Below, piece by piece: positions 1 through 64,000 of a stretch of DNA of 64,000 bases (position 1 is its first letter; each line of letters opens with the position of its first letter). A program made the position numbers and the translations under genes. The notes beneath the pieces were generated by a model. It ran no database searches and was not told the origin of the DNA. It saw only the letters and a list, made by a program, of their open reading frames with translations. The stretch comes from Schistocephalus solidus. Lineage: Eukaryota; Platyhelminthes; Cestoda; Diphyllobothriidea; Diphyllobothriidae. The stretch spans positions 27,125 through 91,124 of the forward strand of contig WEDG01001538.1 of the NCBI GenBank assembly GCA_017591395.1, read 5' to 3'.

Positions 1-2071
1 CGAACAACTGCAACCTACTGCGTCTGGGAAATCAAACGGTTCCCTGATTTGTGGCCCTACTATCTAAACGGAATGTCACTCTGAGAAGCAGATATAATGA
101 AAGATTTCGGCGTTTTGATGACAGTCAGCATAAAGCCTTATACATAATGTTCTAAGGTCACTAAATCCGCAACTTCAATGCTGTACGAAATCTAGTGCAC
201 ATGTAAACATTTCGAAAAAGACTACTGTTATGAAGTTTGAGCTACGTTTTAAAGGCAGCATCTGAAATACAAAATCCAGATCTGGAGACCCTGGACGCAA
301 CAGGATTACAACTTTTGAAAGGGTGCAGAGACAAGCCGAAAATTCGTAAGAGGCCCAGGTGCACTGCCATACTAGATCAGTCTTCAAACATAAATATCAA
401 TCCTCTGAGTTATACCCAGTTTTGCGTAGACTTGATAAAACTTTTTTTATCGTGCGTGGCTTGAACCGCACCCTCCTGTACGATGACTTCGTCTAATTCG
501 TCCTAACAACTAACTCCCACGACATCCCTACAAACTGGGAGTGCCCGAAGAAAGGTTGGATATTAGGAGTAATTTTTTCTCCAACCATTTCGTGAAAATG
601 TGAAATAACCTACCCTAAGCGATTGTAATGTCTCAGTCCATGGATAAATTAAAACATCGGCTTGACAGAAATATGTTGTAGCAACAAGCGGTCTAGGTGG
701 CTATTTAACATTAAACAAACGAGTGGACTGTGTAACTTTACATCTACATTAAATTGATACCGGATCCAGGGTTATTCCTTCCAGGACAAAAAGATCAACT
801 TCGAAAGATACTCTGACAGGAAGAGGAATAGCATTGGTCAAACAACGCATGGACTCAACATTAACGTACTACAGCCTTCCTAGGTCACACAATGAAAACC
901 ATATTGAGAAGAACACATTTATTCTATTTCAGTGAACTATTTTTTGGACCGCAGAAGAAATATTCCTCCTAAGGTAATCGATGGTAAACTACGTCGAAAA
1001 TCATGCAGAGGTCAATGACAGCAACTTAGAAATATGCCAATCAATCAAACCTTCGAGTAACCATTCTCAACGTCATTAAAATAATACATAAATAAATTGT
1101 ATCTTTCAGGCCCAGAGGGCCCCATCATTACAAACTTAGTACTGCGGCATAAATAAATACAAAGTGGATAATTGCTGCACTATGTGAGCAGCCATATGAA
1201 CAGCAGAAATGAGAAATAGGGTAGGCATATCCGATTCAGAACGATTTGCATTTTAAAAACAATAGTCAACAACCTTTGGCACATACGGTGAACTAGAAAA
1301 AAACAGTAAAAAAACTCATACGGTCAAAAACCCAATTAAAAAAAACCAGGAGAAAAAACAACTTCACTAAAAAATTAAGAGCAAGATGCAATGGGATAGT
1401 ATTGCGATGTTGCTGATAGCCTATGAGGGTTCGGAACGTTCCTTGTCGGGTGAGAGAAAATAAAGCAGTCAGAGCTACTGTTTCGGCTTTCCTTTAAGGA
1501 AGTCTTGTTAACAAGAGATTAAATAAACATACTTTCTAAGGAAAGAATCAGCGCATTTAGGGAAAATATTTTTAATGATTTGAAGACTGTTTGAATGGTA
1601 CCCGAAGGCTAACAGTCTACCCTCCGGCATAAAAAATATTGTTGGAACAAATGAGCAGGTCTACATTCTAGCCAATTGGACGAGTAAGGACTCCTCTTTA
1701 GCCATGTAAAGATAGCCCCGAGACATTTCTAAACTCTTTCCATAGCTTGGAAGTTCATTCTGAGTTTAATTGTAATAACATGAGGACGAATTACCAAAAC
1801 ATATGTTCGTCAATTGACCTTAGAAAATTTGTTATATCTGCACCAGAAGTGTATGCACTCTTGTCCAGTAACCTTGCTTGGAGCAATTTCAATGAATTTA
1901 ATCTAAAAGCGATTGTCATTTGCCAAATTATTTGACACATTGAATTCGAAAACCACCGTAAACTTGACTGAAATAACCAGACTGTTTAGGTACACTATCA
2001 CAAGTAGTATTTTTTTGCACCGCGCAATTTCACATTTATAGGAAGGCCCAATCATTCACAGTGCGCCTGCC
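1..2071. other. Gene-free 5' flank of erlin
   Basis: I see no convincing coding exon on either strand. Only short open frames with no family resemblance occur. A short dispersed-repeat segment at about 1097-1180 is listed separately. The erlin promoter and any 5' UTR or trans-splice acceptor should lie at the right end of this stretch, but I cannot point to a specific signal. Confidence 0.5.
1097..1180 (+). repeat. Dispersed repeat R3 (retroposon-tail-like segment)
   Basis: An AT-rich lead, a hairpin-like GGCCCAGAGGGCCC, the word ACAAACTTAG and then an AATAAATACA tail are shared, with substitutions, with about 31500-31590 in the left palindrome arm and about 53460-53550 in the right arm. The shared order of motifs suggests one element family, possibly the 3' end of a retroposon. 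The family is not identified. Confidence 0.4.
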
Positions 2072-5000
2072 ATGTGGAACCCGGCTTCGTGTCTTCCTTT
2101 CGTCACAGGCCTTCTCGTTTTATGGATACTTATTTTGTCATCATCCCTACACATAATAGATGAAGGTTTGTGATCTGTGATCACCCTACTTTCGAGGTTT
2201 CGTCGGAGTGTATTACAGAGGAGGTGCGTTGTTGCAACAAATCAGCTCTCCTGGCTTTCACATGATGATACCATTAATTACAACTTTTCGGGCTGTTCAG
2301 GTACTTATATTTTATTCTTTGATAAGCTGTAGACGACCCTGCAAACGGATGAAGTCAAAAACGTCCCTTGCGGGACAAGGTTGGTTATGAACTGCAGTCC
2401 ATGTCGACTTATTTGCTTTTTTGGTAGCTGACAGGATGAACTTCTTATCTGATTATTACTTTTTGACCTGGTAAATAGGCTTGTTTCTTTAAAAATAGGA
2501 ATATTTTATTTTGTTGCAAATTAATTTTATTTAATATATTTTCGATTTTTTACCTTTGTTCTTGTAGTGGGGGAGTTGTTATCTATTTTGACCGAATTGA
2601 GGTAGTTAACCTTTTATCTGCCTCCAGTGGTAAGTCTAGGGCTTTCGCTTCAGTCTTGATGCATATTTGTAGCCTACGACATAGTGAAGAACTACAGTGC
2701 GGACTACGACAAGACTTTAATTTATAATAAAGTGCATCACGAACTTAATCAGTTCTGCAGCATTCACACCTTGCAGGAGGTTTATATTGATCTCTTTGGT
2801 AAGTGATGTTGGTTATAATTTGGCCGTTTTCCCCTCGTTAGTTGTTATGATTTCCGTGTACACGGAGTCCAAATTAGTCGAATCCTTTAATTGTTTTTAG
2901 AACTTTCAGTTTTTTATTGATTTGGTGTGAACCGTATTCCCATAATTCACTGTTCATCTACTATCAGTCAATGACGCAAACCACGTGGTGTCGAGTATTA
3001 AGGCTTAAAACCAGAAGATATCTAGGTCTTGACCCACTGTTGTATTAGACTTTCCAGCTAGTTCTTTTTACGTAATTTGAAACGAACGCATAATGTATCA
3101 CTGAGGATTGCTGGGTTGACGTTGCCAGAAATCAACGTGCAAAGTCTAAAGGTAAACAAAGTTTGTCAATAGTAAGCATGCGCTTGTAAATACCCAAGAA
3201 AGTAAGAAAAGCAGCGGCACTGGATGGCTCTCTTTGAACGGTGGATCATTATGTAAACGGTAGCCTAGATGCCAAAGGCCACGAGGAAGGAAGAGAGACT
3301 TACAACTTACAAAAATAAGGACGGCTGGGCTGGCCACTTCTGGTTTATTTGACCTTCGAAGGCAGTTATACTCCAGCATCAGGCAGGCTCCTGAGATTTG
3401 CATCCAGGCGGTTGACCATTGAATGTTTTATAGTAAAACGCTCTTGCACTTAAACCTCGGTCCCGCTTCCTATCGTTCACTATCGGAATATCTACAGTCG
3501 TAAAAGCGACGGATAATGTGAAACACTGAGCTCAGAGATTCGAAGATCCCTTGTCTTTGTCCTTTTAAGTTTTCCTAAAAAAAAATATCTTCCAAATAAC
3601 ATCTTTGTGTCCGTCCTAAATTTACTGAACGTATTTCTAGATATAAAATTGTAGCCTAAAAATCTCCTGCCTTGTTTCTGTGACCTCTCGCTACCTTCCG
3701 ATCTGATTTTTACTTCCTTTTCTCGAAACAGTATACTAGGTAGATGTGACTATGTAACTGAATCAATTGTTGCCTCTTTTACTCGACGTCACACCGAGGA
3801 GGATAATAAAGCAGTTGAATGTAACTTTTCATCTCGCTCTTAAGACCAGATTGACGAGAACTTGAAGAAAGCTCTCCAGGCTGACCTAAATACGATGGCC
3901 CCCGGACTCATCATTCAGGCGGTACGAGTCACGAAGCCAAAAATCCCCGAGAATATTCGCCGTAACTATGAATCGATGGAGGCTGAGAAAACGAAACTGT
4001 TGATTGCTCAGCAGCGGCAAAAGGTCGTGGAAAAGGAGGCTGAAACAGAACGCAGGCGGGCTGTAATCGGTGGGTTCTTTTTTCTGTTTATACCTTCGAC
4101 AAATGGGCCTCTTTTTTACCATAATAAATCTGACACGCTCAAACCAATCACTATGTGATACGAGTCGTGACGTGGCAGGTTGGTACTTGATGAGGTAACT
4201 CGGTCTTGGGAGTATTTTGGAGTGAATGGAGGACTGGGAGTTAGGTCGCATTGCATCCCTCTTAGAGTGGTCTTTGTGGCACAAACACATAGTGGGCACC
4301 AGATGCCGTGTTAAGGGCGTCGATGGCACGTTTAGCGTTATCAATCCTTGCGCCCATGCCAATTTTCGGTCGTCTTGGCATTTTCTTGCCCTCTGAGCAG
4401 TGTGGGTGAGGGAAAAGAGAGGGAGAGTGTGCCGTAGACTGTACGAAAGTCTGCTTCATTATGAAATAATTTGCACACAATTCACCGGTACTGAGCGCAT
4501 TTCGTTTGACACACATTAGATGCCGTCGTTTGTGACGTTCGAAATATCAGATTTCGCCCCTGAGTTCTAGTCTTCCATCGAGGGAAAAGTAGAACGAGTC
4601 CCAGAGGCCGAATTTCATATTTGCTTTCATTTTCTTTCACGATAATTGAAATTCTGAACTAGTCACTTAACATCGGAAAGTTTTCTTCGACACCAATGAT
4701 CTCGTGGATCTGCTCCAAGGCGTGTTACTTCAATTTCACCCGCGCCTTCCTTGTTTTGACATATAGGTCGTGCTATCTTTGAGGTTACTTGTGGGTCTGC
4801 CTGCATGTTCTTAGAGAACTGTCTGCTGTGCAAACACGAATTATATAACACGACTCAGATATAGGTTAAATTAACTATTTCCTGTAAAGGGTTCGTTATG
4901 ACAGACCTGAAAACAGCCGCATGAGCATCTACTTTGGTGTTTATTGATCCCTTCGATCACCTGCCACCCTAGGAAAACGGCAAAAAATGAGGTTGATGGT

Positions 5001-8000
5001 TGGCTGATGGACGGCTGATGGTCGTGCGTAGGGTCATAGATACTACTAGTAGAAACACGAGGACTATATAAGCCCGAAAACGTGCAGGCAGCAATCGCCC
5101 ACATGAGCTTCTTAGACGATCCATGTGCTGAATTCGCCAGCTCCAATTGTCGATATTTATCTCCCCTAAGTGATAAATTTTAAAAGTAGTTAACATAATA
5201 CAGAGAATAAGGTGACAGCATGATAAAAGTTGCTGTTATTGAAGAACGGCCGACCACCACTACCGCTTCGCAGCCGCCGCCGCCACCGCCGCCGCCGTTA
5301 CTATTACCAGCGATTCCCTTAACTGGTATCTGGCCCCATTTTTAAAGGATGTTTATATATTCTGCCGGGAACTGTGCGTACGTTAACATTTCATGAGATA
5401 ACTTAGCTACCGTATTAGTTAGAAATTTTTTTTAATACTGAGCAAATGCTTTGTTTAAATTGCAAGATGTGAAGAAGCAGTCCCTGACCGATGCTGGAAT
5501 TTTCATGCATAAGTTCCCCGAAAAATGGGATTATTTATAAAATGTTTGGAAAGCACTGAGAAGTCTCACGACTACAGCCGATGTTTGGCTAAATTTTCGA
5601 CAGTTTTGGCTAGATCGAGCCGTTTTTTTACGGAAGAGGGAGTAAGAAATGCAAAACTTAAGCGCAATAAATTTTTATCATAAATTGTTCACTGCGACAG
5701 CGGATAAAAAATGTTCGAATATAGTTGTCCGTCAATTATGTAGCCACCTTGTATATCCGCATTTCTTTGCATCTAAACTGGGGATGTAGCCCAACACTAG
5801 TGCTACTTTTTGTTTATTTTCAAGTGTCTGTCCCTCCTCCCCCGACCAATAGGTTTATGACACCCCGCTGAGCAGCATTCACAACTCTGTTTGTTCCCAT
5901 AATCACCGAACTGTAGCTTTTTGATCTTTTATGAATGCCCAGAGGAGTGCACCCGACGTATTTTGAGCGAGGCAAGATTTTGGCGTCGCATGCAGTGGGT
6001 CTTAGCAGTGAACGATCGGACGACGCCTAACGTAATCGAAAGCCGTAGGGAATAAGTCCATTGCAGCTGTCAAAAAACCTGCCACAGGAAGCAACTAACC
6101 GGACGCAAGGGGGCTACACACCTCAGGCGCAAAGAGCAGTCTTACATGGGGATAGCTACGGAAAGCAGTGATTTACGCATTAGTAAGCGGGATACGGCAC
6201 TGGAGTTTTCAATTCCCGGGCGCCAGTAAGAGTTCCTCGCTGTCTGTGTACGGGACCTTCAACCGTTGACGAAGTACTGCAACCATCCTCCAGAACATTG
6301 GACTGATGATCAAGTCACCTGGACAGATCAATGCCACGGGGTGATCTTATCCGATGAAAAGCCATTTGCATTAGATGTTATGGGCTGTCGGAACTAGTAC
6401 TGCGGCTTGCGCCGTAGACAATCGTATGGGGGTATGGTGGTGTTTCGTGTTTTTACTGGGAAAACAGAATGCTCAGCTATAAATGGGAATAGACACCCGC
6501 CGTTTCCCTGGTTATACAAGCGACCTTGCGCAAAAAGTAAAGGAACGGTAAATATTCTCGTGTCCTAGCCGTAAACTTAACCCCAGCCTTGCTCATAGCC
6601 CAGACACTAACCTTAACGCTAGCCCTAAACTCCCGGAAAATTATCACAAGCCCCCGGTGTAGGGGAGGCGAGGTTTCTATTCCTGCGTCTTGTTTAAGTG
6701 TTACCCCTTGCAAGTCAGTACAGCCGTGGCGCTTTATGTTTCAACGAAACATTTAGTATACGTACGACCAAGAGGACGAATCAATGGCTGAGAAACAGCG
6801 AAATTGAGACAGTGATCTGTCCATCTCTGAGCTCCCATCATAAACCAATCGAGAATCCAAAAGGACTGTTATCACCTCATGTATACCGCAAGACTCAAGC
6901 CTACCAGTAAAAAGATCAGCTGAAGGAGTCAATTCACTAAGCCTGGAATACCTTGAGTAAATCAGGGCTTTGAAGTTTTCTCACTAGCATTAATAAGGGC
7001 CATTTTGAAATTCTAAAGCGGAATGGAGATCGAAGCAGTTATTTGAGTGGCTTTGCAATCATCGGATAATCATATTTTTTGACCTTTTTATTACCTGACA
7101 TTCGATAAAAAATCTGGCAATACAGCCTTGTTTTCGCTATTGTCACTTCTGTTTACTTTCATGGAAAAAATCTGATCGATTTACGCCGAACTGCCGATCT
7201 TTATTTTCAAAGATCTTGGTATACAGCATATGATATATCACATGCAAAAGGCCAAAAGATTACTAATCACCCGCAGATCGGCACCAACGCCTGTGATGCA
7301 GTTTTGAAATATTAATGAGCAACTTTAAGTGAATCAAAAACACAAAAGCAATATTACTTTCGTTAGCATTACCAACTTTTTAGAGAAGTTGAAAATTAAG
7401 CAAACGTCAAAAGTCGTTGTAGCCTAGTAAATGTAAGTTTTATTTGCACAAAAAGCCTGTTCACGCCAAAAAATGAGCAAACAAATTGGCACAAATCGAA
7501 TAATGTTTGAAATTAGTCCTTTAGTAAAGTTTGCACTTACATTTCCTCCAAGAATAAGTGCAATGTTCGTTATGGCGTCTGATAAACAGCTTAAGTTTAA
7601 GCCTAAATTCAAACAGCGTTTCATTCGAATTGGCTGTATTTTACCGTTTTCCATCGTATGATTTGCGGTTGACCAAGGCAAGCAGGTTTTGTCTTGATTT
7701 CGCCACAAGAATAAACTTTTCATAAGCTCAACTGCTGACAGATCGGTCAGTGACTAGTGGTGACTTCAAGATTTCCGTGATTTCCATCGATTACCTACGA
7801 ATGTAGATTCTGTTTTATTTATTTATCAAAACCTCAAAAATAAGATATTTCATTAAAGCATTTATCTACGCAGGAAGGTCTTGGACATTCTTCCTAATAT
7901 AGATGGCCGTTTGGGTCGTATTTGTAGACTCACCCAAACATGAAACATCATTCTCAAGAAGAATGAACGTCCACAACAAAATTTGGCAAAGAATGTGTTT

Positions 8001-11000
8001 TAAATCTATCAAAAAACTCTCTCAAAAAGTGCTTTATTTAGGTATTTCGCTGAAGCATGTCTGCGTACTTTACTCTTTTTTTCATGGTTAAGTCAGGGCG
8101 AAGATTGGGATGCTTGACCGGTTTCTAGACTTTCCTGAAAATTTGAGATACAGTTTCTACTGAAAATGAAAAAACTCACTTTTCTCTTTATAGTTGTGCG
8201 TTTTTCTCAATATTTTTATAAAATTTTTAGGCCCCTTTCTAAGCTTTAAAATGCACAACTGAGTAGTTAAATATATACAAAGATTTTAGAAAACTGCTAA
8301 TCTTCCGTCCGTTCCGTTTTTAAATTACGCATTAGCTGAAACTACACCGTACAGCAAGTATCTTACCACATGGTTAGCATAGCGTTTGGTGGGGGTCCAT
8401 CTGCAGTTAATCGAAAAGCCGGAAAAAGTCAGGATAATTAAACAAAGGACTGCCGTAGGGCATAAAAACACACCGATTCGCAAGTATGAATTTTTCAACT
8501 CGATAAAACGTCTGGGTTTCTAAAATATAACTGACTTTCTTGCCTCTTGTTTCGTCTGATTTACACAGATAAAAAAAGCAATTTTCAAGTGCGGGAAGCT
8601 CCATGTGGTAAATCTCACAGAAAAAATACGCAGCCATGCACAAGACTAGTCTAGGTTAGCTATGAGCATAGGAAATCCCCAGAATGCTAGGTACTATAGA
8701 TTTCCACTCAACGTTTTGAACATTTTGACTGATAAAGTTATTTATAAATATATTTTTACGCGCAAAAAGAGCGTTTTCCCGAATAGGCTAGACAAATAAG
8801 TGAAATATGCAGCCGAAAATCGAGCGTTTTAAGCTCTTTCATCATTTTCCTGCGATAGGTCACATGCTAACCGTTTGGGACAGTACTTAAGCAGGCGGTT
8901 TATTCACTGCCGTTGTCGGCTGAAAAAGTTCTAAACTAAAGGCCAACGTGCCATCGTGTATATTTAGGGGGTTAGTGCCTACTGCTGTCGATAGAGCAGT
9001 TAAAATTTTTGATCAGTGGTTATGGGGCCTTGACCCTAACCGATTGCCGACGATAGTAGGGTACGAAAACCCGTTTACGCCTGCTTATATGATTGCATAT
9101 ATTGTTTCCTACTGTTCACATAATTTTTCTGACCACCCGGTCTTTGTGGCTCAAACCTGCGTGACTTAAATCTGACAACACTGAGACCCCGTCACCTGGG
9201 GGGTGACGGTGAAACCATTCTGCCAGCAGACCAGGCCCATTTAAAGGTTACCGAACGTCTTCTGTGGCATGCCTGCTTCCGCCATTTCTCGCATGCAAAT
9301 GGGGACTCCCTAAAATGTGCTCTCGCGTCTTCCGACCGCTTTTTTTGTACCACAATCGGCGTGCGCTATCCTCCTATGTGGCTCGAGCCTGCGCAACCTA
9401 AATCTGATAAGGCTGAGACCCACTTCACCTGAGGTATATTCTGGGTGACACCTTTCTGCCATCCGAACGTCTTCTGCGGCAGGATTGATTCCGCCATTTT
9501 TCGCATGCCAATGGGGACTCCCTAAAATGTGCCCTCAGTGGACGCCTCTTCAGGCACTCGTAGGTGTTCGTTTGGCCATCATCATGCCACGTGTCAGGGT
9601 GCGTGTCGTGTTTGTGTGCCACGCTGCTCCATGGTTGATAAACCGTCATTCTGCAGTGTTTTTTTGGGGGGGAGGCACTTGCGCGCCCCACCTTGCCGGC
9701 TTCACGCTGTGAAATCGGAAAACACAGGAAGTTTATTAGGTAGAGTAGCGGGCGGCTCGAGCGCCTGAACGTACAGGTCGCTTGTCTGAGCCTTCGAACG
9801 CGTATAGGCGACCACAAGGCGTGGTATTATGGGGGTGTTAGAACGGCCTGTGTTGTAATTCTGTAAATTGCCGCACACTGCAGTGTACGTAGGTTAGAGA
9901 GGTCAGTATGCCGATGGATAAAGTAAAGGCTGCAACCAGTTCATGGACTGTGTTTACTCATTTATGTTTGTTTTAGCCAATCTACTTACGCGAATCGTTA
10001 GGACATGGGATCCAGTGGATGGCATCACGGTTATTGTCTCGGCCTGATTTGTCTTTGATTTGCATGACCTATTTGCGTATAACAATTACGGGAAGGGGTA
10101 TTCTCTCACTACCTAGCTACGTTTCAATGCTGTTGCTGTTTTGGTGTGCGGTAGAACATAAACACACAATCATATCTTCGGGCGGCAGAAACGAAAACGG
10201 CATATCATGAAAGCTTTGCGCTTCAATTTTTTCTTCCTCCGAATGCTGCAGTTTGTGTGAAGCCATTTGAAGAGAATCATCTCACAGCATCCGAAGAAGT
10301 ACAAGTTATGGTAGGTGGGTGCACACCGATCGGTTACGGAACTCACTCGTTGCATAGTGCCTTCGAGCCCAATCTCGAGCGCCGCCAGCAGTCGCACAGC
10401 GGCTAGTATCATAGGCAGCTGAACACTGCAGGCAGGACAAGGGAGACTGGAATGGCCATTTCTTGCTCATTAGCCATCATCAGCCAGTCATACCCAATCC
10501 CCAGAGCTGGAACCCGCCATCTGTTGATCAGAATTCCAACGCTCTGACCATTGAGCCACGGGCTTGTTGCCTTGCCGATTTAGATCGGGACTATTGACTG
10601 CATTCGCCGATGAACGCTCAAAGATCACTAAAGGAACTTACTCGTCCCGTTCTGCATTGGAGCTCACCCCGAGCCCCGTCGGCAGCCGCTTACCGGCTAC
10701 GTTATTTAAGATGCGTTTGACTAAGGCAAACAGATTTTCGCTTGATTGTGCCGGCAGGGACGTCACAGAAATAAATGTTTTCATACTCTGACATGCTGAT
10801 AGGCCGGCCAGTGACGAATAAATCTAAATAGAATTGTTAGGTGAAATCGTAAACCTACCATTTTATGCATATTAAGAGGACTTTCCCTTTGTTAAATTTC
10901 TTCATAAGTATTTCGGGTGTTGGATTATGTTGAGTTTCAGATCGTCCTTGCCTGTGTTTTCTGCCTATTGCCCATTAATGTAGCTTCTGTTGTTTATGCT

Positions 11001-14000
11001 TATCAAAACCTTAAAAATAAGATAGTTCTTAAATTCATTTACCGAAATAGTGAGTTCTGAAACGGTCTTTCTAATGCAGATGGCCGTTCGGGTCATATTT
11101 TTAGACTCACCCAAACATGAGAACTCGTTGCCGAGAAGAATAAACGCCCACAACATAATTTGGCAATTAATATGCCTAAGATCGATTTGAAACTCTTATT
11201 ATAATTTATCCCTTTAAAAAAACACTTCAATTAGATATTTCTTTATCGAATGTCTGAGTACTTAGCCGTTTTCCAAGATCAAGTCAAGGAAACGATGGGG
11301 ACGTTCGAGCGGTTTTGCGATTTCGCTAAAAATAAGGGGTACAATGTCTGCTGAAAATGAATGAACTTACTTATTTCTTTCTATTGAAGTGTTTTTCGCC
11401 ATACTTGCTGCCTTTTCGACCCATTTCTAAAATTGAAAATGCACAATCGAGTGGCCGAATATATGCTAAGATTTTGCGAAGAAATGCCAATTTTCCGTAT
11501 TCATTAATAGTCAACTGCAGGTAGATATTGTCTGGACACCTTTCGCATGCGGCGCGACAGAGAAAAGTGATAGAATGTGGCGGCTTTTCGTATATATGCT
11601 TGTTTAAAGTCCCAATTATCGGTGTGATAAGAAGAAATAAACTTACACAATTTTATTACTGAGTTTTTTTGGCCCAAGACGTCACAAATTTTTAAAATTT
11701 AATCCGTCCTTGTTTACCTGAAACCAATGCAATTTCTCTTATGTCTATTTAACTGATTTTCGTGAGCGAAGATCAACTTGTCCGTTCTCTAAAGGGATAT
11801 ATTTAAATCTTTTCTAGCTTATATATATTCTGCACAAAAACCAGAAGGTTTGGTTCAGGAGGTGCAGTAACGTTGGAAAACACTTGGAAATCAAGAAACG
11901 TCAGATTTGACCCCATTTTGCCCGGTTTTCCTTTCATTAAACAGATGTGAAATGACCTCTTCCTTCGAAAACAGCTTTTTGCGCATCAAATCAGTACAAC
12001 AAACACAAGTAGCAACTTAAAATATGTGCCATACTACCACCTTAAATTTCAAGGATGACATTTCATGAGTTACATGAAATCCAAAACCCTCTAAATGAAA
12101 CCCGGTAAAAGGGGTACTAACTGCCAGGTTGTGTGTGGCGCGCGTAGTACAACTCTGTCAGCGACTGCACCCATGCCTGTCCTTGTCCAGTGTGCCTTTG
12201 CCTTGTCACGGCGCGCGGCAAGAGAAAGTGAAGCAAATGTAACCCAAGTCGGCCTCACTGTAAACAAATCGACCTGCAAGTCACCGTTGTCTATCCTCTG
12301 AAGCGTTTTTGGTCCTCACCAATTGCGATGCGCGAACCATGTGTGCGTGCGTGTTTTTTTTTATTAAAGTGCAAGTTTAAATGCTGTTTTGTCGAGTAGT
12401 TTGACACACTAATACGTGTTGGCGAAAACTTAAAGACTATACTGCGGATAGAGCAGCCTGGGGCTGGCGGTGAGCACAAAAGTGTGTGAGACTGCGCTTG
12501 AATGCGCACAGAGCCACAACGGCAAGTGGTTTTGCGCCGTTGGGACAGCGGTTTCCCATTAGTCTGCCTCACAAGCGGGTGATCTCGAATTGGAAAACCC
12601 GGTCCACGTACTTCTAATCTGCCCTGCATAATCACCGAAATGGCGACTGCACCCTTTTTGCGATCGTTTCCCTTCTTGACTTTTTTGGCGTCAAAGAATG
12701 TAGATTATCGTAATTTTTAACGGTCTGAACCGTTCTCCTGGTCATCTACCATGTCTGATAATTTGCTGTCTGCTCTTTGATTCCCGCATGAGGTTGAGAC
12801 TGTGGACAGTTTTTTTGCCAATCGAGGTTGCACTTAAAGACACCTTGTCACGACTTTCTCCGAGAATTGAATCGTATCGGAGAGGGGCTAAAATCCTCCT
12901 GACGAGAAACCGTCGATGCTTACTGATGCTTCGCGGTGTGATCGGGAAACTGCCGTATGTGCACCAAACGGCTTCCTGCACCGATTGTCTGACAGGGCGT
13001 GCAGCGGAGTGTGCCAGTCTGCGCGTATGCAGCTACCCCTCCAATGCAAAGGCACCGAACACATTCCAACAATTGCATTTGTGGGGAGTTGGAGGGTAGC
13101 GCTGACTGTCTGGTCTCATTGCGGTGGGAATTTTTAGGGTGCAATGGAACGACTATTCCGTTCTTTAATAATTGCAGTTCGGTGAACATAATGCTCGCAT
13201 GACATTAAATACAACCGGTCTCAGCTGACAGAAGTTGATTTCCTGGCTCAGCTGTTAGAGCTATAGACCACGTTGTTCCGTCCTTGAGGGGGCAGGAGGA
13301 TATGGCAGACTGGTTGATAAGCCAAAAATGGCCATTTAAGTCCTCATCTTTGTCCGCAGCATGACAGTTCGACCGTCGTTTCCGACGATGTCAACCGTGT
13401 GCCCGGCAGCAGGGTAGGCGCAGAATGGTGACTTGCACAGCATCTACCGCACACTCACTCCTCTGGGCCTGGTGTCATGACAGAGTAAAGAAGACCGGAG
13501 GCGAGATCGGGCGCAGGTGGCTGGTGTGAGCCTGCGTCTAGGCGTACCACCGCACCTCACATTTGTGGCATTTTCTGTGGCGTGCGCATCCCCAATAACG
13601 CCTGCTCGTGCCCTGATCTGGCCCCCGTGTTGGTTTAGCGTACATACCGCGAGGCCCGTTTTAGGTGAAAGGCGTGGGCCTACACCCTCTCCCGCCTCCG
13701 GTCTTATTGACTCTGTCTTGACATCGGGCCCGGGTGGGGGAGTGGAACAGAGAGTGAGATAGGATGTAGCACAAATCACCGTCCCTTCACCACCATGCTG
13801 TGGAACACACAGTGGATATAGTCTAAAATACGACGGTCGAACTGTCAAGGTGAAGGCAAATACTGTAACTGGGCTATCTCATGAAATATTAACCAAAATT
13901 CTGAAATGTGACTTTGTTTAGGAAGGAAATTACCTAGGTGAGGTTGTTATAGTTCTTATCATTGCAGCGTAATCCTAAGATATTTAGATCATGTCAGGAT

Positions 14001-15432
14001 GCCAATTTTAGAATACCCTTCTTTCCGACTGCTCGCATATAGTATATTCGGGAGAAATTACTATTTAAGTAGCATGAATTGTGTTCATTGATTTTCGATA
14101 CCCTCAAATAGATTTTATGGACAAAATAGTCTTTCTTTCACCCTTTCTGTAGCACACCACGTCTTGTTCAAATTTACTAATTGAAGAAGTTTCACAAAAA
14201 ACTTTTCCATTCCCTGAATAATTTTAAACCTGTGCTTGAGATTGCCACACTGCATATCATGCAGTTTACATGCAAGGAAAATCATATTCTTTTATGTCAT
14301 TAAAAAAATATCATACAGGACTCATAGGATTGCGAGCTGGATATGAACTTTATTGCATACTCCATAAGCGGCATTAGAAATGGGCAACTTTTAAAACTAA
14401 AAGATATCCCTTCTTTAAGGACAGCACCTGAAGACGTACGTTGCCACCACACGCGTCTAAAAATACACCTTTTCGAGCAAATTTTCTATCAAATATATTT
14501 GAATATGTAATTGTCTCAAAAAGAAATGGCAAGAGTTCATACGACCTAGGTATTCGTGTTTCGCCGCTTGCCAAGGCCTTAGACTGGACGCAATCTTAGA
14601 CTTAAAGCGCATTCTTTCGGTAGTAAATCCGAGGAACTTAATGCACGAACCTGTCATTTGGAACAGACATTTTCAGCATAGGTCCGTAAATTTATATGAA
14701 TATTTGAGCTGAAATCCATCAGCTACCGCGGAAAACCGCGTAATATTCTCAAACTGCCAACAGCCAGTCAGCCATCTACAAATCCCAAATTTTTTTTTTT
14801 ACCATATTTACCCTTTAGACATTATCTGTACTGTCAGTATGGTAAATAATTTCATATTTACATTTATGTCAGACCGAAAGTCTTTGTGGCCCTTAATGGA
14901 GTCGATTTTGTGTTGAGTCCGCATGAGCCGAGCCGAGTTTTCGGTGGAGTAACATCTGCGCGATATCCCATGCTTTTATCCAGCGCTAAATAGCATTAAA
15001 TTACTGGCCTACTGACGAAATATACGTAGCTATTATTTTATTTTAGAGGCGGAGAAGCAAGCAGAAGTTGCAGCCATCGAATGGCGAGCTCGTCTGGCCG
15101 CAAAGGAGAACGAGCAAACAATCAGTGCCATCGAGGATGCTACTAAAAAGGCACGCGCAAAAGCCGAAGCAGATGCGGAGTTCTATCGGGCAGCCCGTCG
15201 CGCCGAGGCCGACCAGCTACGCCTTACTCCTACTTACCTAGAACTGGAGAAGTATCGGGCGTTAGCTCAAAACTCCAAAATCTACTTTACGACACTGTCT
15301 CGCGACCCTCTCGTTGTCAAGGGCAGTACCGATCATGAGTCATCAGAAGCGCCGCCTTCCGCACTCTTCCCTGGCCTCAACGCCTCGGACCTTCTTAGCA
15401 CAGTGATCGAAACCGCCTCCTCCTTGGGGTAA
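2072..15432 (+). CDS. ERLIN: Erlin (ER lipid-raft-associated SPFH-domain protein), 7 exons
   Basis: Exons by splice sites and homology: 2072-2165, 2197-2300, 2333-2379, 2568-2629, 2673-2798, 3845-4069, 15047-15432; GT/AG borders and phases agree, giving 347 codons (human erlins about 340-348). Residues about 12-25 form a hydrophobic signal anchor after the start ATG. The SPFH domain follows, with [10 protein letters not shown], a NVPCG motif, [44 protein letters not shown] and [10 protein letters not shown]. The sequon N109-Y-S sits where human erlins are glycosylated. The C-terminal part is coiled-coil-rich ([23 protein letters not shown]). In animals erlins form large ER-membrane complexes that recruit RNF170 to degrade activated IP3 receptors and affect sterol regulation. 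Introns 1 and 2 are 31 and 32 nt; the last is 11 kb and full of repeats. The annotated stop may be caused by an extra G (next entry). ERLIN1 versus ERLIN2 is not assigned. Confidence 0.93.
5268..5301. repeat. (GCC)n / (CCG)n trinucleotide microsatellite
   Basis: An uninterrupted run of CCG/CCA triplets inside the long erlin intron. It is a simple repeat with no coding context. Confidence 0.8.
5950..6480 (+). pseudogene. Degenerate Tc1/mariner-type transposase relic
   Basis: In broken frames on the plus strand I read [25 protein letters not shown] and further on a YGGMVVF stretch. These match the order of Tc1/mariner DDE signatures: WT..QW..V.FSDES.F with the second catalytic Asp, then a GG..MVWG-like motif. 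Frameshifts and stops interrupt the frame, and no intact terminal inverted repeats were found. It lies inside the 11-kb erlin intron. The family is inferred from short motifs only. Confidence 0.5.
6555..6645. repeat. Degenerate telomere-like CCCTAA-type tract
   Basis: Words such as CCTAGCC, CTTAACCCC, ACTAACCTTAACGCTAGCCC recur at roughly six-base spacing, resembling a decayed (CCCTAA)n array. A similar context follows at about 37135-37215: the lead GGAACNGTAA is shared, then CTTAACGC and CCCTAACAC. This may be an old interstitial telomeric array or the tail of a transposon. Confidence 0.35.
7672..8330 (+). repeat. Dispersed repeat R1, copy 1
   Basis: The segment shares a long ordered series of words with 10717-11520 and, reversed, with 38900-39420. 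Examples are [35 protein letters not shown], the pair AGATGGCCGTT and AGACTCACCCAAACATGA, and CAACAAAATTTGGCAA. It contains no reading frame with recognisable domains. It is probably a non-autonomous transposon of unknown class in the erlin intron. Confidence 0.6.
9145..9540 (+). repeat. Imperfect direct duplication (about 225-bp period)
   Basis: Segments 9145-9330 and 9372-9540 align in order: TGTGGCTC.A.CCTGCG, TAAATCTGA, GAGACCC, CACCTG, GGGTGAC, TTCTGCCA, CCGAACGTCTTCTG, GATTCCGCCATTT, CGCATGC and AATGGGGACTCCCTAAAATG. The two units differ by substitutions and small indels. Function is unknown; this may be a tandem piece of a dispersed repeat. Confidence 0.7.
10327..10695 (-). mobile_element. 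tRNA-headed retroposon with hammerhead motif, partial head-to-tail dimer
   Basis: On the minus strand a tRNA-like head with an A-box-like TGGCTCAATGGT and a B-box-like GGGTTCCAG leads into the hammerhead motif at 10489-10445, then an AG/GC-rich tail. Tail sequence is present on both sides: 10327-10400 and again 10608-10695, with GGAACTYACTCG, a GAGCCC word and CAGC.GC.GC. The copy is therefore about 1.3 units in tandem. It lies in the long erlin intron. Confidence 0.65.
10445..10489 (-). ncRNA. Hammerhead ribozyme motif (type I-like)
   Basis: On the minus strand: stem I GACTGG/CCAGTC, core CTGATGA, a short stem II (GGCT/AGCA, weakened), GAAA, then self-complementary ATGGCCAT and T at the cleavage position. 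Geometry and both conserved cores fit a hammerhead. Stem II is imperfect here, so activity of this copy is doubtful. Confidence 0.6.
10717..11520 (+). repeat. Dispersed repeat R1, copy 2
   Basis: Same ordered words as the copy at 7672-8330 and in the same orientation. The copies are several percent to tens of percent diverged by eye. It directly follows the hammerhead retroposon at 10327-10695. No coding content. Confidence 0.6.
13239..13360 (+). mobile_element. Decayed hammerhead retroposon copy
   Basis: A tRNA-like TGGCTCAGCTGTTAGAG start leads to GACTGGTTGATAAGCC and AAAATGGCCATTTAAGTC. These are the ends of the hammerhead module with an internal deletion of the second half of the CTGANGA core and part of stem II. 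It directly abuts the foldback element at 13362. Confidence 0.5.
13362..13850. mobile_element. Foldback / MITE-like element with long terminal inverted repeats
   Basis: Left end GACAGTTCGACCGTCGTTT and right end AAATACGACGGTCGAACTGTC (first 20 bases matched in reverse complement) bound an imperfect palindrome. Its inner portions also mirror each other: the GAAGACCGGAGGCGAG block against CCGCCTCCGGTCTTATTG, and GCACACTCACTC against GAGAGTGAGAT. No transposase frame is present. Related single-arm sequence occurs at 16225-16430. Confidence 0.75.
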
Positions 15433-15559
15433 CAATGACGTACTGAAAAGCCTTTTAACCGAGGTTCTAACGAACCTCGCCGGCAATTCAGCCACGTCGA
15501 CCGCGGGAAGGGAATCAACTCAGATTGCAGCAACAGACAGTGATTTGGATGAGCCTTGA
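15426..15559 (+). other. ERLIN: Probable frameshifted C-terminal extension of erlin
   Basis: The erlin frame stops at 15430-15432 just after a GGGG run. Shifting by one base opens a 43-codon frame to TGA at 15557-15559. It continues a plausible acidic, Ser/Thr-rich tail ([13 protein letters not shown] followed by [13 protein letters not shown] and ending SDLDEP). A single extra G at 15426-15429, either real or a homopolymer consensus error, would explain it. Confidence 0.6.
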
Positions 15560-16220
15560 TGGGTCTTTCACCAATCCACTATCATGTTTGTTTTTCTATT
15601 GGGTCCACCTTTATAATGATTGACTTTCGAATCCCACAGTCTAATTTTTTAGTTCCGATCCTGTAAATGTAACCACCCAATTTCTATTACATTTTGCGCT
15701 CTGAGCAACGGATAGGAATTAAAGCCTACGCAACATTGGCTTGGTGGTAATATTTCGTCGCCTTAAACTTTTTCCTAATCAGGTAGGCATATGATGCTGT
15801 ATCAGGTCGCACAGACTGACAGTGTTTGCTGCTGGGACACCAGTAGATAAGTACTATAGTTTGTAAAATCATATAGGGAATACAGGGGACGTTAAGAGGG
15901 TGGATCGCTATTTTGATAAACTTACATACTCTAGGTACTTTGGTGGAAATTTTCACATTGGCTTTCAATCAAAAATGAATACCTGGGTGTGATTGTAAAA
16001 TTCTGTTATCAGTCTCGCCAGGATGCTGGCTATTGAGCTGCGCGTTTTTTCCGGTCGCCTGTCAAAAGAATACTAACAGTTAAACGTGATATCTCATGTA
16101 GCACGAAACAAATTTCCCGTATTTTTATGTTCAGTTCAGTTTTATTAAGGGAAATATAGGCGAAGCCTTTGAGCTCCCTATTGATGTCAATGACACTACA
16201 AATTAAAAAAAGCTGACATA
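15560..16220. other. Intergenic, erlin 3' flank
   Basis: AT-rich sequence without a recognisable gene. It should contain the erlin 3' UTR and poly(A) site, but I cannot choose a single signal. Confidence 0.4.
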
Positions 16221-16224
16221 TACA

Positions 16225-17710
16225 CACACGTCAGTTCGACCGTCGATTTCGACGAGGTCCACCGTATGCTCCACACCAGGTGGTGCAGGGACGGTGACTT
16301 GCGCGTGAATTAGTTTGAAGTGATAGTAGCCTTGCGCTGCAGCTACCGCACTCTCTCCTCCTCCCCCACCTGAGCCCGGTGTCAAGACAGAATCAAGAAG
16401 ACCGGAGATGGGAGAGGGCGCAGGTGGCTGGCGCGGCCGGAGCCGCCCTGGGCGTGCCACCACACCTGGCTCGGATCCAACGGAGTGGGAGTGCCATAAA
16501 GGCCACATTAAGAAGGAGCCATTGCAACCTGACTCTCAGTCCGCCAGTCAGCCACTCCACACAAAACACATTGGGCTGACCACGTGGTCCGAGTTATCCC
16601 GTCAGTTGGCAAATTTCCAAGCCACGGCTTTTAGCGCACCGTGATAGGTTCAAGCGCGTCAGATTGTTTATAGCAAGGAAAATACGCTGAGCTCTCGACC
16701 TCACTCTCTCCCCCACCCCCACAATCAGACCACTGTCCGAGCCGGTCAGTTGTCTGATGCGGAAGCAGGCGCAACTGCTGGTGACTCGTCTACGTGTACT
16801 ACGTACACGACCGGGCCCCCCAAACACAAGCACCAGGATTTCACACAACAGGGGGTTGAACGGCTTACATCTCACATGTGTGAGATAGCCAGAGGTCACG
16901 TTAAGAAGGAGTCATCGCAGCCTGACTCTCAGACCACCAGTCAGCCACTCCACACAACACAAATTGGACTAACTGCGAGGTCTGAGTGTAATTGTCAGTT
17001 GGCCACCTTTCAACCGCGGCGGTTAACGTTACCGCACACTCTTCTCCTCCCCAACCTGGGCCCGGTGTCAAGACAGAGTCAAGAAGACCGGAGATGAGAG
17101 AGGTCGCAGGTGGCTGGCGCGGCCGGAGCCGCCCCTGGGCATACCACCACATCTGGCTCGGATCCCACAGAGTGGGAGTGCCATAAAGACCACATTAAGA
17201 AGAGCCATTGCTGCCTGACTCTCAGTCAGCCAGTCAGCCACTCCACACAAAACACACATTGGGCTGACCACGCGGTCCGAGTTATCCCGTCAGTTGGCAA
17301 CCTTCCAAGCCACGGCTTTTAGCGCACCGTGATAATTTCAAGCGCGTCAGATTGTTTATAGTGAGGAACATGCGCTGTGCTGTCGACCTCACTCCTCCCC
17401 AATTCCCCACCATCAGACACTGTCCGAGCCGGTCAGTTGCCTGATGTGGGAGTGGGCGCATTGGCTGACGGATTGGCGTAACCGTCTTCGCGCGCCACAG
17501 CACGACCTGGCCCCCATAACGCACACACCAGGATTCACAAACTCGGGATATGGAGCAGCCATCGCCGTCTGACTCCCAGTCCACTAGTCAGCCACTCGAC
17601 ACACACAGCACATTCACTGAGCCGACGGCGTGGTCTGGTGGAAGCGTCAGATTGGCAGACTTCCCAGCCATGGTTTCTAGGAAACCGTGATATACTCTGG
17701 TAAATGGTGA
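16225..17710. repeat. Tandemly duplicated complex repeat cluster
   Basis: Two units of about 650-700 bp run from about 16340 to 17030 and from 17030 to 17710. Each has, in order, a pyrimidine-rich CTCCTCC stretch, GTCAAGACAGA, AAGAAGACCGGAGATG, GCAGGTGGCTGGCGCGGCC, GAGTGGGAGTGCCATAAAG, CAGCCACTCCACACA, TGGGCTGACCACG, GCCACGGCTTTTAGCGCACC and CCGAGCCGGTCAGTTG. The left edge resembles one arm of the foldback at 13362. A segment near 16785-16870 recurs beside the nested foldbacks at about 42300-42400 and 47140-47230. Confidence 0.65.
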
Positions 17711-17776
17711 TTGTGAGGATGTTGTCGATGCATTGGTGTAGGTAGTGTGCGCTGATGTAGCTTAGCCTCCGGTGGT

Positions 17777-19213
17777 TTACCGGAGGTTGTCGTTGAGGTG
17801 CATGTGTCCTAATAGGCCCATGTGGTGTGTAAATGTGCGGGAGCAGTGAGGGCAGTGAAGGCGAGCGCGTCGACTGTATGTCGGAGCCCCAGGCACTGGT
17901 TCACCAGCCTCCGTGCGATGGATTCGCAGGTGACCGACCAGGCCGATGCGTGAGTTGAAGGTGCGGGCGCAGTGTAGGCAGGAGAAATCGGTAGAGGCTG
18001 TGAGGATGTCATTCATGGTAGTGGGGGTAGCAGGGGCGCTAAGAATGGCAGGAGCGGAGGGTGTGCATGGTGTATCGGTGTTGTCGGCATTGTGGTGTAA
18101 TCCGCTGTCATGGATGCGCATGTGACCGAATAGGCCCATGCGATGAGTGAATGCGCGAGTACAGTGAGGGCAGTGGAGGCGCCGATCTCTGCTGTGTGAT
18201 GGTGCTCCAGGCAATGGCTCACCGGTCTCTGTACGATGTATTTGCAAGTGACCGACCAAGCCGATGCGTGAGGTGAATGTGCGGTCGCATTGAGTACAGC
18301 TTAGGAGAGATTCCCCATCGCTGATGGTGGTGGTAGTGGTAGTGAAGGCGGTGGTGGTGGGGGTAACAGGCGATGAGTAGATGGATGTGGTCTCTATGAT
18401 GGTGGGAGTAATGGAATTGATGCCAGGAGTGAGGGTGGTGGAGTCAGAAGGAGGGTTGGCAGAGTTTGACGTAGAAATTGGAATCGTCGGATTGTTGGTG
18501 CATTGCGTCCGAAGATGTCCAACCAGGCCGATTCGCGCGCGGAAGATGCGTTGACAGCGCGGGCATGTTGGCAGGGCCTGGGCATTGGCGGTGTTGGTCC
18601 GGGGCGCTGGTGACTTTCGTGCCGCTCTTTTGGCCTTGGCGGCGGCGATCCAGTTGGCCTCATAGATTGCTGAACCAGTCTTCACTGATCTTCTCCATGC
18701 CGGTCTATCCTGGGCGAGGTCCTCCCAGGTCGCCGAGTTTATTTGCAGTTGCTTCAGCGATTTCTTCAAAGTGTCCTTGTAGCGTCGTTTTTGACCTCCC
18801 TGCCGGCGAGTACCCGTAGCGACATCACCGTAGAAAAGTTGTTTGGGTAGTCGCTCGTCGTCCATTCTTACCAGGTGGCCGCTCCATCGCAGTTGCACTT
18901 GCCTCAGCATGGCATGGATGCTGAGGATTCTGGTCCGCTCCAGGACTTCCGTGTCCGGGATCCTGTCTTGCCATCTCAGCTTCAGTATTCTGCGGAGGCA
19001 GCTGAGATGAAAGTGATTCACCTTCCTGGCTTGGTTCGAGTAGACGGTCCAGGTTTCCGCTCCGTAAAGGAGTGTCGACAAGACGACGGCCTTGTACATC
19101 TTCAGTTTGGTGTTCAGGTGAATACCGTGGCGATTCCACACGGAGGCCTGCAGCCGGCCGAATGAGACTGACATATAATGGACGTTGGACACAGGGTTAT
19201 CTCCCCGACACAC
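17777..19213 (-). CDS. LINE polyprotein C-terminal part: post-RT domain plus five zinc fingers
   Basis: A 478-codon open frame. The first 17 or so codons are flanking sequence; LINE homology starts near [13 protein letters not shown], so the element is 5'-truncated at about 19165. The conserved post-RT region follows: [11 protein letters not shown], the [20 protein letters not shown] block, [15 protein letters not shown], a GQKRRYKD stretch and [12 protein letters not shown] basic linker and five fingers come next: CPRCQRIF (C2HC), [24 protein letters not shown] and CPHCSRTF. They are separated by Thr/Pro/Ser-rich linkers; the last finger has lost its final His (HLN). Nothing of the endonuclease or RT catalytic core (YxDD) is present, so it cannot retrotranspose on its own. 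It ends about 50-70 bases before the repeat cluster at 17710. Confidence 0.88.
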
Positions 19214-19640
19214 TGCAGGGCATCGGACAAAATTATAAAATACTGTTACTCAAAAATAGGGAGTAGTATGTTATATGACGCTAAAAATTGGATGGGAATA
19301 TGTTTCAGGAAATGTGTTAGGGACGGATGTCGTGCTGTACTGGTCAAACTTCCGCTTAAAAGTGTCAACGGATGGGGACATTATTATGTCCACAGGCAGA
19401 GCATTCCAGGTCTTAATCACTGTTGGAGAAGAAGAACCTTCTTGTGTCGAGTCTTGCACCTGTCACACGTAGTTTAATGGTATGCCCTCGCAAAGTAGTG
19501 GTAGTGGCCAGCTCAAAGATGTCGCCAGATGTAAGGCAACAATCCTGACTTTGCAGCATGCGAAAGGCTTGTATTAGGTCACCGCGTAGCTGTCTATAGT
19601 CCAGAGGAAACAGATCAATTTGAATGTCTTCTATGAAGGC
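19200..19640 (-). pseudogene. 3' tail of a CR1/Jockey-type LINE, frameshifted
   Basis: Minus-strand reading gives a DLFPLDYRQLRGDLIQAF region, then FELATTTTLRGHTIKLRV, and in another frame KTWNALPVDIIMSPSVDTF. This is the characteristic C-terminal tail of CR1-like polyproteins (Y.RLRGDLI, RGH..KL, VV..WN.LP, AP....FK..LD). The frame breaks near 19440. Only the very 3' end is present, immediately upstream of the 5'-truncated zinc-finger LINE. Confidence 0.7.
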
Positions 19641-19644
19641 TGCA

Positions 19645-21100
19645 TAAAAGTAATTATTCTTATACTCATTCGGCGGACAATTACGTCTTAAAGTTTCCTA
19701 ATCGAGGGTAGGGGGTAGCTTTCGGTTCTAAAAAATGGTTGTGGAATCTCGAATTATTTTGAATCCGACTTGTATTTGCACTTGCATTAATAATTTCCTA
19801 GCCATAACCTGTATACTTTCCGTGTAAGGAAAATTATAAATTTGTATACGATAGTAAGAAGAGGTAATAAAGGGCTCATATATTTTTGCAGTGAATGAGG
19901 ACCATTCATTCACTATAGGATAGATACGATGGTGTCTTAAAAAAATTCATGATTACGAGATTTTTCCTGACCGATTGAAGATCACGCAGTTTGCTGCAAA
20001 TGAGTACAAGAAGTAATTTTTTGCATGTCATCTACAAAATATATGCGAATTTATAAGGACAACAAAAGTACGTGTCAAGTGCGTACTACGTAAGTAGGCA
20101 TTTTCGCAGAGTGCAGTTTTTACAGGTCGTAAGAGAGGCGCGCATTTCAAAAGCCCATATGCTGCTATGACTGAAATGTCTTCAGAGTGTGCTGTGTGGT
20201 CATCTGCATTGTGATGCCACCGCGGTGGTCAACCACACGGTAGCCGTTTCGACTGGCAGGCGCACTTAACGCCACTAGTTCAATTATGGCACATGTACAT
20301 GGGGGCTTATTCGACAGTTTATTGCGCCTAATCCCATCCCGTCGTCTTGCTGTACGATACGTGTAGGAGAGTAAGCTGTGTCACCACTTAAATGACGCGT
20401 GGTTCTCAACTGGACCCTTTGAATGATGGCAACGGGACGGTTGACTGAGCAGCTTTTCTTAAAGATGGGTAGATGTCCATAAAACCAATTTTAGCTCTTG
20501 GTCCTGGAATGAAGTGTGTGCGCCTGAGCCTGTGGCCAATCAATGAAGAGAGAAATACCGATCGGTGAGCCGAAGGTCTAATCCCACACACGCGCAAGGC
20601 GGCAGCGGAAGGCAGCTGCGCCAACGACCTGAAAGCTGATTGCCATCTCCTCACCCATCGGACTGGTGCAGAACTTTTACCCTCAGTGAAACCCTCTCCT
20701 TAGATCCAGAATAACAGAGTAATCAAAAGCCCCGTACACGTTCGCTTCGGACTGCAGTCGACACAAACCGGCCCTACAAGAAGCTTTAATTGTGCTATCA
20801 GGAACGAGGGACCCGGGGATCTAAAAGCTTTGTTAGAAGGAATAAAAACCCGACAGGTGGAGATTCACCAAGGTCGTTAGCTATGCATGTACAGTAACAA
20901 AACGCATGCTTTTGACCGGTATAGGAAGTATCGAATAGGTGAGCAGCACGGGATCAGAGAATGTCACAATAATGGACTACTACGAATGAACACATGCCTC
21001 GAATGGAATCCTTTCTGTCTAACTCCACCAAGTGTGGGGCACTGACAGTCTGTCTACCCCTGAGGAGAAGGCAGCAGTTGAAAACGGGATGTGTGGCGTA
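19645..21100. other. Unassigned stretch between LINE cluster and palindrome
   Basis: No gene recognised. A minus-strand open frame at 20406-20654 encodes an Arg/Ser/Leu-rich 82-residue peptide with no family resemblance. A small perfect-looking hairpin, GGTGGTCAACCAC, occurs near 20223-20240. The true left limit of the palindrome arm could extend into this region but cannot be tested, because the right arm leaves the window. Confidence 0.35.
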
Positions 21101-21943
21101 CGATACCGTACGCGCTATCGCTTCTCATACCGACTGTAAAACTGCGAATACCATGAAAAAACAATCTAAACTGCAGGACTCCGCCTGATAGGATGGCTTG
21201 CTATCCGGACAGACGAAAAAATGGGATAAATATAACAACTGGAGGACGCTGTGCGATAACGGCGCCAGCGCTTAGAGTTCCCTTTATCGATATTCCAACG
21301 TAAAAACAGGTTCGATGAGGACTAAAGCGAGATCCCACAACTGCTTTTAAGGTGGAACGAGGTTTCTCGGACTTAACTAGAGATCAGGACTTTCTCAAAC
21401 ACAGGAACACGCACCACTTACCGCCAATGACATCCGTGATTAGGAATTGCAAGGATACGTCACTACTGATAAAGTTGGGCGTTGCAGCAATCAAGGTAGT
21501 GCGTGGTCAGCAGACGACTTGAAAAGTACTAACGCTCGGCTTCAATGTAAAAATCTGCCACCGGGAATACAAGCCACATGGACTGAATCATTTTGATTAT
21601 TCACCGATGAATGGATAAACAACCGAGATGCTACCGTCCCTACTGGGTAAGGCCATTTAATCTTCCAGTGATAGATAAAATCGAGGCAGGATCAAATACG
21701 ACTTCTGGGAAGTACCGTAGCTCAGGATTGCAGGTAGAAGAGGTTCGCGCTACTCCCAGGGAAGATTTCGCGATGAACATTGCCGTGAGTCACTGTGCAC
21801 TCACTAACCCGCGGGCTATGATGTCTGAATTTCGCAATCGTTGCGGGACAAAACATACGAATTTGTCGATCTACAGTGATGAGAAAATGCGAACCAGACC
21901 CCATATTACACTTTCCATAGAGAAGAATAACCAACAAATATAA

Positions 21944-22190
21944 AGGAGACCGAGCTGACCATTTCTAGCTTACAAGCCGTCATCAGCCAGCCACAACCGA
22001 TCCAGGTTAATTCCTGATGCTCTATCACACGTTGTGTTGGTTAGAAGTCCAACGCTCTAAACTCTGAGACCGTGGCGCGTCATCCTGTTGGACTTTAACC
22101 TACGGGTTCAAGCATCAGGAATTACAAATTTGGGGTTGGGTATGACTGGCTGATGACGGCTAATAAACTAGAAATGGCCATTTGCAAATG
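21944..22190. mobile_element. Head-to-head pair of hammerhead retroposons
   Basis: A minus-strand copy (hammerhead region about 21946-21992, stem I partly lost) and a plus-strand copy (22144-22185, cores CTGATGA and GAAA intact but the 3' strand of stem I missing) face away from each other around their tRNA-like heads. Both contain the word AGCATCAGGAATTA. The mirror copy is at about 62935-63168. Confidence 0.6.
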
Positions 22191-22547
22191 TGGCGAGATA
22201 AATCTGGGACTTCGTAAGGGCTTACATTATAGGCAACGGAACCGCTTCTCTAGTTGGTTGCTGCGCGCGGAGTGAAACTGTTTGCGTGCTCGACCCAACC
22301 CTGTTTGAGCACGCGAGGTTAAAGGAACAAACGGCTGAAAATACCAACTCCCCGAAACCGCTAGCTAAAAACGCATTCCCGGTGTTCTTTTTGTTCATCT
22401 AAAGGAGCACGTGCGTGAGGTGATCGAAAGAGAGCAAAAGCATAATTCAAGTATAGATGCTTTTTAAATTACAAGAACAAAAAGCATTAAAAAGAGACGT
22501 ATGTACAAGCTTCGCTACATCCAACCAAATCCACCCAAGCTGTTGGC

Positions 22548-24826
22548 TCAGGAGAACCACTTTGGAAGGGCACCGGGGCCTTGGTAATGTTTTGGATGTT
22601 GCCTCTGCTGGTCCTTCGTTGGAGGCGGTTGAGATGTAGTCTCCAGTTCCTTAGCCTCTGCTTCAATATCTTCCTTGGCAGGCTGAAGTTCCTGTGTGGT
22701 ACCACTTAGCAGTCGATCTAGCTCCTCGGAAGGACTTTTGTCCTTGAAGATGTCAGGAAACTCAAAGTCGTGGCCGGGCGGCTAAAAGTTGTAAAGCAAA
22801 ATTCCCTTACGAAAATCCATTAGTTAAGAACTTTACGAAACAGGTTATCGAAAAACTCCACATCCAGTACAGTTCACATTTGGCAACCCTAAGACTTTGG
22901 GAGAGTAAAACAGGAACTTCGGGGTGAGAGAAAGACGAGCTGAAGCTAGAAGACACTTGACAATCAATAAGTGAAAAATACGGCCATCGATTCGATAAAG
23001 ATAGTTAACACTCGCTGCGACAGCTTCGAGAGGATGTCTGAGGCCATCCAAGAAGGAATATTGAAGTGGTTTGAGCATGTTGTTTGTCAACCGTCTGTGT
23101 CCAGTAATGGTTCACTAAATCCAACGTCATCGTCTTACTGTGGATGACAAGAAGAAGGGTAGTTCGAAAGCTGGAAGTTCTTGGATTTATGGTAGTCGGT
23201 CTTTGTCGGAAATAAAAGAGTACACCAATTCAATTGTACCTTCTGGTAACCCTCACGAGAGCTCGGTGATGTTAATTAGACCAGATACGATTGCAACCGT
23301 ATCCTGTAGATGTTAACAAGTCCAAAACGGACCAGACAGCACTTGAATGCGAACTAAATTCTGTTGGAATGATTAAGTTCGGAAAGTTCACGCCAAAAGT
23401 ATGTATTATGAAGATACGCCTGACTAAATTACAAACGGCGTAAAAAACCGCGGCTGTAATGAGAATCAAGTCCTATGAGATTCGTGTGTCGAATAAACAA
23501 AATTAAAAGGATAAATGATCACGCATTTTCTGTCAGACCCACAAATTCCTACGAAATAGCATCCAGACCTGGGGGTTAATTATTGCTTTTCTCATTTCTG
23601 TAAACTACTGCGAACTTACGTCCCAGGTTCGTATTACCTCATTTGGACACCTTTGTATTCATGGTTACAGCACCAACAGTCCTCGGGACAACCCCGGAAA
23701 CCGCCTAAATACTAGTTGATTTTCTACTAAGACAAACGCGAAACACGCATAGTGGTCAAACTGCCATTTACGTTGTTTTGTCCACCATCAAAATGCAACT
23801 TCTGGGTATGCATGATGCATTTGGCGTTTATATCGATTCCATGATAAAAATGTTCTGCCCACTAACCAAAACATATTGACGACAAATATTCAACCCGTAT
23901 CCTGCAGTCAACGTGCATTAGCACTAGGAAAGTTCTGTCGGACACCTCTGCCGATCAACAGTTACCATGTACTTACCCATTACCTAAATAACGAGCCAAA
24001 CCTGATAACGATGGTTATAACTTAGTACAACGGACTACAGGTCGGAGGACGCCAGTAGTTAAATGACGCTAAAATAATGTGCAGGATCGGTTAGGTTTTG
24101 AAGGTAGGGTCACTCATCTGGAATGTTTAAGTCAAAAAAATTCTGCAGCTAAATGTTTTGAGAATCCGTGGTTTTGTTTACTTTAACACACTTTTTTATC
24201 TGTAATTTTGGTGCAAGTAGACAGATAAAAGGAAGAATATATCAGGTACAGAACACTTCAAAGTTAGAATACTCACCAGGTGCACGTACGCTAGCTTCTC
24301 GTATCGTTCGGGTTCCAGCGGAAGCGAATGGGGCAAGGTGGCTCCAGCAGCTCTTTTGGGGTCCTCGGCAACGTCAAGGGGTGGCACTGAAATAAAGGAG
24401 AGGAATTATTATGAGCCACTCAAGAGAGACAAGGACCTACAATCGTGGTAGAGCATCTTAAGTCGGACGCTGGCGACGGGCACTTTATAAATCTTCTCCA
24501 AGTACTGCCTTACATCGAACTGAGTCATCCTAGAAGTGGTAGAGAGAGCATTAAGTAGAAAGAGCAAAACATACTGTGGATGGACCTTAAAGACGGCGAG
24601 GCACTTGGGGCAATCTTTACCTGGGTAAATCATTTTCATCCAAAAGGGGGGAAGGAACATCCGGAGTTGCGGATCACCGGGAGTGAATTTAGGGTAGACC
24701 ACATGTCGGTTCCAGAGAGGTCTTAAAGTGTGAAAGGCAGTTAGGCAAGGTGTTATTATAACCAACTTACACGTAATGCTTGGTCTTCGGTATAGCAATT
24801 GGATTGAAGTATATAACTGGACGCAT
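22548..24826 (-). CDS. MRPL23: Mitochondrial ribosomal protein L23 (uL23m), 5 exons, intact left-arm copy
   Basis: Exons on the minus strand: 24826-24771, 24721-24575, 24529-24441, 24386-24277, 22781-22548. GT/AG borders and phases are consistent, giving 211 codons plus stop. Introns are 49, 45, 54 nt and one of 1.5 kb. Diagnostic segments: RHVVYPKFTPGDPQLRMF, PPFWMKMIYPG, FKVHPQMTQFDVRQYLEKIY, KVPVASVRLKML, RYEKLAYVHL, PPGHDFEFPDIFKDK and the C-terminal GALPKWFS. These follow human MRPL23 in order (VVYP...[55 protein letters not shown]). uL23m belongs to the large mitoribosomal subunit near the peptide exit tunnel. The first 18 codons and the start ATG are less certain than the rest. A damaged mirror copy lies in the right arm. 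Confidence 0.9.
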
Positions 24827-24899
24827 TGTGGACGGTCTGTGAGAGACGACAGATTACATAGTAAAACGAACGAGTTAACTCTTGACAGGAAGTACAAAT

Positions 24900-27290
24900 A
24901 TTACGGATCAAACAGAAGGGTCTAGGTAATAGTCACCCATATTGGAGCACAACAAAAGCAAGTAATTTTAATATGAGTTGAGAAATATAACCTACAACTA
25001 AAAGGTTGGGAGAAAAATGGGCAATTAGGGAAATAGATTCAAAGAAAATGAAGAGCAACAACTAGTAATACGATCGATGAAGAAATTAATTTATTTGAAA
25101 ACCAAGAGGAAAGGAGTGTAACCAAAAGTTAAAAGGTCCTTTACGTTAATATGTACTTTAAAAGTAGTTGGTTAATGAGATTGAAACTGGTCGGCCTTCT
25201 AATTACGAAGGGTAATAGTTAATACCCTCTTGGAAACCGTGTGACGAAGTAGTTGTGAGTAGAACGCTGAGTTTGTTGGCCTTAAAAACCCTAGAACCAA
25301 TTCCGAAGTGGAGAATAAAGGGCGTAGAATAATGAGGTTTTGTGTCAAAAACCAGTGGGCGGCGTAGTGCATTTCATATGACAAAGGGGCTATGCTGTGA
25401 GTGACCCAGAGAAAGTTACTCTGTGCATAACATCGAAATTTTAAGGAGATATGCTGATTTTATATCTAATCTAATTTCACACAGAACGGAAAGAAAGGCA
25501 CATGTGGATTGGTACCCCTTATTCGGCAAACCATCTTCACCCACCACACATGCACATCTCTGGGGTCCTCATTACGCCTAACGTTTAAAATTCTTTCGTA
25601 GGGTAAAATGCATATTGACACGCTAGTGAACTATTTAACATGCCCACGAGTCCCTGCTAATAGGTAGCATTTGTGGAGTCCAAAGCTTCACTCCGCGTGG
25701 GCCCACAAAGCGTGAAAAGGCTGCGCGGTCTCAACGATGCTTGACGAGCATAATAGAATGCGGGGCTACCTAAACGTTTGCATCGACTGCGTGTGGTGAA
25801 TGCATCTGCAAGAGCACGCAGTCTTACCAAAGTTGGGGGTCACTGCCGATAAAGTAGAGGCGTACATTGTCGACAAAAAATTCGATGCATTTCCTGAGAC
25901 AGTTGCTTAAATTACTAGTGACACTAGCACAAAACGGGGTTGACTGGCATTACGCTGCGCAGCACCTGAGCTTCGATGTTGCCGAACAACGACTCTTAGG
26001 AGGGGTGGAGGGAGAACAGGGTGCGCCGGACCGATAGCAATGTCCCGTCCATTGCATTCCAAGACCATACAGGAGAGTGCACTGACAGCGATAAGGTACG
26101 CATGGTGAGAAAACTAAGGCTAAAAACGTACCCCCTCTGTATAAGGCACATAGTACCTGGAAATCCCGAAATTTCGCTATTAGGGGCAGCAGAACGTTAT
26201 CGACAAACCGACTCACACACGGCGAATACTCCGCAAAAACATTGCAAGGTTCAACGAAGAGTTTAAATTTTATCAGAACTGATGTAGTTGCTTACCGAAT
26301 ACGAGAGCAATGGTGTGCAAAACTCTTTTATCGGTCACCAGCACACAAACTTTTGCGAAAACTTAAACGGTCTGCCTGCACTTGGTCTCATTAAAAGTTT
26401 TAATGGGTTACAGTAAATCAAAAGATAACGCGATAAATTATTTTTGAGAAAATAGTCTCATTGATATGTTTATATTTTAAAAATAGAGTCTGCCTATATG
26501 TAAAACAAAAAACAGTCACGGGAATAATCATCAATTATAGGGAGTAGGGACTGTCGTGTGGACCAACCGCAACAACTACATATAACGAGACGGGAAACGT
26601 AAGTTCTCCGTGATTTTGTACATATATTTATCCTCAAAAATTAAGCAGACCTTTTGAAATTTTCACTGTGAATCATAGCGCTCTTTGCGCCTGCGACTTG
26701 TTTGAACTATTCACCATTTTCAACTCAATCACACATCCCTTATAACGTTTTTGGGAACAAGCAAATTAGGAATACATTAACGACTTCAAAGAGACATAGA
26801 AATACAAGGGCTCTTTGGTGTTTTATATTTTAAAGTCCTGTAGTACCTTTTCCAGTACGTTTTCCAGAACATTGAGCAGCAAGAAGACTGATTTCAATCG
26901 AGTCTTTGCACTGAAACATACAGTCTATGTATTGAATCAATTAATTGAATCCTCCGAAAGCTTTCCAAATCGAGCACCCTGCTGGAAATCTTGGCTTGGC
27001 CTACAAAGCCTCCCAGTCCAATGCAGTTTCTTATTGCTCGTCTGGGTTTCTGAGGAGTATCTACAAAAAAGGCTGATTCATTTATTATCCGTATTATTTT
27101 TAACTGATTGTGAAATTTATATCGAGTAACTCGTTATAAAAAATAATTTTAACATGTTCCACTAGCAGACGCAGTTAAGAACTATCCAAGGGCTTTCATT
27201 AATTTTCAAAAAGGCGGAGTAGATAATTTATATACTGCTAGTGTAAAACCACTTGTAGTGTAACTTACACCTAGCCCCTCGTTTATTCGT
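24900..27290. other. Unassigned stretch with one unidentified conserved-looking frame
   Basis: Mirrored at about 57810-60210. On the plus strand, 25866-26266 corresponds to a 132-codon frame in the right arm (listed there). In the left arm one extra G near 26031 breaks it into two frames. No other candidate gene was seen. Confidence 0.4.
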
Positions 27291-27349
27291 AAGCCACCAC
27301 ACAAGAATTCAAAAATGCATCCCGCAAGCCTGGATTGAGTCCGCGACCA

Positions 27350-30300
27350 TCATTGCTATGGCTGCACTCGCTATCCACTCGACCAACTCATCACAGAGGT
27401 GGCCGCTCTCTCAAATGAATATTCACGCTATTGACGGTACTGCCATATGTGGTGGCTATCAGAAACTGTCCATAAAGCTAAACCAGCTCAAGGATGAGAA
27501 AAAACAAATAAAATCTGCGTTGAATGTCTCCTCTACTCTAGTAGATGTCACATAGAAGTCCACTAAGTGACCAACTAGGAGTAAAACTATTGATACTCGA
27601 TCAAAGGACATCCCAACAACTTCAGTAGCTGCTACGTCCACCGAACACAAAAAAGCCCCCCAAAACACAAATCTGACACCAAGAAGTAAAAAGTTAATGT
27701 GCAACTGACTTCGAGAGACGCCTCAAAAAAACTTGAACAAGGGCCTTCGACCATTACCTCATTAACCACAGGAAATACTGCGATTCACACACTAAGCACA
27801 AGCAGTGGCATTGATTCCCCAACTGGAACGGCCACCTGCTATTAAAAATGGTTGAAACCGTGGAATTCACCGAAATGGGAAAAACCGGAACAAAGCCAAC
27901 ATATAGCCAAGCAGCATCCGCTCCATGATCACCAGTGCGCAGCGTTCAACCTTCCCACCAGATATTGGACGACAGCGTCTTAGGGACAAAAATGCCACCG
28001 ACAGAAAAAAGGCTTCATAATACAGGGAATACATGAACCAACAGCTACAACTCCCGTAGACCGACATTCCGACGACATGAACCATTTTCATGAAATTTTG
28101 AACAATATGCTGGAACCCAATACGTTGATTGAACTGGAAAAAGCCTTCCGCCTTGGAAAACGGCCCGAAAGCCAAGATGAATCAACACGTCTTAGGTATC
28201 TAAAAGTTATCTTGACCAGTAGCCAGGAGGTCAGGCTCATTCTGTCCAGGCACTTTAAGTTAAAAACTCAAACCCTGGAGTTTTGTTTCAACAGGACTTC
28301 TCATAGGCGGAACGGGACAACATCATCGACTTTTCACCGAACTGAGACAGCGGCTCAACGAAGGGACAAAATTTGGTTATTTACAACAACCAAGTGATTC
28401 ATTCTCCATTGATCTCCCCTGGAGAGGCCCGTTCCCGATGACCACGCAGTCGACCCAGTAAAGGGGGGCTCAGGCTCGACCGTAAGCACTTCCCGGACAA
28501 ACCGAAAACTAACATTCATGTATACCCATGCAGAGTGTATGTTACAGAAGCTCGAAGAGCTTAAGATTAATGTCTGTGAACTATCTCCTGATATAATTTT
28601 CCTAACATAAACCTGGTTGTCCCAAAACTTGGACGACCGGGAGGTCACTATGACTGGCTACCAACTGTTTAGAAAAGACAGGAAAGGGCGTCAAGGAGGA
28701 GGCGTACTCACATATGTGAAAAGTGAATTTACAGTCTTAGACAAAATGGCTAAACTGGCATCTACTTCTGAGGCGATATGGCTATCCATAAAAGTGTCAG
28801 GTTCATCAAGTCTAAATGTCCTGATAGTCTATCGTCCACCGAGAAGAGACCCCGTTGCCGATGCTTTTCTGCTAGATGAGCTTGAAAAGATTGCTACACG
28901 GTCGGATATCCTGATAATGGGTGTCTTTAATGTGACTCACATTGAATGTATCTCGGCCTGCGCACATAGCTCTGAGCACGACGCTAAAGCTACTTCTCAC
29001 AGAGCATGTAACTTTTCCAACAAGGGTGCGCGAAGGACAACAGGCCAATTGTCTGGACCTCGCTCTCACGAAGTTGCAGGACATCATCGACGAAGTGTAA
29101 TGTCTACCACCGTTAGGTAAAAGTGACCACGTTGTACTGCGATGGGAGTACTCGCTATTTTATATACGAGAAAGACCCACAACAGTCAGAAAGAATATGT
29201 AGCAAGGCGATTTCGGTGGAATGAGGGCCGAACTCATGCGCACTCAGTGGGAACCTTTATTCTTTGGAAACATAACCGAGGACTGGGGAACGTTCCGGGA
29301 CGTACTGCATAGGCTCATCAAAAATCACTGTCCAATTTTGATGGCGATGGCTTTCACAGGCCTTAAAAATCGAAGTTAACAAAAAGCGGAGATTTTGGAG
29401 AAAGTCGCTTACGGACGGAACTCCTGCATCTCTGAATGCGAAAAAATGCAGATAAATCGGGTCAAGGGCCTTATTGCTAGAACAAGACATGATTTGAAAG
29501 TGGACCTGCTGAACCAGGCCACCGTGAACCCGAAACTGTTTTACGGTTACCTCAGGCAGAATAGACTGAACAAGGATCATATACCCTCGCTGAGGACCGC
29601 CGAGGGCATAGACCTTACTGAAGACGGTGCAAAGGCTGATTATCGTTCGGAATTTTTCCTGTCAGTTTTCACAAAGGAAACGAGATACGATATCCCTACC
29701 GATGTCTTCAAAGTGGATACAATAGTCGAGACTATTTAATTCACCAAGACTATTGTTCTCAAGGAATTTTTGGGGTTAGAGGAATCTAAGTCACCGGGTC
29801 CCGATGAAGTACCTGCCAGGATCTTGAAAGAGCTCACGAGAGAGTTGGCCAAACCTCTCTCTACGCTTTTTCAAACATCCTTCGAGACCGGAGGTCTACC
29901 AGCCTAGTGGAAATCCACATGGATTACGCCGCTCTTAAGGGAAGAAGCTGGGTCTCCGCAAAAAATTATCGACTGGTCAGCCTTACTTCAATTTGCAGAA
30001 AAGTCATGGAAAAAAATAATTAAGCAACAACTAATGCAGTTCCTAGAACATAACCATCTGCTCTCCGAGGTCCAGCAAGGTTTCCGTAGAGTAAGATCCT
30101 GTGTCAAAAATTTTCTCTACTGTTTAGAACGTTGGACTGAGACGGTCGATAGAGGAAATACGCTGCACGCAATCTATATTAACTTCAAAAAAGGCTTTCG
30201 ACAGCGTGCCGCACCACCGCCTTCTTTATACACTCAACAGCATAAGAGTAAGAGGTAGACTTCTGACATGGATAGAAAACTTCCTAATTGACCGCTCAAA

Positions 30301-30480
30301 AACTGTCCATATCGCCGAGGAACTGTCGGTCAAGGTTGAGGTTGAGAGTAAAATTGACTCCAGAAATGGTCAAATGACTGGCTCTTGCCATTCAATGAGA
30401 GCAAGTGCAACATCACACGAGCCGGGAAAAGCAATCCTTCAAATCGTACGGTTTACCGAACAGATTAGCGGCTGTGATTA
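27350..30480 (+). pseudogene. CR1-like LINE, decayed, left-arm copy
   Basis: In order on the plus strand: an ORF1-like coiled segment (LNQLKDEKKQIKSALN, 27358-27555); a gag-like stretch with AFRLGKRPESQ and LRYLKVILTSSQE (28077-28260); an AP endonuclease with LSQNLDDREVTMTGYQLF, GGGVLTYVK and DILIMGVFN (28617-28925), where the last motif has Val instead of the usual catalytic-site Asp; then spacer sequence RLNKDHIPSLRTAEG; then RT fingers with ESKSPGPDEVPARILKEL and FDSVPHHRLLYTL. Several stops and frameshifts occur and the YxDD palm is missing, so the element is dead and 3'-truncated at about 30480. The mirror copy is at 54596-57740. Confidence 0.8.
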
Positions 30481-30965
30481 GGCTGTGGGCGCAAGTCAGT
30501 GAGCCGGGCACGCAGGCCTTCGTATTGAGAGTCCAGAGTACAGATGCTAATCTTTTCTGGACCATGTTGAATCTCACTGTCTAGCCACCACCTCCCCTGA
30601 CATGGCGAAAAACAGTTGAAACTATTAACACATCCAACATCAGTGCAATTACCTCTGTCCCCATCCCGCATCGATGACTATTAAGTTTACCTTCTGCAGT
30701 CGCATTTAGTTGCCACCCCCCTTCGCCTTCGACACAGGGAGCCCTAGCAGCCCCCCCTATAACCGGCACCAATCCAATTATTATCTGCTCATTCCTCACA
30801 CCCCAGTTGGTTGTCTGTCCTGTAGCACAAACTGGTCATCTGACCATTTCATTTCTCCTCTGTTTATTTCGTCTGATGACGGGTTGGTGTGACCAACTTG
30901 AAAATTCACGAGCAAAACTCGATTTTTTCCGACGAACATTCTTTCGTCATCTATATATATATAGG
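30481..30965 (+). repeat. Element A with hammerhead-like motif, left arm
   Basis: A non-coding repeat ending in TTATTTCGT, CTGATGA, a strong stem (GTTGGT-GTG-ACCAAC), GAAA, a CGAG/CTCG hairpin, TTTTTTCC and GACGAA, then (TA)n. The start (CAGTGAGCCGGGCACGCAGG) resembles element B near 42487. It is distinct from the tRNA-headed hammerhead family. The mirror is at 54126-54590. Confidence 0.5.
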
Positions 30966-30999
30966 CAACCGTGATATCCACGGGTACATGATAATGATG

Positions 31000-31495
31000 A
31001 GGGTGTTGTCTATGTATTGGTGTAGGTAGTGTGCGCTGATGTGGCTCAGCCTCTGGTGGTTAACCGCAGGTTGTCATGGGTGCGCATGTGACCGAATGCG
31101 CCCATGCGATGAGTGAACGCGCGAGGACAGTGAGGGCAGTGGAGACGGCGATCTCTTCTGAATGTTGGTGCTATAGGCACTGGTTCACCAGTCTCTGGAC
31201 GATGGATTCACAAGTGACCGACCAGGCTGATGCGTGAGGTGAATGTGCACTCACAATGAGGACAGTTTAGGAGAGAGTCTCCATCGCTGATGGTGGTGGT
31301 GGCGGCGGTGGTGGTGGGCGTAACAGGTGATGAGTAATGGGATGTGGTCTCTCTGATGGTGGGAGTAATGGAATTGATGCCAGGAGTGAGGGTGAGGGAA
31401 TCTGAAGGAGGGTTGGCAGTGCATTGCGTCCGCAGGTATCCGACGCGGCCGATTCGCTCGCGGAAGTTGCGTTGGCAAGGTGGGCATGTTAATAC
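31000..31495 (-). pseudogene. Zinc-finger LINE 3' fragment, left arm
   Basis: Minus-strand reading gives CPPCQRNFRERIG, then the TP-rich linker, CPHCECTFTSRIG-type and [13 protein letters not shown] fingers and an HDNLR ending, interrupted by an in-frame stop in the second finger (GHL-stop-IH). Only the zinc-finger end of the LINE is present. The mirror at 53557-54055 is cleaner. Confidence 0.75.
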
Positions 31496-31689
31496 CTAAG
31501 AAATATTTTTATTTTAAGCCCCCACAGGGCTCTGTTAAAACAAACTTAGCGCTGAGATAAAATAAATACAGCGTGGACGATGGTGGTCAGATATACAGTT
31601 CGTTCCCTATCAGAAGCAGATGCGCGAAATTGGCACAAAAACGCAAATAACGCAAAATTGCGCACCATGCATCCACGCTAGGTATACTA

Positions 31690-31840
31690 CTTTAAAGAAA
31701 CGAAGTCTTTGTCAGCCTAGTTTCCGACCATCCGTAACTATGTGGGCGTAGAATAACCGTTTGGAGAGGCACACGTCATCCATATTTACCACGTGGCTGC
31801 TCCATTAGAGCGTTAATAGAACACCGTGGAAGCCGGTTTT
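31690..31840 (-). pseudogene. Old diverged LINE post-RT fragment, left arm
   Basis: The mirror, in plus orientation at 53210-53350, reads VNMDDLCLSKRLFY and HIVTDARKLGWQRLRF. This is a diverged version of [20 protein letters not shown]...GGQKRRY of the zinc-finger LINE. It suggests an older subfamily member beside the younger 3' fragment. Confidence 0.5.
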
Positions 31841-32282
31841 TACAGCTCACTAGTATGCTAGGAAAGCCCACTGGGTCGAGGTTCAAGAACAATCAGCTTA
31901 TTTTATAAAGGAAGGTGGGGCTTACTGCAGTTTGCTCGACAATGTTTCGTGAAAGGAGTAATGGTTTTGGGACAAGGTTTAGGGCTTTAGGTTTGTGAGG
32001 TTCGTTTTTAGGATCAGGTACCTTGTTATTAGAGTTCGGATTTGGCTTTTCAGGTTTAGACATAGAGTTTTCTATTTGCGGCTGCGCGTTCACTTAGGGA
32101 TTTAAGTTCGGATTTGTGAGAAGGGTCTTGTGTTAGAGTTCCGAGTAGATGTTTAGTTTAGATTTTTCGACCCGCTACTAGAAGAGCGCTCGGATACCTT
32201 GGGAGACCTCACCAAGGATCGACTGGCCTTGCGAAAATGTATGAACAACTGAACAACGATCTAAGTAACCAAGTGCCGCGGC

Positions 32283-32830
32283 ATGGTGTGCTCGATTCCT
32301 CCTTATTTTCATTGTGATATCACTTTCACATCGCGGATATGCCTGACCAGTCAATTGCAAATACATCGTACAGCGATCGGCGAGTCAATGCCTGGAGTCC
32401 CTAAATATACCTGCCGCCACGATTACACCTGCCTACACTGTCCAAATTGTTCTCGCACATTCAGTCACAGTATTCGCTTATCCAACCACGTGCACAGTCA
32501 TGACAGCCAAATTCACCGCCATGCTAACATTCCAAAACCTACCTCATAAATCCGACATCGCCAACAACACTGATCACTCCTCCAGCATCTTAACCGCCAC
32601 TCAGTCAAGGGCTACCAACCTGCCCATGTTGCCACCGCACATGCTCATCGCGCATCGGCCTGCCCCATCACTCGCAAATCCATCGCAGTGAGACTAGTAA
32701 AGTAGTTCCCGGAATATGGACGTGCGCCTGCCCACCAGGCCTCAACTGCCCCTACTGCTCACACACATTCACTCACCGCAGGAGCCTACTTTAGCCCACA
32801 CGTGTCAGTGAAACTCCGCGTCTCTCCTCA
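32283..32830 (+). pseudogene. Decayed LINE-type zinc-finger array
   Basis: Finger relics in order: CDITFTSRICLTSQLQIHRT, CPNCSRTFSHSIRLSNHVHSH, CPCCHRTCSSRIG and CPYCSHTFTHR. They sit in broken frames with the linker IGESMPGVP, which matches the younger LINE linker TGEPVPGAP. Strongly diverged, so an older insertion than the copies at 17.8 and 45 kb. It starts within 20 bases of the left border of the 3.85-kb left-only segment. Confidence 0.65.
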
Positions 32831-35800
32831 CCAGCCTATACTTCGCACTCAGACCCATCCACATCACCCACGACAGGCACGAAATAGCCCCCCCTGTCAT
32901 AAGTTGGAAGCGCACCCCTTGGATCCTTCTCAATGTGGCCTCTAGAGTACCATCACGAGTGTGCGACCAGAGCCGCCCATTCACTTCATACGAAAACCTG
33001 GTGTTGATAAAAGCCAGTGTAGGAGTTTCCAAGGAAGCAGCTCAGATGTGGAAGAGTGGATCGTCAGCACAAGTTTATGTGCATGCTAATTCAGATTCTC
33101 ACACGAAACCATCATCAATGACCGTCACAGATATGAATAATAGGGGCAAAATACGTGCAGTATTTATAATATGTAGTGACCACGCGACCGCATGCGTACT
33201 AGAATTAGCAGCTCCCGTGATCACCATCAGGGTTTCGTAGTTCGAGGTGATGCGAATGCATCATCTATGTTGGCTGTTGGCGTGATACTGACTAAGCAGT
33301 TCAGATTATCTGTCATTGAACGTGTTGGTTACCCGCAACCCTCCCTACGTGACTTATTCCCTTGCTCAGGCAACTATTCAGCACAAAATATGGGAAAGAG
33401 TGGGCACTGAGCTTGTTAGAGGACCGTCGGGACGCAGAACCATGATTCGAGCAGCTCGTGGCTAGTGCAATTCTCATCGCTTGCGAGGAGTTCAGCCTCT
33501 CAAAACTTAAAAATATGGCCAAATCCCATTTAAAAGGGAGCTATCGCCTTTCCTTCTCACTGTTGCTGCCTGCTCGGCCATTCTCGTTGGAAGTAATCTC
33601 CCGGTTTCTCCGACGTTGTAACCTTGTTAACAACTACAATGGATCCGGCAAACGACCATAGGCGTATCAGGTCGTGGCAGTGGGTCTTTCAGTCTCATTA
33701 CCCGGCACCTGTGGGTTTTCTCCAGCTTGTGTTCAACCCCACTTCCAAGTGGAGTTAGTGGTTGATTGACGGTTTCCAGTACGTTTTTTTACGTACGAAA
33801 AGAGCTTGTCAAAATTTAGGGCCGGGTTGATCTGGTTCTTCCTGTCATTTGCGCATGCGTCGGTTGAGAAAGTTGCGCGGTTAGCCATTCGCCCTCAGTT
33901 CCTGTCAAAAATATTGGAATTCATCAATATCATCTTCTGCTTCACCGTAATGCGTCTCAACGCGCCGGCGTATGCCCCCTTATGATTATGTGTTTGTGAC
34001 TGATCAGAGAGTTGCAGTTAATATTTAGTAATTGCGTCAGGTTTGTCACTTCCGTGAGCACTGAGTTATAGGCCAAAAACTTATGCGCGACTCTCCCTGG
34101 TAATGGGTTTTAAGCGCAAGTCCAAAACGCCAAGTCAATAAACTTCTTGTTTGACTGACCAAATTTTATCCTTTTAAGTTCCTAGTGGGTTGTGTGAGGA
34201 TACAGTCGGGTTTGACAGGCGTAGATCGGCAATTTAACTTTATCAAACACTCGCACCTAGTTCCCGCCTTATATGACTGAGCGGCTCAGTCAATCGACAG
34301 ATGCACGGAAGAGGGGGTGAGCAAGCGGATGCAATTCCGTCGATTTCATGCCACGACACTTTAACACATATTCCTGAAAATTAAGTGTGTTTTTGGGATG
34401 CCCATGTACGCCGGTCCAAGCCGGGAAATGCATTTGATGTTAAATGCAGTATTTAGACGTTTAGTTTTCATCATCGCCTGATGTCAGGTAACCAGCATAT
34501 ACGACGAAAACTTTAGGTGTAAAATCAAAGATCGCGAGAGAGTTTGATGCGCTGTCTGTCTGTCGGTCCTTGAAAAGGCTCACTAGGGCACATGCCACTG
34601 CAGCGAACTATCCCTCCCCAGCGTACTCCTCTGCAGATTATCATTTGAGGTTAGCGGCATATGCAACATAAAGTGGCATGCTTCTTCACGGAAATTTACA
34701 CCGAACTCGCGCGTGATGTTTGCTGGCGGCTGTATTGCTATCTTCTGTCTTATGGCTGTCGAGGCCTGTTTCAAATCATCGGATAAAAGGTGCATCCACT
34801 TCAAATATTAACTAACTTAAAAAAGTAAACTGTCCGTTCATGCATCATTCTAGTTATATTTCTAGGTTTTCCGTGTAAAACAGGCTAATTTTTGTCTTTT
34901 GATTGATTACAGCTTAAAACCATTTCGCAATCTTCCTTCAACAAGCATTTGTGTGATATTTTGCTTTTAGTGACTTCGGAAGGTGTCCGCGTACTGATGG
35001 AATTCTGTTTATTGACGATGTTGTTGAGAATTTGCTTCGAAACGTTTTGCACACAAAACTGTTCCTTTCGTTGTCATACAAAGGTTACTATCATATAAAT
35101 GTGCATCTTAAGCGCAGTCCAACACAGATCAGGTGTCATTTCCTAACTGACGTCACTGAACTCAGATTACACCAACATGCTTGCCATGTTGAATTCTCGA
35201 GCGTAAATATAACGCTTTGGAAAAGAGGTATCTGTAACAGAAATCATGATGTTTGTCTTTTAGCACTGTCATATGGTATAAATAATAATTTATTGCTATA
35301 CGATTTTTATGTTTTTTTGCTGGCGTCTGTGTTTTTGCTCGTTTGTAATCGCTAGGTTAATAGCAATTAATTTTTAGAAATATCATCCATATGTCTAATT
35401 ATCGTGAAAAATTTGTTTTCTATGCATAATGAAGACGTATTTATACGGTCAACTAAATTATTAGAAGAAAATAGATTATGCGTCTACTAAGCTCAAAATC
35501 ACACCGAAAACGTCACTTACATTGCTTTTTCTAAAAACGTGGAAATCATACGAATAACGCAATATTATTAGTTTTATAGGCATTAGAAACTCATAGAGGA
35601 TTAAATTGTGGATTAGTAACACATAATTTACTTCTATCTGACAGTCTTTACTGCACATACATTTAAAAATACTCATCAATGTTACAGAGGATTTCCGATT
35701 TAAAATGAAGTTCAATTTCGATAATTATTTTACTAACTTGCGTCACCCTCTAGAGGATTTAAATGAATAATTTCAGTCATATTTCCAATTCCCCAGTGGC

Positions 35801-36151
35801 AGTTAATAAAACCTAAACGTCTCCTTTTTGCATTCCATGTTACTAGGTGATGCAAACTAACTTGCATTTTTGCTAATCTAAGGTTAAGTTCAAACGCAAA
35901 TATATACGGCTGTTGGCGCTTAACATATCTGCTGCTGTTATTGTGGACATAGAATACTGGAAACTTCAAACAAATGAGCCAAATATAGTTCGGCTATCAG
36001 CTTTTCTGCCAAATGCTATACGAGAACCGAATGGTGTTTACCTATATGAAAGCGCGTTTCCTTACGTGGAGCATATTATAGTGGATAACTTTGAAAGAAT
36101 CCTAATAGCTTCTTTTACGAAGTTTAATACGGTCACGTGTGAAATTTGAAT
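32302..36151. other. 3.85-kb segment present only in the left arm
   Basis: In the right arm the flanking sequences are joined at 52744-52745 (ATCGAGCACACC side next to CGATCGCTGAACAG side). On the left the same flanks are separated by 3850 bp, with the dinucleotide TC at both borders. It is either a left-arm insertion or a right-arm deletion with 2-bp microhomology. No terminal inverted repeats or poly(A) seen at the borders. Contents: decayed zinc fingers at 32283-32830, then about 3.3 kb with no recognised gene. Confidence 0.85.
34955..36149 (+). other. Unidentified open frames in the left-only segment
   Basis: A frame from about 34965 to 35353 reads DFGRCPRTDGILFIDDVVEN and onwards to a Phe/Leu-rich end, and follows a possible acceptor TTGCTTTTAG. 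A second frame at 35913-36149 ends right at the segment border. Neither is recognised; both may be chance frames in AT-rich DNA. Confidence 0.2.
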
Positions 36152-36792
36152 CTGTTCAGCGATCGACAAATTTTATCATTGTTAATTTCTTAATAAACGC
36201 TCATGTTTTCCGTCAAATTCATATACTGAAAGATTTCTGCCTGTCAAAGCCTGCAAAACAGTAAAAAAAGTATACTTTTATGGTTTTTTTCTTGTTCTAA
36301 GCGATTCCATGTTCTTTGATTGATTGTTTAACATAGTTGAAGATGGCTAGTTTTGCGTCCTGTTTTCAGCCCCCTATCGCTTTCTGACATGGTGGTTGAA
36401 TTCGAAAAAGAACTATGCTTAAGTGACATTTTGTGTTTCTAGAGGACTGTACTAAACTGCTTCTGAGGCAGTCCTAAAGTTCTAAAAAAAGAATTCAAGT
36501 CAACTGACAAATTATTTCTTAGAGCTCGCGTCAACTATTTACGATTTATTGAATACATTAGTCTGCGGTTGATGACCATTTTGAGAAGCGAACCAAAGGT
36601 TTTACCATTCGCATTTATATTCGAACCTGCTAAAATAATTGCGTTCGATTAGCAGGCGGCTCATTAGCTATCTATTAAGTTATATAGGAAAACAGTAGTA
36701 AACAAGAACCTCGTAAAAAAGGGCGGAAGAATGTTAAATTCGCTGATGCGTTGCTGCTAGACAAGGAGCAATCAGAAAGCTCCTGTTATCTA

Positions 36793-37060
36793 TACATTCA
36801 ATAAGATTTACATTGCAGGCAAAGACAAGGGAGACTGGAAGAACATTTCTGGCTTATTAGCCGTCTTCAGCCAGTCACATCCAATGTCAGGTTGTGCACC
36901 ACGCCAGGATCGAACCCGCGACTCGTTGATCAGAACTCGAACGCTCTATCTACTGAGCCCTGGTCTAGTTGCCTGGCTGATTTAGATCCAGAATATTGAC
37001 TTGTATTCGTTGACGAACCCTCACTGATCGCTACCGGAACTCACGTGCACATTTGATTAG
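36793..37060 (-). mobile_element. Hammerhead retroposon present only in the left arm
   Basis: Minus-strand copy with a hammerhead motif at 36833-36876, a tRNA-like head (about 36900-36975, B-box-like GGGTTCGATCC) and, beyond the head, tail sequence of a second unit (TCACTGATCGCTACCGGAACTCACGT). It is therefore a partial head-to-tail dimer. The right arm has about 48 unrelated bases instead of about 341 at this point (52057-52104). Confidence 0.7.
36833..36876 (-). ncRNA. Hammerhead ribozyme motif
   Basis: Minus strand: GACTGG/CCAGTC stem I, CTGAAGA core, GGCT/AGCC stem II with AATA loop, GAAA. The stem III region is altered (ATGTTCTT), so folding is less certain than in the 38.7-kb copy. Confidence 0.55.
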
Positions 37061-37669
37061 GATTATGTGTGAGTGGTTAGCAAGCTTTCATGGTAGGGGA
37101 TGTCTTGTATCGCTGCCTAAACAGGAATAGGAACCGTAAGGGTAAATAAACCCGTGTCTTAACGCTAGTACTTTCCCTAACACAAAACTAAACGGTATCC
37201 TTCATCTTAACCCCTGGCACTACCGTAAAATAAAAGATGCTAAAAACCTTAAACTTACTTGAGAGAAGGAAACAAGGGAAACACCAGCGCCGCCATCGCT
37301 GGCGTCGGGGTGCAGGAAATCTTTACGAGTTGAAAGATAGTTTTGGTGAGCAGAAGTTTGGCTTCGCTAAATTGTCGTCAAGTCAGAATAATTATATGAT
37401 TATAAGGTTCTCCAAAACATGTGGGTAAGTAGTAAACGCTGGAAGCAAGTACATATGGCCAGTAAGAAGTTTAAAGTTAAGTGACACCCATTAAAACAGT
37501 CATTACGTGCAGCCTAATGCAGAAAATGTGTGAAAATTTAACTGCGCGAATTTAAGTGAACAAACTTAAATGTACTCTAATATTTCACCCACAGTGCATG
37601 TTTGGTCACATCTGCATGGTTATTGATAAGTATTTGTTATGGGCGCCATTGATTTGGTAGTTAAGGTGC

Positions 37670-38235
37670 GTACTGACTAAGTAGAACTGGACAACTCCAA
37701 ACTACCGATACAAGGAAAAGGATTCTCCTCAAAAGTAATCCCACTCACAAACTTAGCGGCAACCGCACTCTTTGCCAAATACTTGAAAGGAATTGCGGTA
37801 CGTAAGCAGACAAAAGGACTGAACAACTACATATTCAGTACCTATTCAGAGCAAATGGAATGAATAGACGACGTTCAAGTGAAAAACAACCTGCAGTGTG
37901 GAGGGCGGTTCCTCGATTTTTAAAATCCACTATGGCAGGCACAGCTCATTGAGCTCAGGACCAATCTGTTGCTGTTTTATGCGACCAAAGAGCACGCGGT
38001 CACATAGAGAAACTTCCCCAGTTGTGCACAAAATAACTAGCAAGGATGGAGGTTGCAACTGATTTGGGTATACTGCGCGGAAATTGCAGACTTACCTATA
38101 AGAGCACAAATGGACAACTCGAAAGCTGAACCTAAGCTCTCAGCTTGCAACGCACATTGGGGAAACGATTCATACTTTGGGTCTTTAGGGAGCGAGCGCC
38201 TCCGGTAGGGGAAACTCGTACGCTAAGCGACTAAC
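37670..38235 (+). pseudogene. Unidentified coding-like relic, both arms
   Basis: Plus-strand frame with few stops: VELDNSKLPIQGKGFSSK, LAATALFAKYLKGIAV, LNNYIFSTYSEQME, then, after stops, LIELRTNLLLFYATKEH and IADLPIRAQMDNSKAEP. It resembles an eroded protein-coding exon or element core. I do not recognise the family. The mirror lies at about 50960-51520 on the minus strand. Confidence 0.3.
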
Positions 38236-38528
38236 ACTTGGAGAGGCCAGCACAATCAACAGACACCTTGCTCTTCTTGCAACATAAAAGTTTCTGTTTC
38301 ATTGCATACAAAGAAAACCTAAGATAGTGCAATTAAAATTACTATAAGAGACGACCCATTGTCTACTACACAGTAAATACATTCGCTGATGAGTGCTCAC
38401 TGATCGCTAACAGAAATCACTCGCTTCGCTATGCCTTTAGGCTCACTCTCGAGCCCCCCTCCCAGCAGCCACACAGCGGGTAGTAGTAGTAGAATAAACA
38501 GATGAATATTGCCGGCAAACACAGGGGA

Positions 38529-38573
38529 AACTGGAATGGCCATTTCTGGCTTATTAGCCCTCGTCAGCCAGTC
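38529..38573 (-). ncRNA. Hammerhead ribozyme motif
   Basis: Minus strand: stem I GACTGG/CCAGTT, core CTGACGA, stem II GGCT/AGCC, GAAA, ATGGCCAT, T. Stem I has a terminal G-U wobble. Confidence 0.65.
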
Positions 38574-38685
38574 ACTCCAATGTCAGGTGGTGCACCACCG
38601 TGGCTCAAGGATTAGAGCGTTAAAACTTCTGATCAGTGTGTCGCGGGTTTGATCCTTTGGTAGTGCACCACCTGGTGTAGGATAT

Positions 38686-38730
38686 GACTGGCTGAAGATG
38701 GCCAATAAGCCAGAAATGGCCATTCCAGTC
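38686..38730 (+). ncRNA. Hammerhead ribozyme motif, best-preserved copy
   Basis: Stem I GACTGG/CCAGTC; core CTGAAGA; stem II TGGC/GCCA, all paired, with a CAATAA loop; GAAA; self-complementary ATGGCCAT for stem III; T as the nucleotide before the cleavage site. All helices and both cores are in canonical order over 45 nt. The mirror copy at 50465-50509 is identical. Confidence 0.78.
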
Positions 38731-38899
38731 TCCCTTGTCTTTACCGGCAGCACTCATCAATGAATACATTATAGAGCAAAGGGAATCTATTATTGACTGA
38801 AAGTGACTCCAATGTTGGTAAAGCATATATTCGACCAAAGTTTTTTACATTTACAATCTTAGAACTGGGCATTTAAGAAAAAAATATAGAGCTTCAGAT

Positions 38900-39420
38900 T
38901 CATCAGAAAATATATCACTTATATTCAGAGAAGGTAAAAAGCGATTGAAATTCCACATTCGTACCTTGACTTATCCTTGGAAATAATTACTTGCGCATTT
39001 CCTCGTCAGTTTTATATCTATTTAAAACACGCTTTAATTAGGTGCCTTATTATTGAATGTTTTCATTTGATTTTAGCCATATCAATTGCCGACCTTTGTT
39101 GTAGACGTTCATTTTTCTTTGTAATATGTTTCATGTTCGAGTGAATCTACAAATATGATGCAAATTGGCCATCTGCATTCGAAAGAATATCCCAGAACTC
39201 ACTAATTCGGTTTGTACTTTTAAGGAATATGTTAGTTTACGTTTTGGCAAATATACAGAACTGAGTCGTAATTTAGCGCCAATTTCTTGAATACCAGGAC
39301 TATGATGAAGTATTTCACCGGTATTTCTAGGACGATCTGACACCGATTATAATCAACTATCGAAAATAGCAATGCATAAATTCGGCGCAAGGAAAGTTCT
39401 TTTGATAAACACAATATTAT
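38900..39420 (-). repeat. Dispersed repeat R1, copy 3 (left arm)
   Basis: On the minus strand it matches the intronic copies at 7.7 and 10.8 kb: GCAGATGGCCATTTGCATCAT, GTAGATTCACTCGAACATGAA, ATGAACGTCTACAACAAA and TCGGCAATTGATATGGCT. Shared with 49800-50340 in the right arm. Confidence 0.6.
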
Positions 39421-40424
39421 CTTGTAACGATTTCGACTGAGAGATTATTAATCATTTGAAAATGTTGGCATCTTGCATGTGATAGGTCTCAAACTGTACA
39501 TGCACTACGTTTTACAAGAAGTCTTGCTTTGTCTGTAGTCTGCAACAGCCTTTGATGTCTGCTTACAAATAAGATGATAGCCTCCTAAGGACCCGCGTGC
39601 TCCCGTGACTGAGTATGAATAAGTTGTGGGATGTTCTGATACAACCGTCTGGCGGATGGGCGTGTGAATGTTGTCGGGGAGGGCTGTTGTGCCCCAGTTA
39701 TGCCGTCCCTACCAACGCAGTTCAAAACACACTGTGACATGAGACATCACGCCATGTTTTGAGAGAAATTGAGGCGTATACTGCGCGCACTCACAGTCGC
39801 ATCAAAGATTTCGGCCTAACCTCATTTGGGTTTTCTTACCTTTCTGAGTTCGACACGTGTCATCCGGCTTGACTGAATTTGCCCTTGGTCTACCATCTTG
39901 ACCCATACACTTCGGTTGTTACCGTACGACAGACTACGTGGGTGAAAGGTTACACAAACTATGTCTTTTATTCATGAATTGTCAGAGTGGTTATTTGAAA
40001 GACCACCCGATGACTGACTTAGGGACCTCTGAACAGAAGAATATTTCGCTGATTAAATAAACCGCATTGGAAGGTGTTTTTAGAATAACTGTCAGAAATT
40101 TCTTGAAGCAGACTCCTAAGGCATTTATAAAATGGCTTTCGCGACGATCAAAGCTACTTTGTACTTAATTATTGTCTTAATTTATTTACCTATTTTTACA
40201 GAATTTTGTGAAATTTCCTATTACATCGTTAGCTAACGCAAAAAGTTGGACCTCTAATTCCAAAGCTTTATCGAAGTTCCAGCTATCCAAACTGGTGTAT
40301 GTCTACAGCCGCTTTCTATGTGTGCTTCATGCACAGGGGCTTCGAATTGCCGAATGAAATCGTAATAAACCCTATTGGATAGGAAGTATCTAAAAAACAC
40401 GACAATCCCCGTGATATTTGAACC

Positions 40425-40760
40425 CACCGCAGAGAGAGGATATGGCTCAAATAGAGCCAACAACATCCCTATGTATGTTAGGCTGCGTGAACCGAGTGCC
40501 ACAATGTTTTCGATCAAGCACCTTAAGGAACGAACTCGGCGAATCCTATTGCACTAGGCCAAATGCCTGAGTAGGTTTTTCTGAGAAGCCAACTGGCTGA
40601 GCAGATACTGGGATACATTAATAATTGCAACCATAGCCATCGGCGTAATAACATTTCTACAGCTGACGCGTACTCATGGAGATCCGACATCAGAAATAGG
40701 TATGAGTGGTATCCTCTGGAATGTAACAATCTCCTCTTCGTAGACATTTATCTTGTTACC
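40425..40760. other. 336-bp segment present only in the left arm
   Basis: The right arm joins AATATTTGAACC directly to TATCTAGTTCAC (about 48773-48785). The left arm has 336 extra bases here, with ACC at both borders. On the minus strand it contains RIPLIPISDVGSP, then after a stop VITPMAMVAIINVSQYLLSQ, and a continuous 87-codon frame (40517-40254) with two hydrophobic stretches (TYIGMLLALFEPYPLSAVG, ITGIVVFFRYFL). This could be a relic of a multi-pass membrane protein (the ISDVG word recalls DRAM/TMEM150 proteins), but the match is too short to call. Confidence 0.6.
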
Positions 40761-41084
40761 TATATAGTTCACAGCCTGCCTATGGCGAACATTTAATCAA
40801 GAAAATTATTGGACAAACAGGGGCTATGATCACCTGCCCATAAAATACACTTAAAGAAGATGGTAAAAATATAATAAAATTAATTCGTTCCATCCCTTTC
40901 ATGTTCCTCAACGATTCAGGGAAAGAAAGGGAGTGAAGGTTTTTATGGTTAGCTAGCTTTCTTTTTTGACATGTCAAACGCTGACTACTCCGAAACTGTA
41001 TACATCTCCGGACTCAGATAGTCTCTGACTTCTCAAGAGGAGATAACGCTCACGGGGACTGCTATAAAACGGCAATATGGACAT

Positions 41085-41590
41085 TCACTGATGAACGCTC
41101 ACCCATCGCTAACAGAACTCACCCATCCCGTTCTGCCTTAGGGATCACCCTCGAGCCTCGCCAACAGCCTCATAGCGTCAAGTAGTAATCATGGCAGATG
41201 AACAATGCAAACCATGACAAGGAAGACTAAAATGGCCGTTTGTGGCTCATCAGCCGTCACCAGCCGGTCATATCCAACCCTAGGTAGTGCCTCAACTGAG
41301 GCTCGAAAACACGACTTGTTGATTAGAAATCCAATGCTCTAACAATTGAGCAGCGGGCTCTTGGGCTTGCCTGTTTAGATCAGGAATCTTGACATTTAAT
41401 GATGAACGCTCATCTGATCCCGATCTAAATGGGCAAGAGCAACGAGATCGTGGCTCAATGCTTTGAGCATTGGACTCTCTGATTAGCAGAGTCACGGGTT
41501 CCATCCTCGAGTGGGGCATGGTTGACTGGCTGATGACGGCTAGTGAGCCAGAATTGACCATTACAGTCTCCCTTGCCTTTGTCGGAGTTG
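41085..41590. mobile_element. Head-to-head pair of hammerhead retroposons, left arm
   Basis: Minus unit: tail from 41085, degenerate hammerhead at 41225-41269 (core CTGGTGA, CAAA). Plus unit: head, then a good hammerhead at 41524-41568. The heads meet at about 41370-41420, where GATCAGGAATCTTGACATT and TCTGATCCCGATCTAAAT mirror each other. Mirror copy at about 47955-48455. Confidence 0.7.
41524..41568 (+). ncRNA. Hammerhead ribozyme motif
   Basis: Stem I GACTGG with CAGTC on the 3' side, core CTGATGA, stem II GGCT/AGCC with AGTG loop, then GAAT instead of GAAA. The changed base is at the start of stem III. Confidence 0.55.
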
Positions 41591-42299
41591 TTCAACTACC
41601 GTTAAACACAACTGTTAAAAACTTAGTTAGCTCATCTCACCGCTAACACGTTCAATGCTAGCTTTAGACCATGACTACTTATTGTAACAATGGACGTACT
41701 GTTTGGCACTGTCAGCTGGCTTTGTTTTCTGCATGTCACACACTTTTCCGAAACTACACATAAATATGGGCTCACTTATGCGTCGCTGACTTCTCAAGAA
41801 TAGATGGCACTTATGAGGTCCAGTAGACAAGGCAGTCTATGGGATCCTCTGAGCAGACCACATTCCTTCTGATTATACACAAACATCTAGGTCCCTCTTG
41901 GTACTGACTGTTTGGGCAAGCCACCACTGCCAATGCAGAAAGGTTACTGTCCTCTGACAGATTGATTTTAAATTAATGCGAAACATCAACATACACATCC
42001 GCTCCACAATGGATTTTTATACAACGGTTAAAAATATAACATAGGTACCTCCTCCCAACCGTACCATCTTCCGATGCTTCAGCTTATATACAAACCAAAT
42101 CAGCGTAAGAAACTGTGTAGTGGTTGACAAGGCAGGAATAGTATGCTTATTCTAATCTTGATTCATCCGAGTCATGTGGACCAAAAGCAGGTTTAAATGG
42201 GAATGACAAGTTTTAGTTAATTTTATATCTAAATCAATGCTCTGTAGTTTAAAAGCAGGCTGATTTATGCAACCGCATCAAGAATCCGTGCAAAGTGTT

Positions 42300-42995
42300 G
42301 CAATCCTTGGGAAATCTGAGTCGTTCAACCCCATGTTCTGTGATATAATGATGCTTGTGTTTTGAGGGCCAAGTCGTGTACGTAGTACGTGCAGACGTGG
42401 TCGTTAGGGGTGGTATACTGCATCAGTGGATTTCCATTTGACCGAACATGGATAAGTTATTGTTGGTTTACTGTCGACGCGAGACAGTGAGCCGTGCACG
42501 AGGACCTTCGTAATGTGCATCCAGATTGACATGGCGGTTGATGATGTTTGTGTCCGGGTGCCGAAGCTTCGAGGAATTCTTGTGCCTACTTGGCATGCCG
42601 ACACAAAACAGCATCAACTGCCATGTTAATCTAGATGCACATGATACGAAAGGTCCTCGGCACTGCTCACTGTGTCGCGTCGACATTAAACCAACAATAC
42701 CTAAGCCATGTCCGGCCAGAGTGGAAATCCATGGATGCAGTATCACCCCCACCCCACCGACGCGTGAGCCTCAGTCGGTATTTTAACACCTCCCCTCACT
42801 CCCCGGCATTTATCGTAACAGGTTTCTCGTCCCCCACCCATGGACGTCTGTCTGTCAGCCCCCAAAAGCTCTCTGGTGTGATAATCCCAACTCCCATTTT
42901 CATTTCGTCAAAAGACGAGCCGGTGTAACCTGCTTAAAAATTAACGAGTAAAGCTCAATTTTTCCGACGAACCTTCCTTCATGTATATATGATAA
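42300..42995. repeat. Element B with nested foldback, left arm
   Basis: An imperfect palindrome about 42405-42755: GGTGGTATACTGCATC with GATGCAGTATCACCCCC, GTCGACGCGAGACAGTGAG with CTCACTGTGTCGCGTCGAC, and TGGATTTCCA with TGGAAATCCA. Its centre is near 42578. It is followed by a tail like element A: TTTCGTC, a GGT-GTA-ACC stem, ACGAGTAAAGCTCA hairpin, TTTTTCCGACGAACC. Flanked on the left by sequence shared with 16785-16870. Mirror at about 46555-47240. Confidence 0.7.
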
Positions 42996-43097
42996 TATGC
43001 GGCTCACCGATCTGCTCAACGAACATGTTTGTTCCGTTGTGCCCTGGAACACACCTTAGAGCCCTCGTAGGCAGTCACGTGTATATATATACCACCC

Positions 43098-44129
43098 AGC
43101 GCGGAATACAATGCTCCTCGAATCAATGTCAACGGTGCTCAACTCAAAAACAGTGAAAACCTTCGCTTATCTAGGAAGCACGATGTCGCGCAACACGAGA
43201 ATCGATGACGAGGTTGCCCAACGGATCTCCAAAGCTAGTCAGGCCTTCGGCCAGCTGCGAACCTCCGTGTGGAATCGCCACGGTATTCAACTGAACACCA
43301 AACTGAAGATGTACAAGGCCGTCGTCTTGACGACACTCCTTTATGGAGCGGAAACCTGGACCGTCTACTCGAACCAAGCCAGGAAGCTGAATCACTTTCA
43401 TCTCAGCTGCCTCCGCAGACTACTGAAGCTGAGATGGCAAAAACAGGATCCCGGACACGGAAGTCCTGGAGCGGACCGGAATCCTCAGCATCCATGCCAT
43501 GCTGAGGCAAGTGCAACTGCGATGGAGCAGCTACCTGGTAAGAATGGATGACGAGCGACTACCCAAACGACTTTTCTACGGAGATGTCGCTACGGGTTCT
43601 CGCCGGCAGGGAGGTCAAAAACGACGCTACAAGGACACTTTGAAGAAATCGCTGAAGCAACTGCAAAATCAACTCGGCGACCTGGGAGGACCTCGCCCAG
43701 GATAGACCGGCATGGAGAAGATCAGTGAAGACTGGTTTAGCAATCTATGAGGCCAACTGGATCGCCGCCGCCAAGGCCAAAAGAGCGGCACGAAAGTCAC
43801 CAGCGCCCCGGACCAACACCGCCAATGCCCAGGCCCTGCCAACATGCCCATGCTGTCAACGCATCTTCCGCGTGCGAATCGGCCTGGTTGAACATCTTCG
43901 GACGCAATGCACCAACAATCCGACAGTTCTAATTTCTATGTCAAATTCTGCCAACCATCCTTCTGACTCCCCCACCCTCACTCCTGGCATCAATTCCATT
44001 AATCCCACCATCATAGAGACCACATCCATCTACTCATCGCCTGTTACCCCCACCACCGCAACCACCACCGCCTTCGCCTTCACTACCACCACCACCACCA
44101 TCAGCGATGGGAAATCTCTCCTAAGCTAT
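43098..44129 (+). pseudogene. Zinc-finger LINE fragment, left arm, truncated at the palindrome axis
   Basis: Plus-strand reading: [51 protein letters not shown], then a frameshift near 43440 (extra A before CAGGATCC), [17 protein letters not shown], another frameshift near 43667, a first C2H2/C2HC finger and the TP-rich linker up to ISDGKSLLS, where the sequence is cut at 44129. The remaining fingers are absent on this side. The 5' truncation follows a short (TA)n. Confidence 0.85.
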
Positions 44130-44152
44130 ATATATATATATATATATCTATG
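44127..44152. repeat. (AT)n microsatellite at the axis edge
   Basis: TATATA run interrupted by TCTATGG, placed precisely at the left border of the spacer. Confidence 0.8.
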
Positions 44153-44189
44153 GTGAATAACTAAAGTGGTTTGCATGCCGAGATGGTGT

Positions 44190-44285
44190 AATGAAAAGAA
44201 AAACTCTATTTGGGAAATCGAGTTATGCTCGTAAATTTTAACGTTAATGAAACGAACCCATCGTCAGACCATTTGGCGCGAGAGA
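44190..44285 (-). repeat. Element C: hammerhead-like motif beside the Penelope fragment
   Basis: Minus strand: GGT, CTGACGA, a weak stem region, TAAAATTT, an ACGAG-CATAA-CTCGA hairpin and TTTCCC. This matches the order in elements A and B. CAACTGGGG beyond it is also shared with element A. Confidence 0.4.
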
Positions 44286-44457
44286 ACAGATTGTGACAAA
44301 CAAACAACTGGGGAGAACAATTACGTTTCCTTGTTTTGAAGGATGAGGACGTGGATGGCGAGATGGCCAGCTGGATTCTCGGTCGCCGATCCGGGCTGGA
44401 GGTAGGAGTAACTGCGTCGAACAACTGACCTTCCTCCATCACTGTCGCGATCATGGT

Positions 44458-45130
44458 GTGTTACCAAAATCACTTCCGTTCCAAATGACGTTACCGAATG
44501 AGACTGGCAGATCAATTGCGTGTAACTACGGATGGCGCGTTTTTAATGCTATAATCTATGACGTACACAACCGTCTTCGCAGATTCGCAGCAATAGTTGC
44601 TAACGTCAAATCTCAATGCAATTTAGCCCTACCTGAAGACGTATTCGAATATGTACAGAAAAAAATAACGCCACCGTAAAGGATGCGAGAATAAAGAAGA
44701 GTGTTGAGCTCCAGGAAAACTCCAATCTCTGGTTTGCCCGAAATGAGCATGGCCAATCGAGTTTTTAACCTTTCTAAAGGAATATCTCGCCTGCTGAACT
44801 CAACCTCCTATCAAAGCGATTAGGATTCAATCCCATGGATACTACACCTACCAACTTCCTAGCCGGCCTTGAATCCATTCTACTCACTTCTGCCCTTCCA
44901 GATGACATGCGCGCGGACAAACGCAGTTGTGCCACCGGTATGCTCCGGCAAAAAAGACGCCAGCAAACCCTACCCGCCGAAGAAATGCAAGGATTACGAT
45001 CACTGAAATCGGATCAAATTATTGTTGTTGTTCCCGCTGAACAAGGTGGTGCTACTGTTATCATGGATAAAGATAACTTCGTTAATAAGGTGAACAACCT
45101 ATTCAGTGATATTGAGGTCTACACTCTTCT
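44458..45130 (+). pseudogene. Penelope-like element fragment, N-terminal part, frameshifted
   Basis: Readable blocks: NRVFNLSK, then after a 1-base frame change near 44777 AELNLLSKRLGFNP, PTNFLAGLESIL, GLRSLKSDQIIVVVPAEQGG, ATVIMDKDNFVNKVNNLF. These are the standard motifs just N-terminal of and at the start of the reverse transcriptase of Penelope-like elements (NLS..L....LLS.GL.F.P; L..D..IVI.PADKG...VVMD...Y). The fragment stops before the RT palm, at the junction with the zinc-finger LINE. No GIY-YIG nuclease is present. Confidence 0.75.
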
Positions 45131-46440
45131 TTCATGGTAGTGGGGTGGCAGGGGCGCTAAGAATTACAGAATCGGAGGGTGTGCATGGTGTATCGGTGTT
45201 GTCGGCATTGTTTTGTATTCCGCTGTCATGGATGCGCATGTGACCGAATAGGCCCATGCGATGAGTGAATGCGCGAGGACAGTGAGGGCATTGGAGGCAA
45301 CGATCTCTGCTGTGTGATGGTGCTACAGGCACTGGCTCACCGGTCTCTGTACGATGTATTCGCAAGTGACCGACCAGGCCGATGCGTGAGGTGAATGTGC
45401 GGTCGCATTGAGTACAGCTTAGAGAGATTTCCCATCGCTGATGGTGGTGGTGGTGGTAGTGAAGGCGAAGGCGGTGGTGGTTGCGGTGGTGGGGGTAACA
45501 GGCGATGAGTAGATGGATGTGGTCTCTATGATGGTGGGATTAATGGAATTGATGCCAGGAGTGAGGGTGGGGGGAGTCAGAAGGATGGTTGGCAGAATTT
45601 GACATAGAAATTAGAACTGTCGGATTGTTGGTGCATTGCGTCCGAAGATGTTCAACCAGGCCGATTCGCACGCGGAAGATGCGTTGACAGCATGGGCATG
45701 TTGGCAGGGCCTGGGCATTGGCGGTGTTGGTCCGGGGCGCTGGTGACTTTCGTGCCGCTCTTTTGGCCTTGGCGGCGGCGATCCAGTTGGCCTCATAGAT
45801 TGCTAAACCAGTCTTCACTGATCTTCTCCATGCCGGTCTATCCTGGGCGAGGTCCTCCCAGGTCGCCGAGTTGATTTGCAGTTGCTTCAGCGATTTCTTC
45901 AAAGTGTCCTTGTAGCGTCGTTTTTGACCTCCCTGCCGGCGAGAACCCGTAGCGACATCTCCGTAGAAAAGTCGTTTGGGTAGTCGCTCGTCATCCATTC
46001 TTACCAGGTAGCTGCTCCATCGCAGTTGCACTTGCCTCAGCATGGCATGGATGCTGAGGATTCCGGTCCGCTCCAGGACTTCCGTGTCCGGGATCCTGTT
46101 TTGCCATCTCAGCTTCAGTAGTCTGCGGAGGCAGCTGAGATGAAAGTGATTCAGCTTCCTGGCTTGGTTCGAGTAGACGGTCCAGGTTTCCGCTCCATAA
46201 AGGAGTGTCGTCAAGACGACGGCCTTGTACATCTTCAGTTTGGTGTTCAGTTGAATACCGTGGCGATTCCACACGGAGGTCTGCAGCTGGCCGAAGGCCT
46301 GACTAGCTTTGGAGATCCGTTGGGCAACCTCGTCATCGATTCTCGTGTTGCGCGACATCGTGCTTCCTAGATAAGCGAAGGTTTTCACGTTTTTGAGTTG
46401 AGCACCGTTGACATTGATTCGAGGAGCATTGTATTCCGCG
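45131..46440 (-). pseudogene. Zinc-finger LINE fragment, right arm plus spacer
   Basis: A 282-codon frame (46388-45540) covers [19 protein letters not shown] through the post-RT region to the first finger [13 protein letters not shown] and part of the linker. A run of Gs near 45570 shifts the frame. After it come fingers [21 protein letters not shown] and the linker [20 protein letters not shown], ending where the Penelope fragment begins at 45131. The two last fingers seen in the 17.8-kb copy are missing. Confidence 0.85.
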
Positions 46441-46554
46441 CTGGGTGGTATATATATATACGTGACTGCCTACGAGGGCTCTAAGGTGTGCTCCAGGGCA
46501 CAACGGAACAAACATGTTCGTTGAGCAGATCGGTGAGCCGCATATTATCATATA

Positions 46555-47240
46555 TACATGAAGGAAGGTTCGTCGGAAAAATTGAGCTTTACTAGTTAAT
46601 TTTTAAGCAGGTTGCACCGGCTCGTCTTTTGACGAAATGAAAATGGGAGTTGGGATTATCACACTAGAGAGCTTTTGGGGGCTGACAGACAGACGTCCAT
46701 GGGTGGGGGACGAGAAACCTGTTACGATAAATGCCGGGAGTGAGGGGAGGTGTTAAAATACCGACTGAGGCTCACGCGTCGGTGGGGGGGGGGGTGATAC
46801 TGCATCCATGGATTTCCACTTGGCCGGACATGGCTAAGGTATTGTTGGTTTAATGTCGACGCGAGACAGTGAGCAGTGCACGAGGACCTTCGTAATGTGC
46901 ATCTAGATTGACATGGCAGTTGATGCTGTTTGTGTCGGCATGCCAAGTAGGCACAAGAATTCCTCGAAGCTTGGCACTCCGACACAAACATCATCAACCG
47001 CCATGTCAATCTGGATGCACATTACGAAGGTCCTCGTGCACGGCTCACTGTCTCGCGTCGACAGTAAACCAGCAATAACTTATCCATGTTCGGTCAAATG
47101 GAAATCCACGGATGCAGTATACCACCCCCCCCCCTAACGACCACGTCTGCACGTACTACGTACACGACTTGGCCCTCAAAGCACAAGCATCATTATATCA
47201 CACAACATGGGGTTGAACGACTCAGATTTCCCAAGGATTG
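46555..47240. repeat. Element B with nested foldback, right arm
   Basis: Mirror of 42300-42995. The foldback spans about 46785-47135, with longer G and C runs at its ends than the left copy (GGGGGGGGG near 46782-46793 and CCCCCCCCCC near 47127). Confidence 0.7.
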
Positions 47241-47954
47241 CAACACTTTGCACGGATTCTTGATGCGGTTGCATAAATCAGCCTGCTTTTAAACTACAGA
47301 GCATTGATTTAGATATAAAATTAACTAAAACTTGTCATTCCCATTTAAACCTGCTTTTGGTCCACATGACTCGGATGAATCAAGATTAGAATAAGCATAC
47401 TATTCCTGCCTTGTCAACCACTACACAGTTTCTTACGCTGATTTGGTTTGTATATAAGCTGAAGCATCGGAAGATGGTACGGTTGGGAGGAGGTACCTAT
47501 GTTATATTTTAACCGTTGTATAAAATCCATTGTGGAGCGGATGTGTATGTTGATGTTTCGCATTAATTTAAAATCAATCTGTCAGAGGACAGTAACCTTT
47601 CTGCATTGGCAGTGGTGGCTTGCCCAAACAGTCAGTACCAAGAGGGACCTAGATGTTTGTGTATAATCAGAAGGAATGTGGTCTGCTCAGAGGATCCCAT
47701 AGACTGCCTTGTCTACTGGACCTCATAAGTGCCATCTATTCTTGAGAAGTCAGCGACGCATAAGTGAGCCCATATTTATGTGTAGTTTCGGAAAGTGTGT
47801 GACATGCAGAAAACAAAGCCAGCTGACAGTGCCAAACAGTACGTCCATTGTTACAATAAGTAGTCATGGTCTAAAGCTAGCATTGGAACGTGTTAGCGGT
47901 GAGATGAGCTAACTAAGTTTTTTTAACAGTTGTGTTTAACGGTAGTTGAACAAC

Positions 47955-48455
47955 TCCGACAAAGGCAAGGGAGACTGTAATGGTCAATTCTGGCTCACTA
48001 GCCGTCATCAGCCAGTCAACCATGCCCCACTCGAGGATGGAACCCGTGACCTGCTAATCAGAAGTCCAATGCTCAAAGCATTGAGCCACGACCTCGTTGC
48101 CTTGCCCATTTAGATCGGGATCAGATGAGCGTTCATCATTAAATGTCAAGATTCCTGATCTAAACAGGCAAGCCCAAGAGCCCGCTGCTCAATTGTTAGA
48201 GCATTGGATTTCTAATCAACAAGTCGTGTTTTCGAGCCTCAGTTGAGGCACTACCTAGGGTTGGATATGACCGGCTGGTGACGGCTGATGAGCCACAAAC
48301 GGCCATTTTAGTCTTCCTTGTCATGGTTTGCATTGTTCATCTGCCATGATTACTACTTGACGCTATGAGGCTGTTGGCGAGGCTCGAGGGTGATCCCTAA
48401 GGCAGAACGGGATGGGTGAGTTCTGTTAGCGATGGGTGAGCGTTCATCAGTGAAT
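47955..48455. mobile_element. Head-to-head pair of hammerhead retroposons, right arm
   Basis: Mirror of 41085-41590. The minus-strand hammerhead at 47973-48017 is well kept; the plus-strand one at 48269-48313 is degenerate (CTGGTGA, CAAA). Confidence 0.7.
47973..48017 (-). ncRNA. Hammerhead ribozyme motif
   Basis: Minus strand: GACTGG/ACAGTC stem I, CTGATGA, GGCT/AGCC stem II, GAAT. Mirror of 41524-41568. Confidence 0.55.
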
Positions 48456-49799
48456 GTCCATATTACCGATTTATAGCAGTCCCCGTGAGCGTTATCTCCT
48501 CTTGAGAAGTCAGAGACTATCTGAGTCCGGAGATGTATACAGTTTCGGAGTAGTCAGCGTTTGACATGTCAAAAAAGAAAGCTAGCTAACCATAAAAACC
48601 TTCACTCCCTTTCTTTCCCTGAATCGTTGAGGAACATGATAGGGATGGAACGAATTAATTTTAATATATTTTTACCATCTTCTTTAAGTGTATTTTATGG
48701 GCACATGATGATAGCCCCTGTTTGTCCAATAATTTTCTTGATTAAATGTTCGCCATAGGCAGGCTGTGAACTAGATAGGTTCAAATATTACGGGGATTGT
48801 CGTGTTTTTAGACACTTCCTATCCAATAGGGTTTATTACGATTTCATTCGGCAATTCGAAGCCACTGTACATGAAGCACACATAGAAAGCGGCTGTAGAC
48901 ATACACCAGTTTGGATAGCTGGAACTTCGATAAAGCTTTGGAATTAGAGGTCCAACTTTTTGCGTTAGCTAACGATGTAATAGGAAATTTCACAAAATTC
49001 TGTAAAAATAGGTAAATAAATTAAGACAATAATTAAGTACAAAGTAGTTTTGATCGTCGCGAAAGCCATTTTATAAATGCCTTAGGAGTCTGCTTCAAGA
49101 AATTTCTGACAGTTATTCTAAAAACACCTTTCAATGCGGTTTATTTAATCAGCGAAATATTCTTCTGTTCAGAGGTCCCTAAGTCAGTCGTCGGGTGGTC
49201 TTTCAAATAACCACTCTGACCATTCATGAATAAAAGACATAGTTTGTGTAACCTTTTCACCCACGTAGTCTGTCGTACGGTAACAACCGAAGTGTATGGG
49301 TCAAGATGGTAGACCAAGGGCAAATTCAGTCAAGCCGGATGACACGTGTCGAACTCAGAAAGGTAAGAAAACCCAAATGAGGTTAGGCCGAAATCTTTGA
49401 TGTGACTGTGAGTGCGCGCAGTATACGCCTTAATTTCTCTCAAAACATGGCGTGATGTCTCATGTCACAGTGTGTTTTGAACTGCGTTGGTAGGGACGGC
49501 ATAACTGGGGCACAACAGCCCTCCCCGACAACATTCACACGCCCATCCGCCAGACGGTTGTATCAGAACATCCCACAACTTATTCATACTCAGTCACGGA
49601 GCACGCGGGTCCTTAGGAGGCTATCATCTTATTTGTAAGCAGACATCGAAGGCTGTTGCAGACTACAGACAAAGCAAGACTTCTTGTAAAACGTAGTGCA
49701 TGTACAGTTTGAGACCTATCACATGCAAGATGCCAACATTTTCAAATGATTAATAATCTCTCAGTCGAAATCGTAACAAGATAATATTTTATGTATAAA

Positions 49800-50345
49800 A
49801 ATTCCCTTGCGCCGAATTTATGCATTGCTATTTTCGATAGTTTATTATAATCGGTGTCAGATCGTCCTAGAAATACCGGTGAATACTTCATCATAGTCCT
49901 GGTATTCAAGAAATTGGCGCTAAATTACGACTCAGTTCTGTATATTTGCCAAAACGTAAACTAACATATTCCTTAAAAGTACAAACCGAATTAGTGATTT
50001 ATGGGATATTCTTTCGAATGCAGATGGCCATTTGCATCATATTTGTAGATTCACTCGAACATGAAACATATTACAAAGAAAAATGAACGTCTACAACAAA
50101 GGTCGGCAATTGATATGGCTAAAATCAAATGAAAACATTCAATAATAAGGCACCTAATTAAAGCGTGTTTTAAATAGATAAAAAACTGACGAGGAAATGC
50201 GCAAATAATTATTTCCAACGATAAGTCAAGGTACGAATGTGGAATTTCAATCGCTTTTTACCTTCCCTGAATATAAGTGATATATTTTCTGATGAATCTG
50301 AAGCTCTATATTTTTTTCTTAAATGCCCAGTTCTAAGATTGTAAA
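49800..50345 (+). repeat. Dispersed repeat R1, right-arm copy
   Basis: Mirror of 38900-39420, same words as the two intronic copies in the erlin gene. Confidence 0.6.
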
Positions 50346-50464
50346 TGTAAAAAACTTTGGTCGAATATATGCTTAACCAACATTGGAGTCACTTTCAGTC
50401 AATAATAGATTCCCTTTGCTCTATAATGTATTCATTGATGAGTGCTGCCGGTAAAGACAAGGGA

Positions 50465-50509
50465 GACTGGAATGGCCATTTCTGGCTTATTGGCCATCTT
50501 CAGCCAGTC
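50465..50509 (-). ncRNA. Hammerhead ribozyme motif, best-preserved copy (mirror)
   Basis: Identical over 45 nt to 38686-38730: full stem I, paired TGGC/GCCA stem II, CTGAAGA and GAAA cores. Confidence 0.78.
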
Positions 50510-50620
50510 ATATCCAACCCCAGGTGGTGCACTACCAAAGGATCAAACCCGTGACACGCTGATCAGAAGTTTAACGCTCTAATCCTTGAGCCCCGGTGGT
50601 GCACCACCTGACATTGGAGT

Positions 50621-50665
50621 GACTGGCTGACGAGGGCTAATAAGCCAGAAATGGTCATTCCAGTT
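50621..50665 (+). ncRNA. Hammerhead ribozyme motif
   Basis: GACTGG/CCAGTT stem I, CTGACGA, GGCT/AGCC, GAAA, ATGGTCAT. Differs from its mirror (38529-38573) by C to T in stem III, giving a G-U pair. Confidence 0.62.
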
Positions 50666-50959
50666 TCCCCTGTGTTTGCCGGCAATATTCATCTGTTTAT
50701 TCTACTACTGCTACCCGCTGTGTGGCTGCTGGGAGGGGGGCTCGAGAGTGAGCCTCAAGGCCGAGCGAAGCGAGTGATTTCTGTTAGCGATCAGTGAGCA
50801 CTCATCAGCGAATGTATTTACTGTGTAGTAGACAATGGGTCGTCTCTTATAGTAATTTTAATTGCACTATCTTGGTTTTCTTTGTGTGCAATGAAACAGA
50901 AACTTTTATGTTGCAAGAAGAGCAAGGTGTCTGTTGATTGTGCTGGCCTCTCCAAGTGT

Positions 50960-51520
50960 TAGTCGCTTAGCGTACGAGTTTCCCCTACCGGAGGCGCTCG
51001 CTCCCTAAAGACCCAAAGTATGAATCGTTTCCCCAATGTGCGTTGCAAGCTGAGAGCTTAGGTTCAGCTTTCGAGTTGTCCATTTGTGCTCTTATAGGTA
51101 AGTCTGCAATTTCCGCGCAGTATACCCAAATCAGTTGCAACCTCCATCCTTGCTAGTTATTTTGTGCACAACTGGGGAAGTTTCTATGTGACCGCGTGCT
51201 CTTTTGGTCGCATAAAACAGCAACAGATTGGTCCTGAGCTCAATGAGCTGCGCCTGCCATAGTGGATTTTAACAATCGAGGAACCGCCCTCCACACTGCA
51301 GGTTGTTTTTCACTTGAACGTCGTCTATTCATTCCATTTGCTCTGAATAGGTACTGAATATGTAGTTGTTCAATCCTTTTGTCTGCTTACGAACCGCAAT
51401 TCCTTTCAAGTATTTGGCAAAGAGTGCGGTTGCCGCTAAGTTTGTGAGTGGGATTACTTTTGAGGAGAATCCTTTTCCTTGTATCGGTAGTTTGGAGTTG
51501 TCCAGTTCTACTTAGTCAGT
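50960..51520 (-). pseudogene. Unidentified coding-like relic, right arm
   Basis: Mirror of 37670-38235; the same broken frame with additional substitutions. Family not recognised. Confidence 0.3.
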
Positions 51521-53209
51521 ACGCACATTAACTACCAAATCAATGGCGCCCATAACAAATACTTATCAATAACCATGCAGATGTGACCAAACATGCACTG
51601 TGGGTGAAATATTAGAGTACATTTAAGTTTGTTCACTTAAATTTGCGCAGTTAAATTTTCACACATTTTCTGCATTAGGCTGCACGTAATGACTATTTTA
51701 ATGGGTGTCACTTAACTTTAAACGTCTTACTGGCCATATGTACTTGCTTCCAGCGTTTACTACTTACCCACATGTTTTGGAGAACCTTATAATCATATAA
51801 TTATTCTGACTTGACGACAATTTAGCGAAGCCAAACTTCTGCTCACCAAAACTATCTTTCAACTCGTAAAGATTTCCTGCACCCCGACGCCAGAGATGGT
51901 GGCGCTGGTTTTCCCTTGTTTCCTTCTCTCAGTAAGTTTAAGGTTTTTAGCATCTTTTATTTTACGGTAGTGCCAGGGGTTAAGATGAAGGATACCGTTT
52001 AGTTTTGTGTTAGGGAAAGTACTAGCGTTAAGACACGGGTTTATTTACCCTTACGGACGTTTACTGTAAGGTCACATACTTTAAGCGGGTGGGACGGTTC
52101 CTTATAGATAACAGGAGCTTTCTGATTGCTCCTTGTCTAGCAGCAACGCATCAGCGAATATAACATTCTTCCACCCTTTTTTAAGAGGTGCTTGTTTACT
52201 ACTGTTTTCCTATATAACTTAATAGATAGCTAATGAGCCGCCTGCTAATCGAACGCAATTATTTTAGCAGGTTCAAATATAAATGCGAATGGTGAAGCCT
52301 TTGGTTCGCTTCTCAAAATGGTCATCAACCGCAGACTAATGTATTCAATAAATCGTAAATAGTTGACGTGAGCTCTAAGAAATAAGTCGTCAGTTGACTT
52401 GAATTCTTTTTTTAGAACTTTAGGACTGCCTCAGAAGCAGTTTGGTACAGTCTTCTAGAAACACAAAATGTCACTTAAGCATAGTTCTTTTTCGAATTCA
52501 ATCACCATGTCAGAAAGCGATAGGGGGCTGAAAACAGGACGCAAAACTAGCCATCTTCAGCTATGTTATACAATCAATCGAAGAACATGGAATCGCTTAG
52601 AACAAGAAAAAAACCATAAAAGTATACTTTTTTACTGTTTTGCAGGCTTTGACAGGCAGAAATCTTTCAGTATATGAATTTGACGGAAAACATGAGCGTT
52701 TATTAAGAAATTAACAATGATAAAATTTGTCGATCGCTGAACAGAGGAATCGAGCACACCATGCCGCGGCACTTGGTTACTTAGATCGTTGTTCAGTTGT
52801 TCATACATTTTCGCGAGGCCAGTCGATCCTTGGTGAGGTCTCCCAAGGTATCCGAGCGCCCTTCTAGTAGCGGGTCGAAAAATCTAAACTAAACATCTAC
52901 TCGGAACTCTAACACAAGACCCTTCTCACAAATCCAAACTTCAATCCCTAAGTGAACGCGCAGCCGCAAATAGAAAACTCTATGTCTAAACCTGAAAAGC
53001 CAAATCCAAACTCTAATAACAAGGTACCTGATCCTAAAAACGTACCACACAAACCTAAAGCCTTAAACTTTGTCCCAAAACCAGTACTCCTTTCACGAAA
53101 CATTGTCGAGCAAACTGCAGTAAACCCCACCTTCCTTTATAAAATAAGCTGATTGTTCTTGAACCTCGACCCAGTGGGCTTATCTAGCATACTAGTAAGC
53201 TGTAAAAAC

Positions 53210-53350
53210 CGGCTTCCACGGAGTTCTATTAACGCTCTAATGGAGCAGCCACGTGGTAAATATGGATGACTTGTGCCTCTCCAAACGGTTATTCTACGCC
53301 CACATAGTTACGGATGCTCGGAAACTAGGCTGGCAAAGGCTTCGTTTCTT
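53210..53350 (+). pseudogene. Old diverged LINE post-RT fragment, right arm
   Basis: Reads VNMDDLCLSKRLFY and HIVTDARKLGWQRLRF, a diverged form of the post-RT region of the zinc-finger LINE. Mirror of about 31690-31840. Confidence 0.55.
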
Positions 53351-53556
53351 TAAAGTAGTATACCTAGCGTGGATGCATGGTGCGCAATTTTTGCGTTATT
53401 TGCGTTTTTGTGCGAATTTCGCGCATCTGCGTCTGATAGGGAACGAGCTGTATATCTGACCACCATCGTCCACGCTGTATTTATTTTATCTCTGTACTAA
53501 GTTTGTTTCAACAGCGCCCTGTGGAGGCTTAAAATAAAAATATTTCTTAGGTATTA

Positions 53557-54055
53557 ACATGCCCACCTTGCCAACGCAACTTCCGCGAGCGAATCGGCCG
53601 CGTCGGATACCTGCGGACGCAATGCACTGCCAACCCTCCTTCGGATTCCCTCACCCTCACTCCTGGCATCAATTCCATTACTCCCACCATCAGAGAGACC
53701 ACATCCCATTACTCATCACCTGTTACGCCCACAACCACCGCCGCCACCACCACCATCAGCGATGGAGACTCTCTCCAAAACTGTCCTCATTGTGACTGCA
53801 CATTCACCTCACGCATCGGCCTGGTCGGTCACTTGTGAATCCATCGTCCAGAGACGGGTGAACCAGTGCCTATAGCACCAACATACAGAAGAGATCGCCG
53901 TCTCAACTGCCCTCACTGTCCTCGCGCGTTCACTCATCGCATGGGCGTATTCGGTCACATGCGCATCCACGACAACCTGCGGTAAAACACCAGAGGCTGA
54001 GCCACATCAGCGCACACTACCTACACCAATACATATACAACAACCTCATCATTAT
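53557..54055 (+). pseudogene. Zinc-finger LINE 3' fragment, right arm
   Basis: Reads CPPCQRNFRERIGRVGYLRT, the TP-rich linker with an extra-base frame problem, [18 protein letters not shown] then stop, IHRPETGEPVP and [18 protein letters not shown], ending HDNLR and a stop. After the stop, CACATCAGCGCACACTACC is shared with the sequence just beyond the 17.8-kb copy, marking the LINE 3' end before (TA)n. Confidence 0.78.
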
Positions 54056-54056
54056 C

Positions 54057-54118
<62 letters not shown>

Positions 54119-54134
54119 ATATATATATATATAG
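54057..54134. repeat. (TA)n microsatellite, expanded in the right arm
   Basis: About 75 bases of nearly pure TA with two CATA interruptions. The mirror position in the left arm (about 30950-30962) has only about 13 bases of TA. Confidence 0.9.
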
Positions 54135-54590
54135 ATGACGAAAGAAGGTTCGTCGGAAAAAATCGAGTTTTACTCATGAATTTTCAAGTTGGTCACACCA
54201 ACCCGTCATCAGACGAAATAAACAGAGGAGAAATGAAATGGTCAGATGACCAGTTTGTGCTACAGGACAGACAACCAACTGGGGTGTGAGGAATGAGCAG
54301 ATAATAATTGGATTGGGGCCGGTTATAGGGGGCTGTTAGGGCTCCCTGTGTCAAAGGCGAAGGGGAATGGCAACTAAATGCGACTGCAGAAGGTAAACTT
54401 AATGGTCGTCGATGCGGGATGGGGACAGAGGTAATTGCACTAATGTTGGAGGTGTTAATAGTTTCAACTGTTTTTTGCCATGTCAGGGGAGGTGGTGGCT
54501 AGACAGTGAGATTCAACATGGTCCAGAAAAGATCAGCAGCTGTACTCTGGACTCTCAATACGAAGGCCTGCGTGCCCGGCTCACTGACTT
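54126..54590 (-). repeat. Element A with hammerhead-like motif, right arm
   Basis: Mirror of 30481-30965. On the minus strand CTGATGA, GTTGGT-GTG-ACCAAC, GAAA and a TGAG/CTCG hairpin. The left copy has CGAG/CTCG, so the C-G to U-G change keeps the pairing. Confidence 0.5.
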
Positions 54591-54595
54591 GTTCG

Positions 54596-57500
54596 GTAAA
54601 CCGTACGATTTGAAGGATTGCTTTTCCCGGCTCGTGTGATGTTGCACTTGCTCTCATTGAATGGCAAGAGCCAGTCATTTGACCATTTCTGGAGTCAATT
54701 TTACTCTCAACCTCAACCTTTACCGACAGTTCCTCGGCGATATGGACAGTTTTTGAGCGGCCAATTAGGAAGTTTTCTATCCATGTCAGAAGTCTACCTC
54801 TTACTCTTATGCTGTTGAGTGTATAAAGAAGGCGGTGGTGCGGCACGCTGTCGAAAGCCTTTTTTGAAGTTAATATAGATTGCGTGCACCGTATTTCCTC
54901 TATCGACCGTCTCAGTCCAACGTTCTAAACAGTAGATAAAATTTTTACACAGGATCTTACTCTACGGAAACCGTGCTGGACCTCGGAGAGCAGATGGTTA
55001 TGTGCTAGGAACTGCATTAGTTGTTGCTTAATTATTTTTTTCCATGACTTTTCTGCAAATTGAAGTAAGGCTGACCAGTCGATAATTTTTTGCGGAGACC
55101 CAGCTTCTTCCCTTAAGAGCGGCGTAGTCCATGTGGATTTCCACTAGGCTGGTAGACCTCCGGTCTCGAAGGATGTTTGAAAAAGCGTAGAGAGAGGTTT
55201 GGCAAACTCTCTCGTGAGCTCTTTCAAGATCCTGGCAGGTACTTCATCGGGACCTGGTGACTTAGATTCCTTTAACCCTAAAAATTCCTTGAGAACAATA
55301 GTCTTGGTGAATTAAATAGTCTCGACTATTGTATCCACTTTGAAGACATCGGTAGGGATATCGTATCTCGTTTCCTTTGTGAAAACTGACAGGAAAAATT
55401 CCGAACGATAATCAGCCTTTGCACCGTCTTCAGTAAGGTCTATGCCCTCGGCGGTCCTCAGCGAGGGTATATGATCCTTGTTCAGTCTATTCTGCCTGAG
55501 GTAACCGTAAAACAGTTTCGGGTTCACGGTGGCCTGGTTCAGCAGGTCCACTTTCAAATCATGTCTTGTTCTAGTAATAAGGCCCTTGACCCGATTTCTC
55601 TGCATTTTTTCGCATTCAGAGATGCAGGAGTTCCGTCCGTAAGCGACTTTCTCCAAAATCTCCGCTTTTTGTTAACTTCGGTTTTAAAGGCCTGTGTAAG
55701 CCATCGCCATCAAAATCGGACAGTGATTTTTGATGAGCCTATGCAGTACGTCCCGGAACGTTCCCCAGTCCTCGGTTATGTTTCCAAAGAATAAAGGTTC
55801 CCACTGAGTGCGCATGAGTTCGGCCCTCATTCCACCGAAATCGCCTTGCTACATATTCTTTCTGACTGTTGTGGGTCTTTCTCGTATATAAAATAGCGAG
55901 TACTCCCATCGCAGTACAACGTGGTCACTTTTACCTAACGGTGGTAGACATTACACTTCGTCGATGATGTCCTGCAACTTCAAGAGAGCGAGGTCCAGAC
56001 AATTGGCCTGTTGTCCTTCGCGCACCCTTGTTGGAAAAGTTACATGCTCTGTGAGAAGTAGCTTTAGCGTCGTGCTCAGAGCTATGTGCGCAGGCCGAGA
56101 TACATTCAATGTGAGTCACATTAAAGACACCCATTATCAGGATATCCGACCGTGTAGCAATCTTTTCAAGCTCATCTAGCAGAAAAGCATCGGCAACGGG
56201 GTCTCTTCTCGGTGGACGATAGACTATCAGGACATCTAGACTTGATGAACCTGACACTTTTATGGATAGCCATATCGCCTCAGAAGTAGATGCCAGTTTA
56301 TCCATTTTGTCTAAGACTGTAAATTCACTTTTCACATATGTGAGTACGCCTCCTCCTTGACGCCCTTTCCTGTCTTTTCTAAACAGTTGGTAGCCAGTCA
56401 TAGTGACCTCCCGGTCGTCCAAGTTTTGGGACAACCAGGTTTATGTTAGGAAAATTATATCAGGAGATAGTTCACAGACATTAATCTTAAGATCTTCGAG
56501 CTTCTCTAACATACACTCTGCATGGGTATACATGAATGTTAGTTTTCGGTTTGTCCGTGAAGTGCTTACGGTCGAGCCTGAGCCCCCCTTTACTGGGTCG
56601 ACTGTGTGGTCATCCGGAACGGACCTCTCCAGGGGGAGATCAATGGAGAATGAATCACTTGGTTGTTGTAAATAACCAAATTTTGTCCCCTTCGTTGAGC
56701 CGCTGTCTCAGTTCGGTGAAAAGTCGATGATGTTGTCCCGTTCCGCCTATGAGAAGTCCTGTTGAAACAAAACTCCAGGGTTTGAGTTTTTAACTTAAAG
56801 TGCCTGGACAGAATGAGCCTGGCCTCCTGGCTACTGGTCAAGATAACTTTAGATACCTAAGACGTGTTGATTCATTTTGGCTTTCGGGCCGTTTTCCAAG
56901 GCGGAAGGCTTTTTCCAGTTCAATCGACGTATTGGGCTCCAGCATATTGTTCAAAATTTTATGAAAGTGGTTCATGTCTTCGGAATGTCGGTCTACGGGA
57001 GTTGAAGCTGTTGGTTCATGTATTCCCTGTATTATGAAGCCTTTTTTCTGTCGGTGGCATTTTTGTCCCTAAGACGCTGTCGTCCAATATCTGGTGGGAA
57101 GGTTGGACGCTGCGCACTGGTGATCATGGAGCGGATGCTGCTTGGCTATATGTGGGCTTGTTCCGGTTTTTTTTCCATTTCGGTGAATTCAACGGCTTCG
57201 ACCATTTTTAATAGCAGGTGGCCGTTCCAGTTGGGGAATCAATGCCACTGCTTGTGCTTAGTGTGTGAATCGCAGTATTTCCTGTGGTTGATGATGTAAT
57301 GGTCGAAGGCCCTTGTTCAAGTTTTTTTGAGGCGTCTCTCGAAGTCAGTTGCACATTAACTTTTTACTTCTTGGTGCCAGATTTGTGTTTTGGGGGGATT
57401 TTTTGTTTTAGGCAGACTGTTTTTTTCCTGCGCCATTGCTACTTGTTGTTAGGTGGACGTAGCAGCTACTGAAGTTGTTGGGATGTCCTTTGATCGAGTA

Positions 57501-57740
57501 TCAATAATTTTACTCCTAGTTGGTCACTCAGTGGACTTCTATGTGACATCTACTAGAGTAGAGGAGACATTTAACGCAGATTTTATTTGTTTTTTCTCAT
57601 CCTTGAGCTGGTTTAGCTTTATGGACAGTTTCTGATAGCCACCACATATGGCAGTGCCGTTAATAGCGTGAATATTCATTTGAGAGAGCGGCCACCTCTG
57701 TGATGAGTTGGTCGAGTGGATAGCGAGTGCAGCCATAGCA
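54596..57740 (-). pseudogene. CR1-like LINE, decayed, right-arm copy
   Basis: Mirror of 27350-30480 with the same domain order (ORF1-like coil at 57736-57539, endonuclease at 56434-55931, linker at 55656-55312, RT fingers near 54846-55290) and the same stops. It has about 43 extra bases near 57405-57450 compared with the left copy. No YxDD palm. Confidence 0.8.
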
Positions 57741-58846
57741 ATGATGGTCGCGGGCTCAACTCAGGCATGCAGGATGCATTTTTGAATTCTTGTGTGGTGG
57801 CTTACGAATAAACGAGGGGCTAGGTGTAAGTTACACTACAAGTGGTTTTACACTAGCAGTATATAAATTATCTACTCCGCCTTTTTGAAAATTAATGAAA
57901 GCCCTTGGATAGTTCTTAACTGCGTCTGCTAGTGGAACATGTTAAAATTATTTTTTATAACGAGTTACTCAATATAAATTTCACAATCAGTTAAAAAGAA
58001 TACGGATAATAAATGAATCAGCCTTTTTTGTAGATACTCCTCAGAAACCCAGACGAGCAATAAGAAACTGCATTGGACTGGGAGGCTTTGTAGGCCAATC
58101 CAAGATTTCCAGCAGGGTGCTCGATTTGGAAAACTGTCGGAGGATGCAATTAATTGATTCAATACTTTGACTCAATTAATGTCTATGGACTGTATGTTTC
58201 AGTGCAAAGACTCGATTGAAATCAGTCTTCTTGCTGCTCAATGTTCTGGAAAACGTACTGAAAAAGGTACTACAGGACTTTAAAATATAAAACACCAAAG
58301 AGCACTTGTATTTCTATGTCTCTTTGAAGTCGTTAATGTATTTCTAATTTGCTTGTTCCCAAAAACGTTATAAGGGATGTGTGATTGAGTGAAAATGGTG
58401 AATAGTTCAAACCAGTCGCAGGCGCAAAGAGTGCTATGATGCACAGTGAAAATTTCAAAAGGTCTGCTTAATTTTTTGAGGATAAATATATGTACAAAAT
58501 CACGGAGAACTTACGTTTCCCGCCTCGTTATATGTAGTTGTTGCGGTTGGTCCACACGACCGTCCCTACTTCCTATAATTGCTGATTATTCCCGTGACTG
58601 TTTTTTGTTTTACATGTAGGCAGACTCTATTTTTAAAATATAAACATATCAATGAGACTATTTTCTCAAAAATAATTTATCGCGTTATCTTTTGATTTAC
58701 TGTAACCCATTAAAACTTTTAATGAGACCAAGTGCAGGCAGACTGTTTAAGTTTTCGCAAGAGTTTGTGTGCGGGTGACCGATAAAAGAGTTTTGCACAC
58801 CATTGCTCTCGTATTCGGTAAGCAACTACATCAGTTCTGATAAAAT

Positions 58847-59245
58847 TTAAACTCTTCGTTGAACCTTGCAATGTTTTTGCGGAGTATTCGCCGTGTGTGA
58901 GTCGGTTTGTCGATAACGTTGTGCTGCCCCTAATAGCGAAATTTCGGGATTGCCAGGTACTATGTGCCTTATACAGAGGGGGTACGTTTTTAGCCTTAGT
59001 TTTCTCACCATGCGTACCTTATCGCTGTCAGTGCACTCTCCTGTATGGTCTTGGAATGCAATGGACGGGACATTGCTATCGGTCGGCGCACCCTGTTCTC
59101 CCTCCACCCCTCCTAAGAGTCGTTGTTCGGCAACATCGAAGCTCAGGTGCTGCGCAGCGTAATGCCAGTCAACCCCGTTTTGTGCTAGTGTCACTAGTAA
59201 TTTAAGCAACTGTCTCAGGAAATGCATCGAATTTTTTGTCGACAA
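58847..59245 (-). CDS. Unidentified 132-codon open frame
   Basis: Begins MSTKNSMHFLRQLLKLL and runs through QHLSFDVAEQRLLGGVEGEQ, DSNVPSIAFQDHTGECTDSD and GNPEISLLGAAQRY. I do not recognise it. The left-arm counterpart (25866-26266, plus strand) is broken by one extra G near 26031, so only one arm keeps the frame open. It could be a real exon, a mobile-element remnant or chance. Confidence 0.25.
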   Translation of the reverse strand: MSTKNSMHFLRQLLKLLVTLAQNGVDWHYAAQHLSFDVAEQRLLGGVEGEQGAPTDSNVPSIAFQDHTGECTDSDKVRMVRKLRLKTYPLCIRHIVPGNPEISLLGAAQRYRQTDSHTANTPQKHCKVQRRV

Positions 59246-60286
59246 TGTACGCCTCTACTTTATCGGCAGTGACCCCCAACTTTGGTAAGACTGCGTGCTC
59301 TTGCAGATGAATTCACCACACGCAGTCGATGCAAACGTTTAGGTAGCCCCGCATTCTATTATGCTCGTCAAGCATCGTTGAGACCGCGCAGCCTTTTCAC
59401 GCTTTGTGGGCCCACGCGGAGTGAAGCTTTGGACTCCACAAATGCTACCTAGTAGCAGGGACTCGTGGGCATGTTAAATAGTTCACTAGCGTGTCAATAT
59501 GCATTTTACCCTACGAAAGAATTTTGAACGTTAGGCGTAATGAGGACCCCAGAGACGTGCATGTGTGGTGGGTGAAGATGGTTTGCCGAATAAGGGGTAC
59601 CAATCCACATGTGCCTTTCTTTCCGTTCTGTATGAAATTAGATTAGATATAAAATCAGCATATATCCTTAAAATTTCGATGTTATGCACAGAGTAACTTT
59701 CTCTGGGTCACTCACAGCATAGCCCTTTTGTCATATGAAATGCACTATGCCGCCCACTGGTTTTTGACACAAAACCTCATTATTCTACGCCCTTTATTCT
59801 CCACTTCCGAATTGGTTCTAGTGTTTTTTAAGGCCAACGAACTCAGCGTTCTACTCACGACTACTTCGTCACACGGTTTCCAAGAGGGTATTAACTATTA
59901 CCCTTCGTAATTAGAGAGGCCGACCAGTTTCAATCTCATTAACCAACTACTTTTTAAAGTACATATTAACGTAAAGGACCTTTTAACTTTTTGGTTACCT
60001 CCTTTCCTCTTGGTTTCAAATAAATTAATTTCTTCATCGATCGTATTACTAGTTGTTGCTCTTCATTTTCTTTGAATCTATTTCCCTAATTGCCCATTTT
60101 CTCCCAACCTTTTAGTTGTAGGTTATATTTCTCAACTCATATTAAAATTACTTGCTTTTGTTGTGCTCCAATATGGGTGACTATTACCTAGACCCTTCTG
60201 TTTGATCCGTAATATTTGTACTTCCTGTCAAGAGTTAACTCGTTCGTTTTACTATGTAATCTGTCGTCTCTCACAGACCGTCCACA

Positions 60287-62571
60287 ATGCGTCCAGTTAT
60301 ATACTTCAATCCAATTGCTATACCGAAGACCAAGCATTACGTGTAAGTTGGTTGTAATAACACCTTGCCTAACTGCCTTTCACACTTTAAGACCTCTCTG
60401 GAACCGACATGTGGTCTACCCTAAATTCACTCCCGGTGATCCGCAACTCCGGATGTTCCTTCCCCCCTTTTGGATGAAAATGATTTACCCAGGTAAAGAT
60501 TGCCCCAAGTGCCTCGCCGTCTTTAAGGTCCATCCACAGTATGTTTTGCTCTTTCTACCTAATGCTCTCTCTACCACTTCTAGGATGACTCAGTTCGATG
60601 TAAAGCAGTACTTGGAGAAGATTTATTAAGTGCCTGTCGCCAACGTCCGACTTAAGATGCTCTACCACGATTGTAGGTCCTTGTCTCTCTTGAGTGGCTC
60701 ATAATAATTCCTCTCCTTTATTTCAGTGCCACCCCTTGACGTTGCCGAGGACCCCAAAAGAGCTGCTGGAGCCACCTTGCCCCATTCGCTTCCGCTGGAA
60801 CCCGAACGATATGAGAAGCTAGCGTACGTGCACCTGGTGAGTATTCTAACTTTGAAGTGTTCTGTACCTGATATATTCTTCCTTTTATCTGTCTACTTGC
60901 ACCAAAATTACAGATAAAAAAGTGTGTTAAAGTAAACAAACCCACGGATTCTCAAAACATTTAGCTGCAGAATTTTTTTGACTTGAACACTCCAGATGAG
61001 TGACCCTACCTTCAAAACCTAACCGATCCTGCACATTATTTTAGCGTCATTTAACTACTGGCGTCCTCCGACCTGTAGTCCGTTGTACTAAGTTATAACC
61101 ATCGTTATCAGGTTTGGCTCGTTATTTAGGTAATGGGTAAGTACATGGTAACTGTTGATCTGCAGAGGTGTCCGACAGAACTTTCCTAGTGCTAATGCAC
61201 GTTGACTACAGGATACGGGTTGAATATTTGTCGTCAATATGTTTTGGTTAGTGGGCAGAACATTTTATCATGGAATCGATATAAACGCCGAATGCATCAT
61301 GCATACCCAGAAGTTGCATTTTGATGGTGGACAAAACAACGTAAATGGCAGTTTGACCACTATGCGTGTTTCGCGTTTGTCTTAGTAGAAAATCAACTAG
61401 TATTTAGGCGGTTTCCGGGTTGTCCCGAGGACTGTTGGTGCTGTAACCATGAATACAAAGGTGTCCAAATGAGGTAATACGAACCTGGGACGTAAGTTCG
61501 CAGTAGTTTACAGAAATGAGAAAAGCAATAATTAACCCCCCCCAGGTCTGGATGCTATTTCGTAGGAATTTGTGGGTCTGACAGAAAATGCGTGATCATT
61601 TATCCTTTTTAATTTTTGTTTATTCGACACACGAATCTCATAGGACTTGATTCTCATTACAGCCGCGGTTTTTTACGCCGTTTGTAATTTAGTCAGGCGT
61701 ATCTTCATAATACATACTTTTGGCGTGAACTTTCCGAACTTAATCATTCCAACAGAATTTAGTTCGCATTCAAGTGCTGTCTGGTCCGTTTTGGACTTGT
61801 TAACATCCACATGATACGGTTGCAATCGTATCTGGTCTAATTAACATCACCGAACTCTCGTGAGGGTTACCAGAAGGTACAATTGAATTGGTGTACTCTT
61901 TTATTTCCGACAAAGACCGACTACCATAAATCGAAGAACTTCCAGCTTTCGAACTACCCTTCTTCTTGTCATCCACAGTAAGACGATGATGTTGGATTTA
62001 GTGAACCATTACTGGACACAGACGGTTGACAAACAACATGCTCAAACCACTTCAATATTCCTTCTTGGATGGCCTCAGGCATCCTATCGAAGCTGTCGCA
62101 GCGAGTGTTAACTATCTTTATCGAATCGAGGGCCGTATTTTTCACTTATTGATTGTCAAGTGTCTTCTAGCTTCAGCTCGTCTTTCTCTCACCCCGAAGT
62201 TCCTGTTTTACTCTCCCAAAAGTCTTAGGGTTGCCAAATGTGAACTGTACTGGATGTGGAGTTTTTCGATAACCTGTTTCGTAAAGTTCTTAACTAATGG
62301 ATTTTCGTAAGGGCATTTTTGCTTTTACAACTTTTTAGCCGCCCGGCCACGACTTTGAGTTTCCTGACATCTTCAAGGACAAAAGTCCTTCCGAGGAGCT
62401 AGATCGACTGCTAGAGTGGTACCACACAGGAACTTCAGCCTGCCAAGGAAGATATTGAAGCAGAGGCTAAGGAACTGGAGACTACATCTCAACCGCCTCC
62501 AACGAAGGACCAGCAGAGGCAACATCAAAACATTACCAAGGCCCCGGTGCCCTTCAAAGTGGTTCTCCTGA
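60287..62571 (+). pseudogene. MRPL23: MRPL23 duplicate, disrupted right-arm copy
   Basis: Mirror of 22548-24826; start ATG at 60287 and all splice dinucleotides are kept. Lesions: TAA at 60627-60629 in exon 3 (left TAT AAA, right TAT TAA), truncating after QYLEKIY; one inserted G near 62414 in the last exon; single-base losses near 62526 and 62554. A protein from this copy would lack the C-terminal half. The stop is a substitution, so it does not depend on homopolymer accuracy; the three indels might. Confidence 0.85.
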
Positions 62572-62934
62572 GCCAACAGCTGGGTGGATTTGGTTGGATG
62601 TAGCGAAGCTTTGTACATACGTCTCTTTTAATGCTTTTTGTTCTTGTAATTTAAAAGCATCTATGCATGAATTATGCTTTTTGCTCTCTTTCGATCACCT
62701 CACGCACGTGCTCCTTTTAGATGAACAAAAGAACACCGGGGAATGCGTTTTTAGCTAGCGGTTTCGGGGAGTTGGTATTTTCAGCCGTTTGTTCCTTTAA
62801 CCTCGCGTGCTCAAACAGGGTTGGGTCGAGCACGCAAACAGTTTCGCTCCGCGCGCAGCAGCCAACTAGAGAAGCGGTTCCTTTGCCTATAATGTAAGCC
62901 ATTACGAAGTCCCAGAACTATCTCGCCACATTTG

Positions 62935-63170
62935 CAAATGGCCATTTCTAGTTTATTAGCCGTCATCAGCCAGTCATACCCAACCCCAAATTTGTAATTC
63001 TTGATGCTTGAACCCCGTATGTTAAAGTCCAACAGGATGACGCACGGTCTCAGAGTTTAGAGCGTTGGACTTCTAACCAACACAACGTGTAGTGACATCC
63101 AGGAATTAACCTGGATCGGTTGTGGCTGGCTGATGACGGCTTATGAGCTAGAAATGGTCAGCTCGGTCTC
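62935..63170. mobile_element. Head-to-head pair of hammerhead retroposons, right arm
   Basis: Mirror of 21944-22190; both cores (CTGATGA, GAAA) are present but stem I is damaged in both units. Confidence 0.6.
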
Positions 63171-64000
63171 CTTTATATTTGTTGGTTATTCTTCTCTATG
63201 GAAAGTGTAATGTATGGGGTCTGGTTCGCATTTTTCTCATCACTGTAGATCGACAAATTCGTATGTTTTTGTCCCGCAACGATTGCGAAATTCAGACATC
63301 ATAGCCCGCGGGTTGAGTGAGTGCACAGTGACTCACGGCAATGTTCATCGCGAAATCTTCCTGGGAGTAGCGCGAACCTCTTCACCTGCAATCCTGAGCT
63401 ACGGTACTTCCTAGAAGTCGTATTTGATCCTGCCTCGATTTTATCTATCGCAGAAAGATTAAATGAGCCTCACCCAGTAGGGACGGTAGCATCTCCGGTT
63501 GTTTATCCATTCATCGGTGAATAATCAAAATGATTCAGTCCATGTGGCTTCATTCCCGGTGGCAGATTTTTACATTGAAGCCGAGCGTTAGTACTTTTCA
63601 AGTCGTCTGCTGACCACGCACTACCTTGATTGCTGCAACGCCCAACTTTATCAGTAGTGACGTATCCTTGCAATTCCTAATCACGGATGTCATTGGCGGT
63701 AAGTGGTGCGTGTTCCTGTGTTGAAAGTCGTGATCTCTAGTTAAGTCAGAAACCTCGTTCCACCTTAAAAGCAGTTGTGGGATCTGCTTTAGTCCTCATC
63801 GAACCTGTTTTACGTTGGAATATCGATAAAAGGAACTCTACGCGCTGGCGCCGTTATCCTACAGCGTCCTCCAGTTGTTATATTTATCCCATTTTTCGTC
63901 TGTCCGGATAGCAAAGCCATCCTATCAGTCCTGCAGTTTAGATTGTTTTCATGGTATTCGCAGTTTTGCAGTCGGTATGAGAAGCGATAGCGCGTACGGT

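Follow-up and report, generated by a model that had tools for sequence, protein, structure and literature searches.

A contig-end inverted repeat in the tapeworm Schistocephalus solidus with two slightly different arms and a joint inside transposons

Fold-back inverted duplications have been sequenced in humans, where the single-copy spacers at the 21 junctions described by Hermetz et al. range from 766 to 70,466 bases (median 3,428), and where junctions with short inverted homology share 2-8 bases (Hermetz et al., 2014, PMC3907307). Fold-back reads, for their part, are reported to account for ~0.55-0.6% of the genomic reads from Nanopore sequencing and to be able to cause tangles in assembly graphs (PMC12870357). 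The S. solidus assembly ASM1759139v1 (625.2 Mb, 15,357 scaffolds, one worm) was, as its published description states, built with Flye 2.4, nanopolish and Pilon from 4,636,932 Nanopore reads amounting to 14.5 Gb, or ~20x (PMC8400842), and division of these totals gives a mean read length of 3.1 kb. Our literature search on tapeworm palindromes found nothing on nuclear genomes among the papers listed, and that on worm heterozygosity found no per-base figure applicable here.

The stretch analysed here (64,000 bases, hereafter the window) comprises bases 27125-91124 of the 91,124-base contig C1281, so that the contig ends at window position 64000. It holds a long inverted repeat whose arms look like two distinct and real, slightly different copies of one tapeworm tract. 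On balance we lean toward reading them as two copies (alleles or paralogues) of the same locus that were mis-joined at transposons; this weighting, like those of the two other readings discussed below, is a judgement and not a computed value.

Geometry and divergence of the arms

Self-BLAST of the window recovers seven inverted blocks with identities of 96.4-98.3%, in which the left arm is mirrored by the right arm and the coordinate sums step from 85046-85105 to 89538. This stepped geometry, together with an asymmetric spacer and three segments found only on the left, had been described from the letters alone in the original prediction, and all three features stand.

Left arm: 21105..44130, plus strand; unique DNA with transposon remains; the contig stops at the mirror of its outer end
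Right arm: 45413..64000, minus strand; mirror copy, its final base being the last base of C1281
Spacer: 44131..45412, no strand; 1,282 bases
Inverted block 1: 21105-27650 and 57443-64000 (self-BLAST, as for all blocks)
Inverted block 2: 27647-30462 and 54590-57406
Inverted block 3: 30492-30963 and 54122-54591
Inverted block 4: 30985-32301 and 52744-54061
Inverted block 5: 36151-36794 and 52103-52745
Inverted block 6: 37134-40424 and 48778-52056
Inverted block 7: 40758-44130 and 45413-48780
Left-only segment: 32302..36150, plus strand; 3,849 bases, also in contig C112, with 1-2 bases common to its ends
Left-only segment: 36795..37133, plus strand; 339 bases, also in C112; the right arm has ~46 unrelated bases here (52057-52102)
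Left-only segment: 40425..40757, plus strand; 333 bases, also in C112, with ACC common to both ends

The match between the arms is too long to be due to chance. In MAFFT alignments of the blocks, 318 substitutions (175 transitions and 143 transversions) are found in 18,386 aligned bases, or 1.73%, and 87 indels across the same columns, the indels increasing toward the end of the contig. Divergence is uneven, being 1.0% in 40758-44130 vs 1.9% elsewhere (Fisher p = 2e-4). Eight substitutions fall within nine bases at 42651-42659 and add much of the inner-arm count; this cluster, which sits inside an imperfect inverted repeat element (42407-42761 in the arm), could be a single template-switch event. 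A (TA)37 run occupies 54060-54133 in the right arm, and the corresponding run of the left arm is much shorter.

The left-only segments were considered as transposon insertions into the left arm, an explanation that we rejected: no target-site duplications were found at the ends of the three segments, and all three are present in C112. Judging from their end sequences, the absences of 32302-36150 and 40425-40757 look like deletions in the right arm.

With 1.73% substitutions and three large segments between them, the arms differ beyond sequencing error and are too different to be one molecule read twice, and the 1,282-base spacer that separates them holds unrelated elements. A same-molecule fold-back read is thus insufficient, as had been argued beforehand. 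The rule behind that argument, that an artefact would leave no spacer and no arm differences, holds for fold-back reads and fails for a misjoin of two real copies.

Transposons at the joint and a third version of the tract

The inner ends of the arms and most of the spacer consist of transposon sequence, and a further multi-copy element lies within block 2.

LINE 3'-part fragment, left arm: 43092..44130, plus strand; in a (TA)n run, the site being empty in C112
LINE, right arm: 45132..46448, minus strand; the same insertion, with 281 additional bases 3'
Penelope-like element, 5' part: 44417..45131, plus strand; other copies in the genome are 85-89% identical, the C112 copy 98%
Joint: 45131..45132, no strand; Penelope-like element cut mid-frame and fused to the interior of the LINE, with ~1 base of overlap
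Multi-copy element, left arm: 27650..30462, plus strand; copies at 79-86% on many contigs

The two LINE pieces occupy the same site and differ in 3 of 1,034 columns; in 877 four-way columns they have 20 private changes in common that are absent from two other copies. They therefore derive from a single LINE insertion event. The spacer opens with a (TA)n run and the C112-collinear bases 44135-44416; after the Penelope-like fragment, its last 281 bases are LINE sequence and form part of the right-arm copy. The family of 44417-45131 is called Penelope-like because a full copy on contig C5657 matches a reverse transcriptase (Pfam RVT_1, E 5e-9) and because the continuation of the element in C112 has a weak GIY-YIG match (22.2 bits, just below the Pfam cut-off of 22.6); the name is our reading of these two domains and is accordingly provisional. 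Elsewhere in the arms, one of ten open reading frames matched Pfam, a weak reverse-transcriptase match at 30128-30478 within the multi-copy element, and scans of the sequence for tRNAs and Rfam families gave none.

The joint has a high-copy repeat on each side, and LINE copies elsewhere, e.g., on C2109, extend past the joint point. The overlap of ~1 base was read base by base against that single LINE copy on C2109. Among 19 fetched loci, the exact fusion of Penelope-like element and LINE was seen only in the window's own copy. C112 continues through the Penelope-like frame at the very base at which C1281 reverses.

On C112 (177,707 bases), left-arm positions 32174 to 43091 recur in uninverted order, the three left-only segments included, followed by the spacer from 44135 to 45131 at 97.6-97.7%, save for 57 extra bases. 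C112 lacks the 1,039-base LINE piece, in place of which it has an empty (TA)n site. Near its own contig start (C112:1-10960) the identity drops to 72-85% and the alignment opens hundreds of gaps, a pattern that resembles unpolished read noise and limits any comparison of the arms with C112. Unpolished contig ends thus exist in this assembly, the start of C112 being an example.

At 88 sites where the arms differ by substitution, C112 has the left state at 42, the right state at 39 and neither at 7, and because its agreements are split in this way it is, as judged from these sites, a third version distinct from both arms. The order of the agreements is as in shuffled data in two of three stretches. 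The third stretch is mildly clustered (2.6% of shuffles have as few runs), mostly owing to the tight cluster at 42651-42659.

A giant transposon with terminal inverted repeats was also considered and rejected, since long arm matches in the genome searched (603.7 Mb, 8,019 contigs) are confined to C1281, where they occur twice, and C112; 40 of 14,674 and 40 of 3,074 candidates were scored.

The contig end and other palindromes in the assembly

Because C1281 ends at 64000, no boundary is established for the outer end of either arm. The original prediction had proposed looking for the arm ends in the flanking contig; the right arm runs to the last base of C1281 with no outer boundary on the way. 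When 19700-26700 was used as a query, its inner part matched only the left and right arms, and the hits to 19700-21105 were short diverged repeats and included no long second copy (in both cases among 40 scored of 3,074 candidates). Given the contig end and the lack of a long second copy of 19700-21105, the right arm is without an outer flank.

Outside the left arm, a C2H2 zinc-finger/LINE reading frame (17777-19213, minus strand) has many copies at 96-97%. Among the matches listed for its protein, the lowest E-values are to Spirometra and Sparganum proteins, and the top identity is to S. solidus (92% over 68% of the query); S. solidus accounts for 9 of the 120 matches listed, at 62-92% identity, and several matches bear a reverse-transcriptase domain. 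The frame belongs to LINE-type repeats of diphyllobothriid tapeworms, and a zinc-finger gene cluster was rejected as the cause of the repeat. A longer zinc-finger LINE copy occupies 17146-19213 and is ~94-95% like the arm copies and that of C2109. To the left of the window, dense short-period direct repeats lie at about 500-6000 and about 11000-11700 of C1281.

A second palindrome lies at the end of contig C6470. This contig starts inside the palindrome, in which bases 1-14963 mirror 15264-30222 at 97.4% (~15-kb arms, 300-base spacer) and each arm holds three tandem Penelope-like units. In the outer 2 kb its arms differ by 20 indels and 0 substitutions. Most of the 184 substitutions counted along the full arm fall further in, within the Penelope-like array, and homopolymers hold 109 of the 137 one-base indels counted over the same length. 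This palindrome looks artificial, as would be expected of a single-sequence fold-back with polishing noise. Separately, C6970:33930-38998 holds a 2.4-kb inverted pair (98.5%, 242 bases apart) that is internal to its contig and is probably two natural Penelope-like copies in opposite directions.

C6470 raises the question of whether C1281 could also be a same-locus fold-back, i.e., one molecule's template and complement, or the same graph path traversed twice, in which consensus and polishing introduced the arm differences by picking alleles site by site from two haplotypes. The resemblance of C6470 to such a product speaks for this origin, as does the minimal divergence beside the joint; moreover, the interleaving of C112 states without long blocks in two of three stretches is what random allele picking predicts. 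However, the interleaving is equally expected under a misjoin and under a real duplication, and the third stretch is mildly clustered. This origin would further require a heterozygosity near 3.4% (2x 1.73%), and the right arm would have to lack three segments and carry 281 extra LINE bases. We consider it highly improbable.

Misjoined copies or a real inverted duplication

The reading that we prefer, with confidence only a little above even, is that two real copies of the locus were mis-joined. Two alleles or two paralogous loci would carry copies of the 19-23 kb tract with a common LINE insertion, and the draft Nanopore/Flye assembly would have connected the left and right copy head to head, a chimeric read or a repeat-mediated path having linked one to the other. 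Such a link could arise because both families are high-copy and their pieces are shorter than the mean read. We infer that the joint is then present on no chromosome. In agreement with this reading, the right arm runs to the contig end without a unique outer flank, and the joint falls in repeats found elsewhere in the genome. That C112 reads through at 45131 fits as well but is not decisive, as C112 is possibly the other allele. Furthermore, this assembly does make end-of-contig palindromes, since C6470 is one. The low coverage and short mean read length of ASM1759139v1, and the share of fold-back reads reported for Nanopore data, point the same way.

Several observations go against a misjoin. 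The deletions and substitutions between the arms look like real variation, unlike those of C6470, and the LINE insertion is common to both arms and missing from C112. A plain join of two alleles is also countered by C112, which is a third version where a diploid worm has at most two alleles; under such a join, C112 must therefore be a paralogue or the arms must be polishing mosaics.

These last points are accounted for if fold-back repair on one haplotype produced a real inverted duplication and C112 is the unduplicated allele, a reading that we regard as a serious contender, though less likely than not. Here, a break in the Penelope-like element (45131) would have been joined to the upstream LINE on the opposite strand and the tract copied back outward, a route that leaves a single-copy spacer. 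The arms would later have diverged by 1.7% substitutions, the right arm losing three segments and the left arm the 3' part of its LINE, while the centre was partly homogenised. This would explain why one diploid worm has exactly three versions (left, right and C112), and why both arms but not C112 carry the LINE. The arm differences exceed those of a same-molecule artefact, the lower central divergence could reflect arm-to-arm gene conversion, and, apart from the LINE piece and the 57-base difference, C112 and the spacer are collinear, the spacer length lying within the human range (766-70,466 bases, as given in PMC3907307). Against this stand the missing outer boundary of the right arm, with a contig that stops inside the arm; a joint overlap of only ~1 base as judged against the C2109 copy, vs 2-8 in the human short-inverted-homology junctions of that report (PMC3907307); and C6470, by which the same assembly is seen to yield artificial-looking palindromes. 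Spelled out in full, the duplication would be heterozygous and germline, at least 19-23 kb long, formed by fold-back repair at the Penelope-like element beside the LINE and retained to 1.7% divergence, with gene conversion keeping the centre alike (LINE 0.3%); this version we offer tentatively, as rather unlikely.

The original prediction had favoured a real, somewhat aged inverted duplication and had kept a haplotype-joining misassembly as an alternative. The arm differences on which it relied are borne out, and a real duplication is not established by them: one arm stops at the contig end with no unique anchor, the joint lies inside two high-copy transposons, C112 has the uninverted order, and the same assembly contains the artificial-looking palindrome of C6470. 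The former alternative, as a misjoin of real copies, thereby becomes our preferred reading. The adjacency of the copies in opposite directions is unproven, and is slightly likelier to be an assembly joint than a true inverted duplication.

Either outcome has consequences. If the joint is one of assembly, this genome and similar low-coverage Nanopore drafts of short read length contain contigs ending in false palindromes, which would inflate estimates of repeats, duplication and genome size. If the duplication is real, it would provide a sequence-level tapeworm example of an old fold-back inverted duplication that is still polymorphic and accompanied by an intact, unduplicated allele, useful for learning how long inverted repeats survive and convert.

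Compared with known systems, the locus resembles the fold-back inverted duplications of Hermetz et al. (2014, PMC3907307) in a spacer of reported size that is collinear with an unrearranged copy (C112) up to the joint, and differs from those described there in having no visible outer breakpoint or terminal deletion and a joint overlap of ~1 base. With the fold-back (inverted chimeric) long-read artefact it has in common mirror arms, one of which ends at the contig end, and a second palindromic contig in the genome; unlike that artefact, its arms have 1.73% substitutions and three large segments between them and are separated by a 1,282-base spacer with unrelated elements. Finally, it is like a misjoin of haplotigs or paralogues via high-copy repeats in that the joint lies in a Penelope-like element and a LINE and the arm differences are those expected of alleles or young paralogues, and it departs from a simple case of this kind in having a third version, C112, for which two alleles alone are insufficient.
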